NCBI GenBank assembly: GCA_903931945.1 | Contig: CAIZEI010000192.1 | Span: 1 to 43,981, forward strand | Source: an uncultured Hyphomicrobiales bacterium | GTDB taxonomy: Bacteria; Pseudomonadota; Alphaproteobacteria; Rhizobiales; Beijerinckiaceae | Direction: 5' to 3' | Length of the DNA: 43,981 nucleotides | In this document: piece after piece, positions 1-43,981 of the stretch | Layout of the letters: each line of letters opens with the position of its first letter | How positions within the stretch are numbered: position 1 is the stretch's first letter | Translations under genes and position numbers: made by a program | Notes under the pieces: generated by a model | What the model was told of the DNA's origin: nothing | The model's input: the letters and a program-made list of their open reading frames with translations, nothing else | Databases searched by the model: none

Positions 1-1035
1 TCGCTCGAAGGGACCTACAAGGAGCGCTTCCTGCTCCATTACAACTTCCCTCCCTACAGCGTCGGCGAAACCGGCCGCATGGGTTCGCCCGGACGCCGCG
101 AAATCGGTCATGGCAAGCTCGCCTGGCGCGCGATTCGCCCGATGCTGCCGACGCCAGCAGAGTTCCCCTACACCGTTCGCGTCGTGTCGGAGATCACCGA
201 GTCCAACGGCTCTTCGTCGATGGCGACGGTCTGCGGCGCCTCGCTGTCGCTGATGGACGCGGGCGTTCCACTGAAGCGCCCGACAGCGGGCATTGCGATG
301 GGCCTCATTCTTGAGGGGACCCGTTTCGCTGTTTTGTCAGATATTCTTGGCGACGAAGATCACCTCGGCGACATGGATTTCAAGGTGGCCGGCACATCTG
401 AAGGCGTCACCTCCCTGCAAATGGACATCAAGATCGCCGGCATCACCGAGGAGATCATGAAGGTCGCTCTTGCGCAGGCCAAAGACGGTCGTTTGCACAT
501 CCTAGGCGAAATGAGCAAGGCGCTGACCGGCGCGCGTTCGGAACTCGGCGAGTTCGCGCCGCGCATTGAGACGCTGAAAATCCCGACGGACAAAATCCGT
601 GAAGTGATCGGCACCGGCGGCAAGGTGATCCGCGAGATCGTCGAAAAGACCGGCGCCAAGATCAACATCGATGACGACGGCACTGTGAAGATCGCGTCCA
701 GCGATGGCAATTCCATCAAGGCTGCGATCAAATGGATCAAGTCCATCGCCTCCGATCCGGAAGTCGGCCAGATCTATGATGGCACCGTCGTGAAGACCAC
801 GGATTTTGGCGCTTTCGTCAATTTCTTTGGCGCCAAAGACGGACTCGTCCACATCTCGCAACTCGCAACAACGCGCGTCAACAAGACAACCGATGTCGTC
901 AAGGAAGGCGACAAGGTCAAGGTCAAGCTGATGGGCTTTGACGATCGCGGCAAGGTGCGCCTGTCGATGCGTGTCGTTGACCAGACGACCGGCGAAGACC
1001 TTGAGGGCAAGCAGGCGGCCGCCCCGGCGGAGTGA
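1..1035 (+). CDS. pnp: Polyribonucleotide nucleotidyltransferase, 3' part (5' end outside window)
   Basis: Phosphorolytic 3'-5' exoribonuclease of the RNA degradosome; cytoplasmic. The window opens in frame inside the second RNase PH domain ([20 protein letters not shown] is characteristic). About 344 residues remain. Next comes a KH domain with the GxxG loop in [12 protein letters not shown] (about nt 601-640), then an S1 RNA-binding domain starting at [18 protein letters not shown] (about nt 769-985), then a short Ala/Pro tail ending in APAE. The order RNase PH-KH-S1 is the normal bacterial PNPase layout and nothing appears damaged. A strong intrinsic terminator follows 27 bases after the stop. 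This is the one clearly core-genome gene in the window and marks the left border of the accessory region. Confidence 0.97.
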
Positions 1036-1062
1036 AGGCTGCTCCCGTAATTCAAGAATCAG

Positions 1063-1094
1063 GAAGCGGCTTCGCGAGGAGCCGCTTCTTTTTT
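1063..1094 (+). terminator. Rho-independent terminator of pnp
   Basis: A 9-bp perfect stem, GAAGCGGCT (1063-1071) paired with AGCCGCTTC (1080-1088), closes an 8-base loop and is followed by six T residues (1089-1094). It lies between the pnp stop and the convergent vapC stop at 1096. There is no T tract on the other strand, so it should act only on pnp transcripts. Confidence 0.9.
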
Positions 1095-1095
1095 G

Positions 1096-1515
1096 TCAAG
1101 CCGCGCTATACCCTACCGAACCCACTCCTTCCGCCCGCGCCGCCGCGATCAGCGCACCGTCCAGCGTCGCGAGCGGCGTACGCTCCGCAATGGCGAGCGC
1201 GAGATAGGCGGCGTCGTAAATGGTCAGGCGGTATTTGCGGGCGAGGGCGAACAAAGGCGTGTCGTCTAGCGGAATTGGGCCGAGGGCGATCGACAGGTCG
1301 TGGAGCGCCCCGCCAGCTTCGGCAGCCTGGGACGGCGAGGGCCGCCCCCTGCATTCGTTCGAAACGATCAGTTCGCGAATCTCGAACCCGAACAAGGCTG
1401 GCGCTATCGCGCCTTCGTTTCTGAGGCGATCAAATGCAAGGTCTGCGACGACCGAACGCTCGTCGGGCAACAGCCACGCGGCGGCAATCGACGCGTCGAT
1501 TACGAAGGCGCTCAA
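1096..1515 (-). CDS. vapC: VapC-type PIN-domain toxin (putative ribonuclease)
   Basis: A 139-residue PIN-domain protein, the usual size for VapC toxins, which are Mg2+-dependent RNases cutting tRNA or rRNA. The acidic active-site residues are in the expected order: D7 in FVIDASI, E45 in GFEIRE, D101 in IYDAAYLALA and D119 in TLDGAL. The start is a TTG at 1515 that overlaps the TGA of the upstream antitoxin gene by four bases (TTGA), the coupling typical of type II pairs. The gene converges on the pnp terminator. The toxin reading frame is intact while the antitoxin frame is broken (next entry), which raises the question of whether the toxin is still made or controlled. Confidence 0.88.
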   Translation of the reverse strand: MSAFVIDASIAAAWLLPDERSVVADLAFDRLRNEGAIAPALFGFEIRELIVSNECRGRPSPSQAAEAGGALHDLSIALGPIPLDDTPLFALARKYRLTIYDAAYLALAIAERTPLATLDGALIAAARAEGVGSVGYSAA

Positions 1516-1756
1516 TATTTGTGAGCTTCGTGCCTCATGGCGAGCATTTCTTCAAGGGTGACGCCCTTAAGGGACTTCCCAATTGCCCTGAGCTTCCCGA
1601 CGGCTTCCGTGACCCGCCTTCGTCGCGCTTGCTGGTCAGGCACAATGCGGGCAATGACCTTCCCATGCCGGGTGATGACCAGCGTCTCCCCCTCTCGACA
1701 TCGTCAAGCAGACTGAGAAACTTGGTTTTGGCTTCGGAGGCTTGAATCACGCGCAT
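1512..1756 (-). pseudogene. Phd/YefM-type antitoxin of the vapC pair, frameshifted
   Basis: The gene starts at ATG 1756 with MRVIQASEAKTKFLSLLDDV, a Phd/YefM N-terminus. After the codons for VERG the frame is lost. One frame over, the rest of the family resumes at once: ETLVITRHGKVIARIVPD, then a basic linker and LKGVTLEEMLAMRHEAHKY, ending in the TGA at 1514-1512 that overlaps vapC. The break is in a run of five G (minus strand; plus-strand C run 1688-1692) where six would keep the frame, so it is a one-base deletion or a sequencing/assembly error in a homopolymer. As written, the product would be a 73-residue protein with an intact DNA-binding N-terminus and no toxin-neutralising C-terminus. 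Confidence 0.85.
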
Positions 1757-1957
1757 GGCGTTTTGACTGGTTGAATCGACTGGTTGAAAATATAGCTGCT
1801 CCCACTGTCTGGCAATGCGCTTGGTGCGGCATCCAGGACTCCAAACTCAAGTCAGCAGGACCTAACAGATTGCCGTTTGCTTGATTCGACGGCGCGGTTT
1901 GCTTCGGGAAGTCGCCGCCATGAGCCTTGCCTGCGATTTTTAGATGAAAAACCTCAC

Positions 1958-2287
1958 TTTTACGGCTTGCTCGATCCAATATCTGTCATCAAGGATCCGT
2001 GTGGCGACAGACGCGTCGCGCATCCCTTGCGCGAAATCCTGCTGCTGTTTGTGTGCGCCACGATGGCCGAATGCGACGATTGCGAGGCCATCGCGGCATG
2101 GCGCCGGACGCATCCCGGCGTTTTGCGGCGTTATCTTCCCTATGAAAACGGCGGGCCTGGCGGGCGCTCGCCAACGATCGGGACGAACCAGATCAATCCG
2201 GAATTGTTTTCGGCTGCCTTCGCGGCCTGGGTGCGCGCGGCCTGGCCGGAGCGGCCCGATCTGGTGGCCATTGACGGCATCGTCAAC
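1958..2287 (+). pseudogene. ISAs1-family transposase, N-terminal remnant
   Basis: The translated stretch FYGLLDPISVIKDPCGDRR, then HPLREILLLFVCATMAECDD, a Trp-Arg pair and LRRYLPYENG, matches the start of ISAs1 (H-repeat associated) transposases: the DPR-R-HPL-EIL core followed by the region leading to the first catalytic Asp (LVAIDG, about 2262-2278). The usual SHDTFGRVF segment is replaced by unrelated residues and the similarity stops right after AIDG. There is no start with a ribosome-binding site and no C-terminal DDE half. A non-functional fragment. Confidence 0.75.
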
Positions 2288-2289
2288 AA

Positions 2290-2568
2290 CGCGATCCTCG
2301 GGGAAGTTTTCATCCCGGACTAAAACAAACGCTTCGCGGTCAAGGCGGAGATCGAGGGCTCGGCCTTTGTCGCGATCCCGGCGTCGATCTGCATGAAATT
2401 TTTTGCGTTCAGGCCGAGCGCAAGGTGGGCAAGGACAATTGCGTCTCCCCTAACAAGCCGATGCTGCAAATCCCCGCTAGCCTGCTGTGCGTCCAATTCA
2501 TCAACGTGCGCCAGTACCCAGATGGGACCCATGTCGTCTTTCACGGCCAGAGTCGCCTGGACCGCTAA
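2290..2568 (+). pseudogene. ISNCY/IS481-type transposase, C-terminal remnant
   Basis: Directly behind the ISAs1 piece the sequence changes family. ILGEVFIPD, a stop, then NKRFAVKAEIEGSAFVAIP resembles the end of the integrase core (FNRRFAV). A frameshift near 2380 then leads to VDLHEIFCVQAERKVGKDNC and later RQYPDGTHVVFHGQSRLDR with a stop at 2566. The V-D-N core and the YPDGT-VFHG-RLxRY-like tail are hallmarks of ISNCY-type transposase C-termini. One stop and one frameshift make it dead. The junction with the ISAs1 piece shows that one element inserted into, or recombined with, the other before both decayed. Confidence 0.7.
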
Positions 2569-2886
2569 GATCAATTAAGGGGCCATCAATGTGGAAAGAA
2601 AGGCCGCCCAAATCAGCTTGGCGGTCCTGCGCAAAACAGGCGCAAGCGGACAATTGATGCGCCGCCAAAACCGGACAAGTTCATTCGCTATCGACAGAGC
2701 CAGCGCTTTAATGTTGCAATATTGCAACGTCTGCGGAATATTGTTCGCAGCGCGGGCACCCGTGTTGGAAGTCGCGATCTTTGTTTGTAAAAAATTAACC
2801 AATACGAGTCGCGTCGGAATGTTTGAGTTGCGCGCCGGAATTCGAATTTGGCGCCGATGAATTTCAGTCTCCAGGGGCGCCCAACG
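2569..2886. other. Intergenic region upstream of outer-membrane protein gene
   Basis: No convincing gene lies here. Apart from the perfect palindrome listed separately, the stretch holds IS-derived residue and the leader of the gene starting at 2887. Confidence 0.5.
2713..2728. promoter_or_regulatory. Perfect 16-bp palindrome, candidate operator
   Basis: GTTGCAATATTGCAAC is identical to its reverse complement. It lies 158 bases upstream of the start of the outer-membrane protein gene at 2887 in otherwise featureless DNA. A palindrome of this length is consistent with a dimeric repressor site. The regulator is not identifiable from the sequence. Confidence 0.35.
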
Positions 2887-3690
2887 ATGAACAAGAGCTC
2901 GCAAGCATGGGACAGGCCTCGCGCCGACGTTGGCGTGTTGAAACTTGTCGCCGCCGTCGCCGGATTGGCTTGCTTGCTGGCTTCCTCCAACGCTTCATAC
3001 GCGCAGGACCGAACAGGTTACGAGGAACCCCCGGTTACCCTGTCCGGCACATTTTGGGCGGGCGGGCTGTCAAGTTACGGATTGAAGTCCTCAAGCGGCT
3101 ATTACAACGGCTCGACGGCGGGCAACGTCGTTGAAGGCGGGGGCCTGTCGTTCAATTACAAGATGGGATCTTTTTTCGGAGATCACGCCGTGCGCTACGG
3201 CCTTGGAGCCTCCGTCGATATTTTTCATGGTTCAGAAACATTCAACGGAACGGGCGGTTTCGGCGCGTTTCCTGTCGCAGGGTCTGCCGAGACCTATAAC
3301 CTGGATATATTGGCCTCCTTTCGCGTCATGACGCACATCGCGCCAAGGGTCACCGCAGCCATTTCAATCAAGCCCGGCTTCGAGGAAATTATACCAAACG
3401 GGTCGCCCCTCGGAGGAACCGGGACGGCGTTCAATGGATCCGCCTGGGCGCCAACGGCGCGCGTGGCCGGCGAAATCGATTTCATCCAGACCGGCGGTTA
3501 CAAGATAGGCTTAACGGCTGCGGTGCAATGGACGGCGCCGACCAAATATACGACCAGCCTCCCCGGCGAATATTTCAAAGCGGGGGCCCAGACAAAATAT
3601 GTGGTTGGCCTGCTCTTTGAAAAGGATTTCGGCGACGGCCCTGGCTCGCGCGAGGCAGCCAGGCGACAAGCATTGCCCTCGGCGCGGTAG
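2887..3690 (+). CDS. Predicted outer-membrane/exported protein, unknown function
   Basis: A 267-residue protein. The start at ATG 2887 is preferred to 2848 because an AGGGGC sequence lies about ten bases upstream and because it leaves a compact N-terminal region with a hydrophobic signal segment (VAAVAGLACLLASSNASYA) before AQDRTGYEE. The mature part is Gly- and aromatic-rich with alternating short hydrophobic stretches (GGLSFNYKMG, YNLDILASF, GYKIGLTAAVQW, KYVVGLLFEKDFG), as in an outer-membrane beta-barrel. No named family is recognised. It is followed after 71 bases by a second, clearer barrel protein on the same strand, so the two may be co-transcribed. It probably acts as a surface or porin-like protein. 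Confidence 0.6.
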   Translation: MNKSSQAWDRPRADVGVLKLVAAVAGLACLLASSNASYAQDRTGYEEPPVTLSGTFWAGGLSSYGLKSSSGYYNGSTAGNVVEGGGLSFNYKMGSFFGDHAVRYGLGASVDIFHGSETFNGTGGFGAFPVAGSAETYNLDILASFRVMTHIAPRVTAAISIKPGFEEIIPNGSPLGGTGTAFNGSAWAPTARVAGEIDFIQTGGYKIGLTAAVQWTAPTKYTTSLPGEYFKAGAQTKYVVGLLFEKDFGDGPGSREAARRQALPSAR

Positions 3691-3761
3691 CGGCTGGGCA
3701 TGAAATTTACGTTCTGAGCGCCGCGAGCCATGCAAGCGGACAACAAACGGGGAGTATAGTA

Positions 3762-4439
3762 ATGAAAATATCACGGGCGATTGCCCCGATGATCCTGCTC
3801 GCTGCATTTGCAACCACCTCGCGCGCCGCCGATTTGCCCAACTACAAAAATGCTGCGCTGGCGCCGCCGTCAACGGCGACGACCTGGACAGGCGCGCATA
3901 TCGGAGCTCATTTCGGCTATGGCTGGGGTCGCTCGACTACTGGCAACGCCGTTCTGGCGGCTGTGTATGGTTCGGTTCCTTATCTCACAGGACCGCTCGC
4001 CGGTCTCCAGGCTGGCTACGACTATGAGTTCGCCAACAATTTCGTGGTTGGAGCCGAACTCGATGTTTCGCATGCCTGGCTGAATTCGCGCGTAGGCATA
4101 CCTCCATTTTCCTTCGCTTCGGGATCGATGGACTGGTTCTGGTCGGCGCGCCTGCGGCTCGGCTACGCGATCGATCGATTTCTCGTTTACGGAACCGGAG
4201 GCTTTACCCAGGTCAAAACAAGCGGCCACGGCTCCAATCTATTTTTCCCTGCAGGTTTCACGACCGGCAACACTCACAACGGCTGGGTGATCGGTCTCGG
4301 CGCGCAATACATGATCACACCCCACTGGCTGGCCGGTCTCGAGTATCTGCATGGCCAGTACGACAAGCAGATTTATGTCGCCGCGCCGCGCGACGGCATT
4401 GCCGACATTGTCCGGTTGCGCTTCGACTACAAGTTCTAG
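3762..4439 (+). CDS. Omp31-like outer-membrane beta-barrel protein
   Basis: A 225-residue protein of the Omp31/OmpA-type small porin family common in Hyphomicrobiales. The signal peptide ends at ATTSRAADLPNYK; Ala-Asp-Leu-Pro after the cleavage site is typical of the family. Barrel signatures follow: WTGAHIGAHFGYGWG, LAGLQAGYDYEFANNFVVGAE, WFWSARLRLGYAIDRFLVYG with TGGFTQVK, WVIGLGAQYMITPHWLAGLE, and a C-terminal strand RLRFDYKF ending in Phe, the BAM recognition residue. GGGAG lies about eight bases before the ATG. It is likely a structural or porin-like surface protein and is expected to form an 8-strand barrel. Confidence 0.82.
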   Translation: MKISRAIAPMILLAAFATTSRAADLPNYKNAALAPPSTATTWTGAHIGAHFGYGWGRSTTGNAVLAAVYGSVPYLTGPLAGLQAGYDYEFANNFVVGAELDVSHAWLNSRVGIPPFSFASGSMDWFWSARLRLGYAIDRFLVYGTGGFTQVKTSGHGSNLFFPAGFTTGNTHNGWVIGLGAQYMITPHWLAGLEYLHGQYDKQIYVAAPRDGIADIVRLRFDYKF

Positions 4440-4978
4440 CGCGCGTCAGGTTAACAGCCGCCGGCTGACCGTTGACGCCCGCGTGTTCCTTTGCGCGCAC
4501 GTTCGGATTGTTTGCGTCCTGCATTGATCCGTCCTGTTGCGGATCGTTGTGTCTGCATGCGAGCGCTGTTCGCAACACCCAATGCGCACGCATGGCTTAC
4601 CTGTGTCGCAAGCTGCGTTTCGTTCTGATGACCGCGCGAGGGATTTCGGTTGGGAGTGATTTAGCGACATGCACAGCGGGAATCCGCCGCCGCGTTCCGT
4701 GCCAGCGATCCTTCAGAAACCGAACCGGAGCACAATTTTCATCATCAACGCAGACGAACAACACGATCCACCTGACTTCGGGCGCGTCAAGGCCGTCAAA
4801 CGGCACGTTCGGCGCCACGAGCAGCCGGTGAGGTGGTTGCCTGCAGCCAGACACTCATTGAACAATCTGGATCTGCCACACGTCGCCCATAGTAGAGGTC
4901 GCTACTTGATTGACCTTTGCAAGCTTGGCGCAAGTTGCGGGGCTCATCTTGCCAATTCCGAATCGAGGACACTGGCCT
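4440..4978. other. 539-bp region without a supported gene
   Basis: Several short open frames cross here on both strands, but none has a ribosome-binding site together with a recognisable protein. A small GC hairpin (CAGCC-GCC-GGCTG, 4454-4466) follows the upstream stop but lacks a T tract. Confidence 0.45.
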
Positions 4979-5374
4979 ATGGCAAACTTTAATTACGGGG
5001 GCGAACGCAGGCAACCTTCAATCGCGGACGGCGGCCTGGAGAACCAGGCGCCGGCCGCTCGTTTGAAGTTGCCGACGCTGGGCGACAAATCCAAAAAAAA
5101 GCTGCAGTTTTTCAATACCCGATTCGTGAGTCTCGTTACGATTTGCGCTTTAAGTGCTTGCTTTTGGGCTCTCTTGCTGAAGACCTCATTTGTCTTGTTT
5201 CTGAATTCAATTTTCGTGCTCGCGTGTATGTTCGTTTTCAAGACCAGGGCGCCTGCGGGCGAGACTTCACAAACGGCAGGTGAAAGCTCCCATTTGCAGA
5301 CGATCGAGACTGTAACTGAAAATAACGTTGCGAAACTCAGGAAAATTGGCGAGGCCATGGCTTCGCAAAATTGA
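4979..5374 (+). CDS. Small predicted membrane protein, unknown function
   Basis: A 131-residue product starting MANFNYGGERRQPS at ATG 4979. The N-terminal half is polar and Lys-rich. Two adjacent hydrophobic segments (about residues 50-66, LVTICALSACFWALLL, and 67-88, SFVLFLNSIFVLACMFVF) form a probable helical hairpin. The C-terminal tail is acidic and polar (SSHLQTIETVTENNVAKLRK) and may be helical. No family is recognised. The frame is plausible because its hydrophobic pattern is coherent, but the ribosome-binding site is weak and the gene stands alone, so it could be spurious. Confidence 0.4.
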   Translation: MANFNYGGERRQPSIADGGLENQAPAARLKLPTLGDKSKKKLQFFNTRFVSLVTICALSACFWALLLKTSFVLFLNSIFVLACMFVFKTRAPAGETSQTAGESSHLQTIETVTENNVAKLRKIGEAMASQN

Positions 5375-5733
5375 ATATCTGCTAACCTAGGTCTCCGGCA
5401 AACCCGGGGCGGTTCACTGGCTTGGAAATCCAGGTGGGAAGCGGCCCCGGTATCAAAGAGTAAGCGAACCATTTCGATTAGCGATGGACTCAGATTGTGA
5501 ATGTGTCCATTCGCCCAGTTTTCGCTCGGCAGCGACGGGTCACGATGCGATATGGGCGGTGGAAAACTCCCGCCCGTCAGCATGGTTGCGATACTTTCGA
5601 TACCGGCCCGGCGCATAAATTTCGGCGCGGTTCGCATACAAAAGACGCAAATCCCTGATGCGCGGACAGGCTGAATGGGTTTCTGGCCGGGTCGCTATGA
5701 ATAGCTAAGCGACAATCAGATACGAAAGAGCAT
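5375..5733. other. Intergenic region with an imperfect hairpin and repeat copy A
   Basis: An imperfect GC-rich inverted repeat (CCGGGGC at 5404-5410 with GGCCCCGG ending at 5450) follows the small membrane-protein gene without a T tract. Copy A of the 131-bp repeat occupies 5537-5667. No gene is seen. Confidence 0.5.
5537..5667 (+). repeat. 131-bp dispersed intergenic repeat, copy A
   Basis: Aligns without gaps over 131 positions with copy B (7458-7588) and copy D (35330-35460, minus), and closely with copy C. The best-conserved blocks are GGTGGAAAACTCCCGCC, GCGATAC, ACCGGCCCGGCGCATAAATT, and ATACAAAAGACGCAAATCCC near the 3' end. It lies beyond the 3' end of the sigma-factor gene, in direct orientation with copy B on the other side of that two-gene unit. 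Confidence 0.8.
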
Positions 5734-6966
5734 TTAGCCAATCGCAAGGGACTTTTTGCGCCCCTCCAACCAAAGCCGCTCCGCAATGGTCGGATGCAAA
5801 GCAAGAGCGGCGTCATAGGCGGCGCGCGCTTCCTGAAGTCGGTCAAGACGACGCAATAAATCGGCGTGGAGCGCATGAAACGGCAAAAAAATTCGAAGGC
5901 CCTCTTGGGCGAGCGCTTCCACTTCGCTGAGCGCTGCTTGTGGCCCCAAAACTTCGGAAACCGCGACGGCTCGGTTCAGCCTCACGACCGCATCGTCGCG
6001 GAACTCAAGCAACCTATCGTAAAGCGCCAAAACCTCACGCCATGGCGGCGGCCTGGCCAAGCTTCCGCGGGCGCACCAAGTTCCGTGGATTGCGGCTTGG
6101 AGCGCTCTTGGCCCCGCCGGAGCCAATTTCAACGCGCTTCGCAGATATCTATCCCCCGCGACTATGAGAGAGTGCCGCCAATGCGCCGGGTCTTGTTCTG
6201 ATAGAGGCACCATCGCGCCGTGATCATCAAGTCGCGCCGGGCGTCGGGCTTCGGAGAAACGGACGAGCGACGCTAGCGCGAGAGCTTCCGGCTCATTTGG
6301 CAAAAGTTCAGCCAAGACGCGTGTGAACTCCAGAATTTCCGAGGCGTAGCCCGCGTGGACGCTCGCTCCAGCCGCATCCTCATGCGCTTTGGCGTATGCG
6401 ATCTCCAGCGTGGTCAAAACCGCATCGAGCCGCTCGATCCAGTCTTCTGGCCTAGGCAAATCAAATGGGACTCCGGCTTCCGCAATCTTGCGCTTGGCCC
6501 GCACGAGGCGTTGCGCCAAGGCCGTTTCAGTGAGCAAAAACGCGCTTGATATTTCTTGGACAGAGAGCCCGCAAACAAGCTTTAGCGTCAAAGCGACGCG
6601 CGCATCCGTTGTGACGGCGGGATGGCAACAAATGAAAATCAACCGCAAGCGTTCGTCGGGAATGGCGGCGCGATCATCCTCCTCAGCCATTTGAACAGGT
6701 GTGTCGTACGGCAAGATTTCAGAGGCCAAACGCTCCCGCGTACGCTGTCGCCGAATGGCGTCAATCGCCCGACGTTCCGCGATCCGATAAAGCCAACCGC
6801 CCAGGTTATGCGGAATCCCGGAGATTGGCCACGCTTCCACCGCCTTTACGCAAGCCTCGGCGAAGGCGTCCTCGGCCAAATCAAGGCAGCGGAAACGGGC
6901 CGCGAGCGCGGCGACGATGCGTCCGCTCGCGTCCCTGAAAATACGGTCAAGGGCTGCGTCGTTCAC
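5734..6966 (-). CDS. ECF42-type RNA polymerase sigma factor with TPR-like C-terminal extension
   Basis: A 410-residue sigma-70-family protein, about twice the length of a minimal ECF factor. Region 2 is near residues 10-80 (LAEDAFAEACVKAVEAWP and GGWLYRIAERRAIDAIRR). Region 4 is near 125-165 (ARVALTLKLVCGLSVQEISS and ALAQRLVRAKRKI). The family-specific link DERLRLIFICCHPAV sits between them. The last 220 residues are helical repeats with a TPR look (LHADLLRRLDRLQEARAAYD). This architecture, plus a neighbouring DGPF/YCII gene that overlaps it by four bases (ATGA), defines the ECF42 group, which has no anti-sigma factor. It should direct its own operon from the promoter at 7364-7390. The inducing signal is unknown. 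Confidence 0.92.
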   Translation of the reverse strand: MNDAALDRIFRDASGRIVAALAARFRCLDLAEDAFAEACVKAVEAWPISGIPHNLGGWLYRIAERRAIDAIRRQRTRERLASEILPYDTPVQMAEEDDRAAIPDERLRLIFICCHPAVTTDARVALTLKLVCGLSVQEISSAFLLTETALAQRLVRAKRKIAEAGVPFDLPRPEDWIERLDAVLTTLEIAYAKAHEDAAGASVHAGYASEILEFTRVLAELLPNEPEALALASLVRFSEARRPARLDDHGAMVPLSEQDPAHWRHSLIVAGDRYLRSALKLAPAGPRALQAAIHGTWCARGSLARPPPWREVLALYDRLLEFRDDAVVRLNRAVAVSEVLGPQAALSEVEALAQEGLRIFLPFHALHADLLRRLDRLQEARAAYDAALALHPTIAERLWLEGRKKSLAIG

Positions 6967-7310
6967 ATGCCGCCCAAGAGTGGACGGATTTCAATGGAGC
7001 CGTCCTGAAGGACAGGAAGCTTTTTCGCGATCGAAATGGCCGCGTCGAGGTCCGGCGCGTCAATCAAATAATAGCCGCCAAGCTGTTCCTTGGTCTCGGC
7101 GAACGGCCCATCATGAACTGTCTTCGCGCCGCCCTTCGTGCGCACGGTCGTCGCGGCGGTGGTCGCCTTGAGTCCAGCGCCACCCACTCGCGCGGCGCCC
7201 AATTCTTTGTTGAAGGCGATATGCTTGCCGACGATTTCCTGAATCGCGGGGCCATTTTTGTCGGGCCCATACACGCGTTCATCCTCATAAATCAAAAGCA
7301 TGTACTGCAT
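6963..7310 (-). CDS. DGPF/YCII-domain protein, partner of the ECF42 sigma factor
   Basis: A 115-residue YCII-related protein with the diagnostic motif DGPFAETKEQLGGYYLIDA and the family N-terminus MQYMLLIYEDE. The start at ATG 7310 has GGAGTAGCAA directly before it. The gene is the first of a two-gene operon and its stop overlaps the sigma-factor start. DGPF proteins are the standard regulon members of ECF42 factors. Their biochemical role is unsettled, though the ferredoxin-like YCII fold suggests a small-molecule-binding or enzymatic function. Confidence 0.93.
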   Translation of the reverse strand: MQYMLLIYEDERVYGPDKNGPAIQEIVGKHIAFNKELGAARVGGAGLKATTAATTVRTKGGAKTVHDGPFAETKEQLGGYYLIDAPDLDAAISIAKKLPVLQDGSIEIRPLLGGM

Positions 7311-7363
7311 TTGCTACTCCTATGGCTTGGCGAGGCGGCATGGATTGCAACCTTCACCCCATA

Positions 7364-7390
7364 GTCGTTCGGGGTTTGCCTAAATCGACA
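7364..7390 (-). promoter_or_regulatory. Predicted ECF42 autoregulatory promoter
   Basis: Reading the minus strand, TGTCGA (7390-7385) is followed after exactly 17 bases by CGAC (7367-7364), about 54 bases upstream of the DGPF-gene start. TGTCGA at -35 with a CGA-type -10 element is the motif described for ECF42 promoters in Streptomyces. Finding it ahead of the sigma factor's own operon fits positive autoregulation. Confidence 0.6.
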
Positions 7391-7457
7391 GCCTATCAAA
7401 AAAAATACGCCTCCTGTCGGGTTTCGAATTTGCGGCGCTACCGGTGACATCGCCAAG

Positions 7458-7588
7458 GGGTGATCAAGCGACATAGGCTGTGGAAAACGCCCGCCGGCTT
7501 TCGTGTCCGAGATACCCCTGAAACCGGCCTGACGCATAAACTTCCGCAGGGACCTTACACAAAAAACGCGATTCCCCATGGAGCGGAC
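7458..7588 (+). repeat. 131-bp dispersed intergenic repeat, copy B
   Basis: Same orientation and length as copy A. Shared blocks include TGTGGAAAACGCCCGCCGG, GAGATACC, AAACCGGCCTGACGCATAAA and AAAAAACGCGATTCCCC. It sits between the sigma-factor promoter and the 3' end of the first flavin monooxygenase gene, so copies A and B bracket the sigma-factor operon as direct repeats. Confidence 0.8.
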
Positions 7589-7675
7589 GAACCGATCGGG
7601 TTGCGCGACAGATCGTTGGAGGTCGCGATATGCGCAGCCTCAGCGCCATTGCGGCGTTGCGGGAACGGCTGGCAT

Positions 7676-8989
7676 TCAGATTGGGCGGAAGTCCTTTGCC
7701 GGCAAGCGCGGAATCGGCAACCCCAGATGTTCCCGCAACATCGTTCCTTCATAGGCTTTGCGGAACAGGCCGCGACGCTGCAATTCCGGCACCACAAGTT
7801 CGCAGAAATCCTGCGTGCCGCCCCGCATTTCCGCCGGCATGATGTTGTAGCCGTCGGCGGCCCCGTTCTCGAACCAGTGTTGAAGATCGTCGGCGATATC
7901 GTTCGGCGCGCCGATGAGCAGGCGATGGCCTTTGGCGACAAGAAGCTTTTCATAGACCTGTCGAACGCTCATCTTCTCCCGCCGCGCTGTTTCGAGAATG
8001 ACCAGGCCGCGGCTCTGCGCCACTTTTGAGACGTCGATTTCCGGCAGCTGCGCATCCACATCGATGCCGGTCAAATCCGCGCCGAGCGCGCGCGACAAAG
8101 CCACGACACCCGCCTGCGGATGGATCAGCGCCTGCAATTCCTCATATTTGTCTTGCGCCTCCCGGCGCGTGCGCCCGACGATCGTCACCACGCCGGGCAT
8201 AATCAAAGCGTGGTTTGGATCGCGTCCATGCGCCACGGCCCGCGTCTTGATATCCGAATAGAATTTTTGCGCCGATTCGAGGTCGCGCTGGATCGTGAAG
8301 ATCGCCTCGCCAACACGCGAGGCAAGGGTCTTGCCGTCTTCCGATGAGCCCGCCTGCACGAGAACCGGCTGGCCCTGCGGCGAGCGCGGCATGGTAAGGG
8401 GACCGCGAACCTTGAAATGCCGGCCGGAATGATTGAGCGGGTGCATTTTCGCGGGGTCGAAAAAAACGGCGTTCGCCTTGTCGATGGGCACGCCGTCGTC
8501 GTCCCAGCTGTCCCACAGGCCGCGCACCACATCGACGAATTCGCCTGCGATTTCGTAGCGGTTCGAGGCGTTCGGGTGCGCGTCGTAGCCAAAATTATGG
8601 GCTTCGAGCGTGGAGACAGAAGTGACGACGTTCCAGCCGGCGCGGCCGCCGCTGATCAGATCGAGCGAACCGAATTTCCGCGCAATATTGTAGGGCTCGT
8701 TATAAGTCGTCGTCGCGGTGGCGACGAGGCCGATGCGGCTCGTGACCATGGCGAGCGCCGAGAGAAGCGTAATCGGCTCGTGGCGCATGGTGTCGCGCTG
8801 CGGCGCGTCCGCCGTCAGCGAAAAGACATCGGCGATGAAGACCAGATCAAAGCAGGCCCGCTCCGCCGCTTGCGTGAAGTCGACATAGGACTGGATATCA
8901 AAGCCGTGGGGATAGGCGTCGGGGTGCCGCCATGCCGCGAGATGGTGGCCGCCCGGAGCGAAAAACAGGCCGAGCTTCATCTCCCGCAT
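7676..8989 (-). CDS. LLM-class FMN-dependent monooxygenase, NtaA/SnaA/DszA family (copy 1)
   Basis: A 437-residue flavin monooxygenase with a bacterial-luciferase-like TIM barrel, cytoplasmic. Family marks: KLGLFFAPGGHHLAAWRHP at the N-terminus; the FDLVFIADVF strand; TYNEPYNIARKFGSLDLIS followed by GRAGWNVVTS, the flavin-phosphate region; GLWDSWDDDGVP; PRSPQGQPVLVQAGSSEDGK; and the C-terminal AADGYNIMPAE. Members use FMNH2 from a separate reductase to oxidise substrates such as nitrilotriacetate, EDTA or dibenzothiophene sulfone; which one applies here cannot be told. No flavin reductase gene is nearby. ATG 8989 is chosen because AAGGA lies eight bases upstream, whereas the ATG at 8980 has its purine run touching the codon. 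It is the last of a same-strand series with a second monooxygenase and two binding proteins. Confidence 0.9.
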   Translation of the reverse strand: MREMKLGLFFAPGGHHLAAWRHPDAYPHGFDIQSYVDFTQAAERACFDLVFIADVFSLTADAPQRDTMRHEPITLLSALAMVTSRIGLVATATTTYNEPYNIARKFGSLDLISGGRAGWNVVTSVSTLEAHNFGYDAHPNASNRYEIAGEFVDVVRGLWDSWDDDGVPIDKANAVFFDPAKMHPLNHSGRHFKVRGPLTMPRSPQGQPVLVQAGSSEDGKTLASRVGEAIFTIQRDLESAQKFYSDIKTRAVAHGRDPNHALIMPGVVTIVGRTRREAQDKYEELQALIHPQAGVVALSRALGADLTGIDVDAQLPEIDVSKVAQSRGLVILETARREKMSVRQVYEKLLVAKGHRLLIGAPNDIADDLQHWFENGAADGYNIMPAEMRGGTQDFCELVVPELQRRGLFRKAYEGTMLREHLGLPIPRLPAKDFRPI

Positions 8990-9304
8990 GCGCCGTATCC
9001 TTTTTCAGTTTCAGGTCGATGATACTTGCAGATTCGCTTCATTCCAAGCGCCTGTCCGGTTTCAGCATTGCCGGAGCCATTTTAAGCCATGAATCTCATT
9101 GTCAATGTACAGTGCGAAAAACACACAGAGGTGAAATACCACAGTCCCACGGTGGCCAATGCCGCAGGATGTTTACAGGCTTCTTGAATTCCAAGATATG
9201 GATTCTCGCGAGAGTCTGGATTTTCGCCTGCGATGTGCTTGGGAGGCGTTGTCACATTGTCGAAACTGACCGCTTTCGGCAACGTGAAAACGCCCTGACG
9301 CGGG
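8990..9304. other. Intergenic region upstream of the first monooxygenase
   Basis: 315 bases with no recognisable gene. It is moderately AT-rich and probably holds the promoter of the monooxygenase at 8989, but no consensus promoter can be assigned. Confidence 0.4.
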
Positions 9305-10339
9305 CTACTTCTTCACATAAGGCCCCAAATCCCGCGCCGCCCTACGCGCGAAACTCAGATCAACCGACTGCTCCACCGTCACCGGCGCCTCGATCCAGCC
9401 CTGGCTGGCGTAGAATTTCAGATCCTTGGTCAGGCTCGGGATGTTGAGCGCGCCATCAGGCTCGGCGCCTTGCGCGGCGATAGCACGATAAACAGCGGGG
9501 TTCTTCAATTCAGTCATCTCCGTCAGGACACCAATAACTTCGTCGGCGTTGGGCCCTGCGATTTTACCGTTCTTCAGGGAATCATTGTAATCGCGCTGGC
9601 CGCGCAAAAAGGCGCGCATGAAGCGCAAGGCCGCGTCGGGCCGCTCGGTAATGAATTTCGAGGAATAGAGCAACACCGCAGCCTCGTGGCCGGGGTCCAT
9701 AACATCGTCGCTCGTAACCTTGGTGGCGCTGCCGGCGTTGATCGCCTGCGAGGCCTGCGGCTCGGTGGTGAGGCCCATATCGATCTTGCCATTGGCCAGC
9801 GCCACGACGTGGTTGGGATAGATGAGATAAACTGGCTCGATATCGCCGAAGGTCAAACCAATCGATGTAAGATAGGCGTTCAATGTCGCCGTGGCGCTTG
9901 AGCCGATGACCGGCATAGCGACTTTCAGCCCCTTTATGTCGGTTGGCTTTGAATAACGACCACTGCCGATGAGATCGTTGCGCACGATCAGGAGATTGTG
10001 CCCATAGCCTGGCGGCGCGTTGGAGACGCTCGCCACCATCTTCGCGCCGATGCCGCGGGCGACAAAATTGTAAAAGCCCGCGCTTGATGAGGTCGAGCCA
10101 GCGTCAAGCTCGCCCGCTCCAAGGGGCGTGAGCGTATTGTTGCCCATGCCTGTGAAAATCTGCTCGACCTTCAGTCCCTCGGCGTGGAAATAACCCTTTT
10201 TCTGGGCCAGAAACGCGCCCGCGTCGCTGGACGTGCCGGTGATCGCCATTTTTATTTCGTCGAGCGCTTGCGCGTCGGCGCGCGCCACCGCCACGAGAAA
10301 TGCCCCTGCTATCGCCGCGGACCTGAGCAGCCAGCTCAT
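9305..10339 (-). CDS. NMT1/SsuA-like periplasmic substrate-binding protein
   Basis: A 344-residue exported binding protein of the NMT1/THI5-SsuA type. ATG 10339 is chosen over 10375 because GGGAGG lies eight bases before it and a clean signal peptide follows (SWLLRSAAIAGAFLVAVARA, cleaved near DAQA). The mature start KMAITGTSSDAGAFLAQKKG, then YFHAEGLKVEQIFTGMG and LGAGELDAGSTSSS, are the family signatures. The middle carries LKVAMPVIGSSATATLNAYL. Such receptors usually feed an ABC importer for sulfonates, taurine, nitrate or thiamine precursors, but no permease or ATPase gene is near. It follows the TctC gene at 10429 by 90 bases and probably shares its transcript. Confidence 0.86.
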   Translation of the reverse strand: MSWLLRSAAIAGAFLVAVARADAQALDEIKMAITGTSSDAGAFLAQKKGYFHAEGLKVEQIFTGMGNNTLTPLGAGELDAGSTSSSAGFYNFVARGIGAKMVASVSNAPPGYGHNLLIVRNDLIGSGRYSKPTDIKGLKVAMPVIGSSATATLNAYLTSIGLTFGDIEPVYLIYPNHVVALANGKIDMGLTTEPQASQAINAGSATKVTSDDVMDPGHEAAVLLYSSKFITERPDAALRFMRAFLRGQRDYNDSLKNGKIAGPNADEVIGVLTEMTELKNPAVYRAIAAQGAEPDGALNIPSLTKDLKFYASQGWIEAPVTVEQSVDLSFARRAARDLGPYVKK

Positions 10340-10428
10340 GCCATCGCCTCCCTTTTGTGCTCGCGCCTGTCGCACGGCGGCGCTCGCGCCAATCTAGGTT
10401 TGAACCCAAGCGTCGCGCAAGACCGCGC

Positions 10429-11478
10429 TTATTTCACCACGTCCGATTGCTTTGGCTCGATCGCTTCCTTTACGCGGGCGCGAATATCCGCTGAAGTCGT
10501 CAAGATCGTGTCGATCAGCGAGGCGAGCTCCAATCCCTGCATGGTGTGAAGTACGGCGTGCTCCTTCCGGGCGTCCGCGATGAATTCAGGGTCGCGCAGG
10601 GTTTCTTCGAAGGCCTTGCGCAACGCCGCCACGCGCTCGGGCGGAACGCCCGGCGTTGTCGCCAGCGGTCGCCCGACGCTCGCTGCCCGCGACATGAAAT
10701 CGACGAGTGGTTTGTCTGCTGGCTTCACCGGGAGATCGGCAAGCAATGGCGTGTCGGGGATTGCCTGTTCCTTGACGAGGCCCGCCTGAATCAGCGGGAT
10801 AATCAGCTTGTCGGGAATCCAGTTTGGCCGGTCGGCCATGTAATCGCTATAGGGATTGGTGCCGCGGCCCTCGACCTCGCCTTTTTCCATGGCGAAATCG
10901 ACATCGGCTCCGCCAGCGTAACCAAAGATCATCTTGAATTTCGTGCCGAGCACGTTGTTGTAGAAGGCAGGATATTGCACTGACGCCGAGCCTGCGCCTG
11001 TCGTGCCTATGGTGGTTTCGTGCGCCATAGCGTCTGCGATGGTCTTGGTCGGCGAGGTATGCCAGACCGCCAGCAACTGCGGGGAATTGTCGACATTCGC
11101 GATCCAGTTGAACGAGCGCAGATCGGCCTTGAGTTGTGACGACAGCCCCAGCGCCTGATCGCTGGCAAGTCCCTGGCTGACGATCGAAATCACCGAGCCA
11201 TCGCGCGGCGCCACATTCGCCATGTAGTTGGCCGCGACAATGCCACCGCCGCCCGGCATGTTGTTCGGCGTGACGACCGGCTCACCGGGGATGTGACGAC
11301 CGATGTGCCGCGCCAGCAAGCGCGAGAGCAGATCATAGCCGCCACCCGGCGGTGTGCGGATTATGAAGCGCATCTGTTTGCCGGGGCCGGCGTAGAAGTC
11401 GCGCACGGGATCAGCGCGCGTGGACGCGGCGCCAGCGATAGCGGCGAGGGCCGTGGCGAGGAACAATCGACGGCGCAT
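10429..11478 (-). CDS. TctC/Bug-like periplasmic receptor 1
   Basis: A 349-residue tricarboxylate-transport-type (TctC/Bug) receptor. ATG 11478 is preferred: GGAGG is five bases upstream and the signal peptide MRRRLFLATALAAIAGAASTRA follows. The ligand-loop motif is PPGGGYDLLSRLLARHIG, then PNNMPGGGGIVAANYM, APRDGSVISIVSQG and AMEKGEVEGRG. It begins 15 bases after the stop of the second monooxygenase, so the two are almost certainly co-transcribed and the receptor may capture that enzyme's substrate. Its closest relative in the window by eye is receptor 3 (shared GTKFK, GY-GGAD-D-AME-GEV-GRG). TctA and TctB membrane subunits are absent. Confidence 0.88.
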   Translation of the reverse strand: MRRRLFLATALAAIAGAASTRADPVRDFYAGPGKQMRFIIRTPPGGGYDLLSRLLARHIGRHIPGEPVVTPNNMPGGGGIVAANYMANVAPRDGSVISIVSQGLASDQALGLSSQLKADLRSFNWIANVDNSPQLLAVWHTSPTKTIADAMAHETTIGTTGAGSASVQYPAFYNNVLGTKFKMIFGYAGGADVDFAMEKGEVEGRGTNPYSDYMADRPNWIPDKLIIPLIQAGLVKEQAIPDTPLLADLPVKPADKPLVDFMSRAASVGRPLATTPGVPPERVAALRKAFEETLRDPEFIADARKEHAVLHTMQGLELASLIDTILTTSADIRARVKEAIEPKQSDVVK

Positions 11479-11493
11479 GAAATCCTCCACAGT

Positions 11494-12828
11494 CTATTGC
11501 GCGTAGCGGCTTTTCGGTCGGGCGAGGCCGAGATGATCGCGCAAGGTGGTTCCCTCGTATAGCGTGCGATAAAGTCCGCGTCGCTGCAACTCCGGCACGA
11601 CCAGGTCAACGAAATCGGTCAATCCCCCCGGCAACACCGGCGGCATGATGTTAAAGCCATCGGCGGCGCCGGTCTCGAACCATTCCTGCATGGCGTCGGC
11701 GATATCGGTTGGCGAACCGTGAATGTCGAAATGGCCCCGTCCACCGGCGATTTGCGTGTAAAGCTGACGGATGCTCAGCCGCTCGCGCTTGGCCATGTCG
11801 CTCATGAGCGTCGCGCGGCTTGAGATCACTTTGTCGGGCGGAATTTCAGGCAAGGGACCATCCACGTCATGGCCGCGCAGATCAAGCCCGGTGCGTTGCT
11901 CAAGCAGCGCCAAGCCTACTTCCGGATGTATCAGCATTTGCAGCCGCTCGCGTTTCTCGAACGCTTCTGCGGCGTTGCGACCGACAGTGACGAAAAACCC
12001 CGGCATGATTTTCAATGCGTCGCGATCGCGGCCAAACCGCGCCATACGCCCTTTCACATCGGCGTAAAAAGCACGCGCCTCCTCAATGGTCGGCGTGGCG
12101 GTGAACACGACTTCGGCGGTCTCCGCCGCAAGCTCCCGCCCTTCTTCCGAGGCGCCCGCCTGCACCAGAACCGGACGACCCTGCGGCGAGCGCGCAACGT
12201 TCAGGGGGCCGCGCACCTGGAAATGCTCGCCGACATGGGCGAGTTCATGCATCTTTTCCGGATCGAAGAAAATCCCGCTGTCGCGGTCACGCAGGAAGGC
12301 GTCATCATCCCAACTGTCCCACAGTCCGACCACGACCTCGGCGAATTCGCGCGCCCGTTTGTAGCGCGCCTCCTTCGGCGGATGTTCGCCACGGCTGAAA
12401 TTCATGGCGGCGGTGTGGTTGCCCGTGGTCACGAGGTTCCAGCCACCCCGCCCATTGCTAACATGATCAAGCGAGGCGAATTTGCGCGCGACGGAGAATG
12501 GTTCTTCATAGGTGGTGCTCGCGGTACAAACGAGACCGACGCGCGTAGTCACTGCGGCAAGCGCCGCCAACAGGGTGAAAGGCTCGATCCAGGCCACATA
12601 GGACATCCGCCTGAGGCCATCGGGATCGAACACAGCTGTCGCGGTCGCGGAATCAGCCGAGAACAGCATGTCGAACAGGCCGCGCTCGGCGATTCGCGCG
12701 AGTTCGATGAAATGTGGGAAATTGACGCCCGCGTCGGCTTGCGACTCTGGATGGCGCCAGCCTGCGAGGTGGTGACCGGCAGGGCGCAGAAACATCCCCA
12801 GCTTGATTTGGCGCGGCGCGGCGGTCAT
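11494..12828 (-). CDS. LLM-class FMN-dependent monooxygenase, NtaA/SnaA/DszA family (copy 2)
   Basis: A 444-residue paralogue of the enzyme at 7676-8989. Shared landmarks are KLGMFLRPAGHHLAGWRHPE, TYEEPFSVARKFASLDHVS, GRGGWNLVTTGNHTAAMNFS, VGLWDSWDDDAF, SPQGRPVLVQAGASEEGREL and AADGFNIMPPVLPGGLTDF. Divergence in the segment before GLWDSWDDD and in the insertion loops suggests a different substrate. The start at ATG 12828 has GGGAGGAAT directly upstream. It leads a same-strand unit, monooxygenase 2 - receptor 1 - NMT1-like binding protein, with monooxygenase 1 further downstream. Like copy 1 it needs an unlinked FMN reductase. Confidence 0.9.
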   Translation of the reverse strand: MTAAPRQIKLGMFLRPAGHHLAGWRHPESQADAGVNFPHFIELARIAERGLFDMLFSADSATATAVFDPDGLRRMSYVAWIEPFTLLAALAAVTTRVGLVCTASTTYEEPFSVARKFASLDHVSNGRGGWNLVTTGNHTAAMNFSRGEHPPKEARYKRAREFAEVVVGLWDSWDDDAFLRDRDSGIFFDPEKMHELAHVGEHFQVRGPLNVARSPQGRPVLVQAGASEEGRELAAETAEVVFTATPTIEEARAFYADVKGRMARFGRDRDALKIMPGFFVTVGRNAAEAFEKRERLQMLIHPEVGLALLEQRTGLDLRGHDVDGPLPEIPPDKVISSRATLMSDMAKRERLSIRQLYTQIAGGRGHFDIHGSPTDIADAMQEWFETGAADGFNIMPPVLPGGLTDFVDLVVPELQRRGLYRTLYEGTTLRDHLGLARPKSRYAQ

Positions 12829-13132
12829 GATTCCTCCCGGTCCTTGGTCAGAAAATTTAAGACAGAAGGCGGCGTAATCGAGCGGAGGACACAGCTCATC
12901 CGTGGCTTGATTTCATGCAGCGTTTCTTTGGCGTTGCAAACAACGATTTCGTATGGTGTCGCGTTTGATCCTTTCTCGGGCATGGTCACGTCTGCTGGGT
13001 CTTGCGGGCCAGGGGACGGACACATTACTGCGTAGGAAATGGAAAATCAGCTACAATGGGTGTCGACTCTCACCCGAGATCAACCGCCCGAAATCGAGCC
13101 GAAACACCCGAACCACCTTCACCGCGCGAACG
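12829..13132. other. Intergenic region between monooxygenase 2 and the classical Bug gene
   Basis: 304 bases with no supported gene. It should contain the promoter of the monooxygenase 2 operon. No repeat copy or IS remnant is recognised. Confidence 0.4.
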
Positions 13133-14182
13133 TTAGTTCTTGCGTGTCATACCCAGCACCGATGCGATGTGGGTGACTTGCGCGTATTGATCCTTGAGGG
13201 CAGCGGCGAACGCGTCGACATCCAAAGGCGTCGCTGGTTGCCCGGAGAGGAGCAGCCGATCGGCGACGATTTTATCTTCCAAAACAGCGACCACGTCCGC
13301 CGCGATCCGCCGTCTGAGTTCGAGAGGCATATCGCGCGGGCCAAGAAGGCCCAGAACAGGGCTCGCGAGAAGAGACGGGAAGCCCTCTTCAACGACTGAG
13401 CCAATGTCGGGCGCGTTGGGGGCTCGCGCACGGCCGTTGATCGCGATGATTTTGATCTTACCGGTCTCTGCGTAGGTTCGCATGGCCGCGTAGGACTGCA
13501 TGGACAGCTGAATTCGGTTTTCGCCAAGATCGAGCGGCGAGGTGGTGATGTCGCGATAAGGAACCTTGGCGATGCCAAGACCTTCTTCTTTGACGAAACC
13601 ATCAAAGACAAATTCCGAAAACCCCGGCGCTACAGCGTAGCTTGTCTCGCGGGGCTTGGCGCGAGCCAGCGCTACAAATTCCTTGATATTGGAAATACCG
13701 ATGCTTCCAGGCACCGCGACCGCGATCTGAACCTGGGCCACTCCAGCGATTGGCGTGAGATCGGTCTCGGGATCAAAACGAATATCTTTCTCGGTATAGG
13801 GCTGCACGACAAAAGCGCTGCTGGGTCCGAAAAACAGAACGTGATCGTCTTTGGCGTTCGAGACTGTCCCGAGCGATAGCAGTCCATCGCCGCCCGGCTT
13901 GCCATCGATAATGATGGGTTGGCCCCATTTTTGTTGTAGCTTGTCGGTTAGCAGCCGGGCGGCCGTGTCGGCACCCGAGCCTGGACCGAATGGCAGCACA
14001 AGGCGGACTGGACGCGTCGGCCACTGCTGGGCAAGGCTCGTCCTCGCCGCAACCACCTGAATGGCGACCGCAACGACGGCCGCCACAGTGACGCGGTAAA
14101 AATTGCCAGCGGTTCGCTGAATGAGAGATGTCCCCGCGCCTGCTCCTGAAAGCGGCAAGAATAGACGACGCGGAAGATTCAC
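13133..14182 (-). CDS. Classical Bug-family (TctC-type) receptor 2
   Basis: A 349-residue receptor that differs from the other seven in the window and looks like a standard Bug protein. After a long N-terminal region with a hydrophobic stretch (VTVAAVVAVAIQVVAARTSLA) comes QQWPTRPVRLVLPFGPGSGA, then DTAARLLTDKLQQKWGQPII, the usual Bug start. The GTG at 14182 has no clear ribosome-binding site and leaves an unusually long signal region, so the true start may be downstream, near the FYRVTVAAV stretch. It has no close co-directional partner: 304 bases separate it from the monooxygenase unit. Bug proteins bind small carboxylates such as aspartate, glutamate, citrate or nicotinate; the ligand here is unknown. 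Confidence 0.85.
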   Translation of the reverse strand: MNLPRRLFLPLSGAGAGTSLIQRTAGNFYRVTVAAVVAVAIQVVAARTSLAQQWPTRPVRLVLPFGPGSGADTAARLLTDKLQQKWGQPIIIDGKPGGDGLLSLGTVSNAKDDHVLFFGPSSAFVVQPYTEKDIRFDPETDLTPIAGVAQVQIAVAVPGSIGISNIKEFVALARAKPRETSYAVAPGFSEFVFDGFVKEEGLGIAKVPYRDITTSPLDLGENRIQLSMQSYAAMRTYAETGKIKIIAINGRARAPNAPDIGSVVEEGFPSLLASPVLGLLGPRDMPLELRRRIAADVVAVLEDKIVADRLLLSGQPATPLDVDAFAAALKDQYAQVTHIASVLGMTRKN

Positions 14183-14627
14183 GATGCGCGCCCCTGTGAG
14201 CCTAAAATTTAAGCCTATCCTCGCACAACTAGAATGAATTTCAATGACCGTTTATGTCTAGGGTTTCGGATGCCGGCCCTCGCCGCGCGTTTCAGCTAGC
14301 CCGCCGCCAAATCCGTCTGGGTCGGCGGCAGTTGAGGGACTTGCGTCTTTTGTATTCGGAGCCACGGCCAAATTTATGCGTTTGACCGCTTTCTGAGGTA
14401 TCGCCGACCTGAAAACCGGCAGGAGTTTTCCATCGGTTTCGTCTCAGTGTGACCCTACGGCGATCTGCCGCCACAATAGATACCCTGCCAGGCTGACAAG
14501 AAGTTAGTGTTCAACGAAGTCGGCCACCGACGACCACAATTTGTATTTTTTGAATGGTGGCGCGCGCCGGTTGCTTCCGAAAGTTCTATCGGTGAAATTG
14601 GCTAATTGTGAGCGAGAGGTACAAGCG
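14183..14627. other. Divergent intergenic region with repeat copy C
   Basis: Separates the Bug gene (minus) from the hydrolase gene (plus). It contains repeat copy C at 14321-14455; the remainder should carry promoters for both genes. Confidence 0.5.
14321..14455 (-). repeat. 131-bp dispersed intergenic repeat, copy C
   Basis: On the minus strand it reads GGGTCAC, GATGGAAAACTCCTGCCGG, GGCGATACC, AACGCATAAATTTGG, then GAATACAAAAGACGCAAGTC near the 3' end, matching copy A block by block with a few inserted bases near the 3' end. It is inverted relative to copies A and B and parallel to copy D. Confidence 0.78.
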
Positions 14628-15746
14628 ATGCGTGGCGTATTTGGGCTTCACCACGTCGTAGTTGGCAATATAGCCATCGCTGCTCTTTTCTCCGGATCCG
14701 CAGGCGCGCAATCCCTGCGGGTCGATCCGATCCGCGTTCCTGTCAACGCGGATGGGCATACGGCAGAACTCGTTGGAGCGGTGGTGCGCCTCGACGACGG
14801 TGCGTTGCATCCTTTGGCCATTGTCAATCATGGCTCGCCGCGCGATCCCGCTGACCGTCCGAAAATGACCCCCTACGGCATGTGGTTCCAGGCGTCGGCA
14901 CTGGCGCGACGTGGCTGGAGCGTGGCCATGTTCCTGAGGCGCGGCTACGGCAAGTCGGGCGGCGATTGGGCGGAAAGTTACGGTCCCTGCGATAAGCCGG
15001 ACTATATCAGCGCAGGCCGCGCCGCCGCCCATGATATCGAAGCCGTCGCCACCTATATGGAAAAGCAAAGTTACGTTTTAGCCGGTTCATGGATTAGTGT
15101 CGGCGTTTCGGCTGGCGCTTTCGCCACGGTCGCCCTTACCGCCGACTCGCCGAAGACTCTCGCAGCGGCGATTGCCTTCGCACCGGGACGCGGCTCGACC
15201 GCCCCCGACAAACTGTGCGGCGACCAGGAACTGGCGCGGGCCTTCGCGCGATTCGGCGAGACATCGCGAACGCCGCTATTGTGGGTCAACGCCAGCAATG
15301 ACCATTTCTTCGGGCCAAAGTTGGTTGACGAATGGGTTGCGCGCTTTTCCAGCCAAGGCGGCAAAGTCACTCATGTCGCTGTTGGTCTCTATGGACAGGA
15401 TGGCCATGACCTGCTCAGCGCGGGCGGCGAGAAAATTTGGGCGCCAATAATCGATCATTTTCTCGAAACTCAGGGACTGAAACTTCGCAGTGAGCCAGCC
15501 GCTGCGACTCGCCCCGCTGTCGCGCCGCCATCAACCCTTGACGACGAGGGCAAAAAGGCTTTTGGCGCCTATCTTGACGCCGCGCCCAACAAGGCTTTCG
15601 CGGTTGGTCCGGGATCTAGATACGGCTGGGCGAGCGCCAGGGCGACCGCCGCTCAGGCTCGCGCCGACGCCATGGCTTTTTGTGCAGGAAATGGTGCGGC
15701 GAGCAAATGTCGGGTGTTGAATGCCAATGATTTGAATGATCAGTGA
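14628..15746 (+). CDS. Exported alpha/beta hydrolase with a small C-terminal extension domain
   Basis: A 372-residue protein. ATG 14628 is preferred to 14541 because a GAGAGG sequence lies about ten bases upstream and a signal-like segment follows (VVVGNIAIAALFSGSAGAQS). The hydrolase core has the oxyanion strand PLAIVNHGSP, MFLRRGYGKSGG, the nucleophile elbow GVSAGAFA (Gly-x-Ser-x-Gly), an acidic-residue strand LLWVNASNDHFF and the catalytic His in YGQDGHDLL, as in dienelactone-hydrolase-type esterases. The last 55 residues (KAFAVGPGSRYGWASARATA, AQARADAMAFC and a second Cys in KCRVL) form a separate Cys-containing module seen at the C-termini of exported alphaproteobacterial proteins. Substrate unknown. 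Confidence 0.78.
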   Translation: MRGVFGLHHVVVGNIAIAALFSGSAGAQSLRVDPIRVPVNADGHTAELVGAVVRLDDGALHPLAIVNHGSPRDPADRPKMTPYGMWFQASALARRGWSVAMFLRRGYGKSGGDWAESYGPCDKPDYISAGRAAAHDIEAVATYMEKQSYVLAGSWISVGVSAGAFATVALTADSPKTLAAAIAFAPGRGSTAPDKLCGDQELARAFARFGETSRTPLLWVNASNDHFFGPKLVDEWVARFSSQGGKVTHVAVGLYGQDGHDLLSAGGEKIWAPIIDHFLETQGLKLRSEPAAATRPAVAPPSTLDDEGKKAFGAYLDAAPNKAFAVGPGSRYGWASARATAAQARADAMAFCAGNGAASKCRVLNANDLNDQ

Positions 15747-15864
15747 CATTTGCCTCGACAAAAATTCCCAGTGGTCGTCTTTTGCGAGGGGGCGCCACAC
15801 ACCTGTTGTCTCAATGCGGAGACCGAAGTCCAAACCGGTTCAATTCATATGCTCCGTTGATGGC

Positions 15865-17124
15865 TCAGGGGCGCGAAGCTGACGGGCCGGACGCGGGTTG
15901 GGTAAAGCGCGCCACACGCTTCACCGCCAGCATTCTGACCCCGTATAGGAGCACTGCGCCGACCGCGAGCACGCTGATCGCCACGAAGGGTCGATAAAAT
16001 ATCCATGCGATCGCAACAATCAAAGGCGCGAATATCAGCGTGCAGATGAGCGCAACGAACGAGGCGCCAGCGCCCACGATTGAGCCAAGGAATGGGATGA
16101 TGTCGGCCAGCACTTCGATCAACGAAAGCATGACACGGAAGCCGATGAACATGAGGACTGCTCCAACCGCGCGGAGAACCCATGTAAGTAAGCTATTTTC
16201 ATCCTCTCCGTGCTTGAACATCAAACCCGCATCGATGATGCCGGGCTCAACAAGTAGCAGTTCACGTCGATTGCTCGCAAGATATTGCGACAAAGTTGAT
16301 TGGGTTTGCCGGCCAACGAGGCTGATCTCGCCGACGGGTGCAGACCGCCAGGTCACGCGCACGTCGCCAACCGCAGGCTGATCAGGATTGGCGCCAGCAT
16401 ACACCGTTCCCGCGCGTATGCTGGCGCGTGGTCCGAGGAGCGCCCGGGCGCGCTCCAGCGCTGAGTCTGGCGCGCCCGCGCTGTCAGTGGCGGGCAATTC
16501 CCGCAGAACATTTTCATTCAGCGAGAAAGCGCCAAGTTTGACCGCACTGGGGAAAAACGAGCGCGACGCGAGCTTGGGCATGGCGGGGTTGCGATGCCCC
16601 GCGCCATCGCGGAAATGGTCGGAATCCATCGCATGGTCGACCCAATCCCGAGAGTAGGTGTAACGTGTGACAGTTTCCTCGCCACCGCCCAGTTTTTTCC
16701 TTGTTTCGCTTTGGCTTTCCTCTTTCCACTGATACATCTCGACCAGGCGATCGAGCTTGAGGCTCGCCGCCTCGAAGCCGAAATCTGCGTCGCGTGGACC
16801 AGCGTCCTCGGTAGTGGGCCCCGATACGTGAATGAGCTTTCCCTCGCGGGCTGGATCAATTGCGTCTGCGCGCACAGAAATCACAAGCCCTGCACCCTCG
16901 GCGAGCGCGGCAGCAGTCTTCGCGGATCGCCCTTCGTTCCAAAACATCAAGCCGGCTGAAACGATCACCAGCAACAGTCCAAACACAATAGCCTTTAAAC
17001 TATCCAGGATGCGCTCAAACCAGGATTTCGATGAGGTTTCGACATAGGTGTCGGAGGCGGACAATCCATCGTCCAAATTCGACGGGCCCGGCATGGTGGA
17101 TGGATCGAAGTCCTGATTGCTCAT
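15865..17124 (-). CDS. TMEM43-family membrane protein
   Basis: A 419-residue member of the TMEM43/LUMA family, whose bacterial members are of unknown function. ATG 17124 (MSNQDFDPSTMPG) is used. A transmembrane segment near residues 46-63 (AIVFGLLLVIVSAGLMFW) is followed by the family motif NEGRSAKTAAALAEG. A large soluble region has a stretch resembling YSRDWVDHAMDSDHF and KLGAFSLNENVLREL. Three C-terminal helices follow (LTWVLRAVGAVLMFIGFRVM, FVALICTLIFAPLIVAIAWIF, FVAISVLAVGAVLLYGV). The gene lies 70 bases downstream of a small membrane protein on the same strand and converges with the hydrolase gene. Confidence 0.85.
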   Translation of the reverse strand: MSNQDFDPSTMPGPSNLDDGLSASDTYVETSSKSWFERILDSLKAIVFGLLLVIVSAGLMFWNEGRSAKTAAALAEGAGLVISVRADAIDPAREGKLIHVSGPTTEDAGPRDADFGFEAASLKLDRLVEMYQWKEESQSETRKKLGGGEETVTRYTYSRDWVDHAMDSDHFRDGAGHRNPAMPKLASRSFFPSAVKLGAFSLNENVLRELPATDSAGAPDSALERARALLGPRASIRAGTVYAGANPDQPAVGDVRVTWRSAPVGEISLVGRQTQSTLSQYLASNRRELLLVEPGIIDAGLMFKHGEDENSLLTWVLRAVGAVLMFIGFRVMLSLIEVLADIIPFLGSIVGAGASFVALICTLIFAPLIVAIAWIFYRPFVAISVLAVGAVLLYGVRMLAVKRVARFTQPASGPSASRP

Positions 17125-17194
17125 TATCTCTCGCCCTGATTTTGTTGGATCACAACGAACTCTTCGATCATCGGAACTCAATGTTTTCGGTAGC

Positions 17195-17398
17195 CTACCG
17201 CATAAAACCCCAGTACAGGCCCGAGGCCAATCCAATAAGCGTTCCGGTGGGGAGGCACACCAGCATTTCCAACATGCCGAAGCTACCGTCGTTTTTTGGC
17301 TGCGAGAAACGCATCGCAAAAAGCGCCGCCCCGAAGCCCACAAGGAGGCCGATAACAAGCCCCAAAAGACCGCCGCCGATGATGTTGAATGCCCGCAT
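17195..17398 (-). CDS. Small two-helix membrane protein, unknown function
   Basis: A 67-residue product starting at ATG 17398 (MRAFNIIGGG), with GAGATAGAG just upstream. Two Gly-rich transmembrane segments are visible (GLLGLVIGLLVGFGAALFAM and LVCLPTGTLIGLASGLYWGF) around a short polar loop, FSQPKNDGSFG. The Gly spacing suggests packed helices. It sits directly upstream of the TMEM43-family gene and may be its co-transcribed partner. No family is recognised. Confidence 0.6.
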   Translation of the reverse strand: MRAFNIIGGGLLGLVIGLLVGFGAALFAMRFSQPKNDGSFGMLEMLVCLPTGTLIGLASGLYWGFMR

Positions 17399-17914
17399 CT
17401 CTATCTCATGAACGAAATATTGGCGCAATTCTAGACGCACCGTTTGGGAGGCGGCAAGTCGATAGCCCCTGAGGGGGGCTCAAATGGGGTCCAACGCGAT
17501 ACAATGAAACGCATTGCCGGATTGATACAATCGGCAGACCATCGGATTCCGCGCCCTTCTACGGGGTTCGCGCGAATGGTTCGGAGGACCGCAGCCTGCC
17601 CAAAAGGCATTGTCATCCAGACCAGGAACGGCTGATCGTTTTATCACTAAACGCCATACCGCAAACGGCGGTCGAGCCGGAAATGCGCTTTGAGATTCCG
17701 AAATCAGACGCGTGTGAAGTCCGAGATGGAATTGAAGCCCTCGTCGGAATTTGTTTGGGGCTCTGGAAACAAATGACATCTGACTCCCAGACCTTTTAGA
17801 CGCGCTGGGGTGTCGCCCTCGGGTTCGAGTTCAGTGACGATTCGCCGTGCCTTGTGGCTTCCGTGACGAAACCAAAAAGCCGTCACGATGCCGAACGCGA
17901 ATATCTCTGGAGGT
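17399..17914. other. 516-bp region without a supported gene
   Basis: Short open frames exist on both strands (for example 17704-17886, minus), but none has recognisable domains or a good translation start. No IS remnant or repeat copy was found. Confidence 0.4.
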
Positions 17915-18943
17915 TCACTTCTGTGACCGGAATATGGCGGCGAGGCGGTCGCTCACTGCGATCGGCGACGCCACAATGTTCTGCACGACCTTCTGAACTT
18001 CCAGGCCGGAAGCGCTGAAGACATCGAGACGCTGATTGCGCGCATCCACCTGGAATGCCGGGTCAAGCAGCATCTCGTCGAAGGCGGTGCGCAGGATTGC
18101 GACTCGTTCCGGCGGCGTGTCCGGCGTGGTAAACACTGGACGGCCAATTTCCACGGGCGAGGAAAGGAGCGTTACGAGGTCGCGATCGGTTGCGTCCGTC
18201 ATAAGCTCAGTAAGAAGCGGCGCCTCCGGCAGATCGGGCGCCTTGGTCAGTCCAATCTGGACCAGAATGTTGATCTTATGATCGCGCAACCATTCTGGTT
18301 GTGTCGCTTTCCACGACGCCCAGGAATTGCTGCCCCGTCCCATCACTTCGCCCCGCTCCATCGCCAGGTCGATGTCGGCGCCGCCTGGATAGCCGAGCAC
18401 GACCTTGAATTTCGTGCCCAAAATCGCATTCATGATGACAGGATATTGGAATGAAGGACTGCCGCCGGTTGCTCCGACGGCAACTTCGCGCTGCTTGGCG
18501 TCCTCGATGGACTTCACGCCTGAAGCCGCCCATGTCGCGGTGGTATTGTTGTCGACATTTGGATTCCCGATGAAGTTGAATCGACGCATATCGAAACCAA
18601 GCGGATCGCCCAGCGCCTGCTCGAGCGCCAGGGACTGATCGGCCGTCGCCAGCACCGTGCCATCGCGGGGCGCTGCCAAGTAGACATAGGCTGCGGCGAT
18701 ACGGCTCGCCGCGCCGGGCATGTTTTCCAAGAAAATAATGGGGCGCCCGGGAATATGGTCGGCGAGATGGCGCGCCACGAGACGCGCGTAAGTATCGTAC
18801 CCGCCGCCAGGCGAATAGCCGATGATGAAGCGGATCTTCTTGCCCTTGTAGATATCATCGGTCGCGAACGCGTTCTCTGTCAGCCCGCCGAAGGCGAGAG
18901 CGAGCAGAACAATTCGGATTGTCGCTGAAATGCCCAGAGTCAT
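17915..18943 (-). CDS. TctC/Bug-like periplasmic receptor 3
   Basis: A 342-residue receptor. The start at ATG 18943 gives a signal peptide MTLGISATIRIVLLALAFGG ending near AFA/TDDIYKG. Motifs: YSPGGGYDTYARLVARHLAD, ENMPGAASRIAAAYVYLAAP, then RDGTVLATADQSLALEQALG and LAMERGEVMGRGSNSW. It is the last gene of a probable four-gene operon, methyltransferase - decarboxylase-fold protein - cyclodeaminase-type enzyme - receptor. It follows the enzyme stop at 18969 by 25 bases, which ties its ligand to that pathway. An upstream in-frame extension runs into the previous gene and is rejected. Confidence 0.88.
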   Translation of the reverse strand: MTLGISATIRIVLLALAFGGLTENAFATDDIYKGKKIRFIIGYSPGGGYDTYARLVARHLADHIPGRPIIFLENMPGAASRIAAAYVYLAAPRDGTVLATADQSLALEQALGDPLGFDMRRFNFIGNPNVDNNTTATWAASGVKSIEDAKQREVAVGATGGSPSFQYPVIMNAILGTKFKVVLGYPGGADIDLAMERGEVMGRGSNSWASWKATQPEWLRDHKINILVQIGLTKAPDLPEAPLLTELMTDATDRDLVTLLSSPVEIGRPVFTTPDTPPERVAILRTAFDEMLLDPAFQVDARNQRLDVFSASGLEVQKVVQNIVASPIAVSDRLAAIFRSQK

Positions 18944-18968
18944 GCGCGATCTCAGTTCTTGTTGCGAC

Positions 18969-20066
18969 TCATGGCGACGGCCTGAACCCTGCTTCGTAAT
19001 ACGAGGATAGATCGCTGCCGAACCATTCCGTCGGGATCGATCGACACTTGCCTTCGGCCAGCGCCTTTTGCGCCAGCAAGCCACCCGCGGCAGCGAACTG
19101 AATGGCCAGACCCGAGTTGTTCTTGTAATAGATCACGCCTTCGCCACGCCCTCGTGGGGGCTGACGCACCTCGGTCTTGTCAAGAAATACGTCGCCAAGT
19201 TCGTGAACCCCGTTGCGCTTGACCCGCTCCCCGGCGATCAGATCGAGAAGCTCGGTCTGCCTGTTTTCGACGACGCTTTCCCAATCGTTCACAATGATCG
19301 CAGAAGCTCGCTCGAATGTCTTTTCATCGACCTCCGAGCGCTTGTTGGTGACATCGGAATTGGCGATTGTCGCGACAAATTGGCCGTCTTCAAGCCAGGC
19401 TCCCTCAAACACGGGTTTCGTCGCGTTGGTCGCGCAGCAGACTATATCGGCGCCGCGCACGGCTTCACGAGGATCGTCGAGCAGATTGATCCTCACGCCT
19501 TGTCGAGCCATATCCTTGGCAAAGGCCATTCGATGTTCGACAGAGGGACTGTAGACGCGCACCTCGACGATCGGACGCACGGACAGAATCGCCTCCAGCG
19601 CGGCATGGGCTTGTTTGCCTGTTCCGAAAAGACACAGGACGGAGGCGTCGGGACGCGTCATCTTGTCAACAGCCGCGCCCGTTGTGGCGCCGACGCGCAT
19701 TCCAGAAAGCTGGAATTCATGCATGAAAGCGATGGGCTCGGCCGTCTCGAGACTATAGAGGATCACTACGCCCCAATTGAAGGCGCGCGGGTTTTCATAA
19801 ATCCGCCGATCGTTTTGCGCGCTGATCGGGCGCAAAATCTGCGAGCCTGCTCTGACGCACGCAACGCCGAAGGAGGGCGCGGCGCCGGCGTGCACATTCG
19901 CCATATATCGAAGATCTGGATCTGGATGGCGCGCAAGATAGCGAAGACGCGGGCGGTTTACAGCATCGCCACGCGAAAAATCCTCGAAGGCGACGCGCAT
20001 CGCCTTGATGCACTCCTCCATTGTCAACAGGCGTCGGACGTCTTCATCGGTGATGATGATGCTCAA
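18969..20066 (-). CDS. Ornithine cyclodeaminase/mu-crystallin family enzyme
   Basis: A 365-residue NAD(P)-dependent enzyme of the OCD/mu-crystallin family, whose members cyclodeaminate ornithine or reduce imines of amino and keto acids (alanine, alanopine or ketimine reduction). The start is set at TTG 20066 (LSIIITDEDVRRLLTMEECI) because GGAGG lies five bases upstream; the ATG at 20132 lacks a site and adds a non-family N-terminus. Visible: substrate-site SGMRVGATTGAAV, the Rossmann loop LCLFGTGKQAHAALEAIL, VRVYSPSVEHRMAFAKDMA, GADIVCCATNA and the C-terminal GRGEGVIYYKNNSGLAIQFA. The late KNNSG-type ending is seen in the non-ornithine branch, so an imine reductase or alanopine-type activity is more likely than proline formation. 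Confidence 0.85.
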   Translation of the reverse strand: MSIIITDEDVRRLLTMEECIKAMRVAFEDFSRGDAVNRPRLRYLARHPDPDLRYMANVHAGAAPSFGVACVRAGSQILRPISAQNDRRIYENPRAFNWGVVILYSLETAEPIAFMHEFQLSGMRVGATTGAAVDKMTRPDASVLCLFGTGKQAHAALEAILSVRPIVEVRVYSPSVEHRMAFAKDMARQGVRINLLDDPREAVRGADIVCCATNATKPVFEGAWLEDGQFVATIANSDVTNKRSEVDEKTFERASAIIVNDWESVVENRQTELLDLIAGERVKRNGVHELGDVFLDKTEVRQPPRGRGEGVIYYKNNSGLAIQFAAAGGLLAQKALAEGKCRSIPTEWFGSDLSSYYEAGFRPSP

Positions 20067-20165
20067 GCTAACCTCCAACTGGCAGACTGCTTTCGGACAG
20101 AGGGCGGACGAAATCAAATGTTTTGAAATCACTGTGCCGCGCAGGTGTCGGCTGATGCGCGCGGC

Positions 20166-21143
20166 TCACGTATCGAGGGTCGATGCAACAAACAGGCGCT
20201 CTGGTTCGTAGCGCTCGCCGATCAGACCTTGATCATGCGAATAAAGAATGAATCGTTCAAGATTTCCGCGATTGGCGCGAAAGCCGTTGCGCCAGGGGTC
20301 GCCGAATTCAGCGCGGGAGCGCTCATACAGCAGCCGCGCGTCGGGCAGTCGGCTCCAGTTGGGATCGTCAAAATAGCGATCTGAAATCTCAAGCGCGCTG
20401 GCGTAGAGAGCCATGAGCGCGGACGGCAACACCGGCTCGCGCGCCGCTAGGTCCGTCCGCATCGCCAGCACATGCATGATAGGCCAGTAGCCAAGCTTGT
20501 TAAAGTAGCGTCGTTCCTCGACTGCCGTATCGCGGAACAGTCGGCGAGTCTTCACCGCGCCATTCATCACCGAATGTGGCGGATGAGGCATGAAGATCGC
20601 GTCGATTTCGCCCTTCGCCAGCAAATCGCCTAGATCAGTTTCTCGCGGCGCGCGCTCCATGACAACGCCGGGTTTTGGCGCAAACTTGACCTTCTCATCC
20701 GACGTCAGCAGCCAGCGGATATCCTCCCAGGCGACGCCATATTCGAACTTGAGGTCGCCCTTGGCGAGCAACGACAGCGTCGTCTGAAACGACGACAGCC
20801 CCACGCGTTTGCCGACAAGGTCGCGCGGGTGCTCAATGGCGCTGTCCTCGCGCACGAACATGCACGCCTGCGAGAATAGCCGTCGCGGGAAAATGGGCAC
20901 ACCGGTGAGAGGCAGGCCGCGTTCGATCGCCATCAGATAGGTCGACATGGAAAACTCGGCGACATCGAAGGCTGACTCAGCGATCATCCGTTCGTGGCGC
21001 CTCGTCCCATCCCGCAAGGCGTCAGACTGACCGACCTGCAACGCGCGGTATCGCAATCCGGGCGCCGCAACCGCTGTCCCGTCGAACAACGGAAAATGTC
21101 GATCATAACGATCGAGCGCGATTGTGATTTCGATATCGCCCAT
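20166..21143 (-). CDS. 4,5-dihydroxyphthalate decarboxylase-like protein (periplasmic-binding-protein fold)
   Basis: A 325-residue protein starting at ATG 21143 (MGDIEITIALDRYDRHFPLF), with GGAGG four bases upstream. Pattern and order match 4,5-dihydroxyphthalate decarboxylases: ESAFDVAEFSMSTYLMAIER, IPIFPRR-type segment (PIFPRRLFSQACMFV), HPRDLVGKRVGLSSFQTTLS, LLAKGEIDAIFMPHPPHS, ERRYFNKLGYWPIMHVLAM. These enzymes have an SBP-like fold and act in the cytoplasm; the absence of a signal peptide agrees. It follows the methyltransferase stop by 25 bases and precedes the cyclodeaminase-type gene by 99 bases on the same strand. True substrate unknown; it could also be an unusual binding protein. 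Confidence 0.82.
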   Translation of the reverse strand: MGDIEITIALDRYDRHFPLFDGTAVAAPGLRYRALQVGQSDALRDGTRRHERMIAESAFDVAEFSMSTYLMAIERGLPLTGVPIFPRRLFSQACMFVREDSAIEHPRDLVGKRVGLSSFQTTLSLLAKGDLKFEYGVAWEDIRWLLTSDEKVKFAPKPGVVMERAPRETDLGDLLAKGEIDAIFMPHPPHSVMNGAVKTRRLFRDTAVEERRYFNKLGYWPIMHVLAMRTDLAAREPVLPSALMALYASALEISDRYFDDPNWSRLPDARLLYERSRAEFGDPWRNGFRANRGNLERFILYSHDQGLIGERYEPERLFVASTLDT

Positions 21144-21168
21144 GTCGCCTCCGGCTATGACTATTGGA

Positions 21169-21909
21169 TCAGGCGTCCGCTTTGTGAAGCAGGTTGACGC
21201 GGAACACTTGCGTGAACGAAAGGCGCCCACCGCTCTTGTCGGCGCAGCCTTCGAAGCGGCCACGCACCTCGTCGGGCCGGGCGTCGAACAGGGCCTTGCG
21301 CTTCACGTCGCGATCAATCTGATCGGCCTTCCATTCGTCAAAATCCGCGAAGTCGCGCGTTGATCTATAGATCGTTTCGCTAAGCGGCGTGAAGCCCGCG
21401 CCCGCGAGACCCTCGACCGCCTCGTAGGCCTTCATTCGAACATCGGTCTCGTCGTTCACGAGCACTGTGGCGTGGTGATAATTGCCCGCCGGAACGGGCT
21501 CCATCACATATAACAGTCCGCCAGGCTTTAATGCGCGCGCGGCCTCGCGCAGCGCGATCTCCGCGTTGGGCATGTGATGCAGGCTGTTGGAAAATACGAC
21601 GAGATCAAAAAAGCCGTCGGTGAACGGCAGGGCCTCGCCGCTGGCGACGCGGAAATCGACGTTGACGCCCTCCTGCGTCGCGGCCGCCTTTGCCGCGGCG
21701 ATCTGCTTTTCCTTCACGTCGACGCCGTGCACGCGTTTGTAGCGGCCAACGAGCGAACGTGTAAATTTACCCTCGCCACAGCCGACGTCGAGCGCCTCGC
21801 CGCCGCCATTGCCCAGCAATTCCGCGGCGGCTTCCGCATTTGAGCCAAGCGGCAGGGCTGCGATTTCGGCCTCGGTTGGCGCCATGGCGCGGCGCATGCT
21901 TTCCCGCAT
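21169..21909 (-). CDS. SAM-dependent class I methyltransferase
   Basis: A 246-residue Rossmann-fold methyltransferase. SAM motif I is ALDVGCGEGKFTRSL, followed by VHGVDVKEKQIAAAKAAA, VDFRVASGEALPFTDGFFDL, VVFSNSLHHMPN and EAARALKPGGLLYVMEPVPA, as in the UbiE/Methyltransf_11 group. ATG 21909 (MRESMRRAMAPTEAEIAALP) is chosen because GGAGG lies five bases before it; extending to the TTG at 22086 adds 59 residues with no family similarity or site. It is the first gene of the four-gene unit ending at 17915. Substrate not predictable; a small aromatic or carboxylate would suit the context. Confidence 0.85.
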   Translation of the reverse strand: MRESMRRAMAPTEAEIAALPLGSNAEAAAELLGNGGGEALDVGCGEGKFTRSLVGRYKRVHGVDVKEKQIAAAKAAATQEGVNVDFRVASGEALPFTDGFFDLVVFSNSLHHMPNAEIALREAARALKPGGLLYVMEPVPAGNYHHATVLVNDETDVRMKAYEAVEGLAGAGFTPLSETIYRSTRDFADFDEWKADQIDRDVKRKALFDARPDEVRGRFEGCADKSGGRLSFTQVFRVNLLHKADA

Positions 21910-22217
21910 AATTTCCTCCAATTCCACGAGCGCCGCCCCTTCGCGCTGGCGCTCCGAAGCCTTTGGATCATTGATAGCCGATGTGCTTGCATTGAACAAA
22001 CCCGCGGCGGGTTGCAGGTGCTCTTGGCGAGCCAGCAAAGAAGAGTGTTCGCCGAAGCGAACCTCCAGAGATCCCCTGAACGGCAACTTCCTTCAATAGA
22101 GCGGTCTGGCTAAGCGCGCATGGTCGTTTCTGCCCAAACTATCGCATGGTAAATGGTCGAAGTTATACCAATCCAAAAGTCAAATTCACGGATTGACGAC
22201 TCAATCAGCAAAGTTCC

Positions 22218-22880
22218 TTGACCCTCATCCTCGGCAACCGGGAAATCGGCGAATTGATCTCGATGCGGGACGTTATTGACCGTCTTGACATCACCTATCA
22301 GGATTTGGGGAATGGCCTTGCTCAAAACAGGCCACGCAGCGACATCTACGGGCCTTTTCAGAATCATTCTCGGTACGTCTTCAAGACAATGGATGGCCTT
22401 GTCCCCCGTTTCGAGGCGGCCGCTATCCGATTGAACTCCGACAATATCAAGTGGAATGTCGCTTCGACGGGAATCCGCAAGGACAAGCAGCCCACTGGAA
22501 CCGGCGGCAAGTGGATCGGCCTTGTGTTGCTCTTCAGCACGAAAACAGGCGAGCCTTTGGCGATTATGCCCGATGGGCAAATGCAAAGCATGCGCGTCGC
22601 CGCGACGAACGCGCTCGGCGCAAAATACATGGCTCCGCCACATACGCCGGTTTACGCGCTCATCGGAGCGGGACACCAGGCTGCGGCCCAGGCGTGCGCG
22701 ATGGCGATGGTCCGGGACATCAAAGCGATCAGAATATACAGCCCGACTCCGGCGAGCCGCGAAAAATTGGCGAAGGAACTTGTCTCGGAACTTGGAATCG
22801 ACGTCCAAGCGACCTATACAGCGGAGAAAGCTGCAAGTGGCGCGGATATTGTCGGGATAGCGACCAGACTGCCGGGGTAG
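22218..22880 (+). pseudogene. Ornithine cyclodeaminase-family gene, truncated at the 3' end
   Basis: 220 residues of a second OCD/mu-crystallin-type protein starting at a TTG (LTLILGNREIGELISMRDVI). Present: the substrate motif PDGQMQSMRVAATNALGAKY, the nucleotide loop VYALIGAGHQAAAQA, RIYSPTPASREKLAKELV and SGADIVGIAT. The frame then ends at LPG, where about 130-150 further residues (including the C-terminal substrate half) are expected. Downstream sequence in no frame resumes the family, so this is a deletion rather than a simple frameshift. It belongs to a different branch from the intact copy at 18969 (insert LNSDNIKWNVAS). No ribosome-binding site is evident. Confidence 0.75.
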
Positions 22881-23409
22881 AACGCGGACAAGAAGCCGAG
22901 CCCCTAGGCCAAGGGCTCTTGCTGGCGTTTCCCGTCCAAATCCGGAGCAAGTCCCTCCATGCTTTCGAGGGAAACGAGATAGTCGGGATTTTGTTCGGTC
23001 TCCAGCACGTCTTCGACTCTCCAGTGTCTCGAGAGAAACTCGCCGATGCGTCGAATAAGTCAACTGTCGCATTCGGTGATAGAGCTGAATCGCAAGCGGA
23101 TACTCGACGCAGCGTATCTATCCTTCGATGCTAGATGGCTATACACGCCGATTTTGCTCCATTCGGCAGATCCAGTTTTGCTTTCGCCGGGGTGGTTGGA
23201 TTTATCCCGTCGGGCGGCGCCGGTGTCATAGGCGATGGCCTCAGTCGCCGGTCGGCCTTCCGTCGACACTACCGTCTTGCGACCCTGGCTGTGTAAAAGC
23301 GCTTGTCGTTTTATGAGTCCCAGGTGATTTGGGGGATCCGATGAAGCGCTTTATCGAGGGCGTGGACCGTGTCCGTCGTCAATGCGACTTCGCGGACACG
23401 ACTCGCGGC
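22881..23409. other. Decayed region downstream of the truncated cyclodeaminase-type gene
   Basis: 529 bases without an intact gene. A minus-strand frame (about 23110-22905) reads RLRFSSITECDS, a TGA at about 23060, then LIRRIGEFLSRHWRVEDVLE, TEQNPDYLVSLESMEGLAPD and a stop. Its amino-acid composition looks coding, so a small broken gene is possible, but no family is recognised. Confidence 0.3.
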
Positions 23410-24435
23410 TCACTCAGGCGGGTTGTTGAACGCTGCGAAGCGTTCGGCGATCGCAGCCGGCGTCGCAGAAATATTCCGGATCAGATCTTCGATCGATGCA
23501 AAAGACGACGCATTGATATCAAGCTTCAGCCGATTGGACTCTTCGCGAAATGCGGCATCTGCTGTCATATCCATGAACGCCTTGCGTAAGGCGTCCAGAC
23601 GATCTGGCGGAACACCGGGGGGCGCGAGGATCGGTCGAGCGACCATCTGCTGGCGGTAAAACAATTCGAGAATTTCATAACCTTCGGCGGTCCTGACGAA
23701 ATCAAACGGCGTTGGCGTATCGGGTAATTGAGGCGCACGCTTGAGCGCACCCTGCAGAAGGATATTGACCTTGTGCTCGCTCAGATAGCTGGGGTCGCGC
23801 GAAATCAAATTCGACCATGACCATCCCCCAAGTCCTTCGACCTCGCCCCGTTCCATCGCAAGTTGAATCTGCGCCTGTCCGGCGTAGCCCGATACGATCC
23901 TGATCTTCGTGCCGATGAGCGCATTCAGTAGCCGCACCTGCACTTCGGAATCGCTTGTCGGGCCGCCGCCGCCCATGACCATTTCGCGCCTGAAGAGATC
24001 GTCGATGGTTTTGATCGGCGAGGTATGCCAGGACATAAACAGCGCCACGTCGTTTGCCAGATTACCGATCCAGTTGAATTTTGCGATGTCGAAACGAATG
24101 CCTTTTTGATGGGTGAGATTCGCGGTCAACAAGGTGCGTTGTATAAGGCCAATGGTGGCGCCGTCACGCGGCGCTGCGTTGAATAGATTGTTGGCAGCGA
24201 TAGCGCTGGCGGCGCCCGGCATGTTCTGAACTATGAAGGAAGGATGACCCGGGATAAAATGCCCCATGTGGCGAGCCAACAAATGCGCCAGCGCATCATA
24301 CCCGCCGCCCGCCTCCGAACCAACGATGATGGTCACCGTTCGGCCCGTATAAAAATCCGCAACCGGTTCGGCGTCGGCGCGCGCGCCGGAGCATAAGCAG
24401 ATCGCGCAAATGGCGAAGAAGCGCCAGGCCCGCAT
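23410..24435 (-). CDS. TctC/Bug-like periplasmic receptor 4
   Basis: A 341-residue receptor. ATG 24435 is chosen: GGAGG is six bases upstream and the signal peptide MRAWRFFAICAICLCSGARA fits (the Cys residues near its end do not form a clear lipobox). Motifs: GSEAGGGYDALAHLLARHMG, VQNMPGAASAIAANNLF, SWHTSPIKTIDDLFRREMVM, GGPTSDSEVQVRLLNAL, AMERGEVEGLGGWSW. It stands alone on the minus strand, divergent from the amidohydrolase-cupin pair across a 337-base gap holding an FNR/FixK-like box. Co-regulation with those enzymes from the shared gap is plausible. Confidence 0.88.
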   Translation of the reverse strand: MRAWRFFAICAICLCSGARADAEPVADFYTGRTVTIIVGSEAGGGYDALAHLLARHMGHFIPGHPSFIVQNMPGAASAIAANNLFNAAPRDGATIGLIQRTLLTANLTHQKGIRFDIAKFNWIGNLANDVALFMSWHTSPIKTIDDLFRREMVMGGGGPTSDSEVQVRLLNALIGTKIRIVSGYAGQAQIQLAMERGEVEGLGGWSWSNLISRDPSYLSEHKVNILLQGALKRAPQLPDTPTPFDFVRTAEGYEILELFYRQQMVARPILAPPGVPPDRLDALRKAFMDMTADAAFREESNRLKLDINASSFASIEDLIRNISATPAAIAERFAAFNNPPE

Positions 24436-24772
24436 TGCATTTCCTCCATCTGTCATTGTCTTGCCGCAATCGCGCCCATGTGATCGCAAGATTGACCGGT
24501 ATCAATTGGCTTGACAAGTCAAAGGGATCGCCGGGATCAATCAAATCCTGGATATCGATCGTCCTGGCTCAAAAAATCCGACATTTCTCGCGCCGCCGGC
24601 TATTGTCGACGCTGCCGTTGACAGCCCGTTCTCGCCGGTAGACGATACCAGGAGCAATCTTCGGGGACGGATTCAGGCGCGCTTCGATGGATTTGAAGCC
24701 CTGAGTAATTCTTGAGCCTGAGACTTTTATTCAAGTCTCGATCCGTCCAGCGCACAAGAAAAGGAGTGAAAC
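24436..24772. other. Divergent promoter region between receptor 4 and the amidohydrolase gene
   Basis: 337 bases with no gene. It carries a TTGA-N6-TCAA box (24492-24505) and just beyond it an inverted repeat TTGAC-AA-GTCAA (24511-24522). Both are nearer to the receptor gene. Confidence 0.5.
24492..24505. promoter_or_regulatory. FNR/FixK-type binding box
   Basis: TTGACCGGTATCAA keeps both half-sites of the FNR/FixK/Dnr consensus (TTGA-N6-TCAA, here in the TTGAC-N4-ATCAA form). It is centred about 64 bases upstream of the receptor 4 start codon (minus) and about 275 bases from the amidohydrolase start. The position relative to any transcription start is unknown. Confidence 0.4.
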
Positions 24773-25873
24773 GTGCCGCAGATACAGGTTGACGCCACAA
24801 AATTTGCCGGGATGTCGGAAGAACAGGCTCGGACTTTTCCACGTCGAACAGTGGTTGGCGTGGAACTTACGGAGGCGGAAGCTGAGGCGATGCCGAAGAT
24901 GATCTCGACCGACTCTCATGTGATGGAACCAGACGCACTGTGGCGGGAATTGCCGACGCGTCTGCAGGAACATTTGCCAAAAGTCGGGTTCCGGAATTCG
25001 CCGCCCGGCGCAACGGACCCGCATTTGCGTCTGCGCGACCAGGACACCGACGGCGTGGCCGCTGAAATTCTGTTTCCGAATTACGGGATGGCGTTATTTG
25101 GTATCGACGACGTCGAAACGCAGCAAGAATCCTTCAAGCTCTACAACGACTGGATGCGTGAGTTTTGCGCCGCAGACCCCAAACGGCTTTATGGCGCGCC
25201 ATTGGTGTCTGTCTATGACATCAAGGCCGGCATCAAGGAGATGCAACGCGGCCATGACATGGGCCTTAAAGGCGCCATGGTATGGCAAGTTCCCGATCGG
25301 CGTCTGCCATTCCTGTCAGATCATTACGAGCCATTCTGGGCGGCCTGCGCGGAAGCCGGCGCACCGGTTATCTGTCACATCCTGACGGGCCATTCCTATT
25401 CCAAGACCGGTCGTGGAACCGGCGTCGAAGGCCTTCGCAATTCGGTGAACACGAAGGCGAACGATTCCGCCAATACATTATTCGATTTTATTTTCTCCGG
25501 CGCCTTTGAACGCCATCCGAAGCTCCGGTTGCTGCTTGCCGAAAGTGAGATCGGCTGGATTCCATTCCTCCTGCAGCAATGGGATTATTATTTCGAGCGC
25601 CACCGCAAGGAAGGATTTGCGATCACGCGCAAGCCCAGTGAAATTTTTGAGGAGCACGTCTTCGGCACTTTCCTTGAAGATTATGTGGGAACTCGCGCTT
25701 TCCCCTGGTGGGGTGAGAAAAACTGCATGTGGTCCAATGACTATCCGCACTTTAATATGACTTTTCCAAATTCGCGGCAGGTCGTCCAGCGTCATCTTGA
25801 AGGGCTGCCAGATGACAAGCGCCAACGACTGACACGCGACAATGCGATCCGGCTGTTTGGCCTCGATCTCTGA
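24773..25873 (+). CDS. Amidohydrolase_2 family metal-dependent hydrolase/decarboxylase
   Basis: A 366-residue TIM-barrel protein of the COG2159 family, which includes ACMSD and gamma-resorcylate decarboxylase as well as C-C hydrolases. The start is GTG 24773, with AAGGAG seven bases upstream. Metal-site candidates: D47 and H49 in STDSHVMEP, H202 in VICHILTGHS, and D323 in MWSNDYPHF; E257-E259 in LLLAESEIGW is the following strand. The N-terminal 40 residues before the metal motif are a longer leader than usual. A cupin gene follows after 61 bases and is probably co-transcribed. A role in ring-carboxylate decarboxylation or ring-fission hydrolysis is inferred from the family only. Confidence 0.86.
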   Translation: MPQIQVDATKFAGMSEEQARTFPRRTVVGVELTEAEAEAMPKMISTDSHVMEPDALWRELPTRLQEHLPKVGFRNSPPGATDPHLRLRDQDTDGVAAEILFPNYGMALFGIDDVETQQESFKLYNDWMREFCAADPKRLYGAPLVSVYDIKAGIKEMQRGHDMGLKGAMVWQVPDRRLPFLSDHYEPFWAACAEAGAPVICHILTGHSYSKTGRGTGVEGLRNSVNTKANDSANTLFDFIFSGAFERHPKLRLLLAESEIGWIPFLLQQWDYYFERHRKEGFAITRKPSEIFEEHVFGTFLEDYVGTRAFPWWGEKNCMWSNDYPHFNMTFPNSRQVVQRHLEGLPDDKRQRLTRDNAIRLFGLDL

Positions 25874-25934
25874 CAATACCTTCGGGGCTGGGGCAAATGT
25901 TATTCGATGTAACATTCAATCAGGGAGAAAGCAG

Positions 25935-26462
25935 ATGCCGCTTGACGCAGTTGATAAAGGACAGGTCGCGAACGAAACGGAGGAAATGCGCCGCAAGCGT
26001 GAGACGATCGTTGCCAATAGCCCGCCGGCGCAACCGTTTCGATTGCGGGCTGAGCTGCTGAAACAGGGCCGCAGCAACCAGATCGTCGCAGACACTGGCA
26101 ATATGTGGGTCAACCTCAAGGTCTATGCCTCGGGCGGCGAGAATGGATTGCACAATCACACCGACGAAGACCATTTTCATTTGGTGCTTTCCGGCAGCGC
26201 ATGTTTTTTTGGCCCGCGTGGCGAAGAACTGAATTGCCAGCAATATGAAGGAATTATGCTGCCAGCTGGTTGCTTCTATCGCTTTCATGCGACCAGCTCC
26301 GAACCCCTCGTACTGCTGCGCGTTGGCGCGCGTCTCCCCGATGTGACGGAGGACACGCGTTACAATGTCTATGGCGATCCTCTACCGTCCGATTCCAAAG
26401 AAAACGGAAGGGTGGAGGTCATCAAGCGCGACGGGGAATTCTGGGGCGCCGCTGCCAGGTGA
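25935..26462 (+). CDS. Cupin-domain protein
   Basis: A 175-residue single-cupin protein starting at ATG 25935 with AGGGAG eight bases upstream. Cupin motif 1 is GLHNHTDEDHFHLVLSG (H73, H75, H80 and H82 are candidate metal ligands). Motif 2 is around YEGIMLPAGCFYRFHATSSE, with its His near residue 117. The N-terminal 30 residues are charged and helical (EEMRRKRETIVAN). It follows the amidohydrolase in one transcription unit. It may be a metal-dependent dioxygenase, isomerase or sensor-like cupin; the sequence alone does not decide. Confidence 0.83.
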   Translation: MPLDAVDKGQVANETEEMRRKRETIVANSPPAQPFRLRAELLKQGRSNQIVADTGNMWVNLKVYASGGENGLHNHTDEDHFHLVLSGSACFFGPRGEELNCQQYEGIMLPAGCFYRFHATSSEPLVLLRVGARLPDVTEDTRYNVYGDPLPSDSKENGRVEVIKRDGEFWGAAAR

Positions 26463-26535
26463 TGCGTTCGAAATAACAGGGAGGTCGGCTGTTCGGGGCG
26501 TCCATTGCCAATAATGCAGATTGAAGAACTCGGCT

Positions 26536-27603
26536 TTAATCAGCCTCCGACATCAGTTTTTTCATCGCGTCGAATGTTGCTGGAGATACACGCGACATCT
26601 TCTCGATGGAATCGGCTATCTCCTGTCCGGTCACGGGACTGATGTCGAGCCCGATCTTCGCGGCTTCCTCGCGAAATCTGGGGTCGCGATGGACTGCATC
26701 AAACGCCGCTCGCAATGCGCCTGCGCGATCGGCAGGTATTGCGGGCGGCGCCATAAATGGCCGGCTCATCGTCAGGATCGGCGTCTCGGCAAATTCGACA
26801 AGCTCGCGTGGACTGCCGATTGGCGCGAGTTCCCGAGCGGTTGGTATATCGGGGAGTTCGGGATGGCGCGTGGCGCGCGCCGCCTGGATGAGAATTTTGT
26901 ATCCACTAGCGGGCTCTAACCATTGCGGTCTGATCGCCTTGACTTCGGAATAGTCGAACATCCGACCATCGATCTCTCCGCGTTCGAGCGCAAGAATCAA
27001 GGCGGGGGAGTTGGGATAGGAAAGCACCTGCTTCATATTCAGACCCAAAACGTCGCGCAATATTCTCGGCATGTCCGCGCTTCTGCCTCCGGTTCCCGAG
27101 CCGCCAAGTATGAGTGGAGGGCCGTCAGGGCGGGTGGCCTCGGAAAGCGTTTCTGCGGGTGCGCCGCCGCGCACCAACAAGATGAATGCGTCATTGGCGA
27201 AACTCGATGACGAGCCGATCCAGGTAAATTTACGTGGGTCGAAACGCGCTCCATTGTTCGTTCCGAGCAGACCGAGGAGGGGAACGTCGCTGCCAATTTC
27301 GCCAAACACCGAACCATCCCTGGGCGCTAGCGAATAGATGTAATTGGCTGCAGCCAGACTGCCCGCGCCGATCATGTTCTGCGCTACGATATTCGGATTG
27401 CCCGGAATATACTTCCCCATATGGCGCGCCAGCAGGCGCGCGAGCAGGTCATAACCGCCACCCGGTCCATAGCCGATCATCAAATTAATTGTCTTGCCTT
27501 GATAGAATGTTGCAACCTGATCGTCCGCGCGCGCGGAACCGGGCGCGCCAAATACGACGCGCAACATCGCCAACAATGCATGGATCGCAATCGATCGTTT
27601 CAT
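26536..27603 (-). CDS. TctC/Bug-like periplasmic receptor 5
   Basis: A 355-residue receptor from ATG 27603 (MKRSIAIHALLAMLRVVFGA), with AGGGTGGCGA before it. After the signal region comes DDQVATFYQGKTINLMIGYG, PGGGYDLLARLLARHMGKYI, QNMIGAGSLAAANYIYSLAP and RDGSVFGEIGSDVPLLGLLG. It departs from the others in the middle (GGSGTGGRSADMPRILRDVL, LALERGEIDGRMFDYSE), including a missing GTK-F-GY block, which suggests a different ligand. It converges with the cupin gene and is divergent from receptor 6 across 187 bases. It has no enzyme partner on its own strand. Confidence 0.88.
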   Translation of the reverse strand: MKRSIAIHALLAMLRVVFGAPGSARADDQVATFYQGKTINLMIGYGPGGGYDLLARLLARHMGKYIPGNPNIVAQNMIGAGSLAAANYIYSLAPRDGSVFGEIGSDVPLLGLLGTNNGARFDPRKFTWIGSSSSFANDAFILLVRGGAPAETLSEATRPDGPPLILGGSGTGGRSADMPRILRDVLGLNMKQVLSYPNSPALILALERGEIDGRMFDYSEVKAIRPQWLEPASGYKILIQAARATRHPELPDIPTARELAPIGSPRELVEFAETPILTMSRPFMAPPAIPADRAGALRAAFDAVHRDPRFREEAAKIGLDISPVTGQEIADSIEKMSRVSPATFDAMKKLMSEAD

Positions 27604-27790
27604 TCGCCACCCTAGGATCGTTTTGTCGCCCAAATCTCTCTGGCAAGTTTAGGAGCGCACTGCAAAAGAACAAAGCGGTTTGATCCAATGCGCGCAACAT
27701 TGCCTTTCCTGTCGCGCCTGCCTAGCTTGAGCGATCCGATAGCCCGACGAACGGGCAGTTTGCGATCGCTTCGAGCCGGGAGGGGAGCAC

Positions 27791-28837
27791 TTGCCGTTAA
27801 GCACTCACAGGCGCATCCCGGCTGTCGCTTTGGTCGCGCTCGCCGGCTTTGCCATGCCTGGCTCGCCTGTCGCATGGGCGCAGACTGTTTCGATGGCGGG
27901 ACAACGTATTGTGCTGGTGGTCGGATCGCCGGCAGGCGGTGGATATGACGTCTATGGACGTCTTGTCGGGCGCCACCTCGGCGCCATGTTGCCAGGCAAC
28001 CCCAACGTTGTGGTCGAAAACATGCCGGGCGCCGGTTCCCTGATTGCCGCCAATTGGCTTGCACACTCGGCCCCCAAAGATGGAACCGCCATTGCGATCC
28101 TGCCAAACGCAACTCTTTTCGAACCCTTGTTCGGCAACACAAATGCGCATTTCGATTTGCGAATGATGAATTGGCTGGGCAGTCTGAATTCACAAACGCC
28201 CATCGCCGCCGTGTGGTCGCCGTCGCCGTTTCAAACCGCAGGGGATCTCTTCAACCAGGACGTTGTGATTGGCGCGAGCGGGGCGGCTTCAGACGAAGCC
28301 CGACTGCCCCGACTGCTCAATTCGCTGATACAGACAAAATTCCGCGTCGTGGATGGCTATCCCGGAACCGCAGGCATTGCGCTGGCCATGGAGCGCGGCG
28401 AGGTTCAGGGTATCGTCGGCGACGGGCTCGACAGTATCAAGGCGACGAACGGCAGTTGGCTGCGCGACCGGAAGATTCGCATTCTTATGCAGGTAACCGC
28501 GAGCCGCGATAGCGAACTTCCCGACGTTCCAGCCGCGCTTGAATTTGTCAGCCCGGATAACCACGATGTCCTGGAATTTCTCATTTCGCGTTTTACTTTT
28601 GGCAGATTGTTTATGGCGCCACCCGGAGCGCCGGCTCCGATCGTTGCGGCGCTTCAACAGGGCTTCAGAAAAATGGTCGACGATAAGGAATTCAGACGCG
28701 ATGTTGAACGCTCCAACATAACGATCAAGTTCGCCGGCGCCGAGGAAGTGGCCACGACCCAAAACAGGCTCGTCGCCAGCCCTCCGCAAGTGATTGAGCG
28801 CGCGACCGAGGAGTTACGCAAGACTGACCCGCGCTAA
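27791..28837 (+). CDS. TctC/Bug-like periplasmic receptor 6
   Basis: A 348-residue receptor starting with TTG 27791, preceded by GGGAG with four bases between. Signal peptide LPLSTHRRIPAVALVALAGF through MPGSPVAWA, cleaved before QTVS. Motifs: GSPAGGGYDVYGRLVGRHLG, VENMPGAGSLIAANWLAHSA, then PKDGTAIAILPNATLF with the rare PKDG instead of PRDG, and LAMERGEVQGIVGDGLDS. It is the only receptor in the 17-32 kb section on the plus strand. It forms a head-to-head pair with receptor 5, so the two may share a control region (27604-27790). An IS3 scar begins 150 bases downstream. Confidence 0.88.
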   Translation: MPLSTHRRIPAVALVALAGFAMPGSPVAWAQTVSMAGQRIVLVVGSPAGGGYDVYGRLVGRHLGAMLPGNPNVVVENMPGAGSLIAANWLAHSAPKDGTAIAILPNATLFEPLFGNTNAHFDLRMMNWLGSLNSQTPIAAVWSPSPFQTAGDLFNQDVVIGASGAASDEARLPRLLNSLIQTKFRVVDGYPGTAGIALAMERGEVQGIVGDGLDSIKATNGSWLRDRKIRILMQVTASRDSELPDVPAALEFVSPDNHDVLEFLISRFTFGRLFMAPPGAPAPIVAALQQGFRKMVDDKEFRRDVERSNITIKFAGAEEVATTQNRLVASPPQVIERATEELRKTDPR

Positions 28838-28987
28838 CGTCGCTTGACCGGCATACTCCACAATTGGCTTTTCTGGGTGCGTGAGAAAGGCCGAGCAAAC
28901 CCCTAATCGCCCGTCAGGAGATTGCTGAATCGGCATTGATGGCAAATTGACAGGCAGCGGGGGATTTCCGTTGGGCCCGTGTGCGCC

Positions 28988-29262
28988 GGTGGAGGAGAAC
29001 GCCAATTTCAAGCGGATGCCGGCGGATGCGATGCCGGCCAATGTCGCGTTAAAAAATCTTCCGGTAAGGAAATGACGACGCTCGCCGCCGACGGAAAGCT
29101 GTCGCCCATCTGGTGGTCGACCACGGGATGAGCGAACGACGGGCGCATAAAGCCGTCGGCTGCTGCCGCATGACCGTGAGATACCAGACCACACGACTGG
29201 ACGGCGGCGAATTGCGCGACCGGATGAAGGCCAACGCGCATGAACGCGGTCGTATCGCCTAT
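28988..29262 (+). pseudogene. IS3-family remnant (orfA C-terminus and orfB N-terminus)
   Basis: A frame from 28988 reads VEENANFKRMPADAMPANVA and LKNLPVRK before a stop at 29068, the degenerated end of an IS3 orfA (compare LEDENARLKRLLADAMLDN). The overlapping orfB frame follows with RRKAVAHLVVDHGMSERRAH, KAVGCCRMTVRYQTTRLDGG, RMKANAHERGRIAYQAL, the classic IS3 orfB N-terminus up to HERRRFGY, and stops being similar at about 29262. No catalytic DDE part or inverted repeat is present. The break coincides with the 3' end of the convergent RidA-like gene. Confidence 0.75.
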
Positions 29263-29948
29263 CAGGCATTGCGATGCGCGGTGACTTCGACCTCAACGAG
29301 CTTGCCAGGCACCGAGAATCCCTCAACGAAGAATATCTCAAAGCGAGGTGGAAAGGGTTTGGCGAATTCGCTGAAACATTGCCGAAGTTCTCTGGCGTCC
29401 TCATTCTCATGCAGGTAGCAAGAGACGTTGACGATTTGATCCCAGCCGCTGCCCGCCTCTTTTAGATAGTCCTGCACGCGTGGCAGAATGTCGTGCAAGA
29501 GCTGCGCCTCCAGGGTTGCAAGCTCCGAAGTATTGCCTGACAGGACGAGCAGCGTCCCTAACTCGACGTAACAAATTGGCGCCCTGGGCGGCGCATATTC
29601 CTTCGCGACTTTGGCGACGCCAGGTGGTGGGCGGACTGCGATCAGGTCGAGCGCCACCAGAGCATCGGACGCAAAATGCCTGGGGGCGATGTAACTCGAA
29701 CTCGCCGCCCGGTCCTTTCCCTTAAGCGCCTCGAAGCGCGATTTGCTGATCGCATCGCGCGCGGGCCGATCGACGCCGAAAACACGGCTTCGGATCGTGT
29801 CACTCAAGGTCAGGCCGTGACTCGCGAGCGCGGCGCGAGCCTGGTCGAAGACAGCCTCGCCCTGTTCGGCCGCAGTCTTTCCACTTCGCGCTTCACAGCT
29901 TATTTGGATGAACTCCCAACCGAGCCAGGTCAAGCTTGATATTTTCAT
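29262..29948 (-). CDS. Two-domain RidA/YjgF-family protein
   Basis: A 228-residue protein, double the usual RidA length, made of two YjgF-like halves. The first (1 to about 115) has EAVFDQARAALASHGLTLSD, TIRSRVFGVDR and the DALVALDLIAVRPPP end. The second (about 120-228) has YVELGTLLVLSGNTSELATL, DILPRVQDYLKEAGSGWDQI, VNVSCYLHENEDARELRQCF, PPRFEIFFVEGF and VEVEVTAHRNA. RidA proteins hydrolyse reactive enamines and imines; an Arg that normally binds the substrate carboxylate is not obvious in the first half. Its presence fits the imine-forming cyclodeaminase-type genes of the island. The 3' end abuts an IS3 remnant, and the last few codons could be affected. Confidence 0.8.
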   Translation of the reverse strand: MKISSLTWLGWEFIQISCEARSGKTAAEQGEAVFDQARAALASHGLTLSDTIRSRVFGVDRPARDAISKSRFEALKGKDRAASSSYIAPRHFASDALVALDLIAVRPPPGVAKVAKEYAPPRAPICYVELGTLLVLSGNTSELATLEAQLLHDILPRVQDYLKEAGSGWDQIVNVSCYLHENEDARELRQCFSEFAKPFPPRFEIFFVEGFSVPGKLVEVEVTAHRNA

Positions 29949-30266
29949 GGCTTCGTCTCCCTTCTCGCTAGACTGGCGGCATTCAAGATGGAGTTCAAGT
30001 CGGAGATTATGTCGCCGATCCGATCATTGTGCTCTCATGGCGGGTCGCGTCATCCCGCGCGGTGTCCGCAGGAGTGGCAGGATAAACGCCGGCGGGACGC
30101 GGCTTCCAGTTGTCGAATGGGGTCCTCGCTCACCTGCACGCTGCGAACGTTTTCAGCCTGCTCCTGTCATGGAAAGAACTCTCCGCAACCCCTGCCATTC
30201 AAACGCCGCCCCGCAGCCACCATCGAATATCTAAAAATGAAAATTGCTGTAACGCATGTGACACCG
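29949..30266. other. Intergenic region with copy 1 of the 101-bp repeat
   Basis: 318 bases between two minus-strand genes. The right half is repeat family 2 copy 1 (30149-30250). The left half should carry the RidA promoter. No gene is supported. Confidence 0.5.
30149..30250 (+). repeat. About 101-bp intergenic repeat, family 2, copy 1
   Basis: Aligns with 32476-32576 over its length: GTTTTCAGCCTGCTCCTGTC with ATGGAAAGAACTC, then CCTGCCATTCAAACGCCGCC, CCGCAGCCACCATCGA and ATCTAAAAATGAAAATTGCTG. It lies directly beyond the stop of receptor 7 in the same orientation as copy 2. Confidence 0.7.
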
Positions 30267-31277
30267 CTATTGGTATATTTTCCGCGCCTCCGCGACGATG
30301 TCCGTCGACGCCGCGCGCATTCCATTGAATACCGCCTCGGCTTGAACGCCCGTCAGCGGCGCGATAATTTCCTGCGCCTTGGCGAGATCGCCAGCGAAAA
30401 TCTCATCCTTCATGACCGCGTCGAAACCGTGACGCAAAATCTCCAGGCGATCAGGCGGTGTCTGGCGCGACATGACGAAGGGCCGACCAAGCTTGTCTGC
30501 CTCGTAGAGAAAGTTCAGCAGCCGCCGTTGTTCATCCGTTTTCGCGAGATCGCGCACATAGACCGCGCTGTCGGGCACACCGAGCGTCGGCTTTTCGGCG
30601 AAGCGGACGAAGGGATGGGCTTTGCCCTCGCGCAGCCAGTCGGGCGGAATTCCGTTGAAACCGCTGCAATCGCCATCGAGTTCGCCGCGCTCGACGGCGA
30701 GCCGCTGTTCGGTGGCGCCAGGAAAGCCGAACACCAGCTTGATGTTGGCGCCGAGGATAAGCCTCAACGATTGAGCGTTGACGAAGTTGCTCGCGCCCGC
30801 GCCTGTGGTGCCCATGATGAAGGGCGCGTCGGCCCCTCGCTTGATCAGATCGTCCCAGGAAGCGATGCCATTCGGCCCATAGCCATAACAGACGCGGGAG
30901 AAATCGCCGCTGACGACGCCAAGCCAGGAGTATTCGCGCAGGTCGATTTTGACTTTTTCCGGCGTCACCAGCGATTGCGTGATAACGCCCGGCAGGAACA
31001 CGCCCATCGTCAGCCCATCGCGCGGCTGCGTGCTGGCGATATAATGCAACGCGGTGAGGCTCGCTGCGCCCGACAGATTTTGTACGACGAAATTGGGATT
31101 GCCGGGGATATAGGCGCCCATGCGCCGCGCCAGCGCGCGCGCGACAATGTCGAAACTGCCGCTGGCGGTCGCGCCGACAACCATGGTGACGGTCTTGCCC
31201 CTGTAGAAATCTTCTGCGCCGGCAGCGTTGCCGAAAGGCGTCAGCGCCGCGAGGACAAGCGCGACCTGGCGGATCAT
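30267..31277 (-). CDS. TctC/Bug-like periplasmic receptor 7
   Basis: A 336-residue receptor, the most divergent of the seven-member subtype: the loop is ATASGSFDIVARALARRMGA (SGSFD in place of GGGYD), followed by VQNLSGAASLTALHYIASTQ and PRDGLTMGVFLPGVITQSLV, later GTTGAGASNFVNAQSLRLIL and LAVERGELDGDCSGF. Two internal Cys (VCYGYGPNG and GDCSGF) are unusual in the set. The short signal peptide is MIRQVALVLAALTPFGNAAGA. Its ATG overlaps the stop of the binding protein at 31274 by four bases (ATGA), so the two are translationally coupled. The pair is bracketed by direct copies of repeat family 2. Confidence 0.87.
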   Translation of the reverse strand: MIRQVALVLAALTPFGNAAGAEDFYRGKTVTMVVGATASGSFDIVARALARRMGAYIPGNPNFVVQNLSGAASLTALHYIASTQPRDGLTMGVFLPGVITQSLVTPEKVKIDLREYSWLGVVSGDFSRVCYGYGPNGIASWDDLIKRGADAPFIMGTTGAGASNFVNAQSLRLILGANIKLVFGFPGATEQRLAVERGELDGDCSGFNGIPPDWLREGKAHPFVRFAEKPTLGVPDSAVYVRDLAKTDEQRRLLNFLYEADKLGRPFVMSRQTPPDRLEILRHGFDAVMKDEIFAGDLAKAQEIIAPLTGVQAEAVFNGMRAASTDIVAEARKIYQ

Positions 31278-32209
31278 GTCGACAGCGCCGCCGCGACGCC
31301 ATATTTTTCGCGCATGGCTTTATAAAAGCCTTCCGCGTCGAGTTCTTTGTAAACGCCGTCGTCGACATGCGCGCGGGGGTCGCTGGACATGCCGGGATAA
31401 TCGAGGACATTGATGATGTTGCGCGCGCCTTCCCAGGTGACGTCCGCGTCGAGCGGCGTCGCGGCGCGGAAATTCTCATAGGTTATATCGATGATCCCGG
31501 GGTCGCTCAGGCCAAGCTCGCGCGCCAGCAGCGGCTTGGCGCGCACGGCGTCTGTGTATGCGAGATAGTTGCCCTCGACCGTCGCCTTCAGGAAGGCCTT
31601 CACGCGATCGCGATGATCGCGCAGAAAGGCGCGATGCACCGCAAGCCCGCTGTAAAGCCAGGGCGTGCGATCGGAGAGCAGATCGACAATGGGCGTGAGC
31701 CCCATCGCCAGCGCCTGCCCGCGCGTTGGTTCGCCCATCAGCGATGCGGCGACCTCGCCGTTACGAACGGCGTCGAGACGAACCACCCCGATTTCCTTGA
31801 TCGTGACGTCGGAACGCTGGAGGCCAAGACGCCTGAGAGCCAGCGTTGTCGCCGAATCGGTTTCCGAACCCGCGCTGCTGATGCCAACGATTTTTCCCTT
31901 GAGATCGGTCGCGTTCCGCACACCTGGCGCGAGGAACATCGTGTTGCGAATGATATTGCTCAGCGAGCCAATTTCGACCACGTCGCCGCCAAGCGCATTG
32001 GCGCGCACGACCGAGGACATGCCGATATGCATGAGATGAACGTGACCCGACGCGAGATCCGGCCCGGTGTTGACCCCGCCGACGACTGGAACGATTTCGA
32101 CGCGCAATCCCTCGCGCTCGTAAAAGCCAGCGTCGCGCGCCATCCAGATAGCGAAAAACGTATTGGCCGGCGAGGCAAGCCCAACCTTGAACAAAGCCAG
32201 CTCCGGCAT
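31274..32209 (-). CDS. NMT1/SsuA-like binding protein without a signal peptide
   Basis: A 311-residue NMT1/SsuA-type protein: FKVGLASPANTFFAIWMARD, AGFYEREGLRVEIVPVVGG, GHVHLMHIGMSSVVRANALG, LKGKIVGISSAGSETDSATT, EVAASLMGEPTRGQALAMG, FLRDHRDRVKAFLKATVEGN. The start at ATG 32209 is supported by AGGGAG six bases upstream, yet no hydrophobic signal sequence precedes the first strand, so it is predicted to stay in the cytoplasm unless the true start is missed. It is translationally coupled to receptor 7. It may be a cytoplasmic sensor, an enzyme of the THI5/decarboxylase kind, or a binding protein that lost its signal peptide. Confidence 0.85.
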   Translation of the reverse strand: MPELALFKVGLASPANTFFAIWMARDAGFYEREGLRVEIVPVVGGVNTGPDLASGHVHLMHIGMSSVVRANALGGDVVEIGSLSNIIRNTMFLAPGVRNATDLKGKIVGISSAGSETDSATTLALRRLGLQRSDVTIKEIGVVRLDAVRNGEVAASLMGEPTRGQALAMGLTPIVDLLSDRTPWLYSGLAVHRAFLRDHRDRVKAFLKATVEGNYLAYTDAVRAKPLLARELGLSDPGIIDITYENFRAATPLDADVTWEGARNIINVLDYPGMSSDPRAHVDDGVYKELDAEGFYKAMREKYGVAAALST

Positions 32210-32475
32210 TTCAACTCCCTTGCGTGCGTGTTCGATGGCCGTTCGGCCACGTATCGCACCCTAGCAAATGCATTGGACGGCGCAAGCTGGCGTGCGAGCT
32301 CGCGCCAACTATTGTCAGGCGGCGACATGATCGCGCCGACGTTCATCGAGCTTTTCGTCGATGGCGGCATGGCTTGCGCAGGACTCCTGGTTACTACCGG
32401 CGAAGCCTGTTCGCCAACGACATCGACGCCCACAGGGCTGTAGCCAGGTTTTTCGAATACCCGCGCGCATTGACC

Positions 32476-32576
32476 GTTCTCAATCTGTTCCGTTATGGAA
32501 AAAGCCTCCCGGAACCCTGCCCTTTCAGGCGCCGCCCCCGCAGCCATGACAGAAAATCTCAAAATGAGAGTTGCTG
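32476..32576 (+). repeat. About 101-bp intergenic repeat, family 2, copy 2
   Basis: GTTCTCAATCTGTTCCGTT with ATGGAAAAAGCCTC, then CCTGCCCTTTCAGGCGCCGC, CCGCAGCCATGACAGA and ATCTCAAAATGAGAGTTGCTG parallel copy 1 nearly base for base. It lies 266 bases upstream of the binding-protein start at 32209, so copies 1 and 2 are direct repeats on either side of the two-gene receptor module. Confidence 0.7.
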
Positions 32577-32659
32577 ACCATCGCGGCGGCGAGCCTCCAG
32601 CTCATGGCATGAGAACGGAAAGCGCCGGAACGCATGGTTTTCCAGCGCCTTCGGGTTCA

Positions 32660-32871
32660 ATTGAACCGGAGAAGTTTCGAGCAGGGTTCCCTGCCCTCCT
32701 GCGGTTCACCGCCGCGAAGCGACCGAACTCAATCAGCCGGGTTGTCTCCGGATACAGCGACAGCGAAAATTCCCGTTGCCTTTCGCGCATCGCATCCCAA
32801 AAACGCCGGGCATAGCTCTCACGTTGGAAGCCAACGATCATGTCGTCGGCATAGAGGAAAGCACTCCTCAT
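32660..32871 (-). pseudogene. Group II intron reverse transcriptase/maturase fragment
   Basis: The minus strand reads FLYADDMIVGFQRESYARRF, WDAMRERQREFSLSLYPETT and RLIEFGRFAAVNRRRAGNPA. This is domain 5 of group II intron (LtrA-type) reverse transcriptases, with the catalytic YADD box followed by the L-x-KTRLIEFGRFA segment. Similarity ends near 32665. The N-terminal RT domains, the maturase and HNH parts and a recognisable intron RNA end are missing, so it is a dead remnant of about 70 codons. Confidence 0.75.
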
Positions 32872-33184
32872 ACGAGAGCAGGACCAAAGGAGCTTCCTTC
32901 TCTGGCTTTCAATGGAAACGCGAACATTTCTGCGGGCGCGGGTTTTCTCGCGCCGATCGCTGATCGCGCCGCCAGCGCGCCTTGCATCGCTTTGTCGTTA
33001 AGCGTTTGACCGCAACGGTGGAATACAGGCTAGCCGCTAAAGTCGCAAAGATGGCCAGATGGAGGGCAATTGGCTTTGGCAAATCTCCGTCGGCGTCAGA
33101 GATCACCCAACCGTGGCCGCTCGCTTGCGCCGCGTCCGGGATTGCGCATAAACTCGCTTGATCCGATGCGGAGTCACGCCCGTC

Positions 33185-33991
33185 ATGCCCCTCAGCCGCG
33201 CTAATGGGATCGACATTCGTTACGAGGCGGCCGGCGCTGGGCAGCCGCTCGTTCTTATCCATCCGCTTCCGTTCGATCATCGGGTCTGGCTCTATCAACA
33301 GGCGAGCTTTTCAGATCGCTTCCGCGTGATTGCGATGGATTTGCGCGGCTGGGGCGCATCATCAAAACCGACCACGCCTTTCACGCTCGCCGACATGGGT
33401 GCGGATGTCATGCGGGTCCTGGCCAACGAGGGCGTCGCAGCAGGCGCGATCGTCATGGGTTGCAGCATCGGCTCGAAAATCGCGCTAATGCTCGCGTGCG
33501 ATCATCCAGAGGTCTTTTCCGCAGCGATCCTTGTGGGCGGCAACAGCGGAGCGCAAAACCAGTTCGACCACCGGATCGCCGCCTATCGCGACAACGCACG
33601 GTCAGGAACCTTGCGCGACTACCATCTTGGCCATTTGCGCTATGGCGTGACGCCGGCTTGGGCCGACACGCCCATCGGTCGCTATCTCCTTGACGGTTTC
33701 GCTGATCGTGGCGTTGGCCTCGACCCAGACAACATCGCGCGGGTGTTTCAGGCGCTGACGGTTTCAGACCTCACCGCGAAGCTGCCGGCCTTTCGCACGC
33801 CGACGCTGATTGTAAACGGCGAACACGACAACGCTTTGCCCGGAGGGCTGAAGACGGCTTCGCTCATCCCCCACGCGCGGCATGAAATCCTCGCCGGCGC
33901 CGGCCATTGTTGCTTCATCGAAAAGCCCGCGGCTTTCGACGCGCTGGTGGTCGACTTCCTCGCCGCCAACCACCTTTTGCCCCTGGAATAA
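33185..33991 (+). CDS. Alpha/beta hydrolase, 3-oxoadipate enol-lactonase-like
   Basis: A 268-residue cytoplasmic alpha/beta hydrolase from ATG 33185 (MPLSRANGIDIRYEAAGAGQ). Visible parts: the oxyanion region PLVLIHPLPFDHRVW, VIAMDLRGWGASSKP, the nucleophile elbow VMGCSIGSKIALMLA (Gly-x-Ser-x-Gly with Ser in CSIG), the Asp strand LIVNGEHDNALP and the catalytic His in AGAGHCCFIEKP. This is the layout of 3-oxoadipate enol-lactone hydrolases and related C-C or ester hydrolases. Receptor 8 starts 28 bases downstream on the same strand, so enzyme and receptor appear to form one operon. A GTG or ATG further upstream (33158) has no site. Confidence 0.85.
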   Translation: MPLSRANGIDIRYEAAGAGQPLVLIHPLPFDHRVWLYQQASFSDRFRVIAMDLRGWGASSKPTTPFTLADMGADVMRVLANEGVAAGAIVMGCSIGSKIALMLACDHPEVFSAAILVGGNSGAQNQFDHRIAAYRDNARSGTLRDYHLGHLRYGVTPAWADTPIGRYLLDGFADRGVGLDPDNIARVFQALTVSDLTAKLPAFRTPTLIVNGEHDNALPGGLKTASLIPHARHEILAGAGHCCFIEKPAAFDALVVDFLAANHLLPLE

Positions 33992-34019
33992 CCACGCGCC
34001 TTTCTTTGGGAATCCACCC

Positions 34020-35060
34020 ATGCAATCCGCACCCTTCGCTTTGCCGTTAACTGTCGCCCTGTCGCTCGCGGCAACGACAGTCGAAACGTCGGCGCAAACC
34101 ACCGAAGCCTTTTACCGCGGCAAGCAGATCACGATGATCATCGCTGGAGGCGTCGGCGGCGGCTATGATCTTTACGCCCGCACCTTTGGGCGCTATCTCG
34201 GCCGTCACATCGCTGGCGAACCGCAGATCATCCCGAAGAATATTCCCGCGGCCGGAGGACTCGCAGGCGCGAACGCACTGTTCACGAACACCGATCACGA
34301 CGGGCTGACCATCGGCGCATTGACGAGCAGCAGCACGCTCGATCCGCTGTTCGCATCGCCCGGGGCGCGCTATGACTCGTTGAAACTGAACTGGCTTGGC
34401 TCCATCGGCAAATTGCAGAATGTCTGCGTGACCTGGCATACGAGCGCCATAAAGACGGTGGACGATCTGCGCAGCCGTGAGGTGCTCGTTGGCGGCTCCG
34501 GCGCGACATCGGATTCCGGCGTGATGCCCAGGGTGCTCAACGCGCTTCTCGGCACGCGCATGAAGGTTATCACCGGCTATGACGCAGGCGCGGCGACCGA
34601 AATGGCGGTGGAACGGGGGGAGATAGAAGGCGTGTGCGGGCTCGGCTGGTCAACTTTCAAGGCTGCGCGGCCCGACTGGATCAGAGACCGGCTGATCAAT
34701 GTCATCTTGCAAATGGGGATGAAAAAGCACAGGGAATTGCCCGACGTTCCCATGGCTCAGGACTATGTCGCCGACCCTGTCAAAAAGCGCGTGCTTGAAC
34801 TGATCCTGTTGAGGCAGGAGCTTGGCCGGCCGTTCGCCGCGCCGCCTGACACGCCGGCGGACCGGTTGGCGGCATTGCGTTCCGGCTTTGAGGCAACGCT
34901 GAAGGATCCTCAATTTCTCGCCGACGCCCCCAAAGCGCTCATGGAAATCAATCCGCTGGATGCAAGCGCGACCACGAGCCTGCTGAACGGCGCCTACGCA
35001 AATCCGCGCGCCATCGTCGAACAGGCTGCGGCTCTGGTGGCGCCAGCCGATGCGAAATGA
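34020..35060 (+). CDS. TctC/Bug-like periplasmic receptor 8
   Basis: A 346-residue receptor. ATG 34020 is used: it is close behind the hydrolase and leaves a proper signal peptide (MQSAPFALPLTVALSLAATT, cleaved near VETSA/QTTEA). Motifs: GGVGGGYDLYARTFGRYLGR, KNIPAAGGLAGANALFTN with a T-DHDGLTIGA loop instead of APRDG, WHTSAIKTVDDLRSREVLVG, GSGATSDSGVMPRVLNALLG and AVERGEIEGVCGLGWST. The changed DHDG loop near the ligand pocket suggests its own specificity. It probably serves the hydrolase with which it is co-transcribed. Confidence 0.88.
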   Translation: MQSAPFALPLTVALSLAATTVETSAQTTEAFYRGKQITMIIAGGVGGGYDLYARTFGRYLGRHIAGEPQIIPKNIPAAGGLAGANALFTNTDHDGLTIGALTSSSTLDPLFASPGARYDSLKLNWLGSIGKLQNVCVTWHTSAIKTVDDLRSREVLVGGSGATSDSGVMPRVLNALLGTRMKVITGYDAGAATEMAVERGEIEGVCGLGWSTFKAARPDWIRDRLINVILQMGMKKHRELPDVPMAQDYVADPVKKRVLELILLRQELGRPFAAPPDTPADRLAALRSGFEATLKDPQFLADAPKALMEINPLDASATTSLLNGAYANPRAIVEQAAALVAPADAK

Positions 35061-35586
35061 CCCGTCCGAACCGGAAACAATAGAGGCTCTAGAACCGGAA
35101 ACGCCATTGGCCGTCCACCGGAAATCTGGGTATCAATCAGTCTGAAGCGCTTGCGGCAGGTCAGCGAAATTTGCTCCCAGGAATTGTTCAATTTATGAGC
35201 AAGGCCATTTGCGCGCTGGTGGACCCGAAAATGGAGATAGCTCAAAAAGCTTGGGGTTAATTCGCGTTTTCAATGTCGTGACGTCGCGCATCGCGACGTT
35301 TCGAGGTCCCGCGGCAACCCGCTTATCGCGTCCGCAGTTGAAGGACTTGCGTCTTATGTAATCGCACCGCGCTGGAAATTATGCGCTGGGCCGGTCTCGA
35401 AGGGATCGCCGACACGAATCGTGGCGGGAGGCATCCACCGGCTTCATCCGAATCTGTCCCTTTGCGACCTGATTGACTGGCCATGCACCCCTTTCCGTGG
35501 TCTCCTAGGAAAAGTATGACGCCGATCACACTCCAACGGCTGGACGCGCAGTCATGCACCGACAAACACAGGGAGCGAGAACGAGA
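35061..35586. other. 526-bp intergenic region with repeat copy D
   Basis: Contains copy D of the 131-bp repeat (35330-35460). The rest shows no gene or IS remnant. Confidence 0.5.
35330..35460 (-). repeat. 131-bp dispersed intergenic repeat, copy D
   Basis: Exactly 131 bases on the minus strand, aligning with copy A almost without gaps: GGTGGATGCCTCCCGCCACG, GGCGATCCC, GACCGGCCCAGCGCATAATT, CATAAGACGCAAGTCC and the closing GCGGAC. It has the same orientation as copy C, so C and D form a direct-repeat pair around 14.5-35.3 kb. Confidence 0.78.
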
Positions 35587-35889
35587 ATGCCAAAGGGATA
35601 TTGGATCGCGCGCGTGGACGTGACGAATGATGAAGGATACGCGCCGTATGCGGCTGCAAATCCCGCGATCTTCAAAAAATTTGGCGGACGCTTCTTGGTG
35701 CGCTCGGGCAAGTTCGAAGCTCCTGAAGGCGCGAGCCGTTCGCGCAACGTCGTGATCGAATTTCCCGACTTTGCAACGGCGGTCGCCTGCTATAATTCGC
35801 CGGAGTATGAGGCGAATATCAAAGTGCGCCTGCCAAACGCCATTGCCGATATCCTCATCATTGAGGGATATGACGGCCCACAGCCATAG
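35587..35889 (+). CDS. DUF1330 family protein
   Basis: A 100-residue ferredoxin-fold (dimeric alpha-beta barrel) protein: MPKGYWIARVDVTNDEGYAP, YAAANPAIFKKFGGRFLVRS, then SRNVVIEFPDFATAVACYNS and DILIIEGYDG. This is the complete DUF1330 pattern and length. ATG 35587 has AGGGAGCGAGAAC upstream. Biochemical role unknown; such small barrel proteins often act next to catabolic enzymes. It stands alone between repeat copies D and E. Confidence 0.9.
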   Translation: MPKGYWIARVDVTNDEGYAPYAAANPAIFKKFGGRFLVRSGKFEAPEGASRSRNVVIEFPDFATAVACYNSPEYEANIKVRLPNAIADILIIEGYDGPQP

Positions 35890-35989
35890 CTGTGGCAATG
35901 TTTCTGGCGGCGTCGATCAGGCGACCAAATAATTGCGCCTCGTGGCGCTTCGCGTCGTTTGACAGCCTTGGCGCGAATCCGTTTGGCGC

Positions 35990-36050
35990 GTCCGAAGTCA
36001 AGGGGATCGCGTCGTTTGTATACGTCGGGCGCTGCACCCGAGCGCAATTG
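35990..36050 (-). repeat. 131-bp dispersed repeat, partial copy E
   Basis: Only the 3' third of the repeat is recognisable: on the minus strand GTATACAAACGACGCGATCC, then CCTTGACTTCGGACGCG, which parallels the ATACAAAAGACGCAAATCCC to GCGGAC end of copies A-D. The 5' part is lost. It lies between the DUF1330 gene and the end of the dab operon. Confidence 0.5.
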
Positions 36051-36119
36051 CGTCAATGATTACTTACGTTCAATTTGAGTGTGTGGATATGGAGCGCTGA
36101 GATTGTGCATGTTTTCGTT

Positions 36120-36977
36120 CTAAGGATTACAATAATCGCAATACATCGGATTTTCTCGCGTCTTGCCGTCAGCGCGTGTACGCGTTTCGCTACAACCGCA
36201 GGCAACGCAACCGAATTTATCTAACATGGGCGAACGGGTAGGCGAGCCGCAATCCATGCAAGGCAAGCCATCGATTTGGCCACTCTTGCCAAAACCTGGA
36301 CTGCCGCAGGCAGGACAAAGGCTCGCCACTCTTTGCGCGAGCTTGATGGCTAGTTTGTCCAACGACCGCATGCGCGTTGGATTACGATGGGCTCGCATAT
36401 CATTGGATAGGACGACACGTCCGTCATCCGATTGCCGGGCGAGCATTGCAATTGCGTTGTCGAGATCGTCTCGGGTGAGAATGTCCTTGATAATTGGCGT
36501 TGAAACCCCGGGTGCATTCGGACGGGCAATCAGTCCATGCGAAGGAAAACGACAACTTGCCAGGAACGAGGTCAAATCTTCGCCGGGCCTTAGAATCGCT
36601 TTTTGAAAAACGATGTCCGGCGTGACGAGGCTTTCCGAAATCTCGATTCCGCGATCATCATCGACCAGCTTGAGCAGTTCCATGCCGGCGGTGATGAACG
36701 GTATCGCCGGATGTGGTCCGAATGTTCCTTCGCTGGCCAAACCAATTCTCGTGTTGGCTGCGGTCATCCCCAGGCGAGCCTTGCGGGTGGCGACCTCGCC
36801 CATGGAGCCGATGCGGGGGATGTCTCCCGAAAACGTGCCGAGCGCATCGGTGTCGATGTCTGCTGCGGAAATGACGTGAAGACCTACAAGCTCCTTGAAA
36901 GGCGGCGCGACCGCGATTTCCTTGCGGTGCATGGTTGCCAGCGTCGCGACCATGCCGTGATAGGGATGGTGTTTCAT
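36120..36977 (-). CDS. DUF6671-like protein with C-terminal zinc-ribbon cysteines
   Basis: A 285-residue protein starting at ATG 36977 (MKHHPYHGMVATLATMHRKE), 16 bases after the cysD stop; the longer frame from 37130 overlaps cysD and is rejected. The body carries MVATLATMHRKEIAVAPPF, DTDALGTFSGDIPRIG, TRIGLASEGTFGPHPAIPFI, IDIVFQKAILR-like strands and LSNDMRAHRNPTRM, a pattern I associate with DUF6671. The end has cysteine pairs C221/C224, C240/C243, C257/C260 (with C262) and C280/C283, enough for two zinc ribbons. Function unknown. As the last gene of the dabB-dabA-cysD unit it may work with CysD. It has no P-loop, so it does not replace the GTPase CysN directly. Confidence 0.75.
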   Translation of the reverse strand: MKHHPYHGMVATLATMHRKEIAVAPPFKELVGLHVISAADIDTDALGTFSGDIPRIGSMGEVATRKARLGMTAANTRIGLASEGTFGPHPAIPFITAGMELLKLVDDDRGIEISESLVTPDIVFQKAILRPGEDLTSFLASCRFPSHGLIARPNAPGVSTPIIKDILTRDDLDNAIAMLARQSDDGRVVLSNDMRAHRNPTRMRSLDKLAIKLAQRVASLCPACGSPGFGKSGQIDGLPCMDCGSPTRSPMLDKFGCVACGCSETRTRADGKTRENPMYCDYCNP

Positions 36978-36993
36978 AGGCGAGTCGCCATTG

Positions 36994-37908
36994 TCAGAAA
37001 TAGCCTTCGCGCTTTTTTTGTTCGAGCGATCCGCCGTCCTCGCCATCGCTGATGCGTCCCTGGCGCTCGGAAAATGAGGCCCGCAAGGTCTCATCGACAA
37101 CGGTGGCGAGCTCTGTAGCCTCGGACTCAATTGCTCCCGTCACTGGCCAACATCCGAGCGTGCGAAATCGCACTGTCTTTGTCTGAATTTCATCGCCGGG
37201 CCGGAACCGCATCCGGGGCTCCTCATCGACAACGATGAAAGAACCGGACCGCCGCACGACGGGCCTAGGCGCGGCGTAGTAGAGCGGAACCAACTCAATC
37301 TTGCGGAGCAACGCATAGTTCCAAATATCCGCCTCGGTCCAATTAGAGAGCGGGAAAACCCTGGCCGTCTGATCCTTGCCGAGGCGAAAATTGAACTGGC
37401 GCCACTGCTCCGGTCGTTGCTGTCGCGGCTCCCATGTGTGGCCCGCGCCGCGAACCGATACGATACGCTCCTTCGCGCGCGATCTTTCTTCATCGCGCCG
37501 GGCGCCGCCAAAGATGACGTCGTAACCGCCATTGTCTAGCGCGGTCTTGAGAGGCTGGGTGCGCATCATCAATGTATAGAGATCGCCGTGATCGAATGGA
37601 TTGATGCCTGCTTTTCTCCCCTCTTCATTCGAGAAGGCGACAAGCTTGAAGCCATGCTTGGACGCGAAGTCGTCGCGAAATTTGATCAACGATTGGAACT
37701 CCCAAGTCGAGTCGATGTGCAGCAGCGGAAACGGCGGCCTGGAGGGATAAAACGCTCGCAAGGCAAGATGCGCCAATACCGTTGAGTCCTTTCCCGCAGA
37801 GAAAAGCATCACCGGATTGCGGGCGTTGGAGACCGCCTCGCGCAATATGTGGATGGATTCAGATTCCAGCGCCGACAGATGACCAGGTTTCATGGCTTGA
37901 TGTTCCAT
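36994..37908 (-). CDS. cysD: Sulfate adenylyltransferase subunit 2
   Basis: A 304-residue CysD, close to the 302 residues of the E. coli protein and collinear with it: LESESIHILREAVSNARNPV, the PP-loop SAGKDST (residues 37-43), ALRAFYPSRPPFPLLHIDST, GINPFDHGDLYTLMMRTQPL, DVIFGGARRDEERSRAKERI, RVFPLSNWTEADIWNY, RTLGCWPVTGAIESEA, SERQGR and the C-terminal KKREGYF. CysD makes APS from ATP and sulfate but normally needs the GTPase CysN, whose gene is absent here. The first ATG (37908) and one at 37893 are both possible. It is placed between dabA (31-base gap) and a DUF6671 gene, an arrangement I do not know from described sulfate operons. Confidence 0.9.
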   Translation of the reverse strand: MEHQAMKPGHLSALESESIHILREAVSNARNPVMLFSAGKDSTVLAHLALRAFYPSRPPFPLLHIDSTWEFQSLIKFRDDFASKHGFKLVAFSNEEGRKAGINPFDHGDLYTLMMRTQPLKTALDNGGYDVIFGGARRDEERSRAKERIVSVRGAGHTWEPRQQRPEQWRQFNFRLGKDQTARVFPLSNWTEADIWNYALLRKIELVPLYYAAPRPVVRRSGSFIVVDEEPRMRFRPGDEIQTKTVRFRTLGCWPVTGAIESEATELATVVDETLRASFSERQGRISDGEDGGSLEQKKREGYF

Positions 37909-37939
37909 TTGATTTTCAATTTTGTGAAAATGAGATCGC

Positions 37940-40360
37940 TCAGATCGCCATTCTCAGCGTGACATCGGGATCGGACGCAGCGCTTACAAAGCTCCACTGA
38001 AGATCGCCCGCGTAGCGCCACGACATCCGACCCTTCTCATCAAGGGCGAAGAGGTGGAGCCAGCGATTGTCGAACAGCGTCCGAACACCGTCATGGCGCT
38101 TCAGGATGTCGCCCATCGCTTCGCGCGGCGCCTCAATGCAGACGGACAGACGGAGGGGCTCGTGAACGTAGCTTTCGCCGTCATGGACCGATTGCCAGGG
38201 CAGACCGGCGCGCATCGCGCCGCCATTGCCCTCCACGACGCCCATGCCTCCGATGACGTTGTGCAGAAGCTTGTTACCGCCGCCGAAGATTTTGGGCGCG
38301 ACGGTCGATCCGTAATATTGCAGGCTGATCCAGCTCGCCACGATCACGGGCGCCGTCAGGATCAGCTCCAGCACGCCAAAGTCCCTGTCGTTCTTCCAGT
38401 CATATTCATGAAGGAACGCGCGGCCCTCCAGTGTCTTGCCCGCCGTGCGCAGACGTGGCGCCGCGATGAAGGATTTACACCCAGCCAGGGCCCATTCCGG
38501 CCGCACCTCAGCCCAGTCGCGTCCGCGCCTAACGAGGCTGCCTTGCCCGTTCGCTCCAGGCAGTCGCAAAGCGCGTTCGGCCCTTGAAATGACGCTCGCT
38601 GCCTCCATCCAGGTTTTCGCCTGGCGAATATCGGCCCGGTGAGGTTTGGAGGGGTGATCTTCAGTATAAAGCTTCACCATGTCCGTGGTCGTGTCATGCA
38701 GGGCGCCAACGAACAATGTATCTGCCGGTATCTCGATCCGCTGGGCGAGCAAGCCCGCGCGCACATCGGTGTCGTTTAACAGCGAGGCCAGCAGCCGCGC
38801 ATTGACCTCGCCGGAATAACCGCCGCACGCGCCGCAATTGAGCCCGCTTGCATGAGGGTTATTGACAACGGTTGCGCCGTGTCCGGCCAACACCACAAGC
38901 CTCGCGAAGTTCGTTGTCATCGACATGGCCCGCAGCACGGTCTCGGCGGCCTTGGTTCTCGTTGGCAGATCGAGAGCGGGATCCAGACGTGGGGCGGGAT
39001 CATTCGGCTCGGTTGCGCCTCGGAAGCCCAACGCATCGCTCAGCAGCTTGCTTGCATAAAGCGGTCCGGTCGCCTCGACGAAGGCGAAGGACGACACGGC
39101 CGCGAGCTTGAACCGGCCCCAGGCCCGCCTAGCACGCGCCTGGATTCGCGCCGATTGGTCGGCGACGACGTCTTCAGGACCACCCGAACAGGTGCTTAGA
39201 CCGGGGTTCAGGAGAACGGGCAGACGAAGTTCTCGAACGTCCGAGGCAAACCGGCGATGGGAGGCCGTTAGACCGAAGAAGCCAGCGAACCCAAGCGTCT
39301 GGATATCCGGGTGTACCGATTCCAAAGCCCGCCTAAACACCTCGGACCGCACATCGATACAAAAGGCCGCCTGGAGCGTGGGGCGAGTGTCCGTCGCCCT
39401 TTTCCCAGGCGCCGCGAGCGTCTTCGCCAAGGCACGTTGGGCGGCGCGTTCCGCAGCTTCCTGCAATATAGCGTTCACGACATGCTCGGCGGTCGGCGTG
39501 ACCGGCGACGCGTGGATGGCGGTCGCGGCTTTCCAGCACACGCCAATTCGATCCTTATACCTTTCAAAAAGAGCCGCTTCCCAGACCAGGCGGATCGCGA
39601 GAAGATCGGTAATGGTCGCGTCAGCGCCGCCGGCGAGTTCCGCCTCCCAGAGCCTGTAGCGCGCATATTGCGCCCAGCCGCCCAGCGTTACGAGCATCTG
39701 GTGGAAATAGGTCTCATAGGCCTCAGACGGAAGCGCAATTCTCCCCGCTACGCATGCAAGCGCGACCGGCGCGCTTTCCGGGGCTTCCGATACATGGGTC
39801 GCAAATCCCGAAAGGCCAACAATCTCGGGGGTCAGATCATGGGTCGCAAAAGCGCGCCAGGCAGCGTAAGCGCCTTTGCCGCGTGGCGCAGCCCAAAGCG
39901 CCTGTCCTTCGTCGAAGTATTCCGCCGCCCATGCCCCAATGCGGTCAGCGATGAGTCCTGGCCAGTCAATACCCGAGGCCTCGGCCGCGAGGTCGGCGAT
40001 GGTCGAAACCGCGCGAGTCTCCGGCGGCCTCACAGCCGCCGCAGACTTCAGGGCTGCAAGATCGGCGGGGCGCAGCGGCTCCGGCGCGTTCGCCAAAGCC
40101 TCCGACAGATCTTCATCTGCAATAACGCCGCTGGCGATTCTTTTCTGAAACCAGCCGCGCGGCATCGTGACGGGCGCCCCCGCAACGCGTTCTAGCCGAG
40201 CGCCGACAGTGGCCAGGCTTTCGCCGCTCTGGCCGAGGAATGGATTGACCGCGACGCTCGACGCCAACGGCCAAAGCGGCGGGATCGCCCGCGCGGCGCG
40301 ATCGGCGGCGGCGGCGAGTTGAGCGGGATCACGCCAACCTGGAACCTCTGAATTGGTCAT
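37940..40360 (-). CDS. dabA: DabA, carbonic-anhydrase-like subunit of the DAB inorganic-carbon accumulation complex
   Basis: An 806-residue DUF2309/UPF0753 protein. DAB complexes convert CO2 to bicarbonate in the cytoplasm in one direction, driven by the cation gradient through DabB. The beta-carbonic-anhydrase-like zinc site is complete: C334 and D336 in [17 protein letters not shown]494 in [20 protein letters not shown] and C509 fifteen residues later. This is the same spacing as His524/Cys539 (with Cys351/Asp353) of Halothiobacillus neapolitanus DabA2. No transmembrane helices are needed or seen. GGAGG lies four bases before ATG 40360. It follows dabB by 18 bases. Confidence 0.95.
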
Positions 40361-40378
40361 ATCTCCTCCACGGATAGA

Positions 40379-41938
40379 TCAGGTCGCCTTGCGTCGCCGC
40401 CAGCCGCCGAGCAGCCGGTCAAACACCGCGTTGGCATAGAAGCCATTCGAAAGGTGCACGCGCAGCCCCGAGGCCGCAGGGTGGTAAGCCCAGAGCGGAA
40501 ACATGGCCTGAACGACGGCCACGAGACCGAAACTGATCACCGCAAGGACAATCAGCGCCCATTGCAATGGTCCGGGCGACGGCGGGGCTGGAAGCACGTC
40601 GGCCGTCAGCCAGATTGTGAAGACCTGAAGCGCAAAGTAGCTGACGGACGTAGCGGCGGCGTAGACGATAGTCCGCTGGGTCAGTGCCCTGGGCGCGGCA
40701 TCAGCCAATCCCTGCGCGATCATATAGGCGACGCCGAAGATCAGGATGGCGCCTAACGCAATGGCTTGTGGCGATTTGTGCTGAATGCCGAAACCGATTC
40801 CGACGAGGGCGTAAATCGCCAGCGCAAGGAGAAAGGCGCGCCCGACCGCGCCAGACGTGGGAATGGCCACCGGACCGGGGCGCCGGTTTGCGGCGATCAA
40901 TTCCACCACGCCGCCGGAAGCCAGGAAGGAATGGGCTTTGTAAAGGGAATGGGCCACGATATGCAGCAAAGCAAGCGGGAAGAGCGCGAGCCCGCATTCC
41001 AGGATCATGAAACCCATCTGGGCGACGGTCGACCAGGCAAGCGAGGTTTTCACCGCCGGCTGAGTGAGCATCACCAACCCGCCAAAGAGCGCGGTGAAAC
41101 CACCGATCATGACGAGGACCGCCAGAACCGCGGGGGAGAGCAACATGACGTCGGCGAAGCGGATCAGCAGAAACCCGCCTGCATTGATGACGCCCGCGTG
41201 CAGCAGCGCCGAGACGGGCGTCGGGGTTTCCATCACCTCGGTCAGCCAGCCGTGTGTCGGAAATTGCGCCGATTTCAAGAGCGCCGCCACCGCCAGACAG
41301 CCCGCCGCGCCAACTGCAAATTCGCCGCCATTTCCGGCGCGCGCGGCGTTCAAGATTTCGGTTATGTCGGTCGTGCCATAGGCGAGCGTCAACAGCGCCA
41401 TCGCGATGATGAGCGCCGCGTCGCCCATGCGCGCCGCGACAAATTTCTTGGCGGCCGCGCGCCGCGCCGCGCGACGGTCTGGATAGAACAGCAAGAGCCG
41501 GTGCAAAAAAACGCTCGTCGCGACCCAGGCCAGAACGAATTGGATGAGGTTGCCCGAGAGCACCAGGAGAAGCACGGAGGCGAGCGTCATACAGAGCCAG
41601 GCCATGAACGCCGCCTGGCGCGCCTCGCCGATGAGATAGGTCGCCGCGTAACGCACGACGACCCAACCGATGAACGAGACCAGGTCGAGCATCACGGCGC
41701 CGACGACGTCAAGGCGAAAGGATAGCCCAACCCCGTAAGGCCCGATCAAGCGCCTGTCCCCCGCTCCATGTAGAACCAGCGCTGCCGTCGAGGTCGCCGC
41801 AACCATCAGTGCGACAAGGGCCGAGCCTTCAGCCAGCAAGGAGAGGATGCGCGGATTGCGATCCAGGCTCGCAAACGCAAGGACGGCGCTAAACAGCAGC
41901 GTCAATGGAGCGACATAGGGCAAAAGATCGATGAACAA
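40379..41938 (-). CDS. dabB: DabB, proton-translocating (NuoL/MrpA-like) membrane subunit of the DAB complex
   Basis: A 519-residue polytopic membrane protein of the NADH-quinone oxidoreductase L / Mrp antiporter family, expected to have about 13-15 helices. Family landmarks: FAVGAAGCLAVAALLKSAQF, PTHGWLTEVMETPTPVSALL, HAGVINAGGFLLIRF, GGLVMLTQPAVKTSLAWSTV and ALLHIVAHSLYKAHSFLASG, the Lys/His/Glu residues lining the ion path. The start is TTG 41938 (LFIDLLPYVAPLTLLFSAVL), with GAGGA nine bases upstream. It is the first gene of the dab operon and its 5' region faces the LysR gene. Confidence 0.94.
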   Translation of the reverse strand: MFIDLLPYVAPLTLLFSAVLAFASLDRNPRILSLLAEGSALVALMVAATSTAALVLHGAGDRRLIGPYGVGLSFRLDVVGAVMLDLVSFIGWVVVRYAATYLIGEARQAAFMAWLCMTLASVLLLVLSGNLIQFVLAWVATSVFLHRLLLFYPDRRAARRAAAKKFVAARMGDAALIIAMALLTLAYGTTDITEILNAARAGNGGEFAVGAAGCLAVAALLKSAQFPTHGWLTEVMETPTPVSALLHAGVINAGGFLLIRFADVMLLSPAVLAVLVMIGGFTALFGGLVMLTQPAVKTSLAWSTVAQMGFMILECGLALFPLALLHIVAHSLYKAHSFLASGGVVELIAANRRPGPVAIPTSGAVGRAFLLALAIYALVGIGFGIQHKSPQAIALGAILIFGVAYMIAQGLADAAPRALTQRTIVYAAATSVSYFALQVFTIWLTADVLPAPPSPGPLQWALIVLAVISFGLVAVVQAMFPLWAYHPAASGLRVHLSNGFYANAVFDRLLGGWRRRKAT

Positions 41939-42024
41939 TGGTTTTCCTCTTCAAGGCGCTGGTCAGGCCATGAAGATGTACTCGCCGCCCCTTGCTGAGA
42001 AAAATTCATTGTTTCGACGATAAC

Positions 42025-42042
42025 GTTCTGTTTTATAGAACG
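42025..42042. promoter_or_regulatory. Putative LysR-type operator between dabB and the regulator gene
   Basis: CGTTCT and AGAACG form an inverted repeat with a spacer of about six or seven bases (TTCT-n-AGAA core, compatible with the T-N11-A layout), ending three bases before the lysR ATG and about 90 bases upstream of dabB. The surroundings are AT-rich. A LysR protein bound here would repress its own gene and could activate dabB. Confidence 0.5.
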
Positions 42043-42044
42043 AT

Positions 42045-42950
42045 ATGAAAAGCTTGAACTTCAACCATCTCCGCTATTTCTGGGCGGTTGCGCATGAGGG
42101 CAGCCTCACCAGAGCCGCCGAGCGCCTCAACCTGTCGCAGTCGGCGCTATCGGTGCAAATCCAGAAGCTTGAACATCAAATGGGTCACCCGTTGTTCGAA
42201 CGGGAGGGCAAGCGGCTGATTCTAACTGAGGCCGGCAGGATCGCTCTCGACTATGCCAACACGGTCTTCCGGGCCGGCGACGAATTGATGAGCACATTGG
42301 AAGGGCGGCCACAGGCGAGCCGTCAGGTCTTGCGAGTCGGCGCGCTGACGACGCTGTCGCGAAACTTCCAGCTTGAGTTTTTACACCCTCTGGTCGGCCG
42401 CGCGGATGTGGAACTGATCGTTCGCTCCGGCGCGATACGCGATTTGCTCCTGCAACTCGAAGCCCATGCCATCGATGTTGTTCTTTCCAATAGCGCCGCC
42501 CAACGAGACGCCCGCGCACAGTTTCGAAATCACTTGCTCAACCAGCAGCCCGTCAGCCTGGTCGGCCGGCCAAGACCCGATAAGCGATTATTCCGTTTTC
42601 CGGATGATTTGCGCACTGAGCCGATCCTGCTCCCGAGCCTGGACAGCGACATCCGCGTCGCCTTTGACCAGCTGCTGGATTTAGCTGGCATTCGGCCGAT
42701 CATTCTGGCCGAGGTCGATGACATGGCAATGCTGCGCCTGCTCGCGCGTGAGCGGGAAGGCGTGACCTTGGTGCCGCCAATCGTTGTGCGTGACGAGCTG
42801 GCGTCAGGGGCGCTGGTAGAGTATTGCCGCATCCCGCAGCTCACGGAGAGTTTCTACGCAATTATTCAGAACCGTCGGTTCCCCAACCAGTTGCTTGGCG
42901 ACCTGCTCGCCCGATATTCGCAGCCTCGTCCTTCTCCAACGGTTGATTGA
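42045..42950 (+). CDS. LysR-type transcriptional regulator, probable regulator of the dab operon
   Basis: A 301-residue LysR protein. The N-terminal winged helix has NFNHLRYFWAVAHEGSLTRA, AERLNLSQSALSVQIQKLEH and GHPLFEREGKRLILTEAG. The effector domain starts near residue 92 (LRVGALTTLSRNFQLEFLHP, then ADVELIVRSGAIRDLLLQLE). The FWAVAHEGSLTRAAE start and the overall length put it in the NhaR-like branch rather than typical CbbR. It is transcribed divergently from dabB with 106 bases between, the standard arrangement for a LysR regulator and its target. The effector is unknown; low inorganic carbon or a metabolite signalling it would make sense. Confidence 0.9.
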   Translation: MKSLNFNHLRYFWAVAHEGSLTRAAERLNLSQSALSVQIQKLEHQMGHPLFEREGKRLILTEAGRIALDYANTVFRAGDELMSTLEGRPQASRQVLRVGALTTLSRNFQLEFLHPLVGRADVELIVRSGAIRDLLLQLEAHAIDVVLSNSAAQRDARAQFRNHLLNQQPVSLVGRPRPDKRLFRFPDDLRTEPILLPSLDSDIRVAFDQLLDLAGIRPIILAEVDDMAMLRLLAREREGVTLVPPIVVRDELASGALVEYCRIPQLTESFYAIIQNRRFPNQLLGDLLARYSQPRPSPTVD

Positions 42951-43168
42951 CCGGACGCATGGCCGCTGGGCCGATTTGAGCGTCCTGGAAGATCGAGCGT
43001 TTAATGAATTCCCTGGTTGCGGAGCGTTTGGCGTTGATTCCTGTCGCGATATTTTTGATGTCGAGGGTGATCGAAGCACGCGGTCTTCCAATGAAACCCC
43101 AATGCCTCAATTTGTTGCGTTGGTCGGCATGGCGGGAAGGTATTTGGAATCCGCATCGTGTCGCCGAT

Positions 43169-43981
43169 TGGCGGATTCTGTTGAAAAAGTCGCTGCGAGT
43201 GACCGGTTCGCTGATTCAGTGTCATCGGATTCGCGATAAGGTCCCTGGCCATGATGGGTGATAGGTTAACCGCGTAAGAGAGCCTGTTTTACCAGTTTCG
43301 ACTTGAAGACCATATTCCAGCCAACAATTCGCTACGCGCGATAGATCGCTTCGTCGACCTCGAGGGTTTTCGGCGTCATCTGGCGTCTTTTTACAGCGCG
43401 ACCGGGCGCCCCTCGGTTGATCCCGAGTTGATGATCCGAATGCTGATCGAGGGGTACTGCTTCGGCATTCGCTCCGAACGGCGACTATGCGAAGAAGTCC
43501 ATCTTAATCTCGCCTATCGTTGGTTTTGCCGGCTTGGCCTTGATGGCAGGGTCCCGGATTATTCCACCTTGTCCAAGAACCGCCACGGCCGCTTTCGCGA
43601 AAGCGACGCGTTCCGTCACGTCTTCGAGGCCGTTGTTCAACGCTGCATCGACGAGAAGGCCAGGGATGTCGCGCGCTCTTTTTCCGGAACGCCGGCCTAT
43701 GCTCAGTCCACACGCGAACGGAAGACGATCGAGATGCTTTTCGCGCACTGGAAACGCATCATCGGTTTGAGGCGTTTGAGGCTCCGTGGGCCAAATGGCG
43801 CGCGTGATGAATTTCTACTCGCCGCCACAGTTCAAAATCTCAGAAACCTTGCCAAGATGGTCGCCGGAAGCGCCCATCAAACTCCACAAATGGCCTGAGA
43901 GACAGGCGCGGCATCATTTTGTGAAAACCCGAGGATCGTCCGCGCGCAATCCAAATCCGACTTTTTCAACACAATCCGCCA
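43169..43981 (+). mobile_element. IS1182-family element with internal deletion, both terminal inverted repeats present
   Basis: Left terminal repeat TGGCGGATTCTGTTGAAA plus AAGTCG (43169-43192) and right repeat (43958-43981) are inverted copies matching at 23 of 24 positions. Between them lies a broken transposase. The 813-base length is about half of a complete IS1182-type element. The window ends on the last base of the right repeat, so any target-site duplication cannot be checked. Confidence 0.85.
43251..43898 (+). pseudogene. IS1182-family transposase, nonsense and internal deletion
   Basis: From ATG 43251 the product begins MMGDRLTA and meets a TAA at 43275. After it comes ESLFYQFRLEDHIPANNSLR, AIDRFVDLEGFRRHLASFYS, SVDPELMIRMLIEGYCFGIR, SERRLCEEVHLNLAYRWFCR and STLSKNRHGRFRESDAFRHV, the DUF772 N-terminal half. 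After CIDEKARDVARSF it jumps to ERKTIEMLFAHWKRIIGLRR and ARDEFLLAATVQNLRNLAKM, the extreme C-terminus. The catalytic core between is gone (roughly 700 bases). It can only be mobilised in trans. Confidence 0.85.

Follow-up and report, generated by a model that had tools for sequence, protein, structure and literature searches.

A divergent branch of TctC-type receptors, multiplied in a Beijerinckiaceae genome, may share one unlinked fused TctA-TctB permease

A stretch of 43,981 nt from an uncultured Hyphomicrobiales bacterium (Beijerinckiaceae; assembly GCA_903931945.1, contig CAIZEI010000192.1, positions 1-43,981, forward strand), here called the window, carries eight genes for TctC/Bug-type receptors within 26 kb (9305..35060). 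The eight receptor genes counted in the original prediction were confirmed. The reported absence of transport genes also held: there were no TctA or TctB matches on the window's contig, and no ABC permease or ATPase was found among the 40 window translations (38 different genes) scanned against Pfam. Which permease, if any, do these receptors serve? The genes concerned are the following.

7676..8989, minus strand: NtaA/DmoA-type flavin monooxygenase (TIGR03860, 548.5 bits)
9305..10339, minus strand: N1, NMT1/SsuA-like binding protein, predicted exported (PF09084, 69 bits; signal-like N-terminus)
10429..11478 (wider range 10429-11490), minus strand: R1, divergent TTT receptor, predicted exported (PF03401, 33.8 bits; divergent side of the tree; signal-like N-terminus)
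11494..12828, minus strand: NtaA/DmoA-type flavin monooxygenase, adjoining R1 (TIGR03860, 576.4 bits)
13133..14182, minus strand: R2, canonical TctC/Bug receptor (PF03401, 99.8 bits; canonical side)
14628..15746, plus strand: alpha/beta hydrolase-like protein with signal-like start (PF12146, 26.5 bits, just below cut-off; PF00326, 22.8 bits, just above)
17915..18943 (wider range 17915-19084), minus strand: R3, divergent TTT receptor (PF03401, 24.5 bits, below cut-off; divergent side)
18969..20066, minus strand: ornithine cyclodeaminase/mu-crystallin family, adjoining R3 (PF02423, 114.7 bits)
20166..21143, minus strand: N2, SBP-fold protein without signal-like start by hydropathy (PF09084, 28.8 bits, part of the profile)
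21169..21909, minus strand: SAM methyltransferase (PF08241, 98 bits)
23410..24435 (wider range 23410-24489), minus strand: R4, divergent TTT receptor (PF03401, 37.8 bits; AlphaFold model; PDB matches)
24773..25873, plus strand: amidohydrolase (PF04909, 92 bits)
25935..26462, plus strand: cupin (PF07883, 28 bits)
26536..27633 (start within 27567-27633), minus strand: R5, divergent TTT receptor (PF03401, 21.6 bits, below cut-off; divergent side)
27791..28837, plus strand: R6, divergent TTT receptor (PF03401, 40.1 bits; divergent side)
29262..29948, minus strand: RidA/L-PSP family (PF01042, 50.9 bits)
30267..31277, minus strand: R7, divergent TTT receptor (no Pfam match; BLAST to R5 36%, E 2e-47; divergent side)
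31274..32209, minus strand: N3, NMT1-like protein without signal-like start by hydropathy, upstream of R7 (PF09084, 66.7 bits)
33185..33991, plus strand: alpha/beta hydrolase, upstream of R8 on the same strand (PF00561, 85.6 bits)
34020..35060 (wider range 33882-35060), plus strand: R8, divergent TTT receptor (no Pfam match; BLAST to R4 37%, E 5e-73; divergent side)

Several receptor genes closely follow another gene. R1 lies 15 bases behind the flavin monooxygenase gene 11494..12828, R3 follows the same-strand ornithine cyclodeaminase gene after about 25 bases, and R8 lies 28 bases behind the alpha/beta hydrolase gene, while R7 overlaps N3 by 4 bases. Note that a truncated cyclodeaminase is also present in the window. 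An Rfam scan returned no RNA element at gathering thresholds, and NCBIfam gave no name for the five TctC-type receptors submitted (R1, R2, R4, R7 and R8). The original prediction had counted eleven receptor-type proteins by including three of NMT1/SBP type. Of these, N1 has a signal-peptide-like start, but N2 and N3 do not by hydropathy and hence fall outside the exported NMT1/THI5-type ABC binding proteins, bringing the number of predicted exported receptors to nine. Since N2 and N3 have no signal-like start, they are probably cytosolic SBP-fold proteins; N2 may be enzyme-like.

Seven of the eight receptors had been assigned to one divergent subtype and described as too different to be recent tandem copies, and both statements were borne out. 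A tree of 243 rows (FastTree only; this genome's receptors of at most 220 aa or at most 110 bits were omitted, and its canonical set comprised 31 of about 70) grouped all seven by a branch of support 99, with R2 on the opposite side. Pairwise identity among the seven was 26-44%. The Pfam TctC cut-off (PF03401) was exceeded by R1, R2, R4 and R6, and thus by only three of the seven divergent receptors; R3 and R5 scored below it, and R7 and R8 had no Pfam match at E 1e-3. A profile built from the seven found 11 PDB sequences at E<=0.01 (best E 2.7e-17), all TctC/Bug-type by their names or by a review's list. For R4, the predicted structure (pLDDT 90.9) has the two-domain TctC fold (Foldseek E 1.1e-19 to 4x9t); its top 17 PDB matches were all TTT receptors, with the next family at 1.4e-8. 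A hydrophobic N-terminal stretch was present in all seven divergent receptors, and by this crude hydropathy test they are predicted to be exported to the periplasm.

Throughout the 5.03 Mb genome we counted at least 215 receptor positions, a mean of 1.1 per 26 kb; this total is a lower bound, since each of the two profile searches scored 150 candidates, out of 213 and 252 respectively. At least 126 receptors were divergent (E<=1e-65; 150 of 252 candidates scored), and about 70 were canonical. With eight receptors, the window is the densest stretch found, followed by contig C136 with seven and contigs C62 and C158 with six. The term island is nevertheless misleading, because receptors are spread over many of the genome's contigs.

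A genome-wide search for tctA and tctB returned two TctA and two TctB matches. The genome thus has two TctA genes, and not a dedicated TctAB for each receptor. One TctA, on contig C33, belongs to a canonical TctB-TctA-TctC set (clade I, see below). The other, on contig C159, is a TctA-TctB fusion and the sole clade II permease found in the genome; no receptor adjoins it, and other genes separate it from the nearest one, at a distance of 5.8 kb. The fusion matched PF01970 at residues 22-442 (1.3e-120) and PF07331 at 514-668. The latter match scored 27.1 bits in hmmscan, just under the cut-off of 29.1, and 31.1 bits, above the cut-off, in the genome search; two other fusions scored 46.3 and 44.4 bits. 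By these profile matches the C159 protein holds both a TctA and a TctB domain, as expected of a TTT membrane component.

In a TctA tree of 46 rows chosen by hand, clade I (15 rows) and clade II (21 fused permeases and 10 unfused ones of class C) were split at 100/100. Within clade II, class C was supported at 100/99 and the fused permeases formed one group at 85/91. Class C denotes an unfused TctA-TctB-receptor operon; two class C loci were inspected closely, and in both the TctA and TctB genes share 4 bases, with the receptor gene beginning 12 or 77 bases later. We then asked which receptor lies nearest to each kind of permease within 3 kb, using clade I and class C loci hand-picked from one permease list and recognising canonical receptors with a profile built from 30 sequences. 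At class C loci it was divergent in 18 of 20, the remaining two, both cut by a contig end, having none. At clade I loci it was canonical in 18 of 23, divergent in four and absent in one. Among 80 named fusion loci, the best of 573 found with a permease alignment and many of them from the window's own genus, 45 had a divergent receptor within 3 kb, three a canonical one and 32 none, some of the last being interrupted by contig ends. In these 80, the nearest receptor was divergent at 7 of 8 Burkholderiales loci and 6 of 6 Rhodobacterales loci. Fusions with a divergent receptor nearby were found in Burkholderiales, Rhodobacterales, Rhodospirillales and Hyphomicrobiales; Nitratireductor sp. B36 (L319) and Pelagibacterium xiamenense (L329) are cultured examples.

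Fusions outside the window's genome had a divergent receptor within 7 kb in 16 of 25 cases read from search lists; this figure and the 45 of 80 are the less biased measures of linkage. A selected set of 21 fusion loci from other genera gave a divergent receptor within 3 kb in 16 and none in five, with 16 of the loci preselected for a nearby divergent receptor, four as having none at the cut-off, and the remaining one (L285) chosen because a receptor had already been seen near it. A Fisher test on this set was discarded because the loci had been preselected by receptor presence.

Presence of the two partners across genomes was also correlated. Among 249 genomes of the order (the window's own included), divergent receptors were detected in 14, the fusion in 17 and both in 12 (hypergeometric P 6e-15, relatedness not corrected). 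Two of the 14 receptor genomes (G117 and G305) were without a fusion, and five of the 17 fusion genomes without a divergent receptor, at the cut-off. A sample of 398 genomes from the phylum added one genome (G598) whose divergent receptor passed the cut-off and likewise lies near a fusion; 13 genomes of this sample had a fusion at about 40% identity with no divergent receptor past the cut-off among the five candidates scored in each. Because the candidates scored per genome were limited (20 receptors and 15 permeases in the genus, 8 and 4 in the order, 5 and 2 in the phylum sample), these counts are lower bounds and the absences weak. Within the genus, divergent receptors were present in 51 of 51 genomes, with at least 20 in each of 50, and 50 of 51 carried the fusion (identity >=59%), a few of them as fragments only. 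In one of these genomes (G018, 96% complete) the fusion is the only TctA, alongside at least 20 divergent receptors; another (G049) has no fusion and has class C. Inside the genus, linkage between fusion and divergent receptor was at background (12 of 43 fusion loci vs 4 of 23 clade I loci, P 0.39); the evidence for pairing therefore rests on the other genera and on class C.

Taken at family level, the pairing of divergent receptors with clade II permeases is well supported by the linkage and joint occurrence seen outside the genus. The reading we prefer, at a probability of roughly 0.62, is that the divergent receptors are a separate TTT branch whose members have multiplied and jointly rely on a single, unlinked fused permease. 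The partner would be a clade II TctA, either with TctB fused behind it in one polypeptide or unfused with TctB in the receptor's operon. In the window's genus the receptors would have multiplied and come to adjoin catabolic genes, while the fusion would have remained at one or few copies, mostly without an adjoining receptor. As no clade II permease other than the C159 fusion was found in the genome, the seven receptors of the window and a further 119 or more would most likely bring different organic acids to this carrier, each receptor being produced alongside the enzymes that break down its ligand. The original prediction of a ligand-capture set using one unlinked TctAB gains support from the fusion's clade, which adjoins divergent receptors in other genera and orders; for this genome, the docking, the sharing of the C159 fusion, the ligands and the regulation are what we infer.

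The same-strand neighbours of 123 divergent receptors in this genome were varied and mostly catabolic enzymes, including many full-length enzyme families. In the Pfam scan, 118 of 182 neighbours, called by our own script, qualified as same-strand, at least 120 aa long and at most 600 bases away. The 25 commonest of their 135 families included no histidine kinase, transcription regulator, chemoreceptor or membrane-transport family. A recurrent membrane partner beside the receptors was sought among the neighbour families and in 0.95 Mb of stretches, and none was seen; the stretches contained one cluster of seven ABC-ATPase-like and one of six ABC-permease-like proteins, named by eye.

These clusters could suggest that the receptors deliver their ligands to other permeases, either the clade I TctAB on C33 or ABC, TRAP or GltS-like carriers elsewhere. 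Three clade I loci (L217, L223 and L224) have a same-strand divergent receptor no more than 1.3 kb away, and the two branches are thus not strictly separate. Passages of Rosa et al. (PMC5994714) place 41 Rhodoplanes receptors near ABC genes and 8 near TRAP genes, and a TAXI receptor coupled to GltS, described in an excerpt of PMC12344293, shows that partners can change. However, no membrane family often recurs beside the receptors here, and clade I loci mostly have a canonical receptor nearest, making this explanation unlikely.

We consider it similarly improbable that the bulk of the divergent receptors have no role in uptake and instead sense or carry ligands, presenting them to histidine kinases, chemoreceptors or further proteins of the envelope. 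With about 126 receptors for a single permease, a function in transport alone is admittedly hard to imagine. Parts of PMC5994714 report a sensory role of the Bordetella BctDECBA system; in Rhodoplanes, according to the same paper, 14 of 22 kinase genes have receptor genes close by, and 16% of receptors have a transcription factor as neighbour. In the present genome, however, the commonest neighbour families are enzymes, and outside the genus the divergent clade is tied to a permease. The original suggestion of sensors or carriers independent of transport thus found no support among the 25 commonest neighbour families. A largely neutral birth and death of receptors, many of them unexpressed or redundant and the island without a joint role, would fit the in-frame stop in 5 of 126 divergent matches and the truncated cyclodeaminase, but is very unlikely given the 121 matches free of such a stop, the occurrence of divergent receptors in every genome of the genus and the many full-length enzyme families beside them.

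The shared-permease reading has a wider form, on which our judgement is evenly divided: at least two co-inherited TTT lineages may exist, in each of which a receptor clade is matched to a particular permease clade, and within the divergent lineage a single fused TctAB could, in this genus, be the hub for more than 100 interchangeable receptors (about 126 to 1 in the present genome). The partner of orphan TctC-type receptors has been in question since the Bordetella Bug gene counts, and two matched lineages would reduce this question to one gene, the fused TctAB. Were the hub real, one extra small receptor gene would be enough to gain a new nutrient; this would account for the expansion, and the system would offer a ready module for engineering organic acid uptake. 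Sorting into two lineages would also help to annotate receptors that escape Pfam or fall below its cut-off (four of the seven divergent ones here). A partnership of divergent receptors with clade II permeases was not found in earlier literature, as far as open-licence papers go.

Parallels exist among known systems. The Bordetella Bug receptors, as portrayed in portions of PMC5994714 and PMC5812351, likewise include many orphans with few TctAB; they are betaproteobacterial, however, and R4 is only remotely similar to the Bug proteins of solved structure (about 20% identity). A known alphaproteobacterial case also has hundreds of TctC-type receptors across the genome, few TctAB and short arrays, and for it the shared-permease and sensing hypotheses have already been stated. 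Terephthalate uptake by TphC/TpiBA has a similar layout, with TphC in the catabolic operon and tpiBA in another (extracts of PMC8556258), and both membrane subunits of TpiBA are required, as told in a section of PMC5812351; TphC, however, is one experimentally tested receptor, to which the R4 model is about 21% identical. The TAXI-TRAP systems resemble the divergent branch in having a distinct receptor subfamily with a fused membrane component, DctQM (PMC5812351, in part). They belong to a different superfamily, whereas the proposed partner in the divergent branch is TctA-TctB and its receptor fold that of TctC; the linked permeases are PF01970/PF07331 and not of DctQM type, so that the likeness is one of arrangement only. 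The C159 protein has a parallel in the fused TctAB of Paraburkholderia caribensis, with TctA and TctB in one polypeptide. The relevant passage of PMC5812351 calls such a fusion rare ("at least one case"), whereas here it was found in 50 of 51 genomes of the genus and near divergent receptors in four orders.

Between 9.3 and 35.1 kb, the window (contig C192 of G000, a 5.03 Mb draft genome in 203 contigs with 98.5% completeness) encodes eight TctC/Bug-type receptors, as originally predicted, and three NMT1-type proteins (N1-N3). The same stretch holds genes for an NtaA/DmoA-type flavin monooxygenase, an ornithine cyclodeaminase, a methyltransferase, an amidohydrolase, a cupin, a RidA protein and two alpha/beta hydrolases; a second NtaA/DmoA-type monooxygenase gene lies directly to its left. 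One receptor is canonical:

13133-14182, R2, canonical TctC/Bug family

The other seven had been assigned to one divergent subtype. They share 26-44% pairwise identity and most of the motifs described for them. The predicted structure of one, R4, is a high-confidence TctC-fold receptor, and every one of its top 17 PDB matches is a receptor of the TTT transporter family (a TctC-type receptor with membrane subunits TctA and TctB). Counting the NMT1-type proteins as receptors is supported for N1, which has a signal-like start, but not for N2 and N3, which lack one. The absence of transporter genes from the window was confirmed, with no TctA or TctB match anywhere on its contig in the genome search and no ABC permease or ATPase among the 40 window translations scanned.

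Several further features of the window were observed. The N3 gene (31274-32209) overlaps that of receptor R7 by 4 bases, an odd pairing of a probably cytosolic binding-fold protein, with no signal-like start, and a periplasmic receptor. A second ornithine cyclodeaminase gene (22218-22880) lacks its 3' part, covering profile positions 5-201 of 314, and no remainder was seen in the next frames. Inside the island lies a membrane protein (15868-17124) of the TMEM43 family, which is better known from animals. A sigma-70-family factor with DUF6596 adjoins a YCII-domain protein (5734-7310), and transposase-like remnants lie close to both window ends (2063-2320, under its Pfam cut-off, and 43428-43898). 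Beside the island, DabA and a DabB-like proton-translocating subunit (37940-41938), near a PAPS-reductase-family gene (36994-37908), a DUF6671 gene and a LysR regulator (42045-42950), likely form an inorganic carbon uptake locus.

Across G000, at least 126 divergent receptors matched a profile of the seven members at E<=1e-65, with ~19 further weaker or partial matches. Together with ~70 canonical receptors, at least 215 receptor positions were found, a mean of 1.1 per 26 kb. The window, with 8, gave the top value among the positions found, followed by contigs C136 (7) and C62 and C158 (6 each). Thus, the island is the peak of an expansion across the whole genome. Five of the 126 divergent matches (contigs C162, C171, C78, C91 and C95) are interrupted by an in-frame stop, which points to gene turnover. 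NMT1 (PF09084; 68 matches) is another numerous binding-protein family in G000.

The genome search for tctA and tctB proposed with the original prediction returned two TctA and two TctB matches:

C33, TctB-TctA-TctC set, receptor canonical
C159, TctA-TctB fusion of 700 residues, TctA 22-442, TctB 514-668

The fusion lies 5.8 kb from the nearest receptor, with other genes in between. Its closest database relatives are from uncultured Rhizobiales bins (93% and 87% identity); other high-identity relatives are titled Roseiarcaceae and Beijerinckiaceae. In a maximum likelihood tree of 46 TctA sequences, clade I (15), whose TctA mostly have a canonical receptor nearest, separated from the fusions and the unfused class C permeases (31) with support 100/100. 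Class C shares ~38% identity with the fusion. Copy numbers, together with the clades to which the proteins belong, lead us to infer that one permease is common to the divergent receptors of G000.

A phylogeny of the receptors, likewise proposed, was built with FastTree (243 rows) and contained one dividing branch with support 99. The divergent side held 131/131 divergent rows of G000 (set down to 110 bits), 23/23 receptors linked to fusions of other genera, 18/18 linked to class C, 13/17 near fusions of the genus and 4/23 linked to clade I. On the canonical side were 31 canonical receptors of G000, 19/23 linked to clade I and 4 near genus fusions. Fusion-linked receptors from other genera were intermingled with the divergent receptors of G000; much of the diversity is therefore older than the genus or has moved between lineages. 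Residues conserved in >=75% of the divergent and <10% of the canonical set, some canonical receptors being gapped there, were F28, G31, P62, G63, P65, M72, G183, L192, G201, Q228, R267, R279 and R284 (R4 numbering, with six added to correct for trimming of the start).

Gene linkage was analyzed by scanning named genomes with 13 aligned fusions (A2). Among the best 80 of 573 relatives, the nearest receptor within 3 kb was divergent in 45 (including Ralstonia soli, Caballeronia, Paraburkholderia, Alkalilacustris, Frigidibacter, Nitratireductor, Pelagibacterium and bins of several orders), canonical in 3 and absent in 32, part of these loci being cut by contig ends. At class C loci of the genus, a divergent receptor followed downstream on the same strand in 18/20, and the remaining two end at a contig end; at L225 and L281, the TctA and TctB genes have a four-base overlap, and the receptor gene begins 12 and 77 bases further on. 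The nearest receptor of clade I TctA was canonical in 18/23 loci, divergent in 4/23 and absent in 1/23. In three clade I loci a divergent receptor lies on the same strand within 1.3 kb, which counts against a strict pairing. Also against it, genus fusions showed no excess of nearby divergent receptors (12/43 vs 4/23 clade I loci, P 0.39).

Two arrangements were seen besides. In three genus relatives (L152, L153 and L154), a conserved catabolic cluster ends on one side in a pair of divergent receptors and on the other, ~10 kb from these, in a clade I TctC-TctA set. At L302, canonical receptors lie 3-7 kb from the fusion; the record is a metagenome bin titled Bordetella parapertussis that is probably mislabeled and belongs to a different member of the Burkholderiales.

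In an order-wide sample of 249 genomes, G000 included, divergent receptors (E<=1e-60) occurred in 14, fusions (E<=1e-130) in 17 and both in 12, where one was expected (P 6e-15, ignoring relatedness). At these cut-offs G117 and G305 had only the receptor, and G089, G092, G139, G174 and G264 only the fusion; in G174, G264 and G089 a weak divergent-type receptor (133, 116 and 90 bits with our own profile) lies <600 bases from the fusion. Comparison of the two order-wide match lists showed a divergent receptor no more than 7 kb from 16/25 fusions outside G000. Against the pairing count more distant fusions (~40% identity) in 13 phylum-sample genomes that gave no divergent receptor match at the cut-off.

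At E<=1e-70, divergent receptors were present in 51/51 genus genomes (at least 20 matches in 50), in 0/10 other genera of the family and in 2/40 other genera of the order (one genome each). TctA numbered 1 to 11 per genus genome. The fusion, in two sub-groups, was found at >=59% identity in 50/51, a few only as contig-end fragments; the sole exception was G049. In G018 (96% complete) it is the only TctA.

The neighbors of 123 divergent receptors were a broad mix, mostly enzymes (135 Pfam families in 118 same-strand neighbors), led by TctC (7), NMT1 (7), cupin (6), amidohydrolase (5) and glyoxalase (5). The top 25 included no family of membrane-transport proteins, kinases or transcription regulators. 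We suggest that each divergent receptor would be produced jointly with the enzymes that act on its ligand and would dock on one common carrier, in the way that TphC, a product of the tph operon, docks on TpiBA, whose genes lie elsewhere (PMC8556258).
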